A stretch of DNA of 64,000 nt from assembly GCA_900316795.1 (NCBI GenBank), contig ONEF01000004.1:169245-233244 (forward strand), given 5' to 3'. This document shows positions 1 through 64,000 of this stretch, one piece after another. Source of the DNA: an uncultured Bacteroidales bacterium (GTDB lineage Bacteria > Bacteroidota > Bacteroidia > Bacteroidales > UBA932). The position numbers were made by a program, and so were the translations under genes. Under the pieces are notes generated by a model that worked only from the letters and a program-made list of their open reading frames with translations, searched no databases and was not told the DNA's origin. How positions within the stretch are numbered: position 1 is the first letter of the stretch; every line of letters starts with the position of its first letter.

Positions 1-2
1 AT

Positions 3-191
3 TGCTTTGAAGGGCAAGAGTCTCAGACTTGGCCGTGGGGGTGGTCGTATTTAAAAGAACCTTATAGAAACTGGTGGCTGGGGAATGGTTGTTTTACTGC
101 TATGTTAAATGGAGATTTCTCAAAGTACTTGGAAGAGTATGTTCTATGCATTCTACAAGAGCTGGAGAGCTCCAAAATAGCATTACATTAA
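3..191 (+). CDS. Partial ORF, C-terminal 62 residues of an unrecognised protein
   Basis: An open frame enters from the left edge and runs to a TAA at 189-191. The visible part is rich in Trp, Tyr and Leu near its start (WPWGWSYLK, RNWWLGNG) and ends with a helical Leu/Glu-rich tail. No family is recognised. It lies 42 bp upstream of the lipoprotein gene on the same strand, in the same AT-rich segment. It may be a chance frame because the N-terminus is missing. Confidence 0.4.
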   Translation, partial: CFEGQESQTWPWGWSYLKEPYRNWWLGNGCFTAMLNGDFSKYLEEYVLCILQELESSKIALH

Positions 192-233
192 TATCGCGAT
201 AATCATAAAAGTATATATAGTTTAATAACCACT

Positions 234-1262
234 ATGAAGATAAAGCACATTATATTCTTTCTTTTGTTCTGCTCATTAAGTTGCAGTTGCTCACGCAATT
301 ACCCGAGCAAGTATGCAGAGGTGTTCAATAATATCGGTGAACAATTAAGCATACCGCATAGATTTGCATTTGATACTAGATATTATAGGTTAAACACTGT
401 TGTGCTTGACTGCGAGAAATCTGAATTATCTTCTAAACATTTTGATGTTTATAATGTAATATACGAACTTAGTGTAGAGATACGAAGTGAAAAAGAAATT
501 GAACAAGTTATAGATTCCATAAGAAATTGTCAACTAGAAGATTTAGGCATTCTTGAAAATACAATTGAAGACTTAAAAGACAGTATTGCTATAGAAAAGG
601 AATCTTGTAATTATAATAGGTTCCTTGCTTTAAGAAAAGATCTAAAAGGCAAAGGATTCACAACTATTAATAAAAGTCACAGTGATAATTATGGGAATAG
701 ATATGAGGAAGATAATTTCGACGAGGTCGCTAAAAACTTTTTAAAAACCAATTGGAGCGGATACAGAGAGGACTGTTATGAAACAGATTTTGAAGAATTT
801 AGGCGTATTCTGCATTATGTGGATAGTGAGCGTAAAGCCAGATTCGAAGATATAGATGGGACGCGTTTTCTTATAGTGGAGTATTGGTATGAATACAGCA
901 TAAAAGATTATCAAATCGACAGCGCATCCCTTTCTTATGAGGTTGGAGACAGGTGGGACTCGTATGATAGATACAGCTTTAAGAATCAATGGGGAGACAA
1001 GTTATTTGACCTAGTAGAAACTCTAGATGAACGGCTTAAAGAAAAGAAAGATCTTGAGGACAAGGTCAAAGTTCCTTATGAGACCATTATAGATTCCTAT
1101 AAACAGAAAATGGAAACAATTAAGATAGCAGGTATCGATAAACTATACATTCCTGCTATTGTATCAATTAACAAAAAAACAAAGGACGCTGACTATCGGT
1201 ATCCAAAAGGAGGCCCGTCATACACACACATTGAAGCCCAAGAATGGTTAGAAAGCCAATAA
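234..1262 (+). CDS. Hypothetical lipoprotein, AT-rich accessory gene
   Basis: A 342-aa protein with a short hydrophobic signal and a Cys-rich lipobox region (SLSCSCS, residues about 15-20), so probably a lipoprotein. The middle, residues about 75-130, is charged and heptad-like and may form a coiled coil. No enzyme motif or known domain is recognised. The codons are far more AT-rich than in the genes to the right, which suggests acquired or accessory DNA. The palindrome ATCGCGAT lies 34 bp upstream of the ATG. Confidence 0.65.
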   Translation: MKIKHIIFFLLFCSLSCSCSRNYPSKYAEVFNNIGEQLSIPHRFAFDTRYYRLNTVVLDCEKSELSSKHFDVYNVIYELSVEIRSEKEIEQVIDSIRNCQLEDLGILENTIEDLKDSIAIEKESCNYNRFLALRKDLKGKGFTTINKSHSDNYGNRYEEDNFDEVAKNFLKTNWSGYREDCYETDFEEFRRILHYVDSERKARFEDIDGTRFLIVEYWYEYSIKDYQIDSASLSYEVGDRWDSYDRYSFKNQWGDKLFDLVETLDERLKEKKDLEDKVKVPYETIIDSYKQKMETIKIAGIDKLYIPAIVSINKKTKDADYRYPKGGPSYTHIEAQEWLESQ

Positions 1263-1452
1263 TAGATTAAGCCTGAACCACAGATCTGGTTGATGCTTCT
1301 CTAATTTGGGCAAAGCAAATTATTCTTTCCTTTTGGAATCCTGAAGGAACCGCTTCAGCAGGAAGGCGAGGAAATACGGGAAAGTGTAGAATTTGCCGTT
1401 CGTCTACAATGCAGAGCTATCTGGCTATGTTTCAGTGATTTGTATTACTGTT

Positions 1453-1529
1453 ATCACATTTTCGGAGCTGTTTTTGGCCGAAAAATCACAAAATCGGAGA
1501 GAAATAATGCCAGATAATCACATTTTCGG
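1453..1529. repeat. Two 13-bp direct repeats between the accessory gene and tsaE
   Basis: ATCACATTTTCGG occurs at 1453-1465 and again at 1517-1529. Between them, around 1478-1498, is a related inverted stretch. The second copy abuts the tsaE stop codon. Possible remnant or terminator-like structure; no clear T-tract. The rest of the gap 1263-1529 shows nothing recognisable. Confidence 0.4.
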
Positions 1530-1982
1530 CTATGAAATCTCTATTGTGCGGCTAAGGTCGGGGTTGGTGGTGATGGAAACTTTGATGCAGTCTTCAGGGA
1601 GTATCTCAGCGATTTTTTCAGGCCATTCGATAAGGCAGAGGCCGCTTCCTGAGAAGTAGTCTTCCGTGCCGATGTCGTAGGCTTCCTGGAGGCGGTTGAT
1701 GCGGTAGAAGTCAAAGTGGTAGATCGGGAAACCCTTTGCGCTTTTGTATTCGTTGATGATGGTGAAGGTCGGGCTGTTGACGTTGTCCTGTACGCCCAGG
1801 GCCTTGCAGATGGCTTTGATGAAGGTGGTTTTGCCGGCACCCATCTTGCCGTAGAAAGCGAAGATGTTGCTCTGGAGGTCAGACTCTGAGATGTACCGTA
1901 TGAATTCCTCAGCGACCTTGTCTATCTCTTCAAGGCTGCCGACAGTGAAAGTCTTCAGTATTGTGCTTCTTCCGTTTTCCAT
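1530..1982 (-). CDS. tsaE: tRNA threonylcarbamoyladenosine biosynthesis ATPase TsaE
   Basis: A 150-aa protein of normal length for the family. It has a Walker A motif GKMGAGKTT at residues 45-53, followed by the TsaE-typical SPTFTIINEY stretch and the HFDFYR motif near residue 95. TsaE is the ATPase partner of TsaB and TsaD in making t6A37 on ANN-decoding tRNAs in the cytoplasm. It is the last gene of a minus-strand run, 12 bp after the small upstream gene. The window also holds tsaC (5687-6289), which supplies threonylcarbamoyl-AMP to the same pathway. Confidence 0.95.
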   Translation of the reverse strand: MENGRSTILKTFTVGSLEEIDKVAEEFIRYISESDLQSNIFAFYGKMGAGKTTFIKAICKALGVQDNVNSPTFTIINEYKSAKGFPIYHFDFYRINRLQEAYDIGTEDYFSGSGLCLIEWPEKIAEILPEDCIKVSITTNPDLSRTIEIS

Positions 1983-1994
1983 TGCAAACTTCTT

Positions 1995-2240
1995 CTATTC
2001 AACATCTTCTGCCTTAAGGACGTGGAGTTGTCCGTCTGTGTCTTTGGCAACCCAATCGCCCTCGTTGCACTGGCTGATGCCGTCTTCAGTGGCGATGAAA
2101 AGATAGAGGAACCCCATGCAGAGATGAGGTTCCATCAGCTTTTCTCCGGCCATCTCTCTTATCTCAGCGATGTTCATTCCGTCCCATCTCACGGCGTCTG
2201 ACATTTTGCCGCCAATCATTATCATCTTCTTCATCTGCAC
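1995..2240 (-). CDS. Small conserved-looking protein, 81 aa
   Basis: A soluble 81-residue protein between the acyltransferase and tsaE, spaced 44 and 12 bp from them, so probably co-transcribed. The C-terminal half has EGDWVAKDTDGQLHVLKAEDV, which resembles the GDW(I/V)xK..GE short domain seen in many phage and bacterial small proteins (inference from memory). Internal Met codons at positions 3, 5, 6 and 8 make the start uncertain. No function assigned. Confidence 0.7.
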   Translation of the reverse strand: MQMKKMIMIGGKMSDAVRWDGMNIAEIREMAGEKLMEPHLCMGFLYLFIATEDGISQCNEGDWVAKDTDGQLHVLKAEDVE

Positions 2241-2284
2241 ATCTCCTTGCCAATCGTCTTTTCCTCGGATGTTTACCCGGGTTG

Positions 2285-3547
2285 CTATAGCTTGATGACT
2301 ATCTTCTTGCGGTAGAGGGCGTAAGCCATAAGGGTGAAGACAATCACATAGACGATGGCGTACATCAGGGAAGCGAACTCATTGTTTCCGTTGTTGCCGC
2401 CGAAAAAGTCAGAGCGGAAGATAGGGCAGCAGCAATTCTGGTAGAACCAGCTGAGTACTGAGTAGGTCTTTTCGCCCATTGTCCCGTCGTCCTGGACCAT
2501 AGGGACGGTCCACTTGATCATTCCTCCCAGAATCTTGGAGAACAGGCCGGCCATAACAAAGGCGAACAGAGGGTTCATTCCAAGAGCCTTGAACGGAGTG
2601 AAGATCTTTTCCTTTCCCTTGACATCTATGAAGTATGCGAAGAAGCCCAGCATCAGTATTGCCCATCCGCCGGCGTACAAAACGTATGAGCCGGTCCAGA
2701 TTTTCTTTACTATCGGGAGCCAGATGCTGAATATCATACCCAGAGCAAGGCAGATCATCCCGATGACGAACAGTTTGGCTACGGCATTGATTTTATGTTC
2801 CTCTGTGCGGCAGATATTGCCTATGAGGAATCCCAGCAGAACGGTGCAGCTTCCGCTGAGGACTCCGATAAGGCCTTCAGGGTCAAAGTCAAATCCCTCT
2901 CCGTGGTAAACGTGGTTGGAACCGTTGAGGCCAAGTGCATTGAAGAAGCTCACGTCAAAGGCTCCAGAAGCCCTTCCTGCCATAGTGTCCTTAACTGTCT
3001 CGCCGAAGAGGAAGGCGCCTTGGCCATCGCGAAGGAGCCAGAGAACCAGCACTTCCAGAAGAGCCAGCACAACCATTGCGCTGATGATTTTCTTAGGTTT
3101 CTTGAGCCAGAGGGCAAACAGTCCGCCGACAATGTAGCACATGGCAATTCTCTGCAGCACTCCGAATATCCTCAGATGCCTGAACTTCTCCGCCACATTC
3201 CACCAGAAGCCGTGGTCAGGATCCATAGGGAGCTTGATGAACGGAAAGGCGTTGAGGGCAAGTCCTACCAGGAAAATCAGAGCGCCCCTTATCAGAAGCT
3301 TCTTGACGCTTGCCTTGGAAAGACTTTCTCCGTACTTGGCAAAAGAGAATGCCATTGCCGCTCCAACCACAAACAGGAAGAACGGGAAGACAAGGTCCGT
3401 AGGAGTGCAGCCGGCCCAGGCGGCGTGCCTCAATGGTTTGAATATATGCCCCCAGCTGCCGGGGTTGTTTACCAGAATCATACCCGCCACGGTCATTCCC
3501 CTGAGAACATCCAGGGCTACATAACGGGTGGTCTTTACTTGTGCCAT
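2285..3547 (-). CDS. Multi-pass membrane acyltransferase, NagX/HGSNAT-like (DUF5009 type)
   Basis: An integral membrane protein of about 420 aa with roughly ten hydrophobic segments. The N-terminus reads RYVALDVLRGMTVAGMILVN, the signature of the family that includes heparan-alpha-glucosaminide N-acetyltransferase and bacterial NagX. It probably transfers acyl groups to amino sugars at the inner membrane; the substrate is not known. The start at 3547 (MAQVKTT) puts the first residue just before the conserved RYxxLDxLRG motif. An upstream ATG at 3583 would add 12 unconserved residues. First gene of the run leading to tsaE. Confidence 0.85.
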   Translation of the reverse strand: MAQVKTTRYVALDVLRGMTVAGMILVNNPGSWGHIFKPLRHAAWAGCTPTDLVFPFFLFVVGAAMAFSFAKYGESLSKASVKKLLIRGALIFLVGLALNAFPFIKLPMDPDHGFWWNVAEKFRHLRIFGVLQRIAMCYIVGGLFALWLKKPKKIISAMVVLALLEVLVLWLLRDGQGAFLFGETVKDTMAGRASGAFDVSFFNALGLNGSNHVYHGEGFDFDPEGLIGVLSGSCTVLLGFLIGNICRTEEHKINAVAKLFVIGMICLALGMIFSIWLPIVKKIWTGSYVLYAGGWAILMLGFFAYFIDVKGKEKIFTPFKALGMNPLFAFVMAGLFSKILGGMIKWTVPMVQDDGTMGEKTYSVLSWFYQNCCCPIFRSDFFGGNNGNNEFASLMYAIVYVIVFTLMAYALYRKKIVIKL

Positions 3548-3776
3548 ATTAAAACTCTTTTTAATTGCCAAACTATAGGGCACACAAAAATAACTAAAAT
3601 CTCATAAGCATTAACCCCGTTTTTAGCAAATCGCTGAGAATGTGGAAGATAATATTTTGAGGGGTGTTGCTAAACCATACCCTTCAAAATAGTAAGTGTT
3701 TAAGATACAGGTGTTTGTTAAAAACGGATGTTATTTGGGAACAGATTGTTATTTTTGTATTGCAATAATTATCGCG

Positions 3777-4772
3777 ATGGAACTTTTTTACTCAACAGAT
3801 ATCAGGGACAGGAAAGGCCGTGCCCTTTTTGGGGACAACGTTGCAGAATCTGGAGTGGCCTCTAGAGTGGTCTTGTCGGCCGCCGAGGCTGAGCATTGTG
3901 CAAAGGTGATGCGCCACAAGGAAGGGGATATAGTTTTCATCATCGACGGTAAAGGCGGGCTTTACAACTGCCGCATAGATAAGATTGTGCTTCCCAAGAA
4001 AGGAGAGGCTCATGTGGAGTGTGCGGTACTGGAAGAAAGCCATGGAGTAGGAGGAAGGAACTATCATCTTGTGATGGCTGTCTGTCCTACCAAGAACATG
4101 GACCGTTACGAGTGGTTTGTGGAAAAGGCTACTGAACTCGGGGTAGATCAGATAGTACCGGTCATATCAGAGCATTCCATCAGGACATCGGTGAAGAAAG
4201 ATAGGCTGGAGGCCTTGGCACTGTCCGCTACCAAGCAAAGTCTGAAATCTTATTTGCCGGAGATTTCGGACAGCATAAGTGTCTCTGATTTCTTGAATAA
4301 ATGTTCTTGCAAAGACGGAGAAACTTCTGCCCGGCGGATATTGAAACTTATAGCCCACTGTGAAGAAGGGGAGAAGAAGACTATCCGCCAGCGTCTTGAA
4401 GAGTTTATGAAAGCATACCGGAGGTCTGATGGAATTCCTGGCGGGGATGATTGCCAGGCCATTCCGGGAGTTGATGGAGTTATAGACGGGGATGGTTGCC
4501 AGGCCATTCCGGGAGTTGATGGAGTTATAGACGGAGGTGGTTGCCGGGCCATTCCGGGAGTTGATGGAGTTATAGACGGGGATGGTTGCCAGGCTTCAAA
4601 GGATTTAAGTGTGGTAATCATGATTGGACCGGAAGGGGATTTCTCCACAAGGGAAATAGAGCTGGCCTTGCAGAAAGGGTTCCTGCCGGTTACCCTCGGG
4701 GAGTCGAGACTCAGAGTGGAAACTGCGGCAGTGGTCTCTGTTTCAGAAATATACTTTGCATCTCAAGGATAA
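3777..4772 (+). CDS. rsmE: 16S rRNA (uracil-1498-N3)-methyltransferase RsmE with tandem-repeat insertion
   Basis: SPOUT-class methyltransferase that modifies U1498 of 16S rRNA. Family marks are MRHKEGD near residue 45, the ATELGVDQIVPV segment, and the C-terminal knot GPEGDFS...TLGESRLRVETAAV. The ATG at 3777 is preferred to 3696 because the RsmE fold begins MELFYST. The protein is 331 aa against about 235-250 usual. The excess is an insertion just before the knot, including three 15-residue repeats (CQAIPGVDGVIDGDG type). The start codon overlaps the palindrome ATCGCGAT (3771-3778). Confidence 0.93.
   Translation: MELFYSTDIRDRKGRALFGDNVAESGVASRVVLSAAEAEHCAKVMRHKEGDIVFIIDGKGGLYNCRIDKIVLPKKGEAHVECAVLEESHGVGGRNYHLVMAVCPTKNMDRYEWFVEKATELGVDQIVPVISEHSIRTSVKKDRLEALALSATKQSLKSYLPEISDSISVSDFLNKCSCKDGETSARRILKLIAHCEEGEKKTIRQRLEEFMKAYRRSDGIPGGDDCQAIPGVDGVIDGDGCQAIPGVDGVIDGGGCRAIPGVDGVIDGDGCQASKDLSVVIMIGPEGDFSTREIELALQKGFLPVTLGESRLRVETAAVVSVSEIYFASQG
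4452..4595 (+). repeat. In-frame 45-bp minisatellite inside rsmE
   Basis: Three near-identical 45-bp units start at 4452, 4497 and 4542, with a partial fourth at 4587. Each encodes C-Q/R-A-I-P-G-V-D-G-V-I-D-G-D/G-G. Because the unit is a multiple of three, copy-number change would keep the reading frame. The few differences between units (CQ to CR, GD to GG) suggest recent duplication. Confidence 0.95.
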
Positions 4773-4845
4773 AACTTGCATAAAGACAAGAGTTAATACC
4801 ATCCGGGAAAAAGAAATATACAAGGCAATTTAAATACAAAATATC

Positions 4846-5673
4846 ATGAAAAAAGTTTCCAGAAGAAATTGGCTGAAGACTTCTGCGGGAGTTGCAGCGG
4901 GAGCTGCCGCATTGTCTCTTCCTTCAATCCTTTCAGCGTCATCTTTGAATGAAGCCTTTTCGGGCACAGAAGACATGGCCGGAGATGAAGGCAGGGGCGA
5001 AAAGAACAAGAAAGGCAAGAAGAGAAAGGCTCTGGTTATAGGGGCACATCCTGATGATCCTGAGACTATTGCAGGTGGCACGATGATTCTTTTGCTGCAA
5101 GCCGGGTGGGATGTCGTGTGCGTGTATCTGACAAGAGGAGAAGCTGGAATCAAGGGAAAGAGCGGTGATGAAGCTGCGGCCATAAGGGAAAAGGAGTGCA
5201 TTGAGGCCTGCAAGGTTACGGGAGCAAGATACAGGTTCATGTCCCAAGTGGACGGAGCTACGGTAATCAACAAGGAGAAGTACGACGAGATGCTCCAGGT
5301 TATAAAGGAAGAGCAACCGGAGCTTGTCATAACCCATTGGCCTATAGATACTCATCGCGACCACCGCATCTGCTCGATACTTGTCTATGATGCCTGGAGA
5401 TACAGCGGTTACAGCTTCAACCTCTTCTATGCGGAGGCCATGAGCGGCAACCAGAGCATGAAGTTTGTGCCTACCGATTATGTGGACATCAGTTCTGTCG
5501 CTGAGAAAAAACACAAGGCTTGCCTTTGCCACGTGAGCCAGGATATGCCTGACCTTCTGAATGACTGGCACATCCCGATGGAAAAGTTCCGCGGAATGGA
5601 GTACTGGTGCGACTATGCGGAAGCCTTCATACATCTGACAGGCCATCAGGCCCCGTCATTCATTAAGATGTAG
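4846..5673 (+). CDS. PIG-L/LmbE-family N-acetylglucosaminyl deacetylase-like protein, Tat-exported
   Basis: A 275-aa protein with a twin-arginine signal (SRRNWLK at residues 5-11, followed by an Ala-rich h-region). The PIG-L zinc motif is AHPDD at residues 67-71, and the second metal site is THRDHR near residue 170. The family removes acetyl groups from GlcNAc-type substrates; the actual substrate here is unknown. A charged Lys/Gly/Glu-rich linker separates the signal from the domain. Transcribed alone after rsmE. Confidence 0.85.
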   Translation: MKKVSRRNWLKTSAGVAAGAAALSLPSILSASSLNEAFSGTEDMAGDEGRGEKNKKGKKRKALVIGAHPDDPETIAGGTMILLLQAGWDVVCVYLTRGEAGIKGKSGDEAAAIREKECIEACKVTGARYRFMSQVDGATVINKEKYDEMLQVIKEEQPELVITHWPIDTHRDHRICSILVYDAWRYSGYSFNLFYAEAMSGNQSMKFVPTDYVDISSVAEKKHKACLCHVSQDMPDLLNDWHIPMEKFRGMEYWCDYAEAFIHLTGHQAPSFIKM

Positions 5674-5686
5674 CGAGTATTGGCTT

Positions 5687-6289
5687 CTACTTGCGGATTA
5701 TCTGGATTTGGCCGTTGGCTCCCAGCTTGATTATCTGGGATGCCCGGTGGGTGGAGTTCTTTTCTTCCATTGAAGGATGCACCACATAGTCCGCGGCTTC
5801 TTTAATCTGAGGGTCTATGTCTTTGAAGCCTTTGGGCGGGTTTTCTCCGGAAATGTTGGCTGATGTGGATACTATCGGGCGGCGGAATTTGAAGCACAGC
5901 TGGCGGCAGAACTCATTCATAGGAATCCTTATGCCAACGCTTCCGTCTTCAGCCACCACGTTGGATGCCAGGCCGATGGCTTTCGGGTAGATTATGGTCA
6001 TAGGAACATCGTTGACCTCTATCAGGTCCAGGGCAGCTTCCGGAATCGTTTCCACATATCTTGCAAGCATATCCAGATCGCTGACCAGAGTGACAAGTGA
6101 TTTGCTCTCTTCTCTCTGCTTTATTGCAAAGACTTTCTTTACGGCATCTTGGTTGGTGGCATCACATCCCAGCCCCCAGATTGTATCTGTCGGATATAGA
6201 ATTACGCCTCCGGTCTTCAGGATTTCAATGGCTTTGTTTATCTGAACCTCCATTTTGGGATCCATCTTGTAAGCTTGTCTTGCTGCCAT
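5687..6289 (-). CDS. tsaC: L-threonylcarbamoyladenylate synthase (Sua5/YrdC family)
   Basis: A YrdC-domain protein of about 200 aa: GGVILYPTDTIWGLGCDA, SKSLVTLV, VGIRIP and PIVSTSANISGE are all present. It makes threonylcarbamoyl-AMP from Thr, bicarbonate and ATP for t6A synthesis. The start at 6289 (MAARQAYK) is chosen because the longer frame from 6343 would overlap the upstream EEP gene by 47 bp. Last gene of the mutL-rhomboid-EEP-tsaC run. Confidence 0.93.
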   Translation of the reverse strand: MAARQAYKMDPKMEVQINKAIEILKTGGVILYPTDTIWGLGCDATNQDAVKKVFAIKQREESKSLVTLVSDLDMLARYVETIPEAALDLIEVNDVPMTIIYPKAIGLASNVVAEDGSVGIRIPMNEFCRQLCFKFRRPIVSTSANISGENPPKGFKDIDPQIKEAADYVVHPSMEEKNSTHRASQIIKLGANGQIQIIRK

Positions 6290-6296
6290 ATTACTT

Positions 6297-7430
6297 TTAG
6301 TTGATGGTTGTTCCGGTATCTGAGTGAGAGTCTCCTGGTGCAAACTCAGCGATTACCGGGTAATGGTCTGAAAAATTGCACTTTATGGTTTTGTGGCTTA
6401 ATGCCGTGCTGTTTTTTGGAATGAAGATGTAGTCTATTCTCAGCAGGGGCCACGCCATGGAATAAGTGGCTGAAAAACCATGGCCCGCTTCTTTGAAAGT
6501 ATCCAAACTGCCGTAAGACAGTTTGTGGTAAGTATAGGACATCGGGGTATCGTTGAAGTCTCCGCAAATTACAGCAGGATAGGGACTTTTCTGTATATGG
6601 CCGAGCACTTCGGCTACTTGTCCGGACCTTTTGATCCCGGTATTGCGGAGCTTGGTATGGACACTGATTATTTCTTCCGCCACATCTTCAGAATTTTTTC
6701 TTTTTTCCCTTATCTTTTTGATCAGGGCCGTGGGGGAGATTGCGTAAGATTCCAGATGGTTGTTGTAGAATCTGAGCGTGTCATTTTTTATCACGATGTC
6801 CGCAAACAGGGAGAGGTTGGTGCTGGACTTGAAAGTCAGTACGCCTCCGTTTGCTATAGGGTATTTGCTGAGGATGATGTTTCCGCTCCTTTTGCCGTTG
6901 GTGTGCTTTATCAGGTGATATGTCCTGTAGCGGTAACCCGGAAAAATACTTTTTGCCTGACCGGTACTGTCCAGATAGGCTTCCTGAAGGCAGATGATGT
7001 CTGCGTCTGTACTGCCAAGATGTCTGGAAATGCTGTCTATGGTGGCGGTAGCGGACAGTCCGCCGGAAGACAGGCGGAATTTGCCCACATTGTAAGTTTC
7101 TATTTTTATGGGGTTTGAACCTGATGCTGTTTCTTCTGAACTCTTGAACTTGAAAAACCTTTCGGCAAAAAGCAAAGCCGGAAGGATGGCAATCAGCGGT
7201 ATCCAGACACTTTTGCTGCGGCCCAGGAGAGCTATCATAAACAGAATGATGTTGATGGCAAGTATCGGGATGAAATACAACCCGAAAAACAAAGGTGCAG
7301 AAAACCTGGACGGGTCTATATATGAAGAAATATATGACAGGAAAAGGCACAGGGCGGCAACTGTCAGGACAAATCTGAATGTTATCCCGAACAGTAGCGG
7401 AATCCTTCTTTTTTTCCTTGAAGCTGTCAT
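6297..7430 (-). CDS. Membrane-anchored endonuclease/exonuclease/phosphatase (EEP) family protein
   Basis: A 377-aa protein with two or three N-terminal membrane segments (about residues 10-95), then an EEP catalytic domain. Visible motifs are ETYNVGKF, DIICLQEAYL (catalytic Glu), NNHLES, VICGDFND and SDHYPVIAEF (Asp-His pair). Substrates of these bacterial proteins can be nucleic acids or phospholipids and cannot be read from sequence. It follows rhomboid by 41 bp and precedes tsaC by 7 bp in one operon. Confidence 0.88.
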   Translation of the reverse strand: MTASRKKRRIPLLFGITFRFVLTVAALCLFLSYISSYIDPSRFSAPLFFGLYFIPILAINIILFMIALLGRSKSVWIPLIAILPALLFAERFFKFKSSEETASGSNPIKIETYNVGKFRLSSGGLSATATIDSISRHLGSTDADIICLQEAYLDSTGQAKSIFPGYRYRTYHLIKHTNGKRSGNIILSKYPIANGGVLTFKSSTNLSLFADIVIKNDTLRFYNNHLESYAISPTALIKKIREKRKNSEDVAEEIISVHTKLRNTGIKRSGQVAEVLGHIQKSPYPAVICGDFNDTPMSYTYHKLSYGSLDTFKEAGHGFSATYSMAWPLLRIDYIFIPKNSTALSHKTIKCNFSDHYPVIAEFAPGDSHSDTGTTIN

Positions 7431-7471
7431 ATCTTCATTCTTTTATTCTTTTCTCAGCGACGGGCTGTCTG

Positions 7472-8080
7472 TTACTCAACCCACTCGTACAGTTTGTTTT
7501 TCTTCTTCCAGATAAGTATCAGGATTATTCCGAATATCATACCCCCAAGATGTGCGAAGTGTGCTATGCCGCTTGTAGTGTCGAATATGCCGGTCACGAG
7601 TTCTATAGCTCCGAATATCAGCACAAACCACTTGGCTTTGAGAGTTACCGGAATCGGGAATATCATCGTGATTCTGTTGTTTGGGAAAAGCATCCCGTAA
7701 CCAAGGAGCACTCCATAGACAGCTCCGGAAGCTCCTACGGTTGGCAGGTTGTAGTCAACCCCCTGGAGATACATTACCAGAAGGTGGCAGGCTGCGGCTC
7801 CGAGCCCTGTAACAAAATAGTAGAGCAGGAATTGCTTGCTTCCCCAGACTCTTTCCAATGCTATTCCGAAGAAGAACAGCGTGTACATGTTGAAGAATAT
7901 GTGGAAGAAGCCTCCGTGCATGAACATGTGTGTTATCAGCTGCCAAGGACGGAAGAAGTATGTTCCTATCGGGAACAGGGCGAAATGTTCCAGCATGAAC
8001 TCCTCGTTGAGGAGCGTGGCTATGAACATTATCACGTTGATGATTATTATGTGCTTGAGGGCTGGGGGTATGTTTCTCAT
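7472..8080 (-). CDS. Rhomboid-family intramembrane serine protease
   Basis: About 202 aa with six membrane segments. The catalytic Ser lies in GASGAVYG, and the partner His in AHFAHLGGMIFG of a late helix. The ATG at 8080 overlaps the mutL stop as ATGA, which points to translational coupling. The longer frame to 8161 lies wholly within mutL and is rejected. The family cleaves substrates inside the inner membrane; the substrate here is unknown. Confidence 0.93.
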   Translation of the reverse strand: MRNIPPALKHIIIINVIMFIATLLNEEFMLEHFALFPIGTYFFRPWQLITHMFMHGGFFHIFFNMYTLFFFGIALERVWGSKQFLLYYFVTGLGAAACHLLVMYLQGVDYNLPTVGASGAVYGVLLGYGMLFPNNRITMIFPIPVTLKAKWFVLIFGAIELVTGIFDTTSGIAHFAHLGGMIFGIILILIWKKKNKLYEWVE

Positions 8081-9840
8081 AACATTCTTTGTTTGATTTC
8101 GTCGGCGGTTATCCTGAAGAAGGTGTATCCCCCGTTGGGAGCTGTCGCCGGAGTGTTGCACAAAAAGAGCTGGTCTATTACGTTCTGGGCTTCACGCTCG
8201 GATATCACTGCCGTGTAGGAGAAGTTTGAGTGTCTTACCAGGTCTTCCGCCGCCTTCCGGAACAACTCTTCCTGGTTTCCTTCTTCTATGTAGGCCGCAA
8301 TTTCCTCCATAGTTTCTTCTACTGAGAACTTTTCTCCCTTGAAGTCTGCCGGAGTGCCGCTTACCACTATGCAGTCTTTGCCGAACTGACGGATTTCAAA
8401 GCCCAGGGAGCGGACTTTGTCCACATTGTCCATAAGGGTGGCAAAGGAAGAGTGGTCCAGTGTAACCGTCTTCGGGAAAAGCTCTTCCTGAATCTGGCAC
8501 CGGTGGTTCTGGAGAGAGTGCAGGTATCGTTCGTAGAAAATCCGCTGGCGTGCTCTGGCTATATTTACAACCAGCAGACCTCCCTTGCCGTCAGAAACAA
8601 GAACGATGTTCTTGTCTATCTGGACGATACGCCTTTCCTGAGGCTCTTCCTCCAGATTTGAGTTGATGGAGCTGGGAACAGTTTTGTAGCCTGGTGTTTC
8701 TTCAAACGGATTGAAGAGAGGATTGTAGTCTATCTTGGGAGGTTTGAACCCGCCGCGCTGCATGATTAACTTCTCTTCCGGGGTTAGGGTGAATCCGTCT
8801 CCTGTACTTATTTCCGGAGGCACGCCTTCAGTGTCAAAATCTATTGAAGGAGCAAAGGCGTTTTTGCCAATGGCTTCCTTTACGGCGGCCTCAATAATCT
8901 GGAAGATAACCTGTTCGTTTTCCAGTTTTATCTCAGTCTTTGAGGGGCTTATGTTCACGTCCAGTTCATTGGCCGGGACTTCAAGGAAAATGAAGTAATG
9001 AGGAGTGTTTCCCTCCGGGATAAGGTTTCCGTAACCTTTCAGCACAGCCTTGTGAAGCATCGGGCTCCTGAAATATCTGCCGTTTGCAAAGAGAAAGGTG
9101 TTCTGCTGGGTTTTCTTGGCACTTTGCGGCGTTCCGATTATGCCGTAAACTTTTACTACAGTGGTTTCTACAGAAAGGTCTATCAGCTGCTTTCCAATCG
9201 CTGAGCCAAAAAGGTCAGTGAGCCTCTGCTTGAGGTTTCTTCCCCTTGGCAGGGTTATGACTTCCTTGGAGTTTGAGATGAGGCGGAATTCTATATCCAG
9301 CCTGGTCAGGGCCACGCGGGTGAACTCAGACACTATCATCCGGTATTCGCTGCTGTCAGACTTGAGGAATTTCCTTCTTGCAGGTATGTTGAAGAACAGG
9401 TTGCGGACAGCTATGTTACAACCTTCCGGGCAGGCTATTTCAGTGGTTTCAAGAACTTTGCCGCCAGATATATGTACTTCAGCACCGGTTTCCAGTCCTC
9501 TCTTGCGGGTCTTGAGAGTCACGTCTGCACAGGCGGCTATTGAAGCCAGAGCCTCTCCACGGAATCCGAAAGTTGACAGATTCTGGAGGTCTTCCACACT
9601 GTCTATCTTGGATGTTGCGTGTGAGAGGAAACAAAGCCCTGCCTCTTCCGAAGTCATTCCGCAGCCGTTGTCAATAACCTGGATGAGTGTTTTCCCGTAG
9701 TCAGACACCACCAGCATGATGGAAGTGGCTCCGGCGTCCGCGGAGTTCTCCATCAGTTCCTTGACAACAGAAGCCGGTCTCTGGATAACTTCTCCGGCGG
9801 CAATCAGGCTGTAAATATGTTCAGGTAAAACTTTTAACAT
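8077..9840 (-). CDS. mutL: DNA mismatch repair protein MutL, C-terminal endonuclease motifs degenerate
   Basis: A 587-aa protein. The N-terminal GHKL ATPase is intact: ELMEN (28-32), DAGAT, DNGCGM, and TFGFRGEALASI. The C-terminal dimerisation domain is present, but the DQHA(X)2E(X)4E metal site reads NIARARQRIFYE (about residues 426-437), and the late CPHGRP-like motif reads APNGGYTF. The nicking activity known from B. subtilis-type MutL is therefore probably absent. Heads an operon with the rhomboid, EEP and tsaC genes. Confidence 0.96.
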   Translation of the reverse strand: MLKVLPEHIYSLIAAGEVIQRPASVVKELMENSADAGATSIMLVVSDYGKTLIQVIDNGCGMTSEEAGLCFLSHATSKIDSVEDLQNLSTFGFRGEALASIAACADVTLKTRKRGLETGAEVHISGGKVLETTEIACPEGCNIAVRNLFFNIPARRKFLKSDSSEYRMIVSEFTRVALTRLDIEFRLISNSKEVITLPRGRNLKQRLTDLFGSAIGKQLIDLSVETTVVKVYGIIGTPQSAKKTQQNTFLFANGRYFRSPMLHKAVLKGYGNLIPEGNTPHYFIFLEVPANELDVNISPSKTEIKLENEQVIFQIIEAAVKEAIGKNAFAPSIDFDTEGVPPEISTGDGFTLTPEEKLIMQRGGFKPPKIDYNPLFNPFEETPGYKTVPSSINSNLEEEPQERRIVQIDKNIVLVSDGKGGLLVVNIARARQRIFYERYLHSLQNHRCQIQEELFPKTVTLDHSSFATLMDNVDKVRSLGFEIRQFGKDCIVVSGTPADFKGEKFSVEETMEEIAAYIEEGNQEELFRKAAEDLVRHSNFSYTAVISEREAQNVIDQLFLCNTPATAPNGGYTFFRITADEIKQRML

Positions 9841-9883
9841 CCGTCAACTAATATAGATGAAACTCAAAAGAAAGTCTTTGTTC

Positions 9884-10204
9884 CTACTGATGGTTGATCT
9901 GGTAGGCCTGGAACAGCAGATGAAGAGCCTTGGTAAAGTAAAGCAAGGCCACAAGTATCACAGCGATAAGAATATACACAACGTATCTCTTACCTCGGCC
10001 ATATCCCCCGTCGGCCCTCTTGAGCTCCCGGTAAGGCTTTCTGAAGCCCTTGCTTACGATACTGCCTGGCACATATTCCTTACCGCTCTCGGAAGCCTTG
10101 ATTTCTGCGTTTATCCCCTCGAATTTCTCGAGATCCTTGTTGTAATATCTGCTCGGATAGTCAAAAACCCTGTGTTCCGGCAGATGAAAAAACTTGAAAC
10201 CCAT
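9884..10204 (-). CDS. Small single-pass membrane protein upstream of mutL
   Basis: 106 aa from MGFKFFHLP. The N-terminal half has a motif PxxRxFDYPSRYYNKDLEKFE resembling a small conserved Bacteroidota protein (RYYDPEKE type, from memory). A membrane segment (VVYILIAVILVALLYF) lies near the C-terminus. It sits 43 bp upstream of mutL on the same strand. A -7 element, TATATTTG on the minus strand, lies at 10237-10244. Function unknown. Confidence 0.75.
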   Translation of the reverse strand: MGFKFFHLPEHRVFDYPSRYYNKDLEKFEGINAEIKASESGKEYVPGSIVSKGFRKPYRELKRADGGYGRGKRYVVYILIAVILVALLYFTKALHLLFQAYQINHQ

Positions 10205-10363
10205 ATCTGTCAAATAACATTTCTTTGTCTAAACTTCAAATATACTCAATATATTCCAAACGGGTTATTTCAAGTGCCATTTAATCGATACTATATTACT
10301 ATGTCCATGTTGCGCTGTGAACTGGAATTTGCGAAAAAAACATAGGAACGATTAATAAAGTTT

Positions 10364-10371
10364 TAACTTTG
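10364..10371 (+). promoter_or_regulatory. -7 element of ispF promoter, near-leaderless transcript
   Basis: TAACTTTG matches the Bacteroidota TAnnTTTG -7 consensus. The ispF ATG starts only 6 bp downstream, so the mRNA would have almost no 5' untranslated region. No good TTTG -33 element is visible at the expected distance. Confidence 0.6.
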
Positions 10372-10377
10372 CGGTAT

Positions 10378-10926
10378 ATGAAACAGACATTCAGAATCGG
10401 CAACGGATATGACGTGCATCTTCTGGCTCCTGGACTGAGACTGGTTCTTGGTGGAGTTGACATCCCGCACACAAAAGGCCTGATAGCTCATTCAGACGGA
10501 GATGTGGCAATACATGCTCTCTGCGACGCCCTTTTGGGAGCTCTTTCCCTCGGCGATATCGGACATCATTTCCCGGATTCCAGCGCGGAATTCAAGGGGA
10601 TAGACAGCAAGATCCTTCTCCGGAGGACCTACAACCTCATCCTTGAGAGAGGATACCGCTTGGTGAACGCAGACATTACCATTCTCCTCCAGAAGCCCAA
10701 AGTAGCCCCTTACATCCTCAAGATGAGGGAAACCCTTGCGGAGACTTTGTCTGCCACAGCCAAGGATTTCTGCCACAGCAGAGGCATCAGTCCGGATTCC
10801 GGCTATGCTTGCAGCATGGAGGACATATCAGTCAAAGCAACCACTACGGAAGGTGCCGGATTTGTGGGCCGGGAAGAGGGTGTAGCGGTTTATGCGACAG
10901 TACTTGTTGAAAAAATTTGTGAATAA
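10378..10926 (+). CDS. ispF: 2-C-methyl-D-erythritol 2,4-cyclodiphosphate synthase
   Basis: A 182-aa protein covering the whole IspF family: IGNGYDVH (metal Asp/His), GLIAHSDGDVAIHALCDALLGA, GDIGHHFPD, and C-terminal SVKATTTEGAGFVGREEGVA. It forms MEcPP in the MEP isoprenoid pathway. The ATG at 10378 is preferred over the TTG at 10369. The 3' end of the gene contains the -33 element of the tRNA promoter. Confidence 0.97.
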   Translation: MKQTFRIGNGYDVHLLAPGLRLVLGGVDIPHTKGLIAHSDGDVAIHALCDALLGALSLGDIGHHFPDSSAEFKGIDSKILLRRTYNLILERGYRLVNADITILLQKPKVAPYILKMRETLAETLSATAKDFCHSRGISPDSGYACSMEDISVKATTTEGAGFVGREEGVAVYATVLVEKICE

Positions 10927-10946
10927 GATAAAAATTCTTACTTTTG
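10916..10946 (+). promoter_or_regulatory. Promoter for the tRNA-Gln/tRNA-Met unit
   Basis: TTTG at 10916-10919, a 19-bp spacer, then TACTTTTG at 10939-10946. This is a full match to the Bacteroidota housekeeping sigma consensus. The -33 part lies in the last codons of ispF. The first tRNA begins 26 bp downstream. Confidence 0.85.
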
Positions 10947-10971
10947 CAACCCCAAAACCAGTTGGGAGTAT

Positions 10972-11042
10972 TGAGATATGGTGTAATGGCAGCACAAGAG
11001 ATTCTGGTCCTCTTAGTCCTGGTTCGAATCCGGGTATCTCAA
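10972..11042 (+). tRNA. tRNA-Gln, anticodon CTG
   Basis: Acceptor arms TGAGATA (10972-10978) and TATCTCA (11035-11041) pair perfectly. The anticodon loop is TTCTGGT with anticodon CTG, and the T-loop is GTTCGAATC. The innermost anticodon-stem pair is A-C. No CCA is encoded. CTG is the less usual Gln anticodon; a TTG tRNA is expected elsewhere in the genome. Confidence 0.93.
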
Positions 11043-11080
11043 CAAATCTGAAAGTCCAGCCAGCTGCTGGGCACAGTGAT

Positions 11081-11154
11081 GGCGCGGTAGCTCAGCTGGT
11101 TAGAGCGCATGATTCATAATCATGAGGTCGGCGGTTCAAGCCCGCCCCGCGCTA
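11081..11154 (+). tRNA. tRNA-Met, anticodon CAT (elongator type)
   Basis: 74 nt. Acceptor GGCGCGG pairs with CCGCGCT (one G-U), the D arm is GCTCAGCTGGTTAGAGC, the anticodon loop is TTCATAA and the T-loop TTCAAGC. The first acceptor pair and D arm resemble elongator Met rather than initiator. A CAT anticodon could also be lysidine-modified Ile2, which cannot be fully excluded by eye. Confidence 0.92.
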
Positions 11155-11161
11155 CAAAATA

Positions 11162-11193
11162 AAGCGACAGAAATGATTCTGCCGCTTTTTTTT
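11162..11193 (+). terminator. Terminator of the tRNA unit
   Basis: Stem AGCG-A-CAGAA with TTCTG-C-CGCT, a four-base loop and a run of eight T. It lies 8 bp after tRNA-Met. Confidence 0.9.
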
Positions 11194-11213
11194 ATCATAG
11201 GGTCTCTCTGTTG

Positions 11214-11633
11214 TCAGTTGAGGCTGAAGAAGAAGTACAGGCCGGCCCAGTTTTTCGGGATGCCTCTGGCGGAACCTATCTGGGAGCCATATTTGTCTCG
11301 GATAGTGCCGTCGTTGTCCACTTTGCCGATCTGGCTTCCGTACTTGTCGCGTACCACTCCGTCTGAATTGACTTTTCCAACCTGGCTGCCATATTTGTCC
11401 CTGATGGCGCCGTCGGAGTCTATCTTCCCTATCTGGGAGCCGTACTTGTCCCGTACTGTGCCGTCATTGTTTATCTTGCCAGTCTGTGAGCCGTATTTGT
11501 CCCGGATGGTGCCGTCGCTCTGGATGGATCCTATCTGGCTTCCGTACTTGTCGCGGATCGTCTGGGCATCTGCCTTTGAAGGCAGGGCCAGCAGAATTAT
11601 CGCTGAGGCCAAAAGTGCAATAATCTTTTTCAT
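11214..11633 (-). CDS. Secreted 5-fold beta-flower repeat protein
   Basis: A 139-aa protein with a Sec signal peptide (residues 1-24, ending ADA-Q). It is followed by six 17-residue repeats of the form IRDKYGSQIGKIxxDGT, then an aromatic tail (GLYFFFSLN). The layout matches the small Bacteroidota proteins named 5-fold beta-flower, each repeat giving one blade. Exported; biochemical role unknown. The underlying DNA is a 51-bp tandem repeat. Convergent with the tRNA unit and preceded by the SGNH hydrolase on the same strand. Confidence 0.88.
   Translation of the reverse strand: MKKIIALLASAIILLALPSKADAQTIRDKYGSQIGSIQSDGTIRDKYGSQTGKINNDGTVRDKYGSQIGKIDSDGAIRDKYGSQVGKVNSDGVVRDKYGSQIGKVDNDGTIRDKYGSQIGSARGIPKNWAGLYFFFSLN
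11250..11560 (-). repeat. 51-bp tandem repeat in the beta-flower gene
   Basis: About six imperfect 51-bp units encode the 17-residue repeats. The units diverge at many third positions, so they are older than the rsmE minisatellite, while RDKYGSQ is kept in every one. Confidence 0.9.
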
Positions 11634-11646
11634 AGCTGTAAAGGTG

Positions 11647-12453
11647 TTATTTGTCTATCTTCTTGAACTCCTCCAGCAATAATCCTTCCATAACTTTATA
11701 ACCCGCAATAATAGGGTGCACACCATCCTTTGAGTACTTCTTCGGGAAGCCTCCGTTTTCATCGGCCAGCAGAGAATGGTAGTCTATGTAAGGGATACCT
11801 TCTCCAGCGGCATATTCTCTTATCATCTTGTTGAGTTTGATGATGTCCTGTGCCGGGGCGAGGTCCTTCCTCCAGATAAATCCTGCTGCAGGCGGAACGG
11901 AACAGAGTATCGGCTTGATATTGTGAGCCTTGGCAAGTTCCACCATAGACTTCAGGTTGCCAAGAATGTTCTCCAGGGAGATTATGCCGTTGTTCTGGGC
12001 TACATCGTTGGTGCCTGCCATAATGAACACGTACTGAGGGTTCAGGTCCAGCACATCCCTGCGGAAACGGACCAGCATCTCGCTTGTTGTCTGCCCGGAG
12101 ATTCCCCTGCCCACAAAGTTGTTGTCGCGGAAGAATGTGGAATCCAGGTCCCACCAAAGTTCAGTGATAGAGTCTCCCATAAGCACTGCCTTCACCTTGC
12201 GGCTTTTCCACTCGCACTTGGCGCATTTTGCCTTTTGTTCCTTGTCTTTTTCAGCAATTTTCATTTTCTCGGCGATTATGGCATTGTCTTTCCGGAACAC
12301 ATAGAACTGTGCCCAGTCCTGTTTCTTTGTGTCTGCTTTGGCCGCCTGCACATCGTTTGGCTCTGATGTCTTGGCGGCAGCCTTCTGTGTCTGTGCCGCG
12401 GTGAAAGATGCTGAAGCCAGCATTGCAAGCGCCAGTATGAATATCCTTCTCAT
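11647..12453 (-). CDS. Periplasmic SGNH/GDSL-family hydrolase
   Basis: 268 aa from MRRIFIL, with a cleavable signal peptide (ASASFTAAQ). All four SGNH blocks are seen: MGDSITELWW (Ser), GRGISGQTT (Gly), MAGTNDVAQN (Asn) and DGVHPIIAGY (Asp-His). Likely an esterase acting on cell-envelope or plant/host glycan esters; the substrate is unknown. The upstream Met at 12495 would spoil the signal peptide and is rejected. Confidence 0.9.
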   Translation of the reverse strand: MRRIFILALAMLASASFTAAQTQKAAAKTSEPNDVQAAKADTKKQDWAQFYVFRKDNAIIAEKMKIAEKDKEQKAKCAKCEWKSRKVKAVLMGDSITELWWDLDSTFFRDNNFVGRGISGQTTSEMLVRFRRDVLDLNPQYVFIMAGTNDVAQNNGIISLENILGNLKSMVELAKAHNIKPILCSVPPAAGFIWRKDLAPAQDIIKLNKMIREYAAGEGIPYIDYHSLLADENGGFPKKYSKDGVHPIIAGYKVMEGLLLEEFKKIDK

Positions 12454-12574
12454 GGTGTAAGTATGTTTTGTCTTAAAACAGTTGCAAGTTAACACTTTTT
12501 ATGTATTTGTTTCTCTCTGACATTTGTCCATTTTGTTGCATTTAATAGTTGAATCCAGAATAAAAAAACAATCA

Positions 12575-12609
12575 TTGACACAACCTGTCAAAACACGGCA
12601 GTACCTTTG
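12575..12609 (+). promoter_or_regulatory. Operator candidate and promoter of the umu operon
   Basis: A perfect inverted repeat TTGACA-N5-TGTCAA at 12575-12591 lies 10 bp upstream of a -7 element TACCTTTG (12602-12609). The first half-site also sits near the -33 position. A repressor bound here would block the promoter, as expected for a DNA-damage-induced operon. No experiment supports this. Confidence 0.65.
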
Positions 12610-12646
12610 CATCGTGAAAAAGTAAAACAAACAAAAACATAAGATT

Positions 12647-12754
12647 ATGAACAGCTACAACATTCTTTTCAACAGTGAGATAGCAGCCTTCATCGAGGAG
12701 ACTATCGGAGACGCCCAGGAAGTCCAGATTTCCATAATCAGGGATGACAGGTAG
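12647..12754 (+). CDS. 35-aa ORF upstream of and overlapping umuD
   Basis: It begins MNSYNILFNSEIAAFIEETI and ends in IRDDR. The ORF starts 37 bp after the -7 element and its stop codon lies 11 bases inside umuD (overlap 12744-12754), typical of translational coupling. The sequence is acidic and helical-looking, with no Cys and no signal. No family recognised. It could be a genuine small protein of the damage response or a leader ORF that sets umuD translation. Confidence 0.65.
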   Translation: MNSYNILFNSEIAAFIEETIGDAQEVQISIIRDDR

Positions 12755-13205
12755 CAGTGTTTCTCTGGTGCTGCCGGTGGCGGACGGTGGCATAAGGGCG
12801 GGGTTTCCTTCTCCGGCCCAGGATTATCTGGAGAGCGGGATAGATTTGAACCGGGAGCTGGTGAAGAATCCCGCAGCCACGTTTTTCGGGCGGGTGAGTG
12901 GAGATTCGATGACAGTGGCCGGTATAGACGACGGAGACTTGATTGTGATAGACAAGAGCATTTCTGCGTCGGAAGGAGATATAGCAGTGTGCTATGTGGA
13001 CGGGGAGTTTACTTTGAAGAGGATTCACATTGAAAGGAAAAGTGGAAAACCTGGAAGAGGCGGTGAGGCCGAACATGAATGCGAAGAAGTCTTGTGGCTT
13101 GTGCCGGAGAACCCTAAGTACAAGAAGATAAAAGTGACGCGGGAGCAGAACTTTATGGTGTGGGGCGTGGTTACATATACCATAAAGAAAATCAGGAAGA
13201 TGTGA
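12744..13205 (+). CDS. umuD: UmuD-type self-cleaving S24 peptidase, DNA polymerase V subunit
   Basis: A 153-aa protein with the cleavage site A19-G20 inside RAGFPSPAQDY, catalytic Ser55 (SGDSM) and Lys92 (FTLKRI). The family self-cleaves on RecA filaments to give UmuD', which joins UmuC as Pol V. There is no DNA-binding N-terminus, so it is not a LexA. The ATG overlaps the preceding 35-aa ORF. umuC follows after 44 bp. Confidence 0.94.
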   Translation: MTGSSVSLVLPVADGGIRAGFPSPAQDYLESGIDLNRELVKNPAATFFGRVSGDSMTVAGIDDGDLIVIDKSISASEGDIAVCYVDGEFTLKRIHIERKSGKPGRGGEAEHECEEVLWLVPENPKYKKIKVTREQNFMVWGVVTYTIKKIRKM

Positions 13206-13249
13206 GAGAGGGAAGATGTGGGAGAGGGCTTAATCGTTGATAATTTTTC

Positions 13250-14617
13250 ATGGATGGAGAAAGACAAGGACGGTTTCTGGGAGTGATGGACTGCAACAAC
13301 TTCTTTGTCTCCTGCGAGAGGGTGTTTGACCCGTCTCTGGAGGGGAGGCCGGTTGTGGTGCTTTCCAACAACGATGGCTGTGCCGTATCCAGAAGCCAGG
13401 AAGCCAAGGCTTTGGGTATAAAGATGGGAATGCCGGCATTCAAGATTGAGGAGGAGTTCCTGAGGAACGGGGTGGATGTTGCGATGTGCTCTTCCAACTA
13501 TACGCTTTACGGAGACATGAGCCGCCGAGCAATGGATATTCTGAGGGATGTAGCCGGGAATGTGGATGTATATTCTATAGATGAGGCGTTTGTGGATTTC
13601 GGTTCAATGGCGCCGGAAGATGTGGTTTCTCTGGGGAGTGAGATAGTTTCCCGGGTGACCAAGGGGACGGGCATCCCGGTATCTGTGGGATGCGCTCATT
13701 CAAAGACACTTGCAAAGGCTGCTACAAGGTTTGCAAAGAAGTTCAAGGGATATAGGGGATTCTGCCTGATAGACTCAGAGGAGCAGCGGCGGAAGGCTAT
13801 TTCGTTGCTGCCGCTGGAGGATGTCTGGGGCATAGGCTACCGCTCTGTCAAAAAGTTCTCGGCGATGGGGATTCTGACGGCGGCGGACTTTGTGGAGAAG
13901 GGGCCTTACTGGATAAAGCAGAGGATGGGGGTGTGCGGCCTGAGAACATACGAGGAGCTTATGGGGAGGGATGTCATCCGCCTGGACCACAGGCAGCTCA
14001 AGCAGACCATCACCACCAGCCGCAGCTTCGGTGAACTTGTATCTGACATCGGGCAGCTTAAGACTGCGGTATCTAACTTTGCGTCTTCCTGCGCCCGGAA
14101 ACTCAGGGCCCAGAACAGTTCCGCCTTGTATGCTACAGTGTTCCTTATGACCAGTTTTTTCAGGGAAGACCTTCCGCAGTACTACAATCGTGCGGTGGTG
14201 GAATTTCCGGAGGCTGAGGACAGCTCCATAGGTCTGGTGGAAGGCTGCCTGGAGGCTTTGGAGAAAGTGTATCGGCCCGGGTATGCCTACAAGAAAGCCG
14301 GAGTTACGGTAAGCGGGATAGTTCCCGACGGCCACATCCAGCAAAACCTTTACTATCAGCCTGATTATGAGCGCAACCGGAAGATAGACCTCCTGATGGA
14401 TGAAGTCAACCGCCGCTACGGGCGCAGCACGCTTCACTTGGCCGTACAGGGAGAAAGTGCCGTCTTCAACCGCAGAGTCAGAAAACCGGCCGGAGTGTTG
14501 CAAGGCAAAACATCTTCGGGCATCGCTGAGCGGAAGGAAAAATGGGAAATGAGGTGCGAGCACCTTTCCAGAAACTATACCACAGATCTGAATGATGTTA
14601 TAACAGTCTGTTGCTGA
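13250..14617 (+). CDS. umuC: UmuC, Y-family translesion DNA polymerase
   Basis: A 455-aa protein with the Y-family catalytic blocks [33 protein letters not shown] and [12 protein letters not shown], then the helix-hairpin-helix and little-finger regions. It is the catalytic subunit of Pol V and copies past damaged bases with low fidelity. An alternative start at MDCNNFF (residue 14) would remove 13 weakly conserved residues. Convergent with the M3 peptidase gene, 23 bp away. Confidence 0.95.
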
Positions 14618-14640
14618 GCGTGCAGTATTTTTTGGCGGCT

Positions 14641-16713
14641 TTATCTCATTCCACAACGCTTAAGCAGAGCGTCTGGTTTGGGATCTCGGCCGCGGAAGTT
14701 GCGGTAGAGTACGGCGGCGTCTTCCAGATTGCCTTTTTCCAGGATGTTTTCCCTGAAGCTCCTGGCGGTATTCCTGTCAAAGATGCCGTTCTTCTTGAAG
14801 AGCGAGAAGGCGTCTGCCTCAAGCACTTCGGCCCATTTGTAGGAGTAATAGCCGGCAGCGTATCCGCCGGAGAAGATGTGGGTGAAACTTGGGCAGAAAG
14901 CACAGCCTTTGGCGTTAGGCAGGAGCCTGCATTTCTCTTTCAGGCGGTTTTCCAGTTTTTCAAGATCGGCCGGAGTTTTTATCTCATCGATTTTCTCCTT
15001 TGACATTGTGTGCAGAGCCATGTCGGTAATGCCGAAAGCCAGCTGGCGTACAAAGGCGTAGCCGCTGTTGTAGTTTCTGGCACGCTTGATCTTGGAAATA
15101 AGCTCTTTGCCTATGACCTTGTTTGTCTTGTAATGCCTTCCGGCCATCTTGAGGAATTCTTCTTCAACCGCCCAGTTTTCCATAATCTGGGACGGGAGTT
15201 CAACAAAGTCCCGTGTTACGGATGTGCCTGTCAAGGACGGATATTTTCCCTTGCCCATTATGCCGTGCAGAGCGTGCCCGAATTCGTGGAGAACGGTTGT
15301 CACCTCGCTGAAGGTCAAAAGAGACGGTTTGGTAGGAGTGGGCTTGGTGAAGTTGCAGACGATGGAAATCAGGGGCCTTTCTTCAGGTATGCCGCCACTG
15401 TCCCGGAAGGATGTCATCCAGGCTCCGCCCCTTTTGCTCTTTCTTGGGAAGAAGTCGCTGTAGAAAAGGGCCAGATGACTTCCGTCCTCATCAAGCACGT
15501 CGTAAACTTTCACGTCTTTGTGGTAAGCTGGAATGTCCTTGGCTTCCACAAAACGGATTCCATAGAGGCGGTTTGCAAGGAGGAAAAGGCTCTGCTGGAC
15601 ATTCTCGAGCTTGAAGAAAGGTTTGACCATATCATCGCTGAGACTGTATCGGCTCTGGCGGAGTTTTTCACTCCAGTAGGCAAAATCCCAGCCTTGGAGA
15701 GTGCCCGGAGTGCCGTCTTCTTCCTTGAAACCATGTTTGCGGGCAAATTCCTCAATTCTCTTCACTTCCTTTTTACCGTAAGGAAGAGTCTTGTCCAGAA
15801 GGTTCTTGAGAAAAGAGTTCACGGTCTTGGTATTCTTTGCCATCCTGTATTTCAGTGCTGCCTGCGCCGGGTTCTTGAACCCCAGGAGGTTGGCCGAATC
15901 CATTCTCAGTTCCAGTATCCTTCTTGTTATGGCCGTATTGTCATATTTCCCTCCAAGGCAACGGGAGCCGTAGGCAAAGTACATCTTTTTCCTCAGTTCC
16001 CTTTTCGGAGAGAATTTCATGAAAGCTGAATAGCTTGGAGCCTGGAGGGTGAACACCCATCCCTTGAGTTTCCTTTCCTTGGCTTCCTGGGCAGCTGCTT
16101 CAACCACATAATCAGGCAGATCAGTTATGTCCTCCTTGTCAGTCAGGTGAAGGATGAAATCATTGGTGGCATCCAGCACGTTTTTCCCGAACTTCAAGCT
16201 CAGGAGACTGGCCTCTTCAGAGATTTTGGCAAGGTGCCTTTTCCCTTCCTCGTCCAACAGGGCTCCGTTTTCCTTGAAGGATAGGAACTTCTTCTCAAGA
16301 AGCCTTGCCTGCTCCTTGTCGAGATGGAGTCTCCTCCTGTTCTCATAGACAAATTTTATCCTTTGGAAAAGCTTGTCGTTGAACAATATATGGAGAGAAA
16401 GCTTGGTAAGTTCAGGAGATATTTCCTCAGCGATGCTCTGCATTTTGTCTGAGGAGAGGCACTCGTTGAGGTTGAAGAAGATGCCGCTTACCTCATCCAG
16501 GGCCTTGCCGGAAAACTCCAGAGCCTCCACCGTATTCTGGAATGTAGGTTCCTCTTTGTTCTCTGCGATAGCGGCTACTTCATTGTAGGCCTGCTTGATG
16601 GCTTCTTTGAAAGCCGGCAGATAATCATCTTCTTTGATCTTGTCAAACTGCGGTGCCCCGTACCTTAGATTTGAGGCACGGAGAAGGATATTCTGTTTCA
16701 TCTTATGATTCAA
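14641..16713 (-). CDS. dcp: M3-family zinc metallopeptidase, peptidyl-dipeptidase Dcp type
   Basis: 690 aa, the usual length for Dcp/oligopeptidase A. The zinc motif is HEFGHALHG, followed by the distal Glu in SQIMENWAVE. The N-terminal helical region is typical (PAFKEAI..AYNEVAAIA). There is no signal peptide, so probably cytoplasmic, though Dcp-type enzymes vary. It degrades short peptides. The gene symbol is by family only. Confidence 0.9.
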   Translation of the reverse strand: MNHKMKQNILLRASNLRYGAPQFDKIKEDDYLPAFKEAIKQAYNEVAAIAENKEEPTFQNTVEALEFSGKALDEVSGIFFNLNECLSSDKMQSIAEEISPELTKLSLHILFNDKLFQRIKFVYENRRRLHLDKEQARLLEKKFLSFKENGALLDEEGKRHLAKISEEASLLSLKFGKNVLDATNDFILHLTDKEDITDLPDYVVEAAAQEAKERKLKGWVFTLQAPSYSAFMKFSPKRELRKKMYFAYGSRCLGGKYDNTAITRRILELRMDSANLLGFKNPAQAALKYRMAKNTKTVNSFLKNLLDKTLPYGKKEVKRIEEFARKHGFKEEDGTPGTLQGWDFAYWSEKLRQSRYSLSDDMVKPFFKLENVQQSLFLLANRLYGIRFVEAKDIPAYHKDVKVYDVLDEDGSHLALFYSDFFPRKSKRGGAWMTSFRDSGGIPEERPLISIVCNFTKPTPTKPSLLTFSEVTTVLHEFGHALHGIMGKGKYPSLTGTSVTRDFVELPSQIMENWAVEEEFLKMAGRHYKTNKVIGKELISKIKRARNYNSGYAFVRQLAFGITDMALHTMSKEKIDEIKTPADLEKLENRLKEKCRLLPNAKGCAFCPSFTHIFSGGYAAGYYSYKWAEVLEADAFSLFKKNGIFDRNTARSFRENILEKGNLEDAAVLYRNFRGRDPKPDALLKRCGMR

Positions 16714-16775
16714 TTGTAAAGGAATTTGGCCTGACTTTCCACAGGTCTGTTTTTCAGTAAAGAGTCGTGCCCGGA

Positions 16776-17687
16776 TTACTGGGTTTGGATGACAAGGTAT
16801 TTTGTCTGCTCCCAGAAACCTTCAGGATCAGAGATGTTTATAATGGTTTCCCCGTCCACTTCCTCCAATGTGTAGGTTCCTTTCCTGTGGTTGGAAAGGA
16901 CCTTGGCCTTTGCAGCATTGGTGTTTATGGTGGAAATCTCCCTGTAGTCTATTTTTATGAAAGAAGATTTTTCAGCCTCGTAGGAGACTTTTGCTGATTT
17001 GAAAAGCCCTCCCTTGGATATGACACCTGCCTCGATGAGGTCATTCTTGCTTCCTATGATGTAGTAGGCTGAAAACAGTGCCCTGTCCTGAGACGCCACT
17101 TTATCCTTCAGTTCCTCCTTCTCTCCTGTAAGGACAGTTATGTCTTCCTTCAAATCAGAGACATGATGCCCCAGACTGTCTATTGTCTGCTCCTTGCGGC
17201 TGATAATCAAATCTTTCTCTTGAAGCTGCTTTTGCAGAGATTCAATGGCTCTGGATTTCTCTTCCAGTTCTTTCTGGAGGGAATTAAGTTTCTTCTTGAA
17301 CTCCACGCTCTTGATCTGGCTGTCTTTTTTGAGTTGTTCTATCTTTTCCTTGTAGCTGTCAATTGCATTCTTCAGAGAGTAGATGTCTTCCATGATCTGA
17401 ACTCTTTGGGCTTCAGGCACATCAAGTCCATCTTTGCTGGTTTCCACTGCCAGTATATCCTCTTTCTGCCTGACATCTTTAAGCCCGGCTTCCACTTCGT
17501 TCAGGGTTGCGAACACTTCATCCAGGACGTTCTTCTGGGTGCCGTAATTGCCCTTCAAGGAATCTATCTGAGCCTGAAGCTGTTTGTACTTGGAAGAATT
17601 TTCCACGCAGGAAGTGGCTGCAAAGAGAGCGAAAAACGCGGCAAAAGCCAAATAAGGAATTCTGATATGCTTTTTATTTTGTGTCAT
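16776..17687 (-). CDS. Coiled-coil lipoprotein, possibly Cbp1-family adhesin
   Basis: 303 aa with a lipobox AATSC near residue 27. A long Glu/Lys/Leu heptad-rich coiled coil spans about residues 30-205. A globular C-terminal domain carries KGGLFKSAKVSYEAEKSSF, IDYREIS and DPEGFWEQTKYLVIQ. The layout resembles the Bacteroides Cbp1 collagen-binding family (from memory; not certain). Its ATG overlaps the stop of the upstream Zn-ribbon gene as ATGA. Confidence 0.8.
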   Translation of the reverse strand: MTQNKKHIRIPYLAFAAFFALFAATSCVENSSKYKQLQAQIDSLKGNYGTQKNVLDEVFATLNEVEAGLKDVRQKEDILAVETSKDGLDVPEAQRVQIMEDIYSLKNAIDSYKEKIEQLKKDSQIKSVEFKKKLNSLQKELEEKSRAIESLQKQLQEKDLIISRKEQTIDSLGHHVSDLKEDITVLTGEKEELKDKVASQDRALFSAYYIIGSKNDLIEAGVISKGGLFKSAKVSYEAEKSSFIKIDYREISTINTNAAKAKVLSNHRKGTYTLEEVDGETIINISDPEGFWEQTKYLVIQTQ

Positions 17688-17959
17688 AGCTTTCTGTGTC
17701 TTATTTTAGCGAAGGTACTCATAATTTCAAACACTTTGCTAATTCTTTCCAACAATCTTAGCAATTTTTTTGCATCAGCCCTGTCCAGCTCCTTCACGTT
17801 TGAGGTGATGGCTTTGACTATCCTCGAGTTTCTGTTTCGTCTTTTCTTGCGGAGGGCATTGTTGTAGAATATGCGGCATTCATCACTGCAGAACCTTTTG
17901 TCCGTACGCCCGACCACTTCTTTTCCGCAAGAAGGACATCTTCTGGCCTCCATATACAT
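17684..17959 (-). CDS. Small Zn-ribbon protein
   Basis: A 91-aa basic protein with CPSCGKEVVGRTDKRFCSDEC near the N-terminus, two CxxC-like pairs forming a zinc ribbon of the DUF2116-like type. The rest is Arg/Lys-rich and helical. Soluble, perhaps nucleic-acid binding. Translationally coupled to the downstream coiled-coil lipoprotein gene through a 4-bp overlap. A -7 candidate TAATTTTG lies on the minus strand at 17997-18004. Confidence 0.8.
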   Translation of the reverse strand: MYMEARRCPSCGKEVVGRTDKRFCSDECRIFYNNALRKKRRNRNSRIVKAITSNVKELDRADAKKLLRLLERISKVFEIMSTFAKIRHRKL

Positions 17960-18278
17960 AACCCTTTTGTTGCTTTGGCATTTTATCCGTCCCGTTCAAA
18001 ATTACCACCCTCCTTCTGTGGATGTTCTCAAATCTGAAAAAAGAAAGGCCTTTTTTGACAATCCCGAAAATGTAATTCAGGTTCTGAAAGAGAGAGAATC
18101 CAAGATTGTGAAAACTATTTCAAGAATCGGAGCCCCAGTTAAAGGATAACCGTGTCATTTTCCGTAAAACGATTATAAACGATTATATCCGGATATGATT
18201 TGGCATGCCGGCTTATGTAATGTTTCCTTTGCGGTGTTCATTCTAAGTGATTTATGGAACAAACAATGAAAAAGATTT
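17960..18278. other. 319-bp gap before ssb: weak ORF, tandem 10-mer and ssb promoter
   Basis: A frame ending at 18149 could encode VDVLKSEKRKAFFDNPENV onward from a GTG near 18018 (about 43 aa) but has no ATG; it may be a small gene or a remnant. A perfect tandem 10-mer AACGATTATA occurs at 18168-18177 and 18178-18187. TTTG (18199-18202), 21 bp, and TTCCTTTG (18224-18231) form a promoter candidate for ssb with one mismatch. Confidence 0.5.
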
Positions 18279-18614
18279 ATGGAGAGAACACTGAACAGAG
18301 TGGAGCTGAGGGGCAACGTGGGAGCTGACCCCAAGGTGACCGAATTGGAGGGAGGCGTCAAGGTCATACGTTTCTCCCTGGCTACGCACGAGGTTTTCAA
18401 GGGAAAGGACGGGCAGTTCAAGGAAGAGACGATGTGGCACAGCATCGCGGCCTGGTCTTCCAAGGGGATGATGGATTTTTCAAAGGTCAGGAAAGGGGTT
18501 TTCCTTGAGCTGGTCGGCAGGTTGAGATACTTCAAGTATGTCAGCAAGAGTGGGGAAGACAAATACTCAAGTGAAATTGTGGCATACAAGATGTCTTTGC
18601 CCGACCCCGACTGA
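18279..18614 (+). CDS. ssb: Single-stranded DNA-binding protein, short form
   Basis: 111 aa: the OB-fold core is present (LNRVELRGNVGADPKV, VIRFSLATHE, MWHSIAAWSSKG, FLELVGRLRYF). The flexible Gly/Gln tail and a DDDIPF-type acidic tip are missing; the protein ends MSLPDPD. Binds ssDNA in replication and repair. The short form may be a second SSB. Position beside cysS is not informative. Confidence 0.93.
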   Translation: MERTLNRVELRGNVGADPKVTELEGGVKVIRFSLATHEVFKGKDGQFKEETMWHSIAAWSSKGMMDFSKVRKGVFLELVGRLRYFKYVSKSGEDKYSSEIVAYKMSLPDPD

Positions 18615-18627
18615 AATCGCCAGGGGA

Positions 18628-18660
18628 TTTGCAGAAAATCTGGATAGATTAGTAACTTTG
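18628..18660 (+). promoter_or_regulatory. cysS promoter
   Basis: TTTG at 18628-18631, a 21-bp spacer and TAACTTTG at 18653-18660. Transcription would start about 18666, at the base of the hairpin described next. Confidence 0.75.
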
Positions 18661-18663
18661 CAT

Positions 18664-18695
18664 CCGGCGGTAACAAAACGCCGCCGGCTGTTTTT
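18664..18695 (+). promoter_or_regulatory. GC-rich hairpin plus T-run between cysS promoter and start codon
   Basis: CCGGCGG (18664-18670) pairs with CCGCCGG (18681-18687) across a 10-nt loop, followed by CTG and TTTTT, and the ATG at 18696. It looks like an intrinsic terminator placed at the very 5' end of the transcript. It may be a 5' stabiliser, an attenuator, or a terminator for upstream transcripts. Confidence 0.6.
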
Positions 18696-20243
18696 ATGAG
18701 TTCAGATATAAAAAGGGAATTTTATCTCTACAATACTCTTTCCAGAAGGAAGGAAAGGCTTGAAACAATAACCCCTGGCAGAGTGGGCCTGTATGTTTGC
18801 GGTCCTACTGTTTACGGAGACCCTCATCTTGGCCACGCGAGGCCGGGTGTGACTTTTGATGTTCTTGTGCGCCTGCTGAGGAATATCGGATACAAAGTCC
18901 GTTATGTGCGCAACATAACTGATGTTGGACATCTGGAGCACGATGCAGACGAGGGAGAAGACAAGATAGCAAAGAAAGCACGCTTGGAGCAGCTTGAGCC
19001 AATGGAGGTTGCGCAGACTTATACCGTGCATTTCCGCCAGGCTATGGCAAAGCTTAACGTGCTTCCGCCAAGCATTGAACCGAATGCTTCAGGCCACATC
19101 ATAGAGCAGATAGAGTTCATCAAGAAGATACTGGATAACGGCTATGCCTACATAAGCAACGGTTCAGTGTATTTTGATGTGCAGAAATATGCCCAAAACC
19201 ATAACTATGGAGCTCTTAGCGGCCGTAACCTGGATGAGATGCTCCACAACACAAGAGAGCTTGACGGGCAGCAGGACAAACATTCTTCAGCTGACTTTGC
19301 CCTCTGGAAAAAGGCAAGCCCTGAGCATATCATGCGCTGGCCATCCCCTTGGGGAGACGGTTTCCCGGGTTGGCACATGGAGTGCTCCGCTATGGGAGAG
19401 AAATACCTTGGCAAGGAGTTCGACATCCACGGCGGAGGAATGGACCTGATGTTCCCTCACCACGAGTGTGAGATGGCCCAGAACTTTGCGGAAAGAGGTT
19501 CCGGCGGGGTAAAATATTGGATGCACAACAACCTGATTACCATAGAGGGCCGCAAGATGGGCAAGTCTCTTGGCAACTTCATCACCCTTGACGAGCTTTT
19601 CAACGGTACCAATCCTAACCTTGAGCAGGCCTATACTCCTATGACGGTGCGCTTCTTCATCCTTCAGGCCCATTATCGCGGAACGCTGGATTTCTCCAAC
19701 TCCGCATTGCAGGCTGCCGAAAAGGGGCTCAAGCGCCTTATGCAGGCAATAAAGGATGCCTCGTCTCTCAAAACTTCCGAGGGCGCAGAAGTGCAGTCAT
19801 CCGTCAACGACTCTAAAGTTCCTGCTTCCGGCATCGCTGAGGAAATCAGCAAGATACGTGAAGACATCTTCACCGCCCTCTGCGACGATATGAACACTCC
19901 TGTGGCGTTGTCATACATCTACGAGCTTGTAAAGATCGTGAACAATGCCAAAGAGGGCAGGATCGTCTTGACAAAAGCGGAAAAGGATGCAGTAACCGCT
20001 CTGTTCAAGGAGGTTGTAACGGATATTCTCGGCCTCATAGATGAAGATTCAGCCCAGTCGGCAGACGGCCGGTCCAACTCATCAAAGGTTATAGACGGCC
20101 TGATGAACTACATCATTGAAGACCGCAAGACCGCCCGTGCCAACAAAGACTGGGGAAAAAGCGACCAGATCCGTGATACTCTCAAAGCCCTCGGCATCCA
20201 GCTCAAGGACAACAAAGACGGCATCACCACCTGGGAACTGTAG
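18696..20243 (+). CDS. cysS: Cysteine--tRNA ligase
   Basis: 515 aa. Class I signatures: [16 protein letters not shown] (HIGH-like, zinc Cys) and KMGKSLGN (KMSKS). The zinc-binding residues in [12 protein letters not shown] and HHECEMAQ are also present. Charges tRNA-Cys. Slightly longer than E. coli CysS because of an insertion around residues 360-380. Convergent with the deaminase gene, sharing a hairpin terminator. Confidence 0.97.
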
Positions 20244-20311
20244 CTTTCAAGGTCAAACCGTGCAAGGTCGTACATTGGATTATCTACTATGCACACAGGA
20301 CTTTAAAAAGA

Positions 20312-20343
20312 AAAACGGAGTGCTGAATCAGTACTCCGTTTTG
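20312..20343. terminator. Bidirectional terminator between cysS and the deaminase gene
   Basis: AAAACGGAGT pairs with ACTCCGTTTT in a long hairpin with an inner CTGA...TCAG. A-tract on the left and T-tract on the right serve both strands. It includes the last codons of the deaminase gene. Confidence 0.85.
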
Positions 20344-20795
20344 TCTTCCTTGTCCTGCCACTTCTTGAAAACCTCGAGTGCTTCTTTTCTGAGCAGCTTC
20401 TCGGATTTTTTCTGCCGGTCTTCAGGCTTGAGTTCTATCTCCTGGTAGATGAAATCGTCGTCGAATCCGATGTTTGCGGCATCCTTGCGGTTGTTTGCGT
20501 AGTAGATTTTGTCCAGGTGTGCCCAGTAGATTGCACCAAGGCACATTGGACAAGGCTCGCAGGATGTGTAGATTTCACAGCCGGTAAGGTCAAATGTTCC
20601 AAGTTTCTTTGTAGCGTTGCGGATGGCTGTCACTTCAGCATGTGCGGTTGGGTCGCAGTTGATTGTTACGCTGTTGCTTCCTTCCGCAACTATTTCTCCA
20701 TTACGGGCAATCACGGCTCCAAATGGCCCGCCGCCCTTCTCCATGCTTTCGTCTGAAAGCCGGATTGCTCTTCTCATCAATTCTTTCTTGTCCAT
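20328..20795 (-). CDS. Cytidine/deoxycytidylate-deaminase-fold nucleobase deaminase, guanine deaminase-like
   Basis: 155 aa from MDKKELMRRA. The zinc site is AHAEV with PCPMCLGAIYWA, and GGGPFGAVI is near residue 22. C-terminal EDRQKKSEKLLRKEALEVFKKW with length about 155 resembles GuaD of B. subtilis (guanine to xanthine) more than TadA, which usually reads differently around FGA. On the minus strand the -7 element TATCTTTG is at 20821-20828. Confidence 0.85.
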   Translation of the reverse strand: MDKKELMRRAIRLSDESMEKGGGPFGAVIARNGEIVAEGSNSVTINCDPTAHAEVTAIRNATKKLGTFDLTGCEIYTSCEPCPMCLGAIYWAHLDKIYYANNRKDAANIGFDDDFIYQEIELKPEDRQKKSEKLLRKEALEVFKKWQDKEDKTEY

Positions 20796-20888
20796 AATAT
20801 GTCTTGATAGATTCTGTCTGCAAAGATATAGTATTTTCCCATTCAAAGAGAGTGGCATCTAAATCCCTGATGGTCAAGTTGTAAAATA

Positions 20889-20950
20889 TAAAACCCTGCG
20901 GCGGTATTGCTGCAGGGCTTTATACGTAAAATCTTGTACCACAAGATTTT
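20889..20950 (-). terminator. Two hairpins downstream of eno
   Basis: Nearest the stop codon is a perfect 10-bp inverted repeat, AAAATCTTGT-ACC-ACAAGATTTT at 20928-20950. Further on, AAGCCCTGC...GCAGGGTTTT (read on minus, 20889-20923) with a T-rich end makes a terminator. Two stacked structures may ensure termination of this highly expressed gene. Confidence 0.75.
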
Positions 20951-20961
20951 GAGTGCCAATG

Positions 20962-22281
<1,320 letters not shown>

Positions 22282-22461
22282 TTAAAAAGTTTATATTTCT
22301 TAAATGGTCGGTTCGCTATATGCCGGGCGAAAGTTTTCAGCAACTCCTGATGCTTTCCGTTTCCAATGTGAAAAAAGGATTTTTCCGGCAAGCCGCGGCA
22401 AATTTAGCAAATTCTGCACTCTTTTTGCATATATGTTAATGTATGTTTTTGTTTGATTGAT

Positions 22462-22469
22462 TATATTTG
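22462..22469 (+). promoter_or_regulatory. -7 element upstream of the SIMPL gene
   Basis: TATATTTG matches TAnnTTTG 31 bp before the start codon. The spacing to nearby TTTG words is not ideal. Confidence 0.5.
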
Positions 22470-22500
22470 AAGCATTATTAACTTAATACTTAAAAAAGCT

Positions 22501-23208
22501 ATGACTGAAAATCAGAAAAAAGGAAACAAGGTTCTGGCGGCTGGTCTGATTGCCGTAGGACTTCTGGCTCTGGGTCTTTGCCTTAGGAGCGGTATCGTAA
22601 AGTTCAAGTCTATGGACAACGTGGTTACTGTAAAGGGACTTTCAGAGCAGCAGGTTCCGGCCGACAAGGCTATCTGGAGAGTTTCTTTCGGAAGGCAGGG
22701 CAACGACCTGTCCTCTCTCTACGCTTCTGTTGATGCTAACACCAAGACTGTAAAGGACTTCATCAAACAGGCAGGTATCACGGACGATGAAATCTTTGAG
22801 GCTTCACCATCCGTAAGCAATCTCGAGGACCAGTACAGGTATTCCAACAACAAGCCTGCTTACAAGTGGCAGATAAACCAGTCAATGACAATCTCAACCA
22901 ACAAGGTAGATGCAATCAGGAACCTGGTGAAAACTCTGACATCCGAGATGCTGAAGAAGGACATTATCATCAGCGACTGGGCTTCTTACGATTTCACCGG
23001 CCTTAATGACCTGAAGCCGGAAATGATCAAGGAAGCTACTGCGAAAGCAAAGGAAGCCGCCCAGCAGTTTGCCGACAACTGCGGCAGCAGCCTCGGAAAG
23101 ATCAAGACTGCCAGCCAGGGCCAGTTCTCCATCGAGGATCTTGACGAGACAACAGATTACATCAAGAAGGTAAGAGTTGTTACATCCGTTACCTACTATC
23201 TGAAGTAA
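22501..23208 (+). CDS. SIMPL (DUF541) domain protein, membrane-anchored
   Basis: 235 aa. One N-terminal membrane segment or uncleaved signal (about residues 10-28), then a SIMPL domain beginning VVTVKGLSEQQVPADKAIW and ending VRVVTSVTYYLK. SIMPL proteins are periplasmic and of unclear function, linked to oxidative-stress tolerance in some species. Single gene, divergent from eno, ended by a hairpin terminator. Confidence 0.88.
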   Translation: MTENQKKGNKVLAAGLIAVGLLALGLCLRSGIVKFKSMDNVVTVKGLSEQQVPADKAIWRVSFGRQGNDLSSLYASVDANTKTVKDFIKQAGITDDEIFEASPSVSNLEDQYRYSNNKPAYKWQINQSMTISTNKVDAIRNLVKTLTSEMLKKDIIISDWASYDFTGLNDLKPEMIKEATAKAKEAAQQFADNCGSSLGKIKTASQGQFSIEDLDETTDYIKKVRVVTSVTYYLK

Positions 23209-23214
23209 AACGCA

Positions 23215-23262
23215 AGTGCTCCTGACCTCTCTGTTTTTGCGAGGTTGGGAGCATTTCTTTTT
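23215..23262 (+). terminator. Terminator after the SIMPL gene
   Basis: TGCTCC-TG-ACCTC pairs with GAGGT-TG-GGAGCA, followed by a T-rich tract. It abuts the end of the convergent regulator gene. Confidence 0.8.
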
Positions 23263-24718
23263 ATATGATTCCAAGTGATTTGCTCTTGCTGAGCATTTCA
23301 GAAATGTTCCGCACTTCCATTTTGGAGTATATCCTCTGGCGGTGGGTGTTTACAGTGTGGACACTGAGGAACAGTTTTTCTGCTATCTCTGAAGCTTTGA
23401 ATCCCTGGGCTGAGAGGCGGATGATTTCTATTTCCCTTTGGCTCAGCCCGGTTTCGGCGATTCTGTTGCGCCTTTCAATCAGGAGATCACCGATATATTT
23501 GGTGATCTCATCGCTGAGCAAATCTGTTTTTGCTGCTATTTCGGAGCATTTTTCCCGGATTTGAGATTCTGTCATGGATGCGGCTTGTGAAGAAAGGGTC
23601 TCGAATTCTGATGAAAACTTGTTGTCCGGGCTTCTCAGCGATGAGGAGAGGAAGGATATTATCTGTTCATTGATGCTGTTGCTTCTGGCCAGAGCCGTGT
23701 TGCGCTTGCGGACCGTTTTGATTTTCCGGAAAGCAGCGGCCAATGCTCCAAGAGCCAGTATCACAGCCAGAACCAGTATGGCGGTACGGTAGCGCCCGAT
23801 CTCGATTGCTCGCTCTTTCTTCTCCACTTCGAACTTTGTCTGGGTTTCCTGAAGAATATCGTCGTTTTTTTGGATGATGTACTGCTGGAGATGCCTTACA
23901 TACAAGTCGTGGCAGTCAAGTGCCTTTTGGCTGTCTCCGAGCCGGGTGTAAAGGCGGACAAGGCGATCGTACAAGCTGGAGGCCGTAAGATGGTCGGAAT
24001 CCTTGAGGGTTGCCAGGACTTGAGTGAAATACCCAACGGCTTCCTCGTTGCGGTCTCCCTGCTGGAACCAGCGTGAGCGGAACATTATGCCGTTCCGTTT
24101 TAGCCTTGGAATATCATAGGTGTCCGCAATGGCCTGCCCCTTGTCAAGGTAACGTCCGGCTGTGTTGTAAAGAGCTGTGTCTATCTGATCGTTCCACCTG
24201 TTCTTGTTGATATATAGGGATCCTATGACATAGCAGGCTTCTGCCTGTTTTTCAGCATCGGACAGTTCCTCTGCGATAGCCAGAGCCTCGTTTGCATACC
24301 CTAGCCCCTCATCGTTACGTCCAGTCTCAGGAGAAATTTCAGCATAAGAGCAGAGTTTGGCCTTTGAAATGAGTATTCCTGCCAAATCCTCCCTGAATCC
24401 TTCCTTACGGGCGATTCCTTCCGCCCGGATGGCCGATTCCCAGGCGGCTGAATCCCGGCTGGTCATAATGTCTATCCCGGTGATGCAGCAGAGGGCCTTC
24501 ACCCTCTGAAGCTGATTGTCCGCCTGTTCCGCCATCCTTAGTGCTTGGATGGCTTTTTCCATCGCTGAGTCAAAATGCTGGCTTTCCACATCAGCCGAAG
24601 CCTGGGAAATCAGCTCTGTAACAAAGGTGTCATCCACAGAGTCTCCGATCCTGGGGTCAGTGCAGGAGCCAAGGACAGCCATCACCAAGACCAATGTCGT
24701 GATTAAACGAATTCTCAT
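23261..24718 (-). CDS. Membrane-bound TPR protein with C-terminal LuxR-type DNA-binding domain
   Basis: 485 aa from MRIRLITT. Order: lipoprotein-like signal (VLGSC), TPR-rich sensor region (about residues 35-300), a membrane helix (AILVLAVILALGALAAAF, about 318-335), a linker, then a GerE/LuxR helix-turn-helix (LSQREIEIIRLSAQGFKASE and on to the C-terminus). This Bacteroidota architecture is taken to sense something outside and regulate genes inside. It diverges from the 41-aa peptide and fimbrillin genes, which are likely targets. The start at 24730 would put polar residues before the signal. Confidence 0.88.
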   Translation of the reverse strand: MRIRLITTLVLVMAVLGSCTDPRIGDSVDDTFVTELISQASADVESQHFDSAMEKAIQALRMAEQADNQLQRVKALCCITGIDIMTSRDSAAWESAIRAEGIARKEGFREDLAGILISKAKLCSYAEISPETGRNDEGLGYANEALAIAEELSDAEKQAEACYVIGSLYINKNRWNDQIDTALYNTAGRYLDKGQAIADTYDIPRLKRNGIMFRSRWFQQGDRNEEAVGYFTQVLATLKDSDHLTASSLYDRLVRLYTRLGDSQKALDCHDLYVRHLQQYIIQKNDDILQETQTKFEVEKKERAIEIGRYRTAILVLAVILALGALAAAFRKIKTVRKRNTALARSNSINEQIISFLSSSLRSPDNKFSSEFETLSSQAASMTESQIREKCSEIAAKTDLLSDEITKYIGDLLIERRNRIAETGLSQREIEIIRLSAQGFKASEIAEKLFLSVHTVNTHRQRIYSKMEVRNISEMLSKSKSLGII

Positions 24719-24803
24719 TACAAAGACCATTACTCAGGCAAAGATAAGTTATCTGGCCCAAAAGTATGAATTTAATGTGTTTTAGCCTTGTCCGCCCCTC
24801 GGT

Positions 24804-24850
24804 TTAATGAAAAATCATTAACGTTTCAAGACAGGTGGTTTCTACTTTTG
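24804..24850 (+). promoter_or_regulatory. Inverted repeat and -7 element in the divergent regulator/peptide intergenic region
   Basis: TTAATGA-AAAA-TCATTAA (24804-24821) is a perfect inverted repeat, 21 bp upstream of a -7 element TACTTTTG (24843-24850). The position suits an activator or repressor site for the peptide gene. The linked LuxR-type protein is the natural candidate to bind it (inference). Confidence 0.6.
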
Positions 24851-24875
24851 TCAAAATATTTTCAAGAAGAACACT

Positions 24876-25001
24876 ATGGAAAAACAAAAGGAAAATTACG
24901 AGAAGCCTTGTTCAAAGGTTTTTGAATTTCAGTTCCAGGGCATAATTTGCGAATCGCCCACAGAATCAGTTGTAGATGAATCCGAAAGCGGATGGGACTA
25001 A
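24876..25001 (+). CDS. 41-aa peptide with KVFEFQFQGIIC core
   Basis: Begins MEKQKENYEKPCSKVFEFQF and ends ESGWD. There is a good -7 element 25 bp upstream. The pattern (short, no signal, Y.KP..KVFEF..QGI(I/L)C.S) resembles the small Bacteroidota peptides of the KPxxEVFExxxxGxLAxS type often found before surface lipoprotein genes (from memory). Two Cys residues at 12 and 25. It may be a peptide signal, a leader or a co-expressed small protein. Confidence 0.65.
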   Translation: MEKQKENYEKPCSKVFEFQFQGIICESPTESVVDESESGWD

Positions 25002-25011
25002 TCACAATGTG

Positions 25012-25093
25012 GCAGTTGACTGCTTTGGCTGGTTAATGTAACAGTCGATGACGTTGGTTTCATATAGCAGTTGACGGCTTTGGTTTAATGGTA
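25012..25093 (+). repeat. Three imperfect ~27-bp tandem repeats in the leader of the fimbrillin gene
   Basis: Units begin at 25012, 25041 and 25067. Units 1 and 3 share GCAGTTGAC-(T/G)-GCTTTGG and end in TTAATG; unit 2 is ACAGTCGATGACGTTGGTTT. The last unit ends 8 bp before the first possible ATG. They could be protein-binding sites or remnants of repeated leader ORFs. Confidence 0.7.
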
Positions 25094-25100
25094 ATAGAGA

Positions 25101-27014
25101 ATGAATTCTGACAGAAAAGCAAAAACTATGAGTATAAATAAAAGAAACATATTGGTGCTTGCAGCGCTCCTGGCCTTTTCAGCCTGCAGCAAGGAAGACA
25201 GCCAACCCGTAATTGACGAAGGTCCGGTTGAAGCTGTTGAGGAAAGCCCGGTGTTCCATGCCTCTACGGAGAGTCCGGAACAGTCCGGCACAAAGGTTTA
25301 TCTTGGAGAAAACTTGAAAGTCCTGTGGAACAACGGCGACTTCATTTCTGTATTCAACGGTTCTACGTTGCATGAAATTTACCGCTTCACAGGAAGAACC
25401 GGCGACCAGTCCGGAGATTTCGAGAAGATGGATGAGGGAGAGCCTTCAAACCCTCAACCTCTTGACGCCATTTACGCCGCTTATCCTTGCTCATACTTCA
25501 ACACGATAACATCTGACGGGGTTATGACAATTAACCTTCCTTCAGAGCAGGCCTATGCGGTAAATTCGTTTGGGCAAAATTGCAATATGATGGTAGCAAA
25601 GGCTCCGGTAAACACCACGGATTTCTTTTTCAAGAATGTGGGAGGATATCTGAGGCTGAAACTCTATGGAACCGATGTGGCTGTGACTGAGGTTATCATC
25701 ACAGGAAACAACGGAGAGTACCTTGCAGGCGATATGGAGATTACAATTGGAGCGGATAATATACCTTCTTCAAGCATCGTTGAAAATGGAGCCAGGAGCA
25801 AAAAGGTCAGGATAAACTCCATCTCTCCGCTGACTATCGGTTCAACAGCGGAAAATGCCACGGAATTCAATTTTGTACTGCCTCCTGTAACATTTGCCAA
25901 CGGTTTTACGATAACCGTAATTGGAACTTCAGGCGGTGTCAAGGGAGTGTTCAAGAAATCCACGACCAAGAATTTTGTCATACAGCGCAGTCACAGGGTC
26001 AATATGGCGGCTCTCAATGTGACACTTGAGCCGTTTGTTGAGTTTGAAGACGAAAGTTTCAAAGCCTACTGCGTGGCTAATTTCGATGCCGACGGAGACG
26101 GTGAAATCAGCAAGAGCGAGGCCCTGGATGTTACACAGATAGAATGTTACAACTGTTCAACAACCGGAGATTACTATACTGAAGAGATAGGCGGTAAGAC
26201 GGTCCATTTCATGAAGGCGTCATCGCTGAAAGGGATAGAAGAATTCAAAAACCTTATGGAACTCATTGTAAGAGGAGCATACACGACGCATCCAGGAGTT
26301 TCAGGGCCTCTGACCGAACTGAATCTTTCTGAAAACAGTAATCTTCAGTATCTAGATTGCTCTATCAACGATATTGCCTCTCTGGATATTTCCAACAGCC
26401 CATATCTTCAGTATCTTGATGTTTCAGAAACAAAACTGCTGAGTTTGTGCGTTCCAGAATACCAGTATCTCCAGAACCTGTATTGTTATAATTGTCAGGA
26501 TCTGGCATATATAAACTGTCTGTATGATTCCAATCTTACGGATTTCCATTTTGAAGGATCCTACAGTCTTGAATACCTGCTTATGGGAGAAATTAAGTTC
26601 AACAGAGCGCTGGATCTGAAGTATTATACTGAACTCAAGGAAGTCAATTGCATGAATTCCGGTGTAACTTTCATCAATTTTTCAGGTCATACCGGCTGTA
26701 CAGAACTGAAGAACCTGTACGTGCAAGACAACAACCTGACTGTTATATCAGGTCTTTCTACCCTTACCTCTCTTCAGCGGCTGACCTGCCAAGGTAACAA
26801 GATAGAGAATCTTGACATCCATTCAAACCCTGCCCTTACCTTGCTCAGGGCCTGGCCGCAGCAGGAAGGGACCACACTCGGTGTGTTAGTGCTTTCATCG
26901 GCCCAGGCGGATGCGATTTCTGCCGGGACACTGATGCTGTACGACAATTCCGGCCATATTTCAGATTCGGAGGTCTATACTAAATACGGTACCATATTTG
27001 ACATGCATTACTAA
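25101..27014 (+). CDS. Fimbrillin-like surface lipoprotein with leucine-rich repeats
   Basis: 637 aa (628 if the ATG at 25128 is used). Lipobox LLAFSAC; an N-terminal fimbrillin/Mfa-like domain (about residues 45-310, with FNFVLPPVTFANGFTITV and HRVNMAALNV). Next an EF-hand-like DADGDGEISKSEA near residue 330, then leucine-rich repeats of the LxxLxxxxNxI type to the C-terminus. Probably anchored in the outer membrane and facing outward. The LRR half replaces the pilin domain of true fimbriae subunits, so polymerisation is doubtful; ligand binding is more likely. Confidence 0.82.
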   Translation: MNSDRKAKTMSINKRNILVLAALLAFSACSKEDSQPVIDEGPVEAVEESPVFHASTESPEQSGTKVYLGENLKVLWNNGDFISVFNGSTLHEIYRFTGRTGDQSGDFEKMDEGEPSNPQPLDAIYAAYPCSYFNTITSDGVMTINLPSEQAYAVNSFGQNCNMMVAKAPVNTTDFFFKNVGGYLRLKLYGTDVAVTEVIITGNNGEYLAGDMEITIGADNIPSSSIVENGARSKKVRINSISPLTIGSTAENATEFNFVLPPVTFANGFTITVIGTSGGVKGVFKKSTTKNFVIQRSHRVNMAALNVTLEPFVEFEDESFKAYCVANFDADGDGEISKSEALDVTQIECYNCSTTGDYYTEEIGGKTVHFMKASSLKGIEEFKNLMELIVRGAYTTHPGVSGPLTELNLSENSNLQYLDCSINDIASLDISNSPYLQYLDVSETKLLSLCVPEYQYLQNLYCYNCQDLAYINCLYDSNLTDFHFEGSYSLEYLLMGEIKFNRALDLKYYTELKEVNCMNSGVTFINFSGHTGCTELKNLYVQDNNLTVISGLSTLTSLQRLTCQGNKIENLDIHSNPALTLLRAWPQQEGTTLGVLVLSSAQADAISAGTLMLYDNSGHISDSEVYTKYGTIFDMHY

Positions 27015-27101
27015 GCATTGTTGAAGGGATTTGTTTAAGGAAGCCTTGTTGAAGAGATCTGTTTCTGGTGGCAATGCGTATTAAAATGTAAAGGTTAAAG
27101 G

Positions 27102-27137
27102 AGCTCCTGCTGTCTGTCCAGGCGGCAGGAGTTTTTT
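27102..27137 (+). terminator. Terminator of the fimbrillin/LRR gene
   Basis: CTCCTGC (27104-27110) pairs with GCAGGAG (27125-27131), then TTTTTT. It separates the surface gene from the ribosomal promoter. Confidence 0.85.
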
Positions 27138-27187
27138 GGGTGAAAGTGTACCAGGTGGGGTCTTGGACGGGACACCTTGCAAGTTTT

Positions 27188-27218
27188 TTTGCTTGTTCAA
27201 AAAATGTTTATATCTTTG
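27188..27218 (+). promoter_or_regulatory. Promoter of the rplC ribosomal operon, with a ~170-nt leader
   Basis: TTTG (27188-27191), 19 bp, TATCTTTG (27211-27218), then CACCCCC. The match is perfect and the same TATCTTTGCACCCCC is found before rplM. The 27219-27394 leader holds no S10 gene. GCAATGCCT is repeated within it (near 27259 and 27338), and it may hold an autoregulatory structure. Confidence 0.88.
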
Positions 27219-27394
27219 CACCCCCGCAAAAAATGCAGGGAGCTGTACCCAGGTGTGCGCAATGCCTAAAAAGCGGTGGTTTTGACGGATGTCACAATCA
27301 TCGCCGAGCAGCAAAGGCCATAGGGCTGAAGTGGCGGGCAATGCCTCCGCAAATGGCTATGCAGCTGATGTTTAATTAAAACACATATCGTAAA

Positions 27395-28021
27395 ATGCCA
27401 GGATTAATCGGCAAAAAAATCGGAATGACTTCCGTATTCGGTGCTGATGGAAAGAACATCCCTTGCACCGTAATTGAGGCTGGTCCGTGTGTTGTTACGC
27501 AGATTCGTACAGAAGAAAAAGATGGTTATGCCGCTGTACAACTTGCCTATGACGAAATGAAAGAAAAACACACCAGCGCGTCTCTTATGGGACATTTCAA
27601 AAAGGCAAATACCACTCCTAAGCGTAAGCTCGTTGAGTTCAAGAATGACTTTGACGGCGAGCTCAAGCTGGGTGATTCTCTCAGTGTCGCAGACGTTTTC
27701 AAAAATGAAGACACTTGGGTTGATGTTACCGGAATTTCTAAAGGTAAAGGATTCCAGGGCGTTGTAAAGCGTCACGGATTCGGCGGCGTAGGTGGTCAGA
27801 CCCACGGTCAGGACGACAGGCTTCGTGCTCCTGGTTCAATGGGTGCATCATCTTGGCCTTCAAGAGTGTTCAAAGGTAAGAGACTTGCCGGAAGAATGGG
27901 CGGTGACCGCGTGAAGATTCTGAATCTTAAGGTCATCAAGGTCATTCCTGAAAGCAATCTTTTGTTAGTTAAGGGTTCCATACCGGGAGCAGCCGGTTCT
28001 TATGTAATTGTGGAGGAATAG
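27395..28021 (+). CDS. rplC: 50S ribosomal protein L3
   Basis: 208 aa; [15 protein letters not shown] start, [38 protein letters not shown] and the [12 protein letters not shown] segment are L3 hallmarks. It is the first gene of this operon; the usual rpsJ (S10) is not upstream. rplD follows after 3 bp. Confidence 0.98.
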
Positions 28022-28024
28022 TTT

Positions 28025-28654
28025 ATGGAAATTGCAGTATTGAAAAAAGACGGAACTGATACCGGTAAGAAGGCCGTTCTGGACGATGCAGTATTCGGAA
28101 TAGAGCCAAATGACCACGCTATCTATCTGGATGTTAAGCAGTATCTTGCAGCCCATAGACAGGGAACCAGCAAGACCAAGGACAGAAGTGAAGTAGCTTA
28201 TTCTACCAAGAAGATCATCAGACAGAAGGGCAGCGGCGGTGCACGCCATGGTTCCATCAAGTCTAACATCTATGTTGGTGGTGGCAGGGCTCACGGTCCA
28301 CGTCCAAGGAATTATGACTTCAAGCTCAACAAGAAGGTTAAGCAGCTTGCACGTTTCTCAGCCCTTTCATACAAGGCTAAGGAATCTGCCATCGCAGTAG
28401 TTGAGCCATTCACAATGGAAGCTCCTAAGACCAAAGAGTTCAAGGAAATCATCAAGAACATCAAGGTCAATGACCGTATGGTTCTTTTCGTAGTTCCGGA
28501 GAGAAATGAGAACATCAGTTTGTCTTCTCGTAATCTGGAGAACGTTAAGGTTGCTACTCCTAACAATCTCAACACATACGACATTATGCGCGCATATTCC
28601 GTAGTGTTTGTGGACGGCACCCAGAATTCTCTTAAAGTAGAGTACAAACGCTAA
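28025..28654 (+). CDS. rplD: 50S ribosomal protein L4
   Basis: 209 aa. KTKDRSEVAYSTKKIIRQKG, the GGARHGSIKSNIYVGGGRAHGP loop region and the C-terminal NTYDIMRAYSVVF are typical of L4. In other bacteria L4 represses its own S10 operon; whether that holds here is unknown. Confidence 0.97.
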   Translation: MEIAVLKKDGTDTGKKAVLDDAVFGIEPNDHAIYLDVKQYLAAHRQGTSKTKDRSEVAYSTKKIIRQKGSGGARHGSIKSNIYVGGGRAHGPRPRNYDFKLNKKVKQLARFSALSYKAKESAIAVVEPFTMEAPKTKEFKEIIKNIKVNDRMVLFVVPERNENISLSSRNLENVKVATPNNLNTYDIMRAYSVVFVDGTQNSLKVEYKR

Positions 28655-28666
28655 AACTTGTCAATT

Positions 28667-28957
28667 ATGGGAATTTTGATTAAGCCGATAGTAACAGAAA
28701 AGATGACCGCAGAGGGTGAAAAGAGAAACCGCTACGGATTCATCGTGGACTACAGCGCAAACAAGGTGGAAATCCGCAAGGCTGTGGAGGAAATGTATAA
28801 CGTCACCGTTAAGGACGTCAATACAGTAAGTTATAATGGCAAGGCAAAGAGCCGCTATACCAAGGCCGGTCTGCTCAAGGGCCGTACCAACAGGTTCAAG
28901 AAGGCTTATGTCACCCTTGCCGGAGAAGACAAGATTGATTTCTATAGCAACATTTAG
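28667..28957 (+). CDS. rplW: 50S ribosomal protein L23
   Basis: 96 aa from the ATG at 28667; the TTG at 28658 is rejected because L23 begins [31 protein letters not shown] and [13 protein letters not shown] are family motifs. Binds 23S rRNA near the exit tunnel and docks trigger factor and SRP. Confidence 0.97.
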
Positions 28958-28959
28958 AG

Positions 28960-29784
28960 ATGGGAGTACGTAAATTCAAACCGGTAACACCGGGTCAGAG
29001 AAATAAAGTAATCAGCGCATTCGACGATATTACCTGCACTGTTCCTGAGAAGAGCCTTCTGGAGCCTCGCAAGAGCAGTGGCGGGCGTAACAACGAAGGT
29101 CACATGACCATGCGCTACATTGGCGGTGGCCACAAGAAGATGTACCGCGTCATCGATTTCCTCAGGAACAAGGACGAGTACACAGCTACCGTAAAGACAA
29201 TAGAATACGATCCTAACCGCAGTGCAAGAATCGCACTTGTAGTATATCAGGACGGAGAGAAACGTTATATCATCGCTCCTAAGGGCATCCAGGTTGGCCA
29301 GGTTATCGCATCTGGTTCCGGAGTTGCTCCTGAGGTAGGTAACACTCTTCCTCTTGCAGAGATTCCGCTTGGAACAAACATCCACAACATCGAGCTCATA
29401 CCTGGACAGGGTGCCGCAATGGCACGCAGCGCAGGTTGCTACGCTCAGCTTGTTGCCAGGGAGGGCCGTCATGCAGTTCTCAAGTTGCCTTCAGGTGAGA
29501 CCAGAATGGTACTGACCACCTGCCGTGCAACTGTAGGTATTGTTTCCAACCCGGATCATAATCTTGAATCTCACGGAAAGGCCGGACGTAAGCGTTGGCT
29601 TGGTATCAGGCCTCGTAACAGAGGTGTTGTCATGAACCCAGTTGACCATCCTATGGGTGGTGGTGAAGGACGTGCCTCAGGAGGTCATCCAAGAAGCAGA
29701 AAGGGTCTTCCAGCTAAGGGTTACAAGACAAGGAACCCTAAGAAGACTTCCAAGAAGTTCATCATTGAAAGAAGAAAGAAGTAA
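28960..29784 (+). CDS. rplB: 50S ribosomal protein L2
   Basis: 274 aa, full length. [42 protein letters not shown] and [20 protein letters not shown] (with the conserved late His) are clear. Needed for subunit joining and the peptidyl-transferase centre. 2 bp after rplW. Confidence 0.98.
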
Positions 29785-29802
29785 CGGAATAAATTTAAGA
29801 TT

Positions 29803-30078
29803 ATGAGTCGTTCAATTAAAAAAGGCCCGTATATCGAGGCATCTCTGGAAAAGAGGATTCTTGCTATGAATGAATCAGGCAAGAAGGACGTTGTGAAGAC
29901 TTGGTCCAGGGCAAGTGTCATTTCCCCTGACTTTGTAGGCCACACCGTAGCCGTACACAACGGAAACAAGTTTATTCCCGTTTACGTAACAGAGAATATG
30001 GTAGGTCATAAACTCGGCGAGTTTGCTCCTACCCGTACATTCAAAGGCCATTCAGGTAACCGCAAGGAGAACAAATAG
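29803..30078 (+). CDS. rpsS: 30S ribosomal protein S19
   Basis: 91 aa; [10 protein letters not shown] start, [22 protein letters not shown] and [16 protein letters not shown]. Sits in the 30S head with S13. Confidence 0.98.
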
Positions 30079-30111
30079 GCTTTAAGAGTTAACGATTAAA
30101 GATTTACAGAA

Positions 30112-30555
30112 ATGGGAAAAAGAAAAAGAGAAATGGCCGAGCGCCAGAAAGCCATAAAGAAGCAGACAGCTATAGCAAAGCTGAATGACGTTCCTACTTC
30201 TCCGCGGAAGATGCGTTACAGCGCAGATACCATAAGAGGCGTAGAGGTAAACAGAGCTCTTGATATTCTCAAATATTCCAAGAAGGAAGCTTCCAACAAG
30301 CTCTACAAGCTCCTTAAGAGCGCCATTGCAAACTGGGAGAGCAAGAACGAGGCAGACCGCAAAGAGCTGGATAACGGTAACGTTATTGTAAAGACCATCA
30401 TGGTAGGTGAAGGACGTACACTTAAGAGAATCAGAACTGCTCCTCAGGGCAGGGCTGCTAGAATCCGCAAGCGTTCCAACCACGTTACCATAATTCTTGA
30501 CAAGAAGGAAAACAAAGCCGCTGAAAAACCGGCTGTAAAGGCGGAGGAAAAGTAA
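30112..30555 (+). CDS. rplV: 50S ribosomal protein L22
   Basis: 147 aa. [32 protein letters not shown] is split by family position as usual, and the tunnel loop and [20 protein letters not shown] end are typical. The C-terminus has a Lys/Glu/Ala-rich extension (about residues 125-147) common in Bacteroidota. Confidence 0.97.
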
Positions 30556-30556
30556 T

Positions 30557-31306
30557 ATGGGACAGAAAACCAATCCAATAAGCAACAGACTTGGAATTAT
30601 CCGCGGATGGGATTCCAACTGGTATGGCGGAAATGATTACGCCGCAAAGATCCTGGAAGATGACAAGATTCGCAAGTATTTGAATGCCAGACTTTCCAAG
30701 GCAAACATCTCTAAGATTGTCATCGAGAGGACCCTTAAGCTTATAACTGTTACTATCCATACCGCAAAGCCAGGCCTTATTATCGGTAAGGGTGGAGCTG
30801 AGGTTGACAAGCTGAAGGTTGAGCTCAACAAGATCTCCAACAAGGATGTTCAGATCAACATCTTTGAGGTGAAGAGACCTGAGGTTGACGCCAACATCAT
30901 CGCCAACAGCCTTGCCCGCCAGATTGAAGGCCGCGTTTCTTACAGAAGGGCTATCAAGATGGCTATCGCCTCTGCTATCAGGGCAGGAGCTGAGGGTATC
31001 AAGGTACAGATCAGCGGACGTCTCGGTGGCGCCGAAATGGCACGCAACGAGATGATCAAGGAGGGAAGGACTCCTCTGCACACTTTCCGTGCAAACATAG
31101 ACTATGCTTTGGCTGAGGCAAATACCAAGGTAGGTGTTCTCGGAATCAAGGTATGGGTTTGCAACGGTGAGGTTTACGGAAAGAGAGACCTTACTCCTAA
31201 CGCAGGCGTAAACGCTAACGACAGGGCACGCTCTGAAGGCGGACGTTCAGACCGCAGAAGAGGTGGCGGAAGAGGTGGCCGCAGGCCAAGAAACGCCCAG
31301 AACTAA
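30557..31306 (+). CDS. rpsC: 30S ribosomal protein S3, last gene of this operon
   Basis: 249 aa. [20 protein letters not shown], the KH motif around [15 protein letters not shown], and [21 protein letters not shown] are clear. The C-terminus is Arg/Gly-rich. One base after rplV. Normally rplP follows directly; here a terminator comes 25 bp after the stop codon. Confidence 0.98.
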
Positions 31307-31331
31307 TCCTGCAGCATTCACGCTCAAATTG

Positions 31332-31363
31332 AAAGGGACTGACGAAAGCCGGTCCCTTTTTTG
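31332..31363 (+). terminator. Terminator closing the rplC-rpsC operon
   Basis: AAAGGGAC (31332-31339) pairs with GTCCCTTT (31352-31359) across a 12-base loop, followed by T. Shows that the operon truly ends after rpsC. Confidence 0.88.
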
Positions 31364-31455
31364 TTACGATTATACTGTAGAGGGGATGATAGTTTGCCCA
31401 GTGCTCGGGTATTTATGGAAAAATAGTTATATTGCAGGCGCAAAAAATTTAAATT

Positions 31456-32397
31456 ATGAAACGCTTTTCTTTACTGGCAATTTCGCTTCTTGTCTTTTCT
31501 TCTTTGTTCGCCCAGGTCAAGTGGGACAAATACCAATGGATGAACGGTTCCCTTGTTTTCTCCGCGAAGGATCAGGGTGACCATATTCTCTTCAATGGCG
31601 GCAGCTGCCACGAGGGAGGCTACAGGTTTATTCTCAAAAAGACAAGCGTTGCCACAGACTTTATTGTCGATTGTGTTAAAGAAGACGGGGAATCCGAATA
31701 TGTGCCGATCGGCAAAATCGGTGACAGGGTTGTTTTTGTGACAGACAGCAAGAATTCCCGCCGTTTTCTGGTCTTTTATCACGATGGAGCGGCTCTTGAC
31801 GTGCTCTTCCCGTTTGTGGATGAAAACCTGTACGATAACATCTGCCTCGATATGCAAAGCCAGCTCAACGGAGAGTATGTGGACGATGAGGGAGAGTCTT
31901 ATGTTTTCGATTATTCAAGGTGCAAGCTTGGAAAGATTGTTCCAAAGGAAACAGATTACACTTTCGGTGAAGAATACGATACTCCTGTTAATGTCATAAA
32001 GGTTGCCGGCAAAAACTTCTGCTATGAGCTTACCGCCGACGGAGTTGTTCTGTATAATGCAAAATATGACGAGGAATCTGACTATTACGAGAAAGGAGAC
32101 CTGTTCAAGAAGCTGAAATACATTGACAAGGGAGACGGCAGGTGGCCTTTCACAAAGTATCGGATCATCAACTCGGACATCCTCTCTTCTTACAGCAAGA
32201 AAGACCTCAGGCTGATGCGTAACGAGATACTGGCCAGAAAGGGTTATGTGTTTACATCCAAGGACCTGAAGGATTATTTCGGCTCAAAGAGCTGGTACAA
32301 GCCTTGTGAAGACAACAGCAAGATAAAGCTCACCATAGACGAGCAGATATCTGTTGACATTATAAGAAGCGCTGAAAAAAACGAGAATAATTACTAA
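31456..32397 (+). CDS. Exported YARHG-domain protein
   Basis: 313 aa with a Sec signal peptide (LLVFSSLFAQ). The N-terminal two thirds is beta-rich with no known name. The C-terminal ~85 residues carry a YARHG domain: LRLMRNEILARKGYVFTSKD and LKDYFGSKSWYKP. YARHG is an extracellular domain of unknown function. Possibly co-transcribed with the small lipoprotein 19 bp downstream. Confidence 0.83.
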   Translation: MKRFSLLAISLLVFSSLFAQVKWDKYQWMNGSLVFSAKDQGDHILFNGGSCHEGGYRFILKKTSVATDFIVDCVKEDGESEYVPIGKIGDRVVFVTDSKNSRRFLVFYHDGAALDVLFPFVDENLYDNICLDMQSQLNGEYVDDEGESYVFDYSRCKLGKIVPKETDYTFGEEYDTPVNVIKVAGKNFCYELTADGVVLYNAKYDEESDYYEKGDLFKKLKYIDKGDGRWPFTKYRIINSDILSSYSKKDLRLMRNEILARKGYVFTSKDLKDYFGSKSWYKPCEDNSKIKLTIDEQISVDIIRSAEKNENNY

Positions 32398-32416
32398 CCA
32401 ATTAAATTTTATCGCG

Positions 32417-32821
32417 ATGAAAAAACTACTTTACTTGGCAGCTGTTGCTGCAGGACTGTTCCTGGTTTCTTGTTCAAGTTCAGGACTTAAGCCAACCGGA
32501 GATCCGGAGAAGGATGCCAAGGCTCTTGCCGATTATCAGGCTCAGGCCACCAAGGACGCCGGTGAGGCTCTTATGAGTCTTGAGCTCAGCAAGGCCGGCA
32601 AGATCAGCGAGAAGGCCAAGGAGGTTGCCGAGGCTTTCAACAAGTTCTATGAGGGCAAGCCTGAACTCAAGGCTAAGTTTGACGAGAGTATTAAGAAATT
32701 CACCGAGGAGAACCTTGAGGAATTCGGAAAGAAAGTTGAAGGATGGTTCTCTGACAAGGAAGAGAAGACAGAAGAGGCTGCAGAGGCAGTTGAAGAGGCC
32801 GTAGAAAAAGTTGCAGAATAA
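32417..32821 (+). CDS. Small helical lipoprotein, acidic C-terminus
   Basis: 134 aa with lipobox LFLVSC. The mature part is almost all Ala/Glu/Lys and predicted helical, ending EEAVEKVAE. No family recognised. The ATG is fused to an ATCGCGAT palindrome (32411-32418), as in rsmE. Ends at a strong terminator. Confidence 0.78.
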   Translation: MKKLLYLAAVAAGLFLVSCSSSGLKPTGDPEKDAKALADYQAQATKDAGEALMSLELSKAGKISEKAKEVAEAFNKFYEGKPELKAKFDESIKKFTEENLEEFGKKVEGWFSDKEEKTEEAAEAVEEAVEKVAE

Positions 32822-32843
32822 TACAGCTTCCTTTGATCAAATT

Positions 32844-32880
32844 AAACGGGGATGCACGGATTCGTGGTCATCCCCGTTTC
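32844..32880. terminator. Bidirectional terminator between the lipoprotein and GH3 genes
   Basis: AAACGGGGATG (32844-32854) pairs with CATCCCCGTTT (32869-32879). A/T ends on both sides serve both convergent genes. Confidence 0.88.
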
Positions 32881-32898
32881 TGTTTCAAGCAGTTGTTT

Positions 32899-34212
32899 TT
32901 ACTTTCCGGCCCGGTCCAGGATGAGGGTGCGGTCGTCGCCTGTAGGTGCTATGTAAGGCTTGGATGATTTGAGCATCTTGCGTTGCATTCTTTTTATCAG
33001 GCGGTAATCGCGTTTCCTGGCAGCCGCTATTTTGCGGTCAAGATTTTTCACTTCAGGATTGAAGCCTTTCTCGAAGAAGCCGGCCCTTGCTTTGAGCATC
33101 AGCACGTTGTAAACCTTTTTGTCAAGCTCGGCAACAGACCACTCGCCTTTTTCCAGTTTTTCTGTTATGGCCTCGATGCACTTGGCAGGTTTTTCCGGCA
33201 TCAGAATCATGTCTGCTCCTGCTTTGTAAACCCCCAAGACAGCTTCTATCGGGCCTCTTTTGCTGTTGGTCAGTCCTTTCATCGCGATGGCATCTGTAAT
33301 GACAACACCTTTGAAGCCCTGGTCTCTTCTCAGGACATCATTCATCAATATGCCGGAAATGGATGTAGGATTTCCTGAAGGATCTATGCTTGGAACAGAG
33401 TAGTGACCTATCATCACCATCTCAAGTCCGTTGGCAAACATTGTGGTATAGGGATAAAGGTCAACGGAGTCCATATAGGCTCTGGTTTGTGTCAAAACGG
33501 GCATTTCATAGTGAGCGTCCACAGAAGAGCCACCATGCCCCGGATAGTGTTTGGCGCAGGCGTAGATTCCCTCATCTTGCATTCCTCTCATATATGCGTT
33601 TGCGAGTGCGGAAATCTGTTTGGGATCATGGCTGAAAGCCCTTTGTGAGAAGGTCTCCAGATTTGCAGGTGCAACATCTGCGACCGGAGCATAATTGACA
33701 TATATGTTCAGGTCAAGGAGTTCTTTTCCCACGTTGCGTCCCATCTTGTAGAGCAGTTTCTCCGCTCCTTTTTCTATCCTGGCAAGCTGTGCCTGTCTTG
33801 GGTAAGGCAGGTATTCGTAAAACCTCATCGCCGCTCCCCATTCAGCATCTGTTGCAACCAGAAGCGGGTATCTTGCAAGCTTCTGCAGGTAGTTGGCTCT
33901 TTCCATGAACTCGTGGATGGGACCTCTCATTATTATGATGTTGCCAACTCCATAATCTCTGATGAGAGAGTCTTGGCTGGCTCTGGTCTTTGCGGAAGGA
34001 TTGCGGCTGATAGATATGACAAACAGCTGGGCAACTTTCTCCCGCAGGGTCATTTTCTTGATGATTTCCTCAACCTGAGCTTTATGTCTGACAGAATCTT
34101 TGTCAAAGAATAAAGTGCTTCTGACTTGTGCTTTACATAAAGAAGTTGAAAGAATCAAGCTGGTGATAATAGCGCCCAGGCTCAGTCTGAAAGATGATAT
34201 TCGTGTATTCAT
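32899..34212 (-). CDS. Glycoside hydrolase family 3, beta-N-acetylhexosaminidase (NagZ-like), exported
   Basis: 437 aa with a signal peptide (TSLCKAQ). GH3 N-terminal barrel: TLREKVAQLFV, KHYPGHG near residue 215 and the nucleophile Asp in GVVITDAIAMKGL near residue 300. No C-terminal GH3 domain or beta-lactamase fusion. Probably removes N-acetylglucosamine from peptidoglycan or glycoconjugates in the periplasm. The next gene upstream on the same strand (34225-34968) ends 12 bp away, so the two may be co-transcribed. Confidence 0.9.
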   Translation of the reverse strand: MNTRISSFRLSLGAIITSLILSTSLCKAQVRSTLFFDKDSVRHKAQVEEIIKKMTLREKVAQLFVISISRNPSAKTRASQDSLIRDYGVGNIIIMRGPIHEFMERANYLQKLARYPLLVATDAEWGAAMRFYEYLPYPRQAQLARIEKGAEKLLYKMGRNVGKELLDLNIYVNYAPVADVAPANLETFSQRAFSHDPKQISALANAYMRGMQDEGIYACAKHYPGHGGSSVDAHYEMPVLTQTRAYMDSVDLYPYTTMFANGLEMVMIGHYSVPSIDPSGNPTSISGILMNDVLRRDQGFKGVVITDAIAMKGLTNSKRGPIEAVLGVYKAGADMILMPEKPAKCIEAITEKLEKGEWSVAELDKKVYNVLMLKARAGFFEKGFNPEVKNLDRKIAAARKRDYRLIKRMQRKMLKSSKPYIAPTGDDRTLILDRAGK

Positions 34213-34224
34213 GTTGTCAAAAAC

Positions 34225-34968
34225 CTACTTTGAACTCTTTACAAAGTAGAATGAATATACGTGAGGAGGGCCTTCGTAACCTCTCTGGATAGTTTTCACC
34301 ATCACTGCAGCCATATTGCTGTCAGGGCATTTGAGTACTCCGGCGATGCTCTGGTCCAGATTGCTGTTGTATTCTTCTTTGTTCTCGTTTTCGTAGATGA
34401 CTTGGCCGCCCTTGCTGATTTTCACGGCCTTTACTACATCACAGCCCCAAAAAGAACTTTCTTCCAAAGATTTGTCCATCGTGACATCTGATTCTTCCAG
34501 CTTGAACTGCTGCGGGATGATTCCCATCTCCTTTAGTTTGCCTTCAAAAAGTTCCTTGTGGTCTTCAAACATCTGGCTGAGGCTTCCGTCTTCAGGATCT
34601 TCCTCAGGTTTCCAGCTGAAGACATCTTTTCCCGTATTCAGATCCAGTATGTGGAACTGGAAGAAATAAGCCCCGACAGCTTCGTCTGCGGGTTCCTCCA
34701 TATATGCCAGCTTGCCGTCCTTGCTCCAGCCTATCGGATAGAACTTGTCTATGATGTAAAGCGGGTAGGTCTTGTCTTCAACCTGATAGGTTCCAGGCTC
34801 GGCGTACTGGAGCTCTGCAGGAAGGGAGTAATGCTCAGGAACCTGAAGTTCAGGAACTTCAGCCTTAGGAGCCCCATCCTTTTTCTGGGCCTGGCCTGGA
34901 TTCTTGCAGCTAAGTAAAACTGCTGATGACAGAATCAGGCAAAGCGAGATTGTCTTAAAAGTTTTCAT
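34225..34968 (-). CDS. Hypothetical lipoprotein
   Basis: 247 aa with lipobox AVLLSC. The body has YPLYIIDKFYPIGWSKDGKLAYMEEP, a stretch reminiscent of a single beta-propeller-like blade, and no catalytic motif. A minus-strand -7 element TATATTTG lies at 35000-35007. Family not recognised. Confidence 0.75.
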   Translation of the reverse strand: MKTFKTISLCLILSSAVLLSCKNPGQAQKKDGAPKAEVPELQVPEHYSLPAELQYAEPGTYQVEDKTYPLYIIDKFYPIGWSKDGKLAYMEEPADEAVGAYFFQFHILDLNTGKDVFSWKPEEDPEDGSLSQMFEDHKELFEGKLKEMGIIPQQFKLEESDVTMDKSLEESSFWGCDVVKAVKISKGGQVIYENENKEEYNSNLDQSIAGVLKCPDSNMAAVMVKTIQRGYEGPPHVYSFYFVKSSK

Positions 34969-35020
34969 TGAAGTTCAGTGTTTAGTTGATGTTACAATAC
35001 AAATATAGTCAAAGATATTC

Positions 35021-36178
35021 TCAGTCTTTACGGAAAATCTTCCCGTCCGGGGCAATGTCCAGCACGGAATCCCGGATGTCTTCCTTGGTCAGAGCGGCTA
35101 TCTCTTTGGCTGCCAGATTTGACGGGTCTGTCTTTGGGCCTTTCATCGGTTGCTGGAGGAAGGAGTGGATTTTGCCGTCTATGAATCTGCCGTTGCAATC
35201 TATCCTTATCCTGACAAGAGGAGCATATCCGGTAAGGCCTTTGACTCCCATTCCGGCAGTGCAGAAATTGCCCAGACTGTAAGCTATGAAGCGGTCTTTG
35301 TAAAGTTCTATGGCTCTGACCACGTGAGGTCCGTGACCATATATGACATCCGCTCCGCAGTCAATGGCGAAATGTGCAAAATCTCTGAGAAAGCCACGCT
35401 CGTCTCCGTAGAAATTCTCTGAGCCGTAAGGCAGGTGCCTTGCTCCGGAGCCCTCCCTTCCACCGTGGAAGCTGAGTATAACGATTTGGCAGAGAAGATC
35501 TTTCTTGAGAGTGTTTATGATTCTTCTCACGGTTGCGGTATCTCTTGTCCTCAGCGAATAGTCTTCATGACCGAAGGCGCTGAATCCCACAAGGATACTG
35601 TCTCCACCCGGAAGGGGGAAGCGCTTGGTGAAATACTCCTGGTGAGAAGTTTTGCCCTTTGGGTCCTTGGCTCCGGCATATCCTAGCCCTGCTTTCTCAA
35701 GGTTTTCTTCAGTCTGGGACATGGCTTCATCAAAGAAGTCATAGATATGGTTGTTGGCCAGGCCCATGAAGTCAAAACCGGCATCTGTAAGGTGCCGGGT
35801 GTATCTTGGAGGCATCATGAACATGAAAGCCATCGGGCTTTCCGGGTTCTTTCTTGGTTTTCCGCTTGTGGCAATGGTTCCTTCCAGGTTGCCGCAGGTT
35901 ATGTCTGCATCTTTAAGGAGATCCCTTACATCGTCAAACAGGTTCTTGCCGTCATTGGCCGGGAGTCTGTCGTGAGGAAAAGTATTCCCGAGCATTATGT
36001 CTCCGGTTACCGCAACAGTCAGGGTATCAGGCTTTTCATAGGAAGAGGACGAAATCCCTTCCTTTTCAGAAGGGGAGTCGTTGTTTTTCAGACTGCCGCT
36101 ATGGTTTTGGCAGGAAGACGGCAGATTCATGAAAAGAATCGCGCTGATGGTAAAAAGACACTTCAGGTGTTTATTCAT
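35021..36178 (-). CDS. CapA/PgsA-family metallophosphatase-like lipoprotein
   Basis: 385 aa with a lipobox-like PSSC. The CapA domain: VAVTGDIMLGNTFP, ADITCGNLEGTI, LANNHIYDF, GADVIYGHGPHVVRAIELY and YSLGNFC. The family is named for poly-gamma-glutamate capsule synthesis in Bacillus, but the lone gene here has no capB or capC, so the role is open. Confidence 0.87.
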   Translation of the reverse strand: MNKHLKCLFTISAILFMNLPSSCQNHSGSLKNNDSPSEKEGISSSSYEKPDTLTVAVTGDIMLGNTFPHDRLPANDGKNLFDDVRDLLKDADITCGNLEGTIATSGKPRKNPESPMAFMFMMPPRYTRHLTDAGFDFMGLANNHIYDFFDEAMSQTEENLEKAGLGYAGAKDPKGKTSHQEYFTKRFPLPGGDSILVGFSAFGHEDYSLRTRDTATVRRIINTLKKDLLCQIVILSFHGGREGSGARHLPYGSENFYGDERGFLRDFAHFAIDCGADVIYGHGPHVVRAIELYKDRFIAYSLGNFCTAGMGVKGLTGYAPLVRIRIDCNGRFIDGKIHSFLQQPMKGPKTDPSNLAAKEIAALTKEDIRDSVLDIAPDGKIFRKD

Positions 36179-36194
36179 AGTTTTAGGTTTTTTC

Positions 36195-36220
36195 TAAATT
36201 TGTAGAACAAATATCGCGAT
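36195..36220 (+). promoter_or_regulatory. -7 element and ATCGCGAT palindrome before the serine hydrolase gene
   Basis: TAAATTTG at 36195-36202 fits TAnnTTTG. Just downstream, within the expected leader, is ATATCGCGATAAT (palindrome core 36213-36220). Confidence 0.5.
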
Positions 36221-36247
36221 AATATTTATTGCATAACATATTTTATC

Positions 36248-37462
36248 ATGAAGAAATTATTCTGTTTGGCAACAGCCCTGCTGTCAGGTATCATGGTGAT
36301 GGCGCAGGGAACCAGGCTCCAGACTGCCACACCAGAGCAGATGGGAATGTCTTCCGAAAGGCTTACCAAGATTGATGCCGTTGTGGAAAAGGCTATCAAA
36401 GACACTATTATGCCAGGTGCGGTGGTGTGTGTAGTAAGGGGGGACAAGATAGTGTTCCTCAAGGCTTACGGAAACAAGGCAATCTATCCCAAGAAGGAAA
36501 AGATGACAGTCAACACGGTTTTTGACATGGCTTCCTGCAGCAAGTGCATCGGTACCACATTGAGTTTCATGCAGCTCATAGAGAGCGGACAGGTCAGGCT
36601 GATAGACCGGGTGGATATGTATATACCTGGATTTGAGCCTTATGTGGATGAAAACGGAAAGAAAGTGCACATCAGGGTAATAGACCTTTTGACACACACC
36701 AGCGGTCTTCCTGCTTATGTCAACCCTTCCCAGGTGAAGGAGAAATACGGAAAAGAGGATCCTGAAAGCCTGATGGATTGGATTGCTCATTGCAAGAGAG
36801 TTTACAAGCCTACACAGGGCCACGTTTACAGCTGCCTTAACTTTGTAACGCTCCAGAACATCCTTCAGAACGTGACAGGCAAGAAGCTTTATGAATATGC
36901 TCAGGAGAACGTGTTTGACCGCCTGGGGCTCGCTTATACCACATATATGCCAAAGGCTCTGAAAAAGAAGGAAATAATGAAGCTGGTGGCTCCAACCGAG
37001 AAGCAGGCTGACGGGAAGTGCCTTATAGGTGAGGTCCACGACCCGATTGCAAGGGTCCTTAACAAGGGCAATTCCGGCAACGCTGGTGTATTCACCAACG
37101 CTGAGGACGTGGCTGTGATATGCGCAGCCCTTCTCAACGGGGGAGAGTATGACGGCAAGAGAATCCTTGGTCCGCTTACGGTAAAGGCCATGGCCTCTGT
37201 CCCTATGGAGGTTCGCCGCTTCGGCCGTACCCTTGGATGGGACAATGACGTGCATTACTATACGGCCGGAGACCTCTTCTCCGGTTCAGCATACGGACAT
37301 ACCGGCTACACAGGGCCTTCAATCGTGATAGATCCTGCCACAAAGACTGCGGTAATCATTCTTGCAAACAGGGTTCATCCGTACGATACCGGTAACATGG
37401 CTCCTGTCAGAGCTAAGGTTTCCTCAATCGTGGCCGGCTCCATCCTTAAGGAAAACCTGTAG
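36248..37462 (+). CDS. Exported beta-lactamase-fold serine hydrolase (class C/PBP-like)
   Basis: 404 aa with a signal peptide (GIMVMAQG). Active site: SxxK as SCSK near residue 98, a YSCLN motif where YxN is expected, and GHTG near residue 350. The middle motif has Cys in place of Asn, so beta-lactamase activity is doubtful; an esterase or DD-peptidase role is possible. Single gene, convergent with aroC. Confidence 0.88.
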   Translation: MKKLFCLATALLSGIMVMAQGTRLQTATPEQMGMSSERLTKIDAVVEKAIKDTIMPGAVVCVVRGDKIVFLKAYGNKAIYPKKEKMTVNTVFDMASCSKCIGTTLSFMQLIESGQVRLIDRVDMYIPGFEPYVDENGKKVHIRVIDLLTHTSGLPAYVNPSQVKEKYGKEDPESLMDWIAHCKRVYKPTQGHVYSCLNFVTLQNILQNVTGKKLYEYAQENVFDRLGLAYTTYMPKALKKKEIMKLVAPTEKQADGKCLIGEVHDPIARVLNKGNSGNAGVFTNAEDVAVICAALLNGGEYDGKRILGPLTVKAMASVPMEVRRFGRTLGWDNDVHYYTAGDLFSGSAYGHTGYTGPSIVIDPATKTAVIILANRVHPYDTGNMAPVRAKVSSIVAGSILKENL

Positions 37463-37489
37463 GAAGAGCCTGCGTTCAGGAACAACAGA

Positions 37490-38512
37490 TTACAGGAGGT
37501 TGTCCGCAAGGACTAGATAAGATATGGCCTCGGCGATGACCGGGCACCTGAGTGCTATGCACGCATCGTGTCTGCCGCCAACGCTGAGGCTTTCCATTTG
37601 CCCGCTATGGAAACTGAATGTCCGCTGAGGTTTTGCTATGCTTGATGTCGGACGGATATCCAGCGAGAACACTATCGGGTTTCCGTTTGCCAGACCGCCG
37701 TTGATACCTCCGCTGTGGTTGGTCAAAGTATGGCCTTGGGCATCTGTTATGGCATCGTTGAAGACTGAGCCTTTCAAGGATGAGGGCTTGCACCCTGACG
37801 GGTTTTTCAAGTCTGAAAAATCTCCGAACTGGATACCCTTTACTCCCGGTATGGAGAAGGCCAGATGGGCGATCTGGGATTCAAGTGAATTGAAAAACGG
37901 GTCGCCGACGCCAGAATGGACACCTTCTATCCGGCAGGATATTTCTCCGCCCAGGGAATCTCCTTCTCCTTTTACGGCATTTATCATGTCCGCCCACTTG
38001 TCCGCCTCGGTCTCCCCTCCAATGCTTTCTATCTTTGATGACACAGAAATATGCATCCCGGAAGCTTCCAGGGCCTTTTTTGCTACAACTCCGGCTGCTA
38101 CAAGGCACAAAGTCATTCTGCCTGAGAAATGTCCGCTTCCTCTTGGATCGTTGAAGCCTTTGAATTTTACTTTTGCGGCAAAGTCAGAATGTGAAGGTCG
38201 GGGAATATCAGAGAAAGATTTGTAGTCTGCCGGATTTTGCCTGAGGTTCTCAAACAAGATGGCAAGCGGTGCTCCGGTGGTTTTGCCTTTATATATTCCG
38301 GAAGCCAAAACAGGAATGTCGTCTTCCTTTCTGGCAGTGACTCCGGCTTGAAGTTGAGGAAACTCCCCGTCTTTTCTTCTGGAAAGAAATATCTGGAAAT
38401 CTTCTTCGGACAAGTCTATGCCTGGAGTGACACCATCCAATACCACTCCTATCCACTTTCCGTGAGATTCTCCAAATACACTTATCTTGAATTTGCTTCC
38501 GTAGTTATTCAT
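37490..38512 (-). CDS. aroC: Chorismate synthase
   Basis: 340 aa from MNNYGSKFKISVFGESHG; the frame's upstream 42 codons are not part of the family and overlap aroDA. GHFSGRMT, SVSSKIESIGG, TNHSGGINGGLANG and RHDACIALRCPVIAEA are family blocks. Makes chorismate from EPSP using reduced FMN. Starts 2 bp after the aroDA stop. Confidence 0.96.
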   Translation of the reverse strand: MNNYGSKFKISVFGESHGKWIGVVLDGVTPGIDLSEEDFQIFLSRRKDGEFPQLQAGVTARKEDDIPVLASGIYKGKTTGAPLAILFENLRQNPADYKSFSDIPRPSHSDFAAKVKFKGFNDPRGSGHFSGRMTLCLVAAGVVAKKALEASGMHISVSSKIESIGGETEADKWADMINAVKGEGDSLGGEISCRIEGVHSGVGDPFFNSLESQIAHLAFSIPGVKGIQFGDFSDLKNPSGCKPSSLKGSVFNDAITDAQGHTLTNHSGGINGGLANGNPIVFSLDIRPTSSIAKPQRTFSFHSGQMESLSVGGRHDACIALRCPVIAEAISYLVLADNLL

Positions 38513-38514
38513 CT

Positions 38515-40710
38515 CTAGTATGTTTTGTTCATCTTCAGACGTTCCACAAATGTAGGGAAAGATTTGTCTATGCAGGAGATGTTGTCCAGATATATCTGCC
38601 TTGGAGCGTTGCCCACATAGTTTCTGAAAAGAGAGCAAACTATTACCGCCATTGCTATACGATGGTCGTTGTGGCTGGAACAGAATATCTTGCTGCCTGG
38701 TTCGTTTCCGGAGTCAAATGCTTTTCCGCAGTTTCCTCTTATGACCAGTTCATCGCCTTCTAAATTCAAGTCATAGCCCATCCTGGAAAATTCGCTGAGG
38801 ATGGAAAGGGTGCGGTTGCTTTCTTTCTTTTCCAGCCTGTGCACGCCCTTTATCCGGCTCTCTCCTTGGCAGTAAACAGCCAGGGTGGTGAGTATGGGAA
38901 ACAGGTCCGGGCAATCTGTGGCGTCAAAGCAGAAAGCATCAAGTTTCCCGGAAGAAATGACAATGTTCCTCAAAGAGTGGAAATAGCTTCTCCTGGTGTT
39001 GTAGCGGTTATCCCTTACGATGGCAAACTGTTTCATCTCAGGGCTCTCCATCTGGATTTGCACTCCACACTTTTGTAGTACTTCCAGTATTTTTTCATCT
39101 GCCTGGGAGGTCTCTATGGTCATCTTTTTGAGGATGAAAATTTCCGGATGCCCAAAACTGTCAGCTATCATGGAAGCCAAGGTTCCGGCAACGGCAAAGT
39201 TTGAAGCACTGCTCCAGTCGGATTCAAGGAACATGTCAACAGGAGTATAGGTCTGGTTCCCTTCTATGTCAAATCTTATATTGCGGTCCTCCCTTGTTTG
39301 TTTCATTCTGATGCCGAATGCCTCCAAAACTTTGATTGTCAGTTCTATGAATGGAATACTCACAGCGTCTTCCACAACCATTCTGGTTTTGTGCGGAAGC
39401 ATAGGCAGTACCATCAGCAATCCGGAAACAAGCTGAGATGTCTCTTTGCCGGAAATGGTGAAGCTGTTTTTGAAAGAAGCTCCGTATATGTTTACCGGGA
39501 GAGTTGTCTTCCCGCCTTTTTTGGTGGCGAGGCACTTGATGCCGGCTTTTTTCAACGCGTCTATGGTCTGGGAAAAATCTCTTGAAAGAAGAGAACCTTC
39601 TCCGGTGACATTGGCCTGAGTGGTAATCAATGTTTTGTTCCTCAGGCTTGAAGCCAGACCTGAAACTGGAAGTATCAGCCTTGCCAGAAGGGCAGATTCA
39701 CCCACATTCACAAATTTGTAGCTCTTCCATTTTTCGATGCCGGCACTTTTGATGATCGCCATTTTTTCACCTCTTTTGGAACTTCCGTCGCGGACTACGG
39801 TAACGACGCATCCGCACTTGCGGATAAAGGCGATGGCGGCATCTGTGTCTGCGCAAGGTTCGAAATTTCTCAGGACGGTCTGCCCGTTGCACAAGGCTGC
39901 AGCAATCATGGCTCTTTGCACTATACTTTTGGAGCAAGGTATGCTCACGAACTTTTCTCTCAGGTTCTTTCTTGTGTCGGCTTCTTTGGTGCAGAACCTG
40001 GAAAACAGCTCGCTTTGCGCCCCTTCTCCTGTCCTGAAGTGATTTTCTTCTCCTTCATATCCCATCTTCCCGAGCATTTGCCGATAGCTGTACTGCCCTG
40101 CATCCACCGGGTTTGACGCAGAGCAGTAAGTCCAAGGTGAACCTAATGAAGTGCAGGCGATTCTGGTGTATTGCCCTGCTTCTCCTCTTGCAAAGGCGAT
40201 GAGTTTTCCACGTTCTTCATTAAAGACGCTGTATAGCTCGAGAACCCTGGAAGCTTCCTCCAGAGTCTTTGCAAAAGGGGCTGTTTTTACGATGTCAGCC
40301 CCGGCCTTCTTGCATTTGAGGACAATCTTTTTCATCTCTTCCAGAGAAGAGACGGTGTCTTGGTGGGAACTGACAACAAGGCTTGTGCGGTTCCCTTTCT
40401 CAGCGATTTTGTTCCTTACAGCCTTTATAAAAGATTCTGGAGACAGGATGTCAACATCTACATACCGCACTCCTTTGTCTATCGCGGCCAGGGTTTGCTC
40501 CAAGGCCATTTCCCTGGTTTCTTCATTAAACCTGAAAGTGAAGATGCACTCTGGGTGGGCTTCAATTATGCTTTCCGTCTCTTTGGTTGTCAAGCGGCAT
40601 AAATCAGCGCGCAGTTCTGCAAACGGATACTGCGCCAAAGCTTCAGTGCATTCTTTTGCTTCAGGAAAGTTTACGCAGACACAGATCTTGTTTTGAAGTG
40701 TTTTGTTCAC
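38515..40710 (-). CDS. aroDA: Bifunctional fusion: type I 3-dehydroquinate dehydratase - EPSP synthase
   Basis: A 731-aa protein. Residues 1-225 form a type I dehydroquinase: ELRAD (32-36), SSHQD with His116, ADIVKTAP with Schiff-base Lys142, and SLGSPWTYCSA. Residues about 250-731 form EPSP synthase: SIPCSKSIVQRA (Lys261), NVGESALLARLI, SDWSSASNFA, and HNDHRIAMA near the end. It would carry out steps 3 and 6 of the shikimate pathway in one chain. No frame break is seen at the junction. The name aroDA is descriptive. Lies between aroB and aroC in one operon. Confidence 0.93.
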   Translation of the reverse strand: MNKTLQNKICVCVNFPEAKECTEALAQYPFAELRADLCRLTTKETESIIEAHPECIFTFRFNEETREMALEQTLAAIDKGVRYVDVDILSPESFIKAVRNKIAEKGNRTSLVVSSHQDTVSSLEEMKKIVLKCKKAGADIVKTAPFAKTLEEASRVLELYSVFNEERGKLIAFARGEAGQYTRIACTSLGSPWTYCSASNPVDAGQYSYRQMLGKMGYEGEENHFRTGEGAQSELFSRFCTKEADTRKNLREKFVSIPCSKSIVQRAMIAAALCNGQTVLRNFEPCADTDAAIAFIRKCGCVVTVVRDGSSKRGEKMAIIKSAGIEKWKSYKFVNVGESALLARLILPVSGLASSLRNKTLITTQANVTGEGSLLSRDFSQTIDALKKAGIKCLATKKGGKTTLPVNIYGASFKNSFTISGKETSQLVSGLLMVLPMLPHKTRMVVEDAVSIPFIELTIKVLEAFGIRMKQTREDRNIRFDIEGNQTYTPVDMFLESDWSSASNFAVAGTLASMIADSFGHPEIFILKKMTIETSQADEKILEVLQKCGVQIQMESPEMKQFAIVRDNRYNTRRSYFHSLRNIVISSGKLDAFCFDATDCPDLFPILTTLAVYCQGESRIKGVHRLEKKESNRTLSILSEFSRMGYDLNLEGDELVIRGNCGKAFDSGNEPGSKIFCSSHNDHRIAMAVIVCSLFRNYVGNAPRQIYLDNISCIDKSFPTFVERLKMNKTY

Positions 40711-40723
40711 GGCTGTTCAGGTG

Positions 40724-41743
40724 TTAGATTTTGAGGTCTTTGCAGATTTCAAAAAGTTCTTCCATAGGAATCTTGCGTTTGACGGCTTTGCCCAAACGGA
40801 CTGGAAGTATGATTGAAATATTGTCTGAAGAAATTTTCTTGTCTTGGCGTACTGCCGGGAAGAGAAGCTGAAAACTTATGTTGAAGCAGGGTTTGAGGCC
40901 CACAGACAGGAAGTCTTCTTTTAATTTCACAGGAAAACCGGAAGAACACAGGCCTGCCTTTTCTGATAACTGGGCTGAGGCATATATTCCGGCGGCAACT
41001 GCCTCACCGTGCAGGACCTTTCCTTTCAGGTAACTTTCAAGAGCGTGAGCGAAAGTATGCCCCAGATTAAGGAACATCCTTGCTCCTTTGTCCTTCTCAT
41101 CCTTTTCCACTACTTTCATTTTCATATCGGCGCAGGCACGGATTAATTCCCGGAGTTTTCTTTCGTCTGCTTTTGTCGGTGAGGAATGACTGTAATGAGA
41201 GAAAAAATGAACAGCCTTCTCATAGTATGACGCGTCATACAGGATGAAGGTCTTAAGCATCTCAGCGATTCCTTCTTTGAATATCCTCTTTTCCAGAGTC
41301 TTGAAGAAAACAGTGCTTTGCCATATCCATTCAGGTTGGGTGATTGTTCCCACCATGTTTTTGACACCCAGATGATTGACGCCGTTCTTGCCTCCTATAG
41401 CAGCGTCAGATGCTGACAACAAGGTTGTTGGAACAAGAGCAAATCTGACGCCTCTTTTGTAAGTGGATGCGACAAAACCCGTGATATCCGTGGTTACTCC
41501 ACCTCCGGCTCCGATAATGAAGCAGTCCCTGTCTGCATTGTTTTTCATCAGCCAGGAATAAATCCCGGACACGGTGTCAAGTGTTTTTAAGGATTCTGAA
41601 GCAGAAATGGTGTAAAAGTTCCAATTCTCCATATCAGTGAAGTAATCTTTCACTTTATTATCAATTATGGCGAATATTCCGCTATTTTTGGGGATATGGC
41701 TTTGTATATCCTTGATATTATTTGAATTATAAAGTTTCATCAA
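40724..41743 (-). CDS. aroB: 3-dehydroquinate synthase
   Basis: 339 aa. IGAGGGVTTDITGFVASTYKRGVRFALVPTT is the NAD-binding core; AIGGKNGVN, EGIAEMLK and GHTFAHALES hold the zinc and active-site residues. First gene of the aroB-aroDA-aroC operon (gap 13 bp). The minus-strand -7 element TATATTTG is at 41768-41775. Confidence 0.96.
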   Translation of the reverse strand: MMKLYNSNNIKDIQSHIPKNSGIFAIIDNKVKDYFTDMENWNFYTISASESLKTLDTVSGIYSWLMKNNADRDCFIIGAGGGVTTDITGFVASTYKRGVRFALVPTTLLSASDAAIGGKNGVNHLGVKNMVGTITQPEWIWQSTVFFKTLEKRIFKEGIAEMLKTFILYDASYYEKAVHFFSHYSHSSPTKADERKLRELIRACADMKMKVVEKDEKDKGARMFLNLGHTFAHALESYLKGKVLHGEAVAAGIYASAQLSEKAGLCSSGFPVKLKEDFLSVGLKPCFNISFQLLFPAVRQDKKISSDNISIILPVRLGKAVKRKIPMEELFEICKDLKI

Positions 41744-41835
41744 TAGTTCATAGTAGATAGTTGTTCACAAATATAGTAAAAATTTATGTTAAGTTTATGT
41801 TAATTTAATGGTTGTTCCTGTTTTTTACTATTTTT

Positions 41836-41869
41836 TTTGATAACAATTTAGAAAAATATACTACCTTTG
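41836..41869 (+). promoter_or_regulatory. Promoter of the aromatic leader and DAHP synthase
   Basis: TTTG (41836-41839), 22 bp, TACCTTTG (41862-41869). The leader ORF begins 8 bp after the -7 element, so transcription and translation start almost together. Confidence 0.7.
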
Positions 41870-41877
41870 CTGCTGTG

Positions 41878-41937
41878 ATGAAAAGGAATTGTACAAATAG
41901 ACTTATTTACCACCTTTATTCCTGGATGTGGAAATAA
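41878..41937 (+). CDS. Leader peptide of the DAHP synthase attenuator (19 aa)
   Basis: ATG at 41878, TAA at 41935-41937. The peptide ends YHLYSWMWK: two Tyr, two Trp and one His within nine codons, in a 19-residue ORF. Ribosome stalling there would sense Tyr/Trp supply. No Phe codon is present. It directly precedes a pause hairpin and a T8 terminator, upstream of the first enzyme of aromatic synthesis. Confidence 0.85.
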   Translation: MKRNCTNRLIYHLYSWMWK

Positions 41938-42014
41938 AGTGGCAGGGCTTTTGTACAAGAACTCAATGGTTATAGTGTGTGTATGTCCTGCTTTGATTGA
42001 AGCAGGTTTTTTTT
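41910..42014 (+). promoter_or_regulatory. Transcription attenuator: pause hairpin, antiterminator and terminator
   Basis: Segment 1 (41910-41922, inside the Tyr/Trp codons) pairs with segment 2 (41930-41942) in a 12-bp hairpin with two single-base bulges. GCAGGGC (41942-41948) can pair with GTCCTGC (41985-41991), destroying the terminator. The terminator stem is CCTGCTT (41987-41993) with AAGCAGG (42000-42006), then TTTTTTTT. This is the classic trp-like layout. TTGTACAA occurs at 41889-41896 and 41951-41958. Confidence 0.85.
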
Positions 42015-42058
42015 GTGCCGAAATGGCGTGTGTTGGTGCTCTTGAGGACTGCAATCGC

Positions 42059-42066
42059 TATATTTG
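42059..42066 (+). promoter_or_regulatory. Second -7 element between attenuator and DAHP synthase
   Basis: TATATTTG fits TAnnTTTG and lies after the terminator, so it could give a basal, unattenuated transcript. A TTGG word lies about 23 bp upstream; support is weak. Confidence 0.35.
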
Positions 42067-42142
42067 CAGGGGAAAGTGAATAGGTTTGCATAAACAGCCC
42101 CCGATATATAGGATTGCAGATCACCCTAGAGCAATTTTTTTT

Positions 42143-43240
42143 ATGAGAAGCGGAATAAAGATCATAGCCGGGCCTTGCAGTGCCGAGAGCAGGCAGCAGG
42201 TTCTGGACACGGCCAAAGCTCTGGCCGGATTGGGAGTAGATGTTTTCAGGGCAGGTGTCTGGAAACCAAGGACCAGGCCCGGAATGTTCGAGGGAGTAGG
42301 AGCAAAAGGACTTCAGTGGCTTGAGGATGTCAGGAATGAGACTGGAATGGAGGTCTGTTGCGAGGTTGCTACACCGGAGCATTTGAACCAGGCTCTGGAC
42401 TCAGGGATAGATATACTTTGGGTAGGGGCCCGCACCACCGCAGACCCGTTTGCGGTCCAGGCTCTGGCAGATGAAATCAAGAGAATCCCATCCTCCTCCG
42501 TCAGTGGAACGGCGGATGGAAATCAAAAAACCTCCCGGGTCTCAATGGAAGATCTCGTGGTTATGGTCAAGAATCCCATAAATCCGGATGTCGAACTCTG
42601 GGCCGGCGCAGTGGAGCGTTTCAAAAATGCCGGAGTCAAAGATATTTGGCTTGTACACAGGGGATTCAGCAGCTACGACACCGGAATTTACCGCAATCTT
42701 CCTCTTTGGCATATACCTATCGAGATGAAAAGAAGGTTCCCTGAAATTCCTCTTTTCTGCGATCCGAGCCACATGGGCGGCAAACAGCAGCTCATAGCTC
42801 CCATTTCCCAGCAGGCTCTTGATTTGATGTACGACGGCCTGATGATCGAGTGCCATTGCAATCCGGATCAGGCACTGAGCGACAAGACCCAGCAGGTGAC
42901 ACCCCTTCAGCTTGAAAAGATCCTCAACCAGCTGCAGATAAGGGAAAACGTGCAGGACCAGCAGAGTCTTGAATCTTTCCGTTCGCGGATAGATTCCCTT
43001 GACGAAAGTCTTTTCCGGATCCTGTCCGAGAGAATGGAAGTTTCCCGCAGGATAGGGCAGTACAAGCAGCAGCGGAACATGCCGGTCCTCCAGAGCAAAC
43101 GCTACAGCGAAATCGTGGAAAACAGGTCAGACCTTGCGGAATCCATAGGCCTGGACAGGGAATTTGCCAAATCGCTGATGGAAATAATCCACAAAGAAAG
43201 CGTCAAGGTCCAGCTGGACCAGAGAAACCCGAAAGACTAG
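42143..43240 (+). CDS. Bifunctional DAHP synthase / chorismate mutase
   Basis: 365 aa from MRSGIKIIAGPCSAES; the TTG at 42086 is not needed. Residues 1-260 form a KDO8P-synthase-like DAHP synthase: VFRAGVWKPRTRPGMFEGVG, WVGARTTADPFAVQAL, DPSHMGGKQQL, GLMIECHCNP. Residues about 275-365 are an AroQ chorismate mutase: SRIDSLDESLFRILSERMEV and RRIGQYKQ. It catalyses the entry step and the Tyr/Phe branch step. Expression is probably set by the upstream attenuator. Convergent with dusB. Confidence 0.94.
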   Translation: MRSGIKIIAGPCSAESRQQVLDTAKALAGLGVDVFRAGVWKPRTRPGMFEGVGAKGLQWLEDVRNETGMEVCCEVATPEHLNQALDSGIDILWVGARTTADPFAVQALADEIKRIPSSSVSGTADGNQKTSRVSMEDLVVMVKNPINPDVELWAGAVERFKNAGVKDIWLVHRGFSSYDTGIYRNLPLWHIPIEMKRRFPEIPLFCDPSHMGGKQQLIAPISQQALDLMYDGLMIECHCNPDQALSDKTQQVTPLQLEKILNQLQIRENVQDQQSLESFRSRIDSLDESLFRILSERMEVSRRIGQYKQQRNMPVLQSKRYSEIVENRSDLAESIGLDREFAKSLMEIIHKESVKVQLDQRNPKD

Positions 43241-43260
43241 ATTCCCGCCCGAGGCATATA

Positions 43261-44244
43261 TCAGCCCCAGGTCCGGGCTACATAGTCCAAGAGTTCAAGG
43301 ACTTTCTGCGGGTCGTTTTCGGTGACGAGCTTCATCCTGGTTTCTTTGAAGTTGAAAAGGTTCTTGAAGTAGCAGCTAAGATGCCTTCTCATTTCCAGAA
43401 GTCCTCGCCTTTCTCCTTTTATCTCGATTGATTTCAGAAAATGCCTCTTTGCCAGCGCCACCCTTTCATTGACGCTCATAGGCGGCATCTCTTCTCCCGT
43501 GTCCAGATAGTGCCTTATCTCCTTGAATATCCACGGGTGGCCATAAGTGGCTCTTCCTATCATTACCGCATCTACGCCGTATCTGTCAAAGGCCTCTTTG
43601 CAGGAAGGCCCGTCCGTGATGTCTCCATTACCTATAATAGGAATGTGCATCCTCGGATTCTCCTTCACCTTGCCTATCAGAGTCCAGTCCGCCTGCCCCT
43701 TGTACATCTGGCAGCGGGTTCTGCCGTGGATGGTAAGGGCTTGTATGCCTGCATCCTGAAGCCTTTCAGCAAGTTCCACTATGATAAGGGAGTTTTCGTC
43801 CCATCCCAGACGGGTTTTGACGGTAACCGGAACATTGACGGCTTTCACCACCTTTTCCGTAATCTCCACCATAAGGTCGGGGAAGCGCATCATTCCGCTG
43901 CCGGCTCCTCTTTTGGCGATCTTGTTGACGGGGCAGCCGAAGTTTATGTCTATCAGGTCCGGCTTGTTCTGCTCGGCGAATTTTGCGGCCTCCACCATGG
44001 CTTCCGGAATGTGGCCGTAAATCTGGATTCCGATGGGTCTTTCATAGTCGAAGACCTCCATTTTCTTGAAAGACTTCTCCGCATTGTGGGTAAGGCCGTC
44101 TGATGACACGAACTCCGTGTACATCATGTCCGCGCCGTATTCCTTGCATATATATCTGAAGGAAGGGTCTGTCACATCTTCCATCGGCGCAAGGAAAAGC
44201 GCCTTGTCCCTGAATTCTATGTCTCCAATCTTGAATTTTCCCAT
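43261..44244 (-). CDS. dusB: tRNA-dihydrouridine synthase, DusB-like
   Basis: 327 aa. FLAPMEDVTDPSFR, FGCPVNKIAKRGAGSGMMR with the catalytic Cys, TVKTRLGWDE, HGRTRCQMYKG, GNGDITDG and MIGRATYGHPWIF are all Dus-family blocks. Reduces uridines in the tRNA D loop with FMN and NADPH. Gene name by closest family; subtype not proven. A copy of ATCGCTGAG lies just upstream, at 44277-44285. Confidence 0.92.
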   Translation of the reverse strand: MGKFKIGDIEFRDKALFLAPMEDVTDPSFRYICKEYGADMMYTEFVSSDGLTHNAEKSFKKMEVFDYERPIGIQIYGHIPEAMVEAAKFAEQNKPDLIDINFGCPVNKIAKRGAGSGMMRFPDLMVEITEKVVKAVNVPVTVKTRLGWDENSLIIVELAERLQDAGIQALTIHGRTRCQMYKGQADWTLIGKVKENPRMHIPIIGNGDITDGPSCKEAFDRYGVDAVMIGRATYGHPWIFKEIRHYLDTGEEMPPMSVNERVALAKRHFLKSIEIKGERRGLLEMRRHLSCYFKNLFNFKETRMKLVTENDPQKVLELLDYVARTWG

Positions 44245-44336
44245 CGAGGATGCAAAGATACTATAATTTCAATCTGCTCAGCGATAAGGGAAGCGTGATA
44301 ATGCAGGAGGGTCCAGGGCAAATAACAGAAGGCTGA

Positions 44337-44368
44337 TTTGCTGTTAAGGATTTTTTTTCTTATCTTTG
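44337..44368 (+). promoter_or_regulatory. Promoter of the rplM-rpsI-rpsB-tsf operon
   Basis: TTTG (44337-44340), 20 bp, TATCTTTG (44361-44368), followed by CACCCCC exactly as before rplC. Confidence 0.87.
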
Positions 44369-44387
44369 CACCCCCTTAAAAAGAGGG

Positions 44388-44410
44388 CCTCGCGTTTTTG
44401 CGGGGATTTT
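44388..44410 (+). promoter_or_regulatory. Hairpin and T-run in the rplM leader
   Basis: CCTCGC pairs with GCGGGG (one T-G) around a GTTTTT loop, then ATTTTT. Terminator-like and 20 nt after the -7 element. It may be an attenuator or an L13 feedback site. Confidence 0.55.
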
Positions 44411-44432
44411 TAGTAATTTAAAACAACAAACA

Positions 44433-44885
44433 GTGGATTACAGAAGTTACAAATCAGTCTTTGTAAACGATAAGACAGCCACCAAAGAGTGGGTGATTAT
44501 CGATGCAACAGACCAGGTTTTAGGTCGTCTTGCTTCTCGTTTGGCTCTGATCCTCAGAGGCAAGAACAAAGCCAACTTCACTCCTCACACAGATTGCGGA
44601 GACAATGTCATCGTGATCAACGCTGAGAAGGTTCGCCTCACAGGCAAGAAGTTGACTGACAAGGTGTACGTAAGGCACACCGGTTATCCTGGCGGCCAGC
44701 GTTTCACAACTCCAGCAGAGCTTTTGAAGCGCAAGCCGGTAGCAGTTTTAGAGGAAGCTGTAAGAGGAATGCTTCCTAAATCAAGACTCGGAGCCCAGAT
44801 GTTCCGCAATCTGCACGTATATGCAGGCAGCGAGCATCCTCACGAGGCACAGAAACCAAGAACAATCACTTTAAACGAAATTTAG
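44433..44885 (+). CDS. rplM: 50S ribosomal protein L13, GTG start
   Basis: 150 aa. WVIIDATDQVLGRLASRLA, NVIVINAEKVRLTGKK, RHTGYPGG and AVRGMLPKSRLG are L13 blocks. The GTG at 44433 is chosen because family members begin MDxxSYK and no ATG lies between it and the domain. Confidence 0.97.
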   Translation: MDYRSYKSVFVNDKTATKEWVIIDATDQVLGRLASRLALILRGKNKANFTPHTDCGDNVIVINAEKVRLTGKKLTDKVYVRHTGYPGGQRFTTPAELLKRKPVAVLEEAVRGMLPKSRLGAQMFRNLHVYAGSEHPHEAQKPRTITLNEI

Positions 44886-44888
44886 AGC

Positions 44889-45278
44889 ATGGAGAAAGTT
44901 AACGCCCTTGGAAGACGTAAATCAGCTGTTGCTCGCGTTTATGTGGGTTCAGGCAAAGGCAACATCACAATCAACGGAAAGGAACTGGCAGTGTATTTTC
45001 CTGACGACAGCCTCAAGTACATTGTAATGCAGCCGCTTAACATTACCAACACCGCAGGGAACTTTGACATCACAGTTAACCTGGACGGTGGTGGAATCAA
45101 AGGACAGGCTGAGGCTCTCCGCCTCGCTATCTCCCGCGCTCTCTGCAAGATAGACGCAGAGGCATACCGCTCTGTTCTCAAGAAGGAAGGTTTCCTTTCA
45201 AGAGACGCAAGAGAGGTCGAGAGAAAGAAACCTGGCCAGCCTGGTGCACGCAGACGCTTCCAGTTCAGCAAGCGTTAG
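44889..45278 (+). CDS. rpsI: 30S ribosomal protein S9
   Basis: 129 aa. ALGRRKSAVARVYV, the GGGIKGQAEALRLAISRAL core, and the C-terminal ARRRFQFSKR, whose tail touches P-site tRNA. 3 bp after rplM. Confidence 0.98.
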   Translation: MEKVNALGRRKSAVARVYVGSGKGNITINGKELAVYFPDDSLKYIVMQPLNITNTAGNFDITVNLDGGGIKGQAEALRLAISRALCKIDAEAYRSVLKKEGFLSRDAREVERKKPGQPGARRRFQFSKR

Positions 45279-45494
45279 TATTTGCGTTGTAAAGCATCAA
45301 GCACAGAAGAGGATAAAAGTAGCGGACTCTTTAAGATTACCACTCTTTGCCCTTCTGCGGAAAACCTCAGGGATTGGCTGATATACTTAAAGATACAGGC
45401 CCTGCCCTTGGGTTGATGAAAAGAGGCCGGAGACCGGTCAGAAGCCGGAAGGCCGGCAAAAAAGAAAATTAACAAAGCATTAAAGGTTATTAAA
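45279..45494 (+). promoter_or_regulatory. Structured leader between rpsI and rpsB
   Basis: A 216-bp gap without an ORF. Two adjacent GC-rich hairpins are seen near its end: GGCCGG/CCGGTC (45425-45439) and GCCGG/CCGGC (45444-45457), then an A-rich tract before the rpsB ATG. The position suits S2 autoregulation, as known for rpsB leaders elsewhere (inference). Confidence 0.5.
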
Positions 45495-46364
45495 ATGCCA
45501 AGAACAAATTTCCAAGAATTATTAGAGGCAGGCGCACACTTCGGACACCTGAAGAGGAAATGGAATCCTAAGATGGCTCCTTATATCTTCATGGAGAAGA
45601 ACGGAATCCATATTATCGACCTGCACAAGACCGTGCTTATGATTGATGATGCGGCAGCTATGATGAAGAACCTCGCCCGCAGCGGAAGGAGGATTCTTTT
45701 TGTCGCAACAAAGAAGCAGGCCAAGGACATTATCGCGGAGCAGGCCAAATCCGTGAATATGCCATACGTAACTGAAAGATGGCCAGGTGGTATGCTTACA
45801 AACTTCCCGACAATCCGTAAGGCTGTCAAGAAGATGAATACCATAGACAAGATGAAGGCAGACGGTACTTACGAGACTCTTGCAAAGAGAGAGAAACTCC
45901 AGATAGACCGTCAGAGAGCTAAACTTGAGAAGAACTTGGGTTCAATCGCAGATATGAGCCGTCTCCCGTCAGCACTGTTTGTTGTTGATGTTCAGAAAGA
46001 GGCCAATGCCGTCAAGGAGGCCAAGAGACTGAATATACCTGTAATCGCGATGGTTGACACCTGCTGCGATCCAACTCCGGTTGATTATGTAATTCCTGCC
46101 AACGACGATGCTGCAAAGAGTGTTGCAGTTGTAGTTGGTGCACTCTGCGGTGCCATTTCAGAGGGTCTTGAGGAAAGGAAACTCGAGAAGGAGAAGATGG
46201 CTGCCGAGGAAGAGAAGAGAGCAAAGGAAAAGGATCTTGCAAAGGCAGAAGGCGAGAAGAGAGCTTCTGACGCTATGCCTGAGGGAAAGAAAATCCGTCC
46301 AAGAAGAAAAGTTAATACTGACGATGCCAAGCCAGCTAAGAAGGCTGAGCCTAAAGCTGAATAA
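45495..46364 (+). CDS. rpsB: 30S ribosomal protein S2 with charged C-terminal extension
   Basis: 289 aa. GAHFGHLKRKWNPKMAPYIF, TERWPGGMLTNF, PSALFVVDVQKE and CCDPTPVDYVIPANDDA are S2 blocks. About 60 extra C-terminal residues are Lys/Glu/Ala-rich (residues 225-289), longer than in E. coli. Confidence 0.97.
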   Translation: MPRTNFQELLEAGAHFGHLKRKWNPKMAPYIFMEKNGIHIIDLHKTVLMIDDAAAMMKNLARSGRRILFVATKKQAKDIIAEQAKSVNMPYVTERWPGGMLTNFPTIRKAVKKMNTIDKMKADGTYETLAKREKLQIDRQRAKLEKNLGSIADMSRLPSALFVVDVQKEANAVKEAKRLNIPVIAMVDTCCDPTPVDYVIPANDDAAKSVAVVVGALCGAISEGLEERKLEKEKMAAEEEKRAKEKDLAKAEGEKRASDAMPEGKKIRPRRKVNTDDAKPAKKAEPKAE

Positions 46365-46381
46365 TTAAAAGGAGATTTACT

Positions 46382-47380
46382 ATGGAAATCAAAGCATCAG
46401 ATGTAATGAAGCTCCGCCAGATGACGCAGGCCGGTATGATGGACTGCAAGAAGGCCTTGATAGAGGCTGAAGGCGACTTCGAGAAGGCAAAGGAAATCCT
46501 CAGGGAGAAAGGTAAGGTTATCGCTGCAAAGCGTTCTGACAGAGAGACTACCGAAGGTGCTGTTCTGGCCAGGGCCAATGCAGACAAGACCGTTGCCACT
46601 CTTGTATGCCTGGGTTGCGAGACAGACTTCGTGGCCAAGACCGAGGGCTTCCAGGCTCTTGCAAACGGAATAGCAGATGTTGCAATCGCCAACACTCCGG
46701 CTGACCTGGCAGGGCTCAAGGCATGCAAGATCGGTGAGTACAACTCCATTGAAGACGCCGTTATGGACCAGACCGGAAAGAGCGGCGAGAAGCATGTTGT
46801 AGCTTGCTATGAGAAGATAGAGGCTCCATTCGTTGGATACTACATCCACTCTAACCAGAAGGTTGCCACTATCGTAGGTTTCTCAAAGAAGGTTTCAGAC
46901 GATGTTGCAAAGGAGATTGCAATGCAGGTTACCGCTATGGTTCCTATCGCTGTTACCGCAGACGACATTCCTCAGCAGAGGAAGGACGAGGAGCTGAACA
47001 TAGCTGTCATAAAGACCAAGGAAGAGATGATCAAGAAGGCTGTTGACGCCGCTTTGTCAAAGGCCGGCCTCAACCCTAACCATTTCGACAGCGAAGAGCA
47101 CATAGAGAGCAACACAGCAAAGGGATGGATTACTCCTGAGCAGGCTGAGCAGGGCCGCAAGATCATGAAAGAGGCTGCTGAGCAGAAGGCTGCCAACATG
47201 CCTGAGGCCATGATCCAGAACATTGCCAATGGTCGTCTCCAGAAGTTCTTCAAGGAGAAGACCCTCAACGAGCAGGTTCTTGCTCTTGGAGACGGAAAAG
47301 AGACTGTTGCCCAGTATCTGAAGAGAATGGATCCTGAGGTAAAGGTTCTCTGCTTCCGCAGATTCTCACTTTCAGACTAA
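46382..47380 (+). CDS. tsf: Elongation factor Ts
   Basis: 332 aa. VMKLRQMTQAGMMDCKKAL, then the coiled-coil and two core repeats (VATLVCLGCETDFVAK and VGYYIHSNQKVATIVGFS). It contains the insertion usual in Bacteroidota EF-Ts. Recycles EF-Tu-GDP. Last gene of the operon. Confidence 0.97.
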   Translation: MEIKASDVMKLRQMTQAGMMDCKKALIEAEGDFEKAKEILREKGKVIAAKRSDRETTEGAVLARANADKTVATLVCLGCETDFVAKTEGFQALANGIADVAIANTPADLAGLKACKIGEYNSIEDAVMDQTGKSGEKHVVACYEKIEAPFVGYYIHSNQKVATIVGFSKKVSDDVAKEIAMQVTAMVPIAVTADDIPQQRKDEELNIAVIKTKEEMIKKAVDAALSKAGLNPNHFDSEEHIESNTAKGWITPEQAEQGRKIMKEAAEQKAANMPEAMIQNIANGRLQKFFKEKTLNEQVLALGDGKETVAQYLKRMDPEVKVLCFRRFSLSD

Positions 47381-47398
47381 CCGGTTTGGAAAGGTTTG

Positions 47399-47437
47399 AG
47401 GAAGGGATGGACATCAGTTTCATCCCTTCCTTTTTTT
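47399..47437 (+). terminator. Terminator after tsf
   Basis: GGAAGGGATG (47400-47409) pairs with CATCCCTTCC (47421-47430), then seven T. Confidence 0.92.
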
Positions 47438-47464
47438 GTTTTACGGAGTCTCGGCGATACCCTT

Positions 47465-47488
47465 CAATTTACCCGGGAGGGTAAATTG
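47465..47488. promoter_or_regulatory. Perfect 10-bp inverted repeat upstream of the MG2/plug protein gene
   Basis: CAATTTACCC-GGGA-GGGTAAATTG, with no T-run on either side, so not a typical terminator. It lies about 78 bp upstream of the start codon and before a TAACTTG -7-like word (47536-47542). Candidate operator or mRNA hairpin. Confidence 0.6.
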
Positions 47489-47565
47489 TGTCTAAAATAG
47501 GCGTGATTTTTGAAGTATTGTAGTTGGAATTATTGCTAACTTGCACCCAAATAGTGTTTTTAAAT

Positions 47566-50112
47566 ATGAAGTGTTATTTTAGAATTTCAGTCATTGCAGC
47601 CATCGCAGCAGTTTTCTGTGGCAACACAATGTCTGCTCAGGAAAAACTTGAAGAAAGGTTCAAGGCTTTTTCCCAGCTTCTCTCACCAGAAAAGCTCTAT
47701 CTCCAGACGGATAGGGAGACCTATTGTGTGGGAGATACAATTTGGTTCAAAGGTTATCTTGTGAACAATTCAATGGCATCCGAGTTTCCGGAGAGCAATT
47801 ATATCTATGTGGAGCTCCTGGATTACTACTATGCCAAGAACGTTTATTCCAACAAAATTGAGGAGACCCACCGTACGGTCCAGAGAGTCAAGGTAAAAAG
47901 ACGTGACGGAGTTCTTCAGGGCTATGTGGTTCTGGACAGTGACATGAACACAGGAAGTGCAATTCTCAGGGCATATCCTTATTGGGCGCTGAACTTCCCG
48001 GCAGACTATATCTTCAGCAAGGTTATTACGGTTATAAATCCTATCAAAGACAGTTTCGTGAAGGAACTTATTGACAAGAAAGTAGATAACACTGAAGAAT
48101 ATACCAAGATTGGAGTTCTCAATCCGTTCAAGAAAGAGAAGACCCAGAAAAAAGATGTTGACTGCCAGTTCCTGCCGGAGAGCGGACGCTACTTTGAAGG
48201 AAGGAAGGCCGTAATAGGCGTAAAGTGTGTGGATGATACCGGATTCGGAATATACACTGAAGGGGAGATTCTTGATGACAACAATACTAAAGTTGCTGAA
48301 TTCAAGACAAATGCTCTTGGAATGGGTAAATTTGTATTCACGCCTTATCCAGGCAGAAAATACTATGCCAGGATCAAAGACAGCCGCGATGTGGAGAAGA
48401 GGGTTGACCTGCCGGCGGTAGAGAGTACCGGTGCTTGCATCAATCTTTCTTTCCAGGGAGACAACATAATCGCTGAGCTCTATTCTACGGCAGACCTGAA
48501 CAAGGATTCCCTGTTCTTCATACTGTCAGACGGCACTGAAGTTTTCTACAGCAAAGCTCTTTCTTCAGCGATGAAACTTGCCCTGCCGATTGACAAGCTT
48601 CAGCATGGGGTGAATGTGGCAACCATCGCGGACAACAGCGGAAATATTTTTGCCAAGAGACCTTTCTTCATACTTCCGGTTTCAGAAGGAGGAGTTTCCA
48701 TGAAAGCAGACAAGAGCGTTTACGGACAGAGAGATCCGGTGACCTGCACCATCACTCTTCCTCGTCCTGTTTCCGGAGACTTTTCAGTTTCTGTCACCGA
48801 TGACAGCCACGCTCCATACATAGGGGCGGAGGACAACATCGTCTCCTACATGCTTCTTTCTTCCGAGCTTAAGGGATATGTAGAAAACCCGCAGAGCTAT
48901 TTTGATGATTCAAAGCCTTTTGCAGAAAGGGAATCTCAAGTGGACCTGCTTATGATGACTCAGGGCTGGCAGTACTATGACCTTTCCAAGATTTTCAAGG
49001 GGCAGTATCAGATGCCGCAGTACGGAAAAGAATATATCCAGACAATCTCCGGAAGGGTAAGGAAATCATCGCTGAGGAGAGGAAACACATCCATAGTTTC
49101 TTTTGTCGCTCCTTCAATCGGTTTTACTGCAATGGGACAGTTGGATTCTTCCGGCTACTTTGAGCTGAAAGACGTCAATTTCCCTGATTCCACCCTATTT
49201 ATCGTTAATGCGGTCAGCCCGGGTGGCAGGAAGTCATTCATACCTTCCATCACTGAGGATTCTTTTGCTCCGCTGGTTGAGTACCAGAGGAGAAAGGAGA
49301 AAATCAACTACTCCGATGAAACTGCCCAGTACATGCTCCAGAACTATTACAATTCAGGCGGAGACAAGGTTTATCAGCTGGATGCAGTGTATATCACCGG
49401 CCAGAGGATGGTAAGGGCCAAGGACAATGTTTCCCCGTTCCCTATGCAGTATTTCAAAGAAGGTCAGCTCAAGACGGAAAAAGACCTCGAACCTTATGCA
49501 TCGTTTGATGTAATGACCTATATCCTTGAAACTTGCACGGGTATCAGAGAAGAACGCGATACGACTACCGGAGAAAGGAAACTGGTTTGCAGGGTGCCGG
49601 CACAAGCCTCCAACTGGGAAGTAAGTGACTATACGGAAATCATCGTTTACGTAAACGGTTTCCAGGCCCCTTCTTCTTCTGAGCTGGACCACTACAACAT
49701 AGACGAACTTGAGGCCTTTGTATTCCTCAGGGGAGCAGATGCGGCTCCGTTCTCACCGATGAGAGGAGGAAGCAGCACCGTGGTTCCTGTCATTATGATA
49801 AAGACCAAGCCAAGTGCAGGCACAGGAATGCCTAAGAATGTGAGCAAGGGCTACCCTCTCGGGTGGCAGAGGCCTAAGCACTTCTATTCTCCGGCTTATG
49901 ACGTGCAGGGAAAATCCATCAGCCGTGCCGGTACGGACAGAAGGTCAACGGTTTACTGGAAGCCTGATGTGAAGATAGAAAACGGTGAGGGCAAGTTCCA
50001 TTTCAACACATCTGATGGTAATTCCAACTACACTGTTGTAATAGAGGGAATTACAAATGACGGAGAATATGTTTTCTCAAAACAGGAAATCTCCAGGAAA
50101 CGTGATTATTGA
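47566..50112 (+). CDS. Large exported protein with MG2-like and TonB plug-like domains
   Basis: 848 aa from MKCYFRISV, signal peptide ending MSAQ. The N-terminal part has SPEKLYLQTDRETYCVGDTI, as in Bacteroidota macroglobulin-type MG2 domains. The middle is beta-rich with Ser-rich repeats. Near residues 610-750 is a plug-like module (LDAVYITGQRM, FDVMTYILETCTGIR, DELEAFVFLRGADAAPF). There is no barrel. Probably a cell-surface protein; such genes are common in Bacteroidota and their function is unclear. Confidence 0.78.
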   Translation: MKCYFRISVIAAIAAVFCGNTMSAQEKLEERFKAFSQLLSPEKLYLQTDRETYCVGDTIWFKGYLVNNSMASEFPESNYIYVELLDYYYAKNVYSNKIEETHRTVQRVKVKRRDGVLQGYVVLDSDMNTGSAILRAYPYWALNFPADYIFSKVITVINPIKDSFVKELIDKKVDNTEEYTKIGVLNPFKKEKTQKKDVDCQFLPESGRYFEGRKAVIGVKCVDDTGFGIYTEGEILDDNNTKVAEFKTNALGMGKFVFTPYPGRKYYARIKDSRDVEKRVDLPAVESTGACINLSFQGDNIIAELYSTADLNKDSLFFILSDGTEVFYSKALSSAMKLALPIDKLQHGVNVATIADNSGNIFAKRPFFILPVSEGGVSMKADKSVYGQRDPVTCTITLPRPVSGDFSVSVTDDSHAPYIGAEDNIVSYMLLSSELKGYVENPQSYFDDSKPFAERESQVDLLMMTQGWQYYDLSKIFKGQYQMPQYGKEYIQTISGRVRKSSLRRGNTSIVSFVAPSIGFTAMGQLDSSGYFELKDVNFPDSTLFIVNAVSPGGRKSFIPSITEDSFAPLVEYQRRKEKINYSDETAQYMLQNYYNSGGDKVYQLDAVYITGQRMVRAKDNVSPFPMQYFKEGQLKTEKDLEPYASFDVMTYILETCTGIREERDTTTGERKLVCRVPAQASNWEVSDYTEIIVYVNGFQAPSSSELDHYNIDELEAFVFLRGADAAPFSPMRGGSSTVVPVIMIKTKPSAGTGMPKNVSKGYPLGWQRPKHFYSPAYDVQGKSISRAGTDRRSTVYWKPDVKIENGEGKFHFNTSDGNSNYTVVIEGITNDGEYVFSKQEISRKRDY

Positions 50113-50116
50113 TTGA

Positions 50117-50147
50117 TTTGATTTTGGCTCCAAAGTTGTTATCTTTG
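50117..50147 (+). promoter_or_regulatory. Promoter of the serine hydrolase lipoprotein gene
   Basis: TTTG (50117-50120), 19 bp, TATCTTTG (50140-50147): a full consensus match 40 bp before the start codon. Confidence 0.85.
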
Positions 50148-50187
50148 GATTCAAAATACGAATTATGAACTTAAATAAACAGGAGTT

Positions 50188-51720
50188 ATGAAATTTTCAG
50201 AATTCTTCAAAAAGGCAAGGGTGCTTGCCATAGTAGCCCTGGCGGCTTTGTCAGTTTCGTTGACAAGTTGCGGTGGCGGTAGTGGTGAAAAACCGATTGA
50301 TCCGGACCCAACTCCAGCTGCGAAATCTGCTTCATGCGATCTTTCTACTTTCCAGTTCAAGTCCATCAACAATCCAGGCATAGGAGCAGATGCTTCCGCA
50401 ACCATAGGAACCATACAGAACCGCAACCTTATCCTGATCACCGTTCCGGAAGGAACAGATCTTACAAAGCTTGTGGCAACTTTCGGGGTCAGCGCAAACG
50501 CTACCGTCAAAATAGGCGGAACTTCTGCAACTTCAGGAGTTACAGCTGCAAACTATACCAAAGATGTTGATGTTACGGTTACTGCAGAAGACGGGAGTCA
50601 CACCAAAAAATATTTTGCCCTTGTAAGGCACGGAGACGCTGCTTCTGACGCTCAGGTTTATGCGGTTATGAAGAAATACAACATTCCTGGCATTGGCGTA
50701 GCTACTACCAAAGGCGAGAAACCGGCTTATGAAGCAGGTTATGGTTATTCAAATCTGGATTCTTCTCCTTGGACAAGAACAACTCCAACAACACTCTTCC
50801 GCCTTGCAAGTGTTTCCAAGTTCCAGTGCGCTACTTGTATAATGAGCCTCTATGAAGAAGGCAAACTTTCACCTGAAGACAAGGTGTTTGCTCCTGCAGA
50901 CCCTGAAAAAGGCCGTCCGGAAGGCGTACTGTACAGCATGTATCCCGGAACTCACGCTGCCGGTGTGGACGATATAACAATCCATCAGCTCCTTACCCAT
51001 ACATCTGGCTGGAACTACAATCTGACAGGTGGCACAGACCCTATATTCGCAGGTTCTGACAGCCGTTTTGCCGGCAAGAGCCTTAAGGCCAGAGTTGAAT
51101 ATATGCTGGGTGTCAGTCCCGGAGCCAAGACCTATTCTTACTACAACCTCGGATATTGTGTCCTCGGCCAGATCATTGAGAAGATTACAGGAGGTTCTTA
51201 TGAGGATTATCTGAGGAAGGTAGAGGCCAAGGCTGGCGTCACCGATGTATGGATTGCAAAGAGCGACAAGAACGGAAGAAGATCCAACGAGTGTGTTTAT
51301 TATGCCCAGTATGGAAATGCTTACGGCAATGACATGAGTGTTGTGGCTGCTTGCGGAGCAGTTATCAACTCTCCTGTAGGTCTGATGAGACTTGTCAACT
51401 CCATAGATTACGGTACGGTTGTTCCTGATATTCTCAAGAAAGAGACTCTGGACAAGATGTACACAGATTATACCTCATCCAATCCTCCTACAACAAAGAA
51501 CGGATATGGTTATGGATGGAGAATCGGGCATTACACCCTTACTAACTGGGCTTCATTCCACGGCGGAAACATCAATGCCACAGCAACCATCATCGTAAGA
51601 GGCAATAACGGTATCAACGGAGTTCTGCTCTGCAACTCAAGGAGTGCCAAGGACGACTTTGACACAGCTATCTACCTTGCTTTGGATGCTGTTATGCAGA
51701 GAACAAACTTGCTGTACTAA
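50188..51720 (+). CDS. Surface lipoprotein with DUF5018-like and serine beta-lactamase-fold domains
   Basis: 510 aa. Lipobox SLTSC; residues about 45-155 form an Ig-like DUF5018-type domain (SIxNPGIGADASATIG, EDGSHTKKYFALVRHG). Then a class C-like serine hydrolase: SVSK near residue 212, YYNLGY near 318, and HGGNINAT near 455 as the third motif. Probably an outer-membrane hydrolase acting on peptides or esters. A second such enzyme is at 36248-37462 but lacks the Ig-like domain. Confidence 0.87.
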   Translation: MKFSEFFKKARVLAIVALAALSVSLTSCGGGSGEKPIDPDPTPAAKSASCDLSTFQFKSINNPGIGADASATIGTIQNRNLILITVPEGTDLTKLVATFGVSANATVKIGGTSATSGVTAANYTKDVDVTVTAEDGSHTKKYFALVRHGDAASDAQVYAVMKKYNIPGIGVATTKGEKPAYEAGYGYSNLDSSPWTRTTPTTLFRLASVSKFQCATCIMSLYEEGKLSPEDKVFAPADPEKGRPEGVLYSMYPGTHAAGVDDITIHQLLTHTSGWNYNLTGGTDPIFAGSDSRFAGKSLKARVEYMLGVSPGAKTYSYYNLGYCVLGQIIEKITGGSYEDYLRKVEAKAGVTDVWIAKSDKNGRRSNECVYYAQYGNAYGNDMSVVAACGAVINSPVGLMRLVNSIDYGTVVPDILKKETLDKMYTDYTSSNPPTTKNGYGYGWRIGHYTLTNWASFHGGNINATATIIVRGNNGINGVLLCNSRSAKDDFDTAIYLALDAVMQRTNLLY

Positions 51721-51772
51721 GAGTTGACTATACGTCTTCTTGAATTATTTGAGAAGACTGCACCAGAAAAAG

Positions 51773-51808
51773 AAACGGGGATGGTAATCGAGCCATCCCT
51801 GTTTTTTT
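51773..51808 (+). terminator. Terminator after the serine hydrolase lipoprotein gene
   Basis: AAACGGGGATGG (51773-51784) pairs with CCATCCCTGTTT (51793-51804), with one G-U, then T. Similar in sequence to the terminator at 32844. Confidence 0.88.
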
Positions 51809-51829
51809 CATTCCTTTTTGCGGAACTGC

Positions 51830-51957
51830 TTGTTTTCAGCCAGATTCTCGGTCACTCCAGTATCAAGACTACCCAGATTTATGCAAAAATAACCCTGAAG
51901 AAGCTTGATAAGGATTTTTCGGTGTTCAACGATAATGTCAAGGACGCATTTTTTTAG
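51830..51957 (+). pseudogene. Tyrosine recombinase C-terminal remnant
   Basis: The last ~40 codons read ILGHSSIKTTQIYAKIT..., matching the final box of phage-type integrases: the LGH motif and the catalytic Tyr in TQIYAK. The rest of the catalytic domain (RHK residues) is absent; the frame upstream runs into a terminator. It looks like the scar of a lost mobile element beside lpxK. Confidence 0.75.
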
Positions 51958-51965
51958 TAAATTTG
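51958..51965 (+). promoter_or_regulatory. -7 element of lpxK, near-leaderless
   Basis: TAAATTTG ends 7 bp before the lpxK ATG (51973). It overlaps the stop region of the integrase remnant. Confidence 0.55.
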
Positions 51966-51972
51966 CGTCTAT

Positions 51973-53073
51973 ATGGCATCTTTAGGAATCGCAAGCAAAA
52001 CACTGTTGTTCCCTTACTGGTGCATTCTGGCAATAAGGAACAAACTATACGATAAAGGCATATTCAAGTCTGAAAGCTTTGATATACCGGTTGTGTCTGT
52101 AGGAAACATCTCCGCAGGGGGAACCGGTAAAACCCCTCATACAGAAATGATTGTTCAGGCTTTGAAAAGCCGGTACAGGGTAGCCGTGGTCTCCAGAGGC
52201 TACAAGAGAAAGAGCAAAGGTTTCCGCCTGGTAAAAGCTACTGACGATTTCACCGTCTGTGGGGACGAGCCGCTCCAGATGAAAAAGAAGTTCCCGGATG
52301 TACTTGTAGCCGTATGCAAAGACAGGGGAGAGGCCATCCGCAAACTAAAGGATGAATATGGTGTGAATCTGGTTGTTCTTGACGATGCTTTCCAATACCG
52401 CAAGATCAGGCCTTCCTGCAATGTCCTGCTTGTAAACTACAACCGCACCATTGAAAACGGCAACCTTCTGCCTATAGGGAATCTCCGCGATCTTCCTTCC
52501 CAGACCAAAAGGGCGGATGTGGTGGTTGTTACCAAGTGCCCTGATTTCAGCATCTTTGACGGCAACCAGGATGAGGAGCACGGGATGGAAACCGTCAAAG
52601 AGCAGGAGACAGTCTGGAGGAAAAGTCTCGGATTGAGGGAAGACCAGCCTGTATTCTTTTCCACGGCAGTCCTGCAGCAAGCCCTTCCTGTTTTCCCCGG
52701 CCTCTGCAACAAAAGATACATGTACTCCAAGTTTGCGGTAGCCTTCACCGGTATCGCGGACGATACGCTTTTCCGTTCCCAGCTGGTTTCCACACACAAG
52801 CTTGAGGAGGTACTCAAATTTGCTGACCACAGGAACTTTTCACGCTCGGACATCAGGAAGATTGAAGCCATGGCCCAAAGGCAGAAAGAGGCGGCGGTAA
52901 TAACCACAGAGAAAGACAGCATGAGGCTGAAAACCAACAAATATATCAGCGATGAGCTGAAAGAGAGACTGTTTGCCCTTCCTGTGGGAGCCCGCATCAT
53001 CCCGGAGGGCAAAAGAGAAGAGTTCTTCAAGACCATAACATTTATGAAGAATGACCGCATCGCTGAGCGATAA
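51973..53073 (+). CDS. lpxK: Tetraacyldisaccharide 4'-kinase
   Basis: 366 aa. One N-terminal membrane segment, then VSVGNISAGGTGKTPHTEMI (Walker A), VAVVSRGYKRKSKGF, and VVLDDAFQYRKI (LpxK DDGFQ-like). Phosphorylates lipid A disaccharide at the inner membrane. The last codons RIAER carry a near-palindromic ATCGCTGAGCGAT. Confidence 0.95.
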   Translation: MASLGIASKTLLFPYWCILAIRNKLYDKGIFKSESFDIPVVSVGNISAGGTGKTPHTEMIVQALKSRYRVAVVSRGYKRKSKGFRLVKATDDFTVCGDEPLQMKKKFPDVLVAVCKDRGEAIRKLKDEYGVNLVVLDDAFQYRKIRPSCNVLLVNYNRTIENGNLLPIGNLRDLPSQTKRADVVVVTKCPDFSIFDGNQDEEHGMETVKEQETVWRKSLGLREDQPVFFSTAVLQQALPVFPGLCNKRYMYSKFAVAFTGIADDTLFRSQLVSTHKLEEVLKFADHRNFSRSDIRKIEAMAQRQKEAAVITTEKDSMRLKTNKYISDELKERLFALPVGARIIPEGKREEFFKTITFMKNDRIAER

Positions 53074-53102
53074 GCTGAAATCAAACTTAATTACATAGAG
53101 AT

Positions 53103-54392
53103 ATGACTCAAGAAAAACAAAAAAGCTACGTTATTCCATTGGCCTGCATAGGATTCATGTTCTTTGCAGTTGGATTCGCACTTGGACTTAACGGCTATCT
53201 GATTCCTCTGCTGAAAGGTTCTTTGAACGTTTCAGGAGCTGCTTCCTATCTTATTTTGTTCGTGACATTTGCGGCTTTCCTGATTTTCGGGTATCCTGCT
53301 GCCTCCATCATCAAGAAGATAGGCTATAAGAAGACCATGTCCTTGGCCTTTATGATCTTCACCGTGGCTTTCCTGCTTTTCGTGTGGCCGGCAAAAATCG
53401 CTGAGGCCAATATGGAAGGCGGAGTGGTTGCTTCCGGCGTAAGGACAAAATGCCTTATCCTGTTCCTGGCGGCGTCCTTTATCAGCGGTTTGGGAAATAC
53501 AATCTTGCAGGCTGCCATTAACCCCTACATCACTATTCTGGGGCCTCTCGAAAGCGGCGCCAAGAGAATGAGCATTATGGGAATATGCAACAAACTCGCA
53601 TATCCTGCAGCTACTCTGTTCATTGCCTGGCTTATAGGGAAGAGCATCTCAGACGCAAAGGTCGGAGACATCATTACCCCGTTCTATGTGATAGCCGGCA
53701 TTTTCTTCTTCCTGGGTATAATCGTGCTGTTTGCTCCGCTTGAGGAAATCAAGGCAAAGGGAGAAGAGGAAGGAACCGAGGCAGACTGCCCTTATGCAGC
53801 TGACAAGACTTCCATCTGGCAGTTCCCTCATCTGGTTTACGGCTGTCTGACACTGTTCCTCTATGTGGGAGCCGAGACTCTGGCTTTGCAGACACCGGTA
53901 GATCTGGCCAATGAACTTCATCTCCCTAATCCGGAACTCTATCCTTTCCTTCCGTCAATAGGAATGACCATAGGATATATTATAGGTATATTGCTTATCC
54001 CTAAAACCCTTTCACAGGCTTCCGCCCTCAAGATCTGCGCCTGGCTCGGCGTGCTTGGAACGGTTTGCGCCCTTCTGGTGCCGGCACAGTATTCAATCTG
54101 GCTCCTGTTTGCAATGGCACTGGCCTGCTCACTTATGTGGCCGGCCATCTGGCCTCTTGCAATGGCAGACCTGGGCAAGTTCACAAAGAAAGGAGCAGCC
54201 CTCCTTGTTGTAACCATATTCGGCGGTGCTGTCATTCCGTTCCTGTTCGGTCTTTTGAAGGATTACCTTTTCAAATCAGGCTTCGAGGCCCCGAGAGCCA
54301 CCCAGTATGCATATCTGATAGCTCTCCCTTGCTTCCTGGTGATTTTGTGGTATGCCTATAAAGGACATAAAATCAGAAGGGTATCCAAATAG
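53103..54392 (+). CDS. Sugar MFS transporter, glucose/galactose (GluP/FucP) family
   Basis: 429 aa with about 12 membrane segments. GFALGLNGYLIPLL, INPYITILGP and the FVGAET-like LYVGAETLALQ segment match the FHS family of proton-sugar symporters. The substrate within fucose/glucose/galactose is not decided. Follows lpxK by 29 bp, possibly co-transcribed. Confidence 0.9.
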   Translation: MTQEKQKSYVIPLACIGFMFFAVGFALGLNGYLIPLLKGSLNVSGAASYLILFVTFAAFLIFGYPAASIIKKIGYKKTMSLAFMIFTVAFLLFVWPAKIAEANMEGGVVASGVRTKCLILFLAASFISGLGNTILQAAINPYITILGPLESGAKRMSIMGICNKLAYPAATLFIAWLIGKSISDAKVGDIITPFYVIAGIFFFLGIIVLFAPLEEIKAKGEEEGTEADCPYAADKTSIWQFPHLVYGCLTLFLYVGAETLALQTPVDLANELHLPNPELYPFLPSIGMTIGYIIGILLIPKTLSQASALKICAWLGVLGTVCALLVPAQYSIWLLFAMALACSLMWPAIWPLAMADLGKFTKKGAALLVVTIFGGAVIPFLFGLLKDYLFKSGFEAPRATQYAYLIALPCFLVILWYAYKGHKIRRVSK

Positions 54393-54539
54393 TTTGGAGA
54401 AAGGGCTAAAGACAATAACGCAGAAATCCTTTTTTGAAGAGTTTTGTATGTTTTCCTGAAAGGGCTTTTTTGAGGTTTCTTCTGCAACGAAAAATGCAGT
54501 TTTTGCATCTTTTGTTAGGTTTTTTCGCAAAAAAATAAC

Positions 54540-54547
54540 TACATTTG
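54540..54547 (+). promoter_or_regulatory. -7 element upstream of susC
   Basis: TACATTTG, 92 bp before the susC ATG. The 54393-54639 gap also has poly-T/poly-A tracts and no gene. A TTTG lies 25 bp upstream, longer than ideal. Confidence 0.5.
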
Positions 54548-54639
54548 CGATTGTGGTTTTTTGCCCAAAATAAGACAAAAATTAAGAACAACAACCATTT
54601 GGCTAAAATTTAACACTATAACCAACAAAAAAATTAACT

Positions 54640-57600
54640 ATGTTTTATCAGACAAAAACTAACAGGCATTTCCGCCTGGGCATAGCTTTCCTGTTGGCAG
54701 CAATGCTGTCAATCGGACAGATCTTTGCCCAGAACGTGAATGTCAGCGGAAAGGTTACCGATCAGAACGGTGAACCTGTACCCGGTGCCGCTGTCTATGT
54801 GAAAGGCAGCCCAAGGACCGGTACGAGCACAGATGCAGACGGCCGCTACACCCTGAGGGTGGCAGGCAACGCAGTGCTTGTATTCCAGTCAGTTGGATAC
54901 GGAACCATAGAGGTTCCTGTAAACAACAAGAGTGTGGTTAACGCAATGCTCAAGGATGACGCCACCGTCCTCAACGAGACGGTCATCACCGCAGAGTTCG
55001 GTCAGAAGCGTGTCCAGCGTTCCGTTGGATCCGCAGTCCAGAACGTGAAGGCCACCGATATCCAGGAGTCTGGACGTGACGCCTTCGTATCCGCACTCCA
55101 GGGCCGTGTAGCCGGTATCACCGTTACCTCTACGGGCGGTGCGCCAGGTGCCTCCACCAACGTTATCCTGCGTTCCGTAACATCAGTTTCCGGAAACAAC
55201 CAGCCTCTGTACGTTATCGACGGTGTGCCGATGAACAACAACACCTTCGACCCTAACCACGGATTCGCCGTACCCGACGAGGTATCCACCCTGTCCTACG
55301 ACTTCTCCTCCAGAGGAAACGACCTCAACCCTGAGGACATCGAGAGCATGACCATCCTTAAGGGTGCGGCAGCAGCCGTTCTCTACGGATCAGACGCTTC
55401 CAACGGTGCCATCGTGATCACCACCAAGAAGGGATCCAAGGGCGCGGGCAAGATCACTTACAGCAACCAGCTGACCTGGTCAAAGAGCTGGGGCTTCCCT
55501 GAGATGCAGACCGAGTTCGCCAACGGAGGTTATGGTTTGACCAACTTCTACAACTCCAGCTACTTCGGAGGCCGCTATCCTGCAGACGGCAGCGTAAAGC
55601 TGTACGACAACGTGAAGGCTCTGCTTCAGACCGGTTTCTCCCACACCCACAACGTAGCCGTTGAAGGCGGTACCGACAAGATCACCGTCCGCGGCGCCGT
55701 TTCCTACCTGGACCAGAAGGGAACCGTGAAGACTACAGACTACACCCGTCTGAACATCACCCTTTCCGGAAGAGCCGAGGTTACCAAGTGGCTGAACTTC
55801 GAGTCCACGATGGCTTACACCGAGACCACCAACACCAAGGCCCGCAAGGGTATCTACGGTGTGTTCAGAAGAGCTCACCAGTGGCCTTTGGTTGACAACA
55901 TGAAGGAATATCTGGATCCGGACGGAGTACAGATGAAACTTCCTGAATACTACGAGGATACAGACCTTCTCAACCCTCTGTACGACCTGTACAAGAACAA
56001 GAACTACGACGAGTCCAAGAGATTCCTCACCACACTGGCAGTGAACGTGACTCCAACCAAGAACACCTTCATCACAGCCAGAATGGGTTGGGACGCATCC
56101 AAGTCCAAGTATGAGAACTTCTACCATCCATACTATGCAGACCGCAACAACGGCTCATACGGTCAGGGCGGTGGCGTGAACATCGCCAAGAACGACCTCG
56201 TTGACAAGTCCCTGAACATCCTGGCAGGTTACAACAACCAGTGGGGAGACTTCTCCTTCCGCGCCCAGGTAGGTTACCACCAGCAGGAGAACGGCCGCGA
56301 GAGCATCTCCCTGTACGGCAGCAAGTTCTATGTAATTGACTTCTACGCTTTGGCAAACTGCGACGACGACACCAAGGTAAGCAAGACCATCAACACCAAG
56401 AGAAGGATCCAGGCTATCTCCGGAGCCATCGAGCTCGGCTGGAAGAACATGGCCTTCCTGAACTTCCGCGGACGTAACGACTGGTCTTCAACCCTTCCGA
56501 AGAACAACCGTTCATACTTCTATCCTGCAGTAGAGGCTTCCTTCATCGCAACGGAGCTTCCGTTCCTGAAGAACAACGACATCCTCTCTTACCTGAAACT
56601 CCGCGCATCTTACGCGCAGGTAGGTAAGGACGCATCCCCTCAGGCCATCTACCCTGCACTGGAGCTGAACGAGGTAATCGGCGGCGGTTTCGGTTACGGC
56701 TACACCGGCCCTAACGAGACCCTGAAGCCTGAGATGAACTTCGAGACCGAGGTCGGCTTCGAGGCACGACTCCTCAACGACCGCATCAACATGGACTTCT
56801 CCTACTTCTGGAGAAAGTGCAAGGACCAGTACATCGAGGCTTTCCGTCTGTCATACGCAACCGGATTCGTATTGAACAACATGAACGTGGGTACGTTCAA
56901 GACCTGGGGATGGGAATTCCACGTTGACGGCGACATCATCCGCTCAAACGGCTGGAGATGGAACATAGGTCTGAACCTCGACCACAACGATTCAGAAGTT
57001 ACATACCTTCCTGAGAACGTTACCGAGTACTACAACGCATACACCTGGCTGTCAGGTAACCTGCGTAACGGTATCAAGGTAGGATACCCTGTATTCTCAA
57101 TGACTGGACGTGACTACCAGAGGAACGAAAAGGGACAGATTCTCATCGACCCTACCACCGGTTATCCTCTGACCTCAACCGACTGGTCTTACATGGGCGA
57201 CCGTAACCCTAAACTGAAGTACGGTATCACCTCTTCAGTATCATGGGGCAACTTCCGCCTCAGCCTCCTGATTGACGGCCGCTTCGGCGCTACAGTTGTA
57301 AACGGCACCAAGAGAGCCATGATGGGCAACGGTACTTCCAAGGAGTCCGTCATCCTGCGTAGCATGAACCAGTACATCTTCCGCGGCGTGCTCAAGGACG
57401 GCCACGAGAACGATGAAGTTCCTACCCCTAACAACGTTGTAGTGGACTTCAGCAACTTTGGTAACGGCATCTACGGCGGTTCCGACTGGGATTGGCTGGA
57501 GAAGCACGTGAACTGGATGAGACTGAAGGAAATCCGTTTCCAGTACAGGGTTCCTGCAAACTGGCTCAAGAGCGCAACCCACAACCTGCTCTCAAACGCA

Positions 57601-57771
57601 AGCGTATGGGTAAGTGCAAACGACCTCTGGACACTGACCAACTACTCAGGTGTTGACGCGGTCGGTAACTCCAACTCCGCTTCCCTCGGTGGAACCGGCG
57701 GTATCGGTATTGATGCCTGGGGTATCCCTACTCCTAGGAGCGTTTCTTTGGGTATCAACTTAACCTTCTAA
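54640..57771 (+). CDS. susC: SusC/RagA-family TonB-dependent outer-membrane receptor
   Basis: 1043 aa. Signal peptide (IGQIFAQ), a carboxypeptidase-like regulatory domain (VSGKVTDQNGEPVPGAAVYV), a plug domain (ESGRDAFVSALQGRVAGITV, PLYVIDGVPMNNN, ILKGAAAAVLYGSDASNGAI) and a 22-strand barrel ending GINLTF. Imports oligosaccharides or peptides with its SusD lid. Codon use is strongly biased, suggesting high expression. No adjacent glycosidase or ECF/anti-sigma pair, so the substrate is unknown. Confidence 0.95.
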   Translation: MFYQTKTNRHFRLGIAFLLAAMLSIGQIFAQNVNVSGKVTDQNGEPVPGAAVYVKGSPRTGTSTDADGRYTLRVAGNAVLVFQSVGYGTIEVPVNNKSVVNAMLKDDATVLNETVITAEFGQKRVQRSVGSAVQNVKATDIQESGRDAFVSALQGRVAGITVTSTGGAPGASTNVILRSVTSVSGNNQPLYVIDGVPMNNNTFDPNHGFAVPDEVSTLSYDFSSRGNDLNPEDIESMTILKGAAAAVLYGSDASNGAIVITTKKGSKGAGKITYSNQLTWSKSWGFPEMQTEFANGGYGLTNFYNSSYFGGRYPADGSVKLYDNVKALLQTGFSHTHNVAVEGGTDKITVRGAVSYLDQKGTVKTTDYTRLNITLSGRAEVTKWLNFESTMAYTETTNTKARKGIYGVFRRAHQWPLVDNMKEYLDPDGVQMKLPEYYEDTDLLNPLYDLYKNKNYDESKRFLTTLAVNVTPTKNTFITARMGWDASKSKYENFYHPYYADRNNGSYGQGGGVNIAKNDLVDKSLNILAGYNNQWGDFSFRAQVGYHQQENGRESISLYGSKFYVIDFYALANCDDDTKVSKTINTKRRIQAISGAIELGWKNMAFLNFRGRNDWSSTLPKNNRSYFYPAVEASFIATELPFLKNNDILSYLKLRASYAQVGKDASPQAIYPALELNEVIGGGFGYGYTGPNETLKPEMNFETEVGFEARLLNDRINMDFSYFWRKCKDQYIEAFRLSYATGFVLNNMNVGTFKTWGWEFHVDGDIIRSNGWRWNIGLNLDHNDSEVTYLPENVTEYYNAYTWLSGNLRNGIKVGYPVFSMTGRDYQRNEKGQILIDPTTGYPLTSTDWSYMGDRNPKLKYGITSSVSWGNFRLSLLIDGRFGATVVNGTKRAMMGNGTSKESVILRSMNQYIFRGVLKDGHENDEVPTPNNVVVDFSNFGNGIYGGSDWDWLEKHVNWMRLKEIRFQYRVPANWLKSATHNLLSNASVWVSANDLWTLTNYSGVDAVGNSNSASLGGTGGIGIDAWGIPTPRSVSLGINLTF

Positions 57772-57782
57772 TCGAAAGGAAT

Positions 57783-59879
57783 ATGAAAAAGATATACACT
57801 ATAATTCTCGTTGCAACCCTGGGATTCTTCTTTGCCGGTTGCGACCATTATCTGGACGTCAACAAGAATCAGGACGCACCGGATGAGGAGCAGGTGATGG
57901 ACTACCACTATCTTCCAGGAGTGGAGATGTGGCTGGGTAACCTCTACTGGGATATCCGCGCTACAGGACCTCTGAGCCAGATGCTCGGTACGGTTTCCTA
58001 CACCGGCTTTGCAAACAACTACGCATACTCTTCTGCTGACGCTGCAGGTGAGATGTGGAGAATTACCTACTGGCTCCAGGGAAAGAACCTCGAGAACATC
58101 ATCAAATATGCCACTGAGCATGAGAGATGGACCATGGCCGGCATCGGCTGGATTCTCAAGGCACATTCTTGGGACGTTTCTACAAAGGAGTACGGTGAGA
58201 TGCCTCTGCAGCAGGCTTTTGAGCCGGGCAGACTGTCTCACGACTATGACTATCAGCCGCTGATCTATGACTCCATCCGTACTTGGGCTCTCAGAGGTAT
58301 TGAACTTCTCGAGAGAACAGACAATACCGTTTACGGAGGCATCTGGGCTGACTATGAACCTATCTTCAAGGGCAACAAGGACAAGTGGATCAAATTCGGC
58401 CATGGCGTTATCGTGCGCAACCTGGCTTCCCTGACAAGGAAGAGCAACTTCGTGTCTGACTATGCCAACGATCTGATCGCACACGGAAAGCTCGCCATGC
58501 AGGTAAATGACGACAACTTCCTGATCCCTACCCTCGGAGGCGGCGCTGACGCAAGGTACAACTCATACAACAACTTCTGGGGTGTACACAGGTCAAACCT
58601 CTCCCTGAACTACTATCAGAGCGACTACATCGTGAAGATAATGACAGGTACCGTTCCTTTGTATGACCACGCTACGGGTGACATCGTAAAGACTGAGAAG
58701 GAAGACCACCGTAAAGATTATTATCCTTACGCTCTCAACCCTAACCAGATTATCGCAGACACCATGGTAGAACTTGCAGGACATTTCGATCCTCGTGTTG
58801 TTGCTAAACTTGCCCCAAGAACCATGTATGGGAGTCAAACAAAGAAAGACTGGGGAAAAAGGACTCCTAATGATTATCGGAATATTGATATAAAGGACTC
58901 TGTTAAACTGGCATATCAGTACTTCGGCGGTTCCTTATTCAATAGCAGGACAGGTTACCAGGGATGGAACGCTCCTTCACTCTACGGAAGAAACGACTAC
59001 GGCAACACTGATATTGACGGTATCGGCCGCTGGCTTTTCCGCAACGACGCTCCTGTAATCGGTATGACTGCCGGCGAGATCCAGTTCGACATGGCAGAGG
59101 CTTACTGGTATATGGGCGACAAGGCAAACGCTCTGGCTTGCTGGAAGAAGGGTATCGAACTCGATATGGACTTCACAGCTAAATACCTGAGGCCTGGATC
59201 TCCAAAACAAGGTGATCCAATGCCAGAAATAGATGCAAAGGGAAATGATATAAAAGACGCAGAAGGTAATATTATTCAAAGAAAGGACGAAAAAGGTGAT
59301 CCTGTATTTTGGTGGGGGATCGGCGGTTCTCTTCCTGGCGGAGACTTCATCTCTACCAGACTGTTCAACGAACTGGCTCAGGAATATCTTAACGGACCTT
59401 ATGTTGCCGGTATCACAACCTCAACCCTCACACTCTCCCACATCATGATGCAGAAGTACGTGCACCTGTGGCCTTGGGGAGCTTACGAGGCTTGGGTTGA
59501 CCTCAGGAAGTATCACTATGACATTGACTACACCGGAGATTACCCTACACTTGGCAATGGCTGGGAGAAGGATGTTCTGAACCAGAAGTGGGATGAAGAC
59601 GAGACCAAGGTTTACAAGGGATTCTACCTGGCTCCTGCACAGGTTGAAGGAAGAAAGACTGCTTACACAGCTGACAACGAGGGCTCTCCTGCATACCGTA
59701 TCGCTCCGCGTTACAACTCCGAGTTCATGTGGAACAGACCGGCTCTGGCTGCTCTGAAGCCTATTCCTGGCCTGGTTCCTGACAATACTTCTTCTACCGG
59801 ATACGCTTACAAGAACTACCATATCTCAATTCCTTGGTTCGCATATCCTGGTGACTACCCAGAATCTGTTCACTATTAA
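57783..59879 (+). CDS. susD: SusD/RagB-family nutrient-binding lipoprotein
   Basis: 698 aa. Lipobox FFFAGC; TPR-like helical SusD fold with YLDVNKNQD, GPLSQMLGTV and PWGAYEAWVDLRKY. Forms the lid over SusC. Longer than most SusDs because of two segments (about 58803-58935 and 59186-59320) with AT-rich codons unlike the rest. They probably form variable surface loops. 11 bp after susC. Confidence 0.92.
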   Translation: MKKIYTIILVATLGFFFAGCDHYLDVNKNQDAPDEEQVMDYHYLPGVEMWLGNLYWDIRATGPLSQMLGTVSYTGFANNYAYSSADAAGEMWRITYWLQGKNLENIIKYATEHERWTMAGIGWILKAHSWDVSTKEYGEMPLQQAFEPGRLSHDYDYQPLIYDSIRTWALRGIELLERTDNTVYGGIWADYEPIFKGNKDKWIKFGHGVIVRNLASLTRKSNFVSDYANDLIAHGKLAMQVNDDNFLIPTLGGGADARYNSYNNFWGVHRSNLSLNYYQSDYIVKIMTGTVPLYDHATGDIVKTEKEDHRKDYYPYALNPNQIIADTMVELAGHFDPRVVAKLAPRTMYGSQTKKDWGKRTPNDYRNIDIKDSVKLAYQYFGGSLFNSRTGYQGWNAPSLYGRNDYGNTDIDGIGRWLFRNDAPVIGMTAGEIQFDMAEAYWYMGDKANALACWKKGIELDMDFTAKYLRPGSPKQGDPMPEIDAKGNDIKDAEGNIIQRKDEKGDPVFWWGIGGSLPGGDFISTRLFNELAQEYLNGPYVAGITTSTLTLSHIMMQKYVHLWPWGAYEAWVDLRKYHYDIDYTGDYPTLGNGWEKDVLNQKWDEDETKVYKGFYLAPAQVEGRKTAYTADNEGSPAYRIAPRYNSEFMWNRPALAALKPIPGLVPDNTSSTGYAYKNYHISIPWFAYPGDYPESVHY

Positions 59880-59885
59880 TAGTTT

Positions 59886-60755
59886 ATGAATATGAAAAAG
59901 TTTAGATTTTCTATTATAGCATTTGCAGCTCTCCTCGTTCTGGGTTCCTGCACAAAGCATAAGCTGTGGTTCCCTATGGACGAGATGCCTAAAGACTGGG
60001 CTGAGATTCAGCTTCACTATATGGAGCCTATCAATAATGTGGCTGCAAACAACATAGACTCCGTTTATATTAACGGCACATTGTATTCCTCCAAAGACGG
60101 TGGCGGTACACTCTTCCCTTACAATGGAGTTCCTTGCATGGATGTAGGAAAATTCTTTGGCGTAAAGTCCGGTTCCGTAAACATCCGCCTGATGAGAGGT
60201 GGTGAAACCATTTACGACAGGAACGTGAACCTTGAGGCCAAGAAGCAGAACGTGGTTATCCACGACCTGAATGCAGATCCTATAGTTATAGACAACAGGT
60301 ATCCTTATTGGCACGATAGAGGAACAGCTGCTACAGCTGCTACATTCAAAGATGACTCCGTATGCAAGGTTATGTTCGTGAACCTTCTGTATGAGTCTCC
60401 TGGCGTTCCTTATCCTGGAAAACTCCAGTATCAGTACAAGCGTCACGATGCAGCTGAAGACGAGCCTTGGAACAACATCGGCGAGCCTGTAGGATTCGGA
60501 GAGGCTACTGAAAGGACACTTGTGCTTATCCATTGGGAAAGCGGTCCTACTGGTAACTATAACAAAGTACAGAGAGAGGACTACCGAATTCTTGACGAGG
60601 CCGGCAATGTCCTTCAGGTAAGAAACTCTTCTGGAAAGATGGTTGACTATTCCGACTGGTGGAATGCACGTGTCGGAAAAGTTTACATGCACTTCCTTAG
60701 AGGCTATAGAACAGCCACCCCTATTTCAGGAGTTACAGTATGGACTTCTCTCTAA
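59886..60755 (+). CDS. Surface lipoprotein, third gene of the Sus operon
   Basis: 289 aa with lipobox VLGSC. Beta-rich, with HYMEPINNVAANNIDSVYIN and a repeat-like Ig pattern. No clear family; similar lipoproteins often follow SusD and act as glycan or peptide binders. ATG at 59886 or 59892. 6 bp after susD. Confidence 0.78.
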   Translation: MNMKKFRFSIIAFAALLVLGSCTKHKLWFPMDEMPKDWAEIQLHYMEPINNVAANNIDSVYINGTLYSSKDGGGTLFPYNGVPCMDVGKFFGVKSGSVNIRLMRGGETIYDRNVNLEAKKQNVVIHDLNADPIVIDNRYPYWHDRGTAATAATFKDDSVCKVMFVNLLYESPGVPYPGKLQYQYKRHDAAEDEPWNNIGEPVGFGEATERTLVLIHWESGPTGNYNKVQREDYRILDEAGNVLQVRNSSGKMVDYSDWWNARVGKVYMHFLRGYRTATPISGVTVWTSL

Positions 60756-60762
60756 AATTTTG

Positions 60763-60800
60763 AAATTGCTGTGGCATCTTGAAAGGTGCCATGGCAATTT
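60763..60800 (+). terminator. Strong hairpin after the Sus operon
   Basis: AAATTGC-TG-TGGCA pairs with TGCCA-T-GGCAATTT around an inner TC...GG loop. There is no long T-run after it; it may act as a 3' stability hairpin as much as a terminator. Confidence 0.6.
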
Positions 60801-60969
60801 CTTGATTTAGAAATTGTTGGAACTGTCTTAAAAGAGGTTGGTATCTTCCATGATCTTCTTTGAAGGTTTTGGTATGGTATTTGAGAACTCTGTATAAAGA
60901 CAGTTCCATCTGTTTATAAAGTCACATTATTTGAATTTGAAGAATTATTAACTTTAAAACAAATAAGAA

Positions 60970-61476
60970 ATGAAAAGATTTTTGATTCTTGCAGTTGCAC
61001 TGATGGTAGCTCTCCCTACTTTTGCACAGAAACTGTCAAAGGAAGAGAAGGCTGCACAGGCCAAGGCTCTCAACGAGACAGCCATCAAGGCTATCGAGGA
61101 TAACGACTGGGCCATTGTCCCTACTTCTTACATAGACGCTGACGGTGTTGACAACCAGCTCACTGACAACGCCATCTTCATCTCTTTCGAGAAGACTCAG
61201 TTCTTTGCACAGGGAGCAAGAGTTTGCGGAGACGGCCGTACACTGGTAGCCGAGATCAAGGATTTTGACAAGAAGATAGACAAGAAGGGCAACCTCAAGA
61301 TGAGCTTCAACGTGGTTGGAAGATATATCCAGGGAAAGTATCAGGTAACCATGAAGAACAACGGCAATGTTGCCGATGTTATCTTCACCCCGACTTCCGG
61401 CACCGTCCGCAAGTTCCAGGGTCCTATCCTCCCTTCAAAGGCTGCCGGTTTCTACAAGAAATCAAGCCCTATGTAA
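60970..61476 (+). CDS. Exported DUF4251-like protein
   Basis: 168 aa with a signal peptide (LPTFAQ). KEEKAAQAKALNETAIKAIE, then a lipocalin-like beta region ending in GRYIQGKYQVTM and GTVRKFQGPILPSK. The family is Bacteroidota-specific and of unknown function. Single gene with its own terminator. Confidence 0.75.
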   Translation: MKRFLILAVALMVALPTFAQKLSKEEKAAQAKALNETAIKAIEDNDWAIVPTSYIDADGVDNQLTDNAIFISFEKTQFFAQGARVCGDGRTLVAEIKDFDKKIDKKGNLKMSFNVVGRYIQGKYQVTMKNNGNVADVIFTPTSGTVRKFQGPILPSKAAGFYKKSSPM

Positions 61477-61532
61477 AAGTAATTTCCTGAACCACTGAGT
61501 CTTTGAAACAGTATTCAGTCAGGAAATATCAG

Positions 61533-61569
61533 AAAAGAGGTTGACAAAGAGGTCAGCCTCTTTTTTTTT
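61533..61569 (+). terminator. Terminator after the DUF4251-like gene
   Basis: AGAGG-T-TGAC pairs with GTCA-G-CCTCT, then nine T. Confidence 0.88.
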
Positions 61570-61618
61570 CTTACCTTTATAACCCGATCGCTGAAAATAA
61601 TTTTAAAACACGAATATT

Positions 61619-63010
61619 ATGTTTCCAAAGAAAGTTTATCAGACCAGAAGACAAGTTCTGGCAAAGGACATGGAGAGCGGCCTCATTTTGATTCCAGGCA
61701 ATAGCGAGGCTCCGGCCAATTATGCCGACAACTGCTACAAGTTCCGCCAAGACAGCACTTTCCTGTATTTCTTCGGCATCCAGGATCCTGATTTTGCCGG
61801 AGTGATAGATGTGGACAAGAACGAGGAAATCATCTTCGGGAACGATGTCTCAATTGACGACATAATCTGGATGGGACCTCAGAAGAGCGTTGCAGACAAG
61901 GCTGCTGAAGTAGGGGTAAAGAAGACCAAAAAACTCAGCGATCTTTCAAAGTACATAAAGACTGCCGTAAAGGCCGGAAGAAAAATTCACTATATCAACC
62001 CTTACCGCTACCAGGTAAAGCTTATGCTCAGCGATATGCTCGGCGTTCCGGCGGCAGCTCTCAAGAAAGGGGAGTCTGTGAAGCTGATTAAAGCCATTGT
62101 ATCGCAGAGGATAGTGAAGGACAAATATGAGATAGCAGAGATTGACCATGCTTGCGATATTGGCTATGCGATGCACTACTTTGTGATGCAGAACTGCAAA
62201 CCAGGCGTTGCTGAGCAGACCTTGGCAGGAATGATGGACGGGATAGCAATGAGCAACGGAGCCGGTGTTTCCTTTGCCACCATTCTCTCTCAGCACGGAG
62301 AAACGCTCCACAATCACGACCACAGCGGCATTGTTACCAAGGGCAAGCTCCTTACTGTTGATGCTGGAGCCGAGAACAACAATAATTACTGCTCTGACTT
62401 TACCCGCACCATTCCTTGCAGCGGCAAGTTCACCACCAAGCAGAAGGAAATCTACCAGATAGTCTGTGACGCCAACAACCTGGCCCTGGAGTTGGCAAAG
62501 CCTGGCGTGGCTTACTTTGATGTTCACGTTGCTGTTTACAGGTTGTTTGCCGAAAGGCTTAAAGCTCTCGGGCTTATGAAGGGAGACATTGACGAGGCTG
62601 TGGAAGCCGGAGCTCCTGCGCTGTTCATGCCTCACGGCCTGGGCCATAACATGGGCCTGGATGTCCACGACATGGAGAACTACGGAGAAGACTATGTAGG
62701 CTACGGCAGTGCCGCAAAGCGCAGCAAGAAATTCGGCTACGGAAGCCTCCGTATGGCCCGTAAACTGGTGGAAGGCAATGTGATTACAGATGAACCTGGA
62801 ATCTACTTCATCCCTGCCCTCATCGAGAAGTGGAAAAAGGAGAAGATCAACACCCAGTTCATCAACTTCGCCAAGCTGAAAGACTACTACGACTTTGGCG
62901 GAATCCGTCTTGAGGACGATGTCCTGATCACCAAGACAGGCAACCGTCTGCTCGGATCCAAGAGACTTCCTATCACGGTAAAGGAAGTTGAGGCCGCGAT
63001 GAAAGGCTAG
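61619..63010 (+). CDS. pepP: Xaa-Pro aminopeptidase (aminopeptidase P, M24B)
   Basis: 463 aa. N-terminal APP domain (YADNCYKFRQDSTFLYFFGI) and M24 catalytic domain with metal ligands in VDAGAE, SDFTRT, GLGHNMGLDVHD, DEPGIYF and RLEDDV. Removes residues preceding proline from peptides in the cytoplasm. Two in-frame copies of CTCAGCGAT (61934, 62027) encode LSD. Ends with a 4-bp overlap with the convergent Zn-ribbon gene. Confidence 0.95.
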   Translation: MFPKKVYQTRRQVLAKDMESGLILIPGNSEAPANYADNCYKFRQDSTFLYFFGIQDPDFAGVIDVDKNEEIIFGNDVSIDDIIWMGPQKSVADKAAEVGVKKTKKLSDLSKYIKTAVKAGRKIHYINPYRYQVKLMLSDMLGVPAAALKKGESVKLIKAIVSQRIVKDKYEIAEIDHACDIGYAMHYFVMQNCKPGVAEQTLAGMMDGIAMSNGAGVSFATILSQHGETLHNHDHSGIVTKGKLLTVDAGAENNNNYCSDFTRTIPCSGKFTTKQKEIYQIVCDANNLALELAKPGVAYFDVHVAVYRLFAERLKALGLMKGDIDEAVEAGAPALFMPHGLGHNMGLDVHDMENYGEDYVGYGSAAKRSKKFGYGSLRMARKLVEGNVITDEPGIYFIPALIEKWKKEKINTQFINFAKLKDYYDFGGIRLEDDVLITKTGNRLLGSKRLPITVKEVEAAMKG

Positions 63011-63843
63011 CGTATCTTCCTGAATTCAAAGATGGCACCCTTATCTGCAATGATTGAGATAAGGGTGTCTTTTGTAGGTATTGACAACATAAGGTAGGTG
63101 TTCTGGAGGGAATCTTTGTAGATGAGCAGGTTTTCCGCCACATCGTATCTGGCCAATCCGTGTGAGAACAGGAAGGCATAAGTTCCTGAGCCTTGCGTGC
63201 CCAGTTCTTTTACGCAGTCCGGAACGTTGCTTCCTTCTTCGGCCAGGTGCCAGCTTATTGTCTTTCCGTCTCCATTGAAGACCAGTGTGTCATTCCCGCA
63301 GACGAAAACCCCTTCATGAGGCTCGGGCACGGGCGTTCCGGGATCCGGTGGAAGGTTGATGTTCTTGCATCCTTCCAGTATGGATCCAAGGAAGTAAAGG
63401 GTAATGAGAATCAGCAGGATGATTATCAGCCAGCTGAAAAAGCCTCTCTTCTTTTTGGGTTGCTGCTGTGGAGGAGCAACAGGTCTCTGAGGAGGGGCCG
63501 TGTATTGTTGCTTTGGAGGTGCTGTGTATTGCTGTTGTCTAGGCTGTGTCTGCTGCTGTGGCGGCGCTTGTTGCTGCCGTGGCGGAGCTTGCTGTTGCTG
63601 GTTCTTGGGACTTCCCCAGGAGGAGAGCACAACTTCTCCTTCTTCTTCAGTTGCGGTGAAAAACACTTCACCGTTATTGTCAGGTTTAACCTGTTGTGAT
63701 GCCGGCTTTCTTGGAGCTGCCGGTCTCTTTGGCTTTTCAGGCTTTGGCTCAGGTGCTTTCGGGGCCTCCTGTCTTGTTCCGCAGACAGAGCAGAATTTGG
63801 CGTCGTCGCTGAGCTGGGTTCCACAATTTGTACAGTATTTCAT
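63007..63843 (-). CDS. Zn-ribbon membrane protein with Gln/Pro-rich linker
   Basis: 278 aa. An N-terminal zinc ribbon (CTNCG...FCSVCG), a Pro/Lys then Gln/Pro/Ala low-complexity linker (about residues 25-135), one membrane helix (WLIIILLILITLYFLGSIL) and a C-terminal exported domain. The linker DNA is a CAG/CCG-type low-complexity stretch on the minus strand. Function unknown. Confidence 0.82.
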   Translation of the reverse strand: MKYCTNCGTQLSDDAKFCSVCGTRQEAPKAPEPKPEKPKRPAAPRKPASQQVKPDNNGEVFFTATEEEGEVVLSSWGSPKNQQQQAPPRQQQAPPQQQTQPRQQQYTAPPKQQYTAPPQRPVAPPQQQPKKKRGFFSWLIIILLILITLYFLGSILEGCKNINLPPDPGTPVPEPHEGVFVCGNDTLVFNGDGKTISWHLAEEGSNVPDCVKELGTQGSGTYAFLFSHGLARYDVAENLLIYKDSLQNTYLMLSIPTKDTLISIIADKGAIFEFRKIR

Positions 63844-63867
63844 AGTTGATGCTTTTTTTGCGGCAGA

Positions 63868-64000
63868 TTACAGGTATTGGTTAATGTCTTTGATAGCGTT
63901 TGCACATTCTTCCACAACTTGCTCTAAGGTGCAGCCGTACTGCTCCTTGAGCACAACTCTGGCTTCTTCCAATGTGGTAGGAAGGATGTCTTTAGGAGGA
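63868..64000 (-). CDS. Partial CDS, C-terminal 43 residues of an unrecognised protein
   Basis: A minus-strand frame runs in from the right edge and stops at 63868-63870. The sequence PTTLEEARVVLKEQYGCTLE followed by QVVEECANAIKDINQYL is plausible helical protein. Upstream neighbour of the Zn-ribbon gene, 24 bp away. Family not recognised. Confidence 0.5.
   Translation of the reverse strand, partial: PPKDILPTTLEEARVVLKEQYGCTLEQVVEECANAIKDINQYL

Follow-up and report, generated by a model that had tools for sequence, protein, structure and literature searches.

A highly repeated nine-base word as a candidate DNA uptake sequence in an uncultured Bacteroidales bacterium and its genus

What is the role of a nine-base word, ATCGCTGAG, that recurs on both strands of a genome fragment from an uncultured Bacteroidales bacterium (UBA932)? 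The fragment, hereafter the window, is the whole stretch of 64,000 nt that was analysed (contig ONEF01000004.1, positions 169,245-233,244 of the forward strand, assembly GCA_900316795.1). An initial annotation made from the window listed 22 copies of the word, put the chance expectation at about 0.5, and compared the pattern with the DNA uptake words of Pasteurellaceae and Neisseria.

Abundance and placement of the word

The 22 exact copies (12 plus and 10 minus) lie precisely where the initial annotation had placed them (Table 1), and its estimate of chance agrees with 100 dinucleotide shuffles of the window, which gave a mean of 0.45 and a maximum of 3. Under a third-order Markov model ATCGCTGAG is the top over-represented 9-mer of the window (22 versus 0.48). 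By our own ORF caller, 11 copies are read in the Ile-Ala-Glu frame, eight fall in three other frame and strand classes, and three lie outside called ORFs; the sites at 3630 and 44277, described originally as intergenic, are among the latter, but the total of two does not stand since the copy at 2163 is outside as well. Neither the ribosomal-protein block of the window (L3, L4, L2, S3) nor the SusC/SusD-like pair (54640-59876) contains an exact copy, as had been noted.

Table 1. Exact copies of ATCGCTGAG in the window, with gene context and the state of the same site in compared sequences
Positions	Strand	Context	Compared sequences
1605..1613	-	within ORF 1530-1982, Ile-Ala-Glu frame	
2163..2171	-	outside called ORFs	
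3630..3638	+	outside called ORFs	
6345..6353	-		G097 and G184 ATCGCCGAG; G228 differs at four positions
9197..9205	+	antisense in mutL-like gene (MutL domains)	G184 identical; G228 ATCGCGGAG
11599..11607	+		G228, G097, G184, G074 identical
14522..14530	+	gene with impB/mucB/samB-type polymerase (IMS) domain	G184 identical; G228 and G097 ATCGCCGAG
15634..15642	+	antisense in M3 peptidase gene	G228, G097, G074 GTCGCTGAG; G184 identical
16426..16434	-	in M3 peptidase gene	G228, G097, G184 ATCGCCGAG; word-poor G172 ATTGCAGAA, peptide unchanged
19833..19841	+	in cysS-like gene	
23510..23518	+	antisense in LuxR-type regulator gene	G228 and G184 identical
23634..23642	-	in LuxR-type regulator gene	lost in G228 and G184
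24561..24569	+	antisense in LuxR-type regulator gene	G228 and G184 identical
40399..40407	-	in DHquinase/EPSP-synthase fusion gene	
41261..41269	-		
44277..44285	-	outside called ORFs	
48469..48477	+		L051 ATCGCGGAG
49068..49076	+		L047 identical
53059..53067	+		alignment gap in L047, L049, L051
53397..53405	+	in MFS transporter gene	L049 and L051 ATCGCCGAG
61934..61942	-		altered in L047, L049, L051
62027..62035	-		L049 and L051 identical

The whole genome of this bacterium (G000; 2,321,131 b in 27 contigs) contains 543 copies of ATCGCTGAG (256 forward and 287 reverse), compared with 3 for the word read backwards as a control. This amounts to approximately one copy per 4 kb and is about 30 times the third-order Markov expectation, so that the genome-wide count is not near expectation.

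One explanation for the excess is that the word is a by-product of composition or codon usage. Ile-Ala-Glu is indeed the commonest frame, accounting for 42 of the 112 ORF copies in a 464-kb sample of G000, but synonymous shuffling refutes this explanation, with 8.2 copies left of the 112 (maximum of 17 in 100 shuffles). For the related word of G003, a complete genome of the genus (dialect B, below), the corresponding values are 98 and 1.95 (maximum of 6 in 100 shuffles). ORF copies in the G000 sample are spread over five frame classes, with further copies outside ORFs, so that they do not derive wholly from Ile-Ala-Glu use, and the word occurs 1 to 18 times in 12 sister species that carry the other word. 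A by-product of composition or codon usage is thus practically out of the question, in keeping with the earlier view that codon bias is insufficient, and selection on ATCGCTGAG acts at the DNA level and not through codons. Copies outside ORFs make up 19 of 131 in G000 (8.9% noncoding DNA, p 0.03) and 36 of 134 in G003 (9.6% noncoding DNA, p 1e-8), and orientation relative to genes is near even in the two genomes (61/51 and 50/48, respectively).

A longer signal in two dialects

The nine bases of ATCGCTGAG form the core of a longer signal, ATCGCNGAGnAAAA, and some sister species have a second dialect; the second dialect and the A-rich flank of the signal both go beyond the first description of the word. 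Among the 39 genomes of the genus set, dialect A (ATCGCNGAGnAAAA) is found in 11 at 168-625 copies and dialect B (CTGTCGNGA(g)nAAAA) in 12 at 125-717 copies, the 717 copies of G003 being 94 times the third-order Markov expectation. The right half of the word is common to both dialects and the left half is different. None of the 39 genomes has both dialects at high number (at least 168 copies of A and at least 125 of B), and several species of the genus have neither word in abundance. The dialects follow clades: in a tree of one gene, a peptidase, which places 22 of the 39 genomes (5 of the 11 A and 8 of the 12 B genomes), a single branch with an SH-aLRT of 98 splits the five A from the eight B genomes.

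An A-rich flank lies 3' of the core in both dialects and also 5' of the core in dialect B. For copies outside ORFs, and likewise for each frame class represented by more than two copies, the A fraction after the core is 0.37-0.69 versus 0.22-0.33 in controls, although the difference is small in two classes (0.38 versus 0.31 and 0.39 versus 0.30). In each dialect, the position that tolerates most change sits 5 bases 5' of the A-tract, with GA(G) coming after it. Conservation at orthologous positions, a check that the initial annotation had proposed, points to DNA-level constraint that leaves base 6 and partly base 1 free: where a synonymous change was available, position 6 had changed in 24 of 46 cases and position 1 in 12 of 27, similar to the 40% of control third positions, and the remaining positions in 18 of 158, with n inflated as pairs were taken both ways and relatives are non-independent. 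Two findings speak against an uptake role. Between B species, B words were seldom retained at orthologous positions. Recognition would, moreover, not be limited to one word: one-base variants beyond those at the tolerant base are enriched as well, several of them at 3 to 9 times expectation in G000, and CTATCGGGA and CCGTCGGGA at 26 and 17 times expectation, respectively, in G003.

Two further words were considered within the genus. GCATCTGAAC in G061 was rejected as a third dialect, being a local repeat array, and CTATCGCTG in G027 (63 copies, control 0) is at best a weak third word. In other genera, no 9-mer exceeded p ~1e-6.4 in one stretch each from 20 genomes of 19 genera of the family, six of these stretches being shorter than 14 kb and one of the six having a GC of 0.0, apparently masked. 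Weaker words in these genera are possible because the known word missed first rank in some stretches of the same depth (it ranked first in 17 of 20 from G003 and 11 of 20 from G000).

Replication strand, spacing and alternative roles

A Chi-like or segregation role, raised by the initial annotation, would make the word a Chi-type recombination hotspot or a KOPS that is read in one orientation by a translocating enzyme. The density of the word, which we take to be of the same order as that of Chi in E. coli, is compatible with such a role, as is its rarity in two low-GC stretches of G003. Against it, the strand-skew check about ori/ter found no skew in the one complete genome used, G003 (420 of 2,229 kb sampled): 72 copies were leading and 62 lagging (95% interval 45-62%), and moving the turning points at least 50 kb lower gave 68 and 66. 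A Chi or KOPS function is disfavoured because the replication strands are balanced; in addition, gene strands are unbiased, sister clades differ in the left half of the word, and we know of no Chi word with A-rich flanks. We therefore regard this role as very unlikely. The two low-GC stretches, which had 0 and 1 copies and the lowest GC among 21, hold five variant words between them, and one carries TOTE-conflict and RuvC-nuclease-like genes.

It is also conceivable that the word serves a genome-organising factor, for instance as the site of an orphan methylase or a nucleoid protein, in the manner of HIP1 of cyanobacteria, which is likewise a highly iterated short word (PMC4390886). Copies are not clustered beyond random (CV of 0.72 in G003 and 0.94 in G000), as an organiser might have them, and a palindrome, ATCGCGAT, is enriched in G000 (50 versus 2.2 expected). 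However, HIP1 is palindromic and has a link to methylases (PMC4390886), whereas the word here is non-palindromic and has an A-rich flank. An organiser would moreover have to switch its site with the change of dialect inside the genus, and in several species of the genus neither word is abundant, which leaves this explanation improbable, if less so than a Chi or KOPS role.

A candidate uptake route in the Bacteroidales

From the patterns in the DNA, we consider it probable that ATCGCTGAG, as the core of ATCGCNGAGnAAAA, is a DNA uptake sequence that favours own-kind DNA in natural transformation, a reading suggested in the initial annotation and supported by the genome count, codon shuffles, strand balance and orthologous conservation. 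The words of the two dialects are likely to be species tags for taking up environmental DNA. A cell-surface protein, the putative receptor, would bind the signal, and the DNA may then pass the outer membrane by a route that needs no type IV pilus; a predicted protein that combines HhH and barrel regions might be the passage. A ComEA-like protein and ComEC would take the DNA inward, and the word would stay abundant through recombination of the fragments so favoured.

ComEC is present in 38 of the 39 genomes, all 39 have an HHH_3 frame of 191-450 aa that is ComEA-like (by our sorting of HHH_3 matches), and a protein with HhH and a predicted outer-membrane barrel is near universal in the genus. 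A third HHH_3 match in G237 was rejected as the barrel protein, being a DNA ligase by sequence as judged by eye; a profile search found the HhH-barrel protein of this genome at another place. Because all three proteins are found whether a species is rich or poor in the word, no gene tracks the word so far, and their presence was rejected as the word switch. DUF5689, a surface-protein domain from a screen in R. anatipestifer, was rejected as the receptor, as it occurs in 21 of 39 genomes and is missing in 9 of the 12 B-word species. P. gingivalis, which also belongs to the order Bacteroidales, is naturally competent with ComEA and ComEC essential and the outer-membrane step not known; no T2SS or T4SS has been identified in it, and the main text of the study does not use the term 'uptake sequence' (PMC11532111).

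Another possibility is that the word tags DNA for a different transfer route, such as gene transfer agent packaging or vesicle export. Any sequence-biased transfer with recombination would presumably enrich a word on both strands, and on the DNA side such a route fits equally well. However, counterparts of the ComEC and HhH proteins that R. anatipestifer and P. gingivalis need for competence occur here, and we find a route other than uptake hard to favour, giving it as little weight as a Chi or KOPS role.

To our knowledge, uptake words have so far been reported from just two bacterial families, both of another phylum, and both families use type IV pili. The likeness to Pasteurellaceae and Neisseria is confined to the DNA pattern because in none of the 39 genomes did the PF00437 profile for pilus and secretion ATPases (type IV pilus/type II secretion) give a match above cut-off; the comparison drawn originally thus holds for the DNA and fails for the machine. 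Inverted DUS pairs in terminators are common in Neisseriaceae, if not strictly defining, whereas pairs of words less than 100 b apart in any orientation show no surplus here (2 with 4.2 expected and 3 with 4.4 expected). The words here presumably also differ from all DUS words.

As an uptake sequence, the word would resemble the DUS of Neisseriaceae, whose dialects are read by the minor pilin ComP, in being a short word of many copies with dialects that follow clades and have part of the motif in common, but it is unrelated, belongs to Bacteroidota, has an A-rich flank and comes in two strong dialects as opposed to the eight described there (PMC3630211, PMC12616744). With the USS of Pasteurellaceae it shares a 9-base core, AT-rich sequence on one side and two types per family, but the core is unrelated, the A-rich stretch starts 1-2 bases past the core and is not divided into two spaced segments, dialect B is A-rich before the core too, and core copies number 543 in G000 and 717 in G003 compared with 1,465 in H. 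influenzae (PMC12616744, PMC7811141). The USS words listed in PMC12616744 do not include the words found here; the known words and their dialects have CTG or GCGG as inner core, and a bare CTG is present in both words here. Within Bacteroidota, the own DNA of Riemerella columbina outcompetes foreign DNA for transformation, but the candidates in that species are A/T-rich k-mers alone, with their function left open by the authors (PMC7965970). Our literature search found no uptake experiment for species of this genus and, among the matches listed, by titles and abstract starts and with poor coverage of subscription papers and preprints, no uptake sequence reported for Bacteroidales.

It is possible, and we suggest it more tentatively than an uptake role for the word, that Bacteroidota evolved an uptake-sequence system independently of Proteobacteria, with dialects in sibling species, a non-pilin surface receptor and, instead of the type IV pilus, an HhH-barrel protein as the DNA port of the outer membrane. 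If true, this third case, in another phylum, would mean that the uptake-word strategy has evolved again. Since the genus holds two dialects and apparent near-complete losses, comparison across its genomes could expose the receptor and could aid the question of how DNA passes the outer membrane of Bacteroidales. The word would also be of use as a tag on DNA with which rumen bacteria are to be transformed, and its presence in a sequence would mark which bacteria exchange genes with one another.

The nine-base word, its extended motif and a second dialect

All 22 positions that the initial annotation had listed for ATCGCTGAG (the A word) in the window are correct, and its claim that chance would give far fewer copies holds, with a shuffled window yielding 0.45. 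By strength ATCGCTGAG is the top 9-mer of the window, and the 2.32-Mb genome containing it (G000, 27 contigs) carries 543 copies, of which 256 lie on one strand and 287 on the other, versus three of the reversed-word control, in which the same word is spelled backwards. As also claimed, no copy lies in the ribosomal-protein block or the SusC/SusD-like pair of the window.

A different word, CTGTCGGGA (the B word), was detected in stretches of relatives poor in the A word, and in G003, a B-word genome in one contig of 2.229 Mb, it occurs 717 times (371 and 346 by strand). When aligned, 130 A sites (464 kb, the window included) and 134 B sites (420 kb) gave the motifs ATCGC-N-GAG-n-AAAA and CTGTCG-N-GA(g)-n-AAAA, respectively. 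N is the most tolerant base and lies five bases from the A-tract in both. The dialects have the right half in common and differ in the left; A-rich sequence is also found 5' of the core in dialect B. Codon context does not explain the A-tract, since it occurs outside ORFs as well as in every frame class with more than two copies, being weak in two classes. One-base variants in G003 are mostly at background, except for CTATCGGGA (26-fold enriched) and CCGTCGGGA (17-fold), and several in G000 are enriched 3- to 9-fold, the highest being GTCGCTGAG (9-fold) and ATCGCTGAT (7.5-fold).

The window also contains six copies of a palindrome, ATCGCGAT, which is enriched in G000 (50 observed versus 2.2 expected in 464 kb) and hardly so in G003 (4 versus 1.4). 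It may be an A-word variant or a separate palindrome.

Locations of the features discussed
Feature	Location	Description
The window	G000, C15:169245-233244	
ATCGCGAT	The window, 193, 3771, 32411, 33281, 36213, 46044	Palindrome
HhH-barrel protein	L259:4495-6438 (G000:C16)	Aligned with 17 relatives
L037	G003:C1:1166001-1186000	Low-GC; TOTE-conflict domains, 1295-aa RuvC nuclease-like protein, PIF1-type helicase

Constraint on the word and its placement

The alternative that codon bias generates the word had been judged insufficient, and synonymous shuffling within genes bears this out, lowering the count from 112 to 8.2 in G000 and from 98 to 1.95 in G003. The initial annotation had also proposed comparing orthologous positions. 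Among 75 word/ortholog pairs from seven stretches in relatives at 78-80% nucleotide identity (both directions counted; the pairs are not independent), 32 are identical, 28 have one difference and 15 have more. Where a synonymous change was possible, position 6 had changed in 24 of 46 cases and position 1 in 12 of 27, close to control third positions (40% of 73,596), versus 18 of 158 at the other positions. Thus, bases 6 and 1, which are also among those with enriched variants, drift and the remaining bases are held. At one site in the word-poor genome G172, the Ile-Ala-Glu peptide is retained and the DNA reads ATTGCAGAA. The B word is seldom retained at the same position among B species, indicating fast turnover there.

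The copies show no preference for gene strand (61/51 and 50/48), and they are in excess outside ORFs (19/131, p 0.03; 36/134, p 1e-8). Clustering is not above random, and the spacing analysis revealed no excess of closely spaced copies. A check of strand skew, likewise proposed at the outset, placed 72 G003 copies on the leading and 62 on the lagging strand (95% interval 45-62%) with the turns of the sampled GC skew near 0.8 and 1.9-2.0 Mb; setting the turns earlier changes the counts to 68 and 66. The exact word is almost missing from the two G003 stretches lowest in GC (34% and 37% versus 39-44%), which hold three and two variant words; one is L037, and the other encodes a C39-peptidase ABC transporter.

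Distribution of the dialects among relatives

The closest named contigs, judged from one protein (76-85% identity), belong to uncultured Bacteroidales, mostly labelled as rumen, omasum or reticulum or RUG-named, and include RUG11482, RGIG7574, RGIG7951 and UBA3709; the rumen is presumably the habitat of G000 as well. We sampled 39 genomes of the genus and 249 of the family. The A word occurs 168-625 times in 11 of the 39 genus genomes and 1-76 times in the remainder, and 0-53 times in each of 218 family genomes from other genera. Outside the A-word group, it is about 20-fold above Markov expectation in G240 (76 copies; expectation from 40 kb only) and about 6-fold in G172, G246 and G140. CTGTCGGGA occurs 125-717 times in 12 of the 39 genomes. 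A-word genomes have 10-37 copies of CTGTCGGGA, B-word genomes have 1-18 A words, the two lists do not overlap, and 16 genomes belong to neither. In a midpoint-rooted tree built by a quick method from the M3 peptidase gene only, covering 22 of the 39 genomes (5 of 11 A-word and 8 of 12 B-word), a branch with SH-aLRT 98 separates A from B genomes. Two pairs on the B side, G061/G119 (46 and 54 copies) and G243/G027 (3 and 7), seem to have undergone near-complete loss of the B word. CTATCGCTG, with 63 copies in G027 versus none of its reversed-word control, is possibly a weak third dialect.

Other repeated words were encountered among the relatives. Two other uncultured Bacteroidales contigs (L105 and L120) contain GGCCGATAC in both orientations and without an A-tract, with 7 copies over 17 kb and 9 copies over 21 kb; several of the sites are common by descent. 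GCATCTGAAC lies within repeat arrays (unit about 300 b) of G061 stretches and G218 contigs, which alternate in orientation in G218. In G074 (L013, L014 and L015), several overlapping words, CCGATTTCTA and GTTTGATGTA among them, occur in about 16 copies, pointing to a repeat array, possibly CRISPR.

Candidate uptake machinery and overall reading

None of the 39 genus genomes has a PF00437 ATPase (type IV pili or type II secretion) above cut-off, and 31 have weak sub-threshold matches. ComEC is present in 38 of the 39 and HHH_3 in all. Classed by frame length, HHH_3 proteins include a form of about 715 aa, which we take to be Tex, and a ComEA-like protein (191-450 aa; one copy checked, TIGR00426), which all 39 genomes encode. 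The third class is a weakly scoring protein in which an N-terminal HhH precedes a predicted outer-membrane barrel, found in 38 of the 39 genomes with a profile from 18 copies; it gave no match above cut-off in Pfam (two copies) or NCBIfam (three copies). Its AlphaFold2 model (mean pLDDT 77) has BtuB and usher barrels as top Foldseek matches (E ~1e-9, TM ~0.4), which makes the protein, by inference, a candidate for an outer-membrane DNA port. According to published accounts, R. anatipestifer transformation requires ComEC, DprA, ComF, RecA and an HhH protein, together with three others that have no homologue among known transformation components (PMC8459023); P. gingivalis requires ComF, ComEA and ComEC, its outer-membrane step being described as unknown (PMC11532111); and R. 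columbina favours its own DNA (PMC7965970).

The DNA-side pattern matches the defining traits of uptake sequences: the words are in excess on both strands, form dialects that follow clades, combine conserved and variable parts, have an AT-rich flank, are in excess outside ORFs and are scarce in two low-GC stretches. The likeness to Pasteurellaceae and Neisseria uptake words drawn by the initial annotation stands for the DNA pattern, but membership in these two known systems fails since neither their word nor their pilus machine was found here. Accordingly, the A and B words are most aptly described as an uptake-sequence-like system in Bacteroidota, for which we infer uptake itself.
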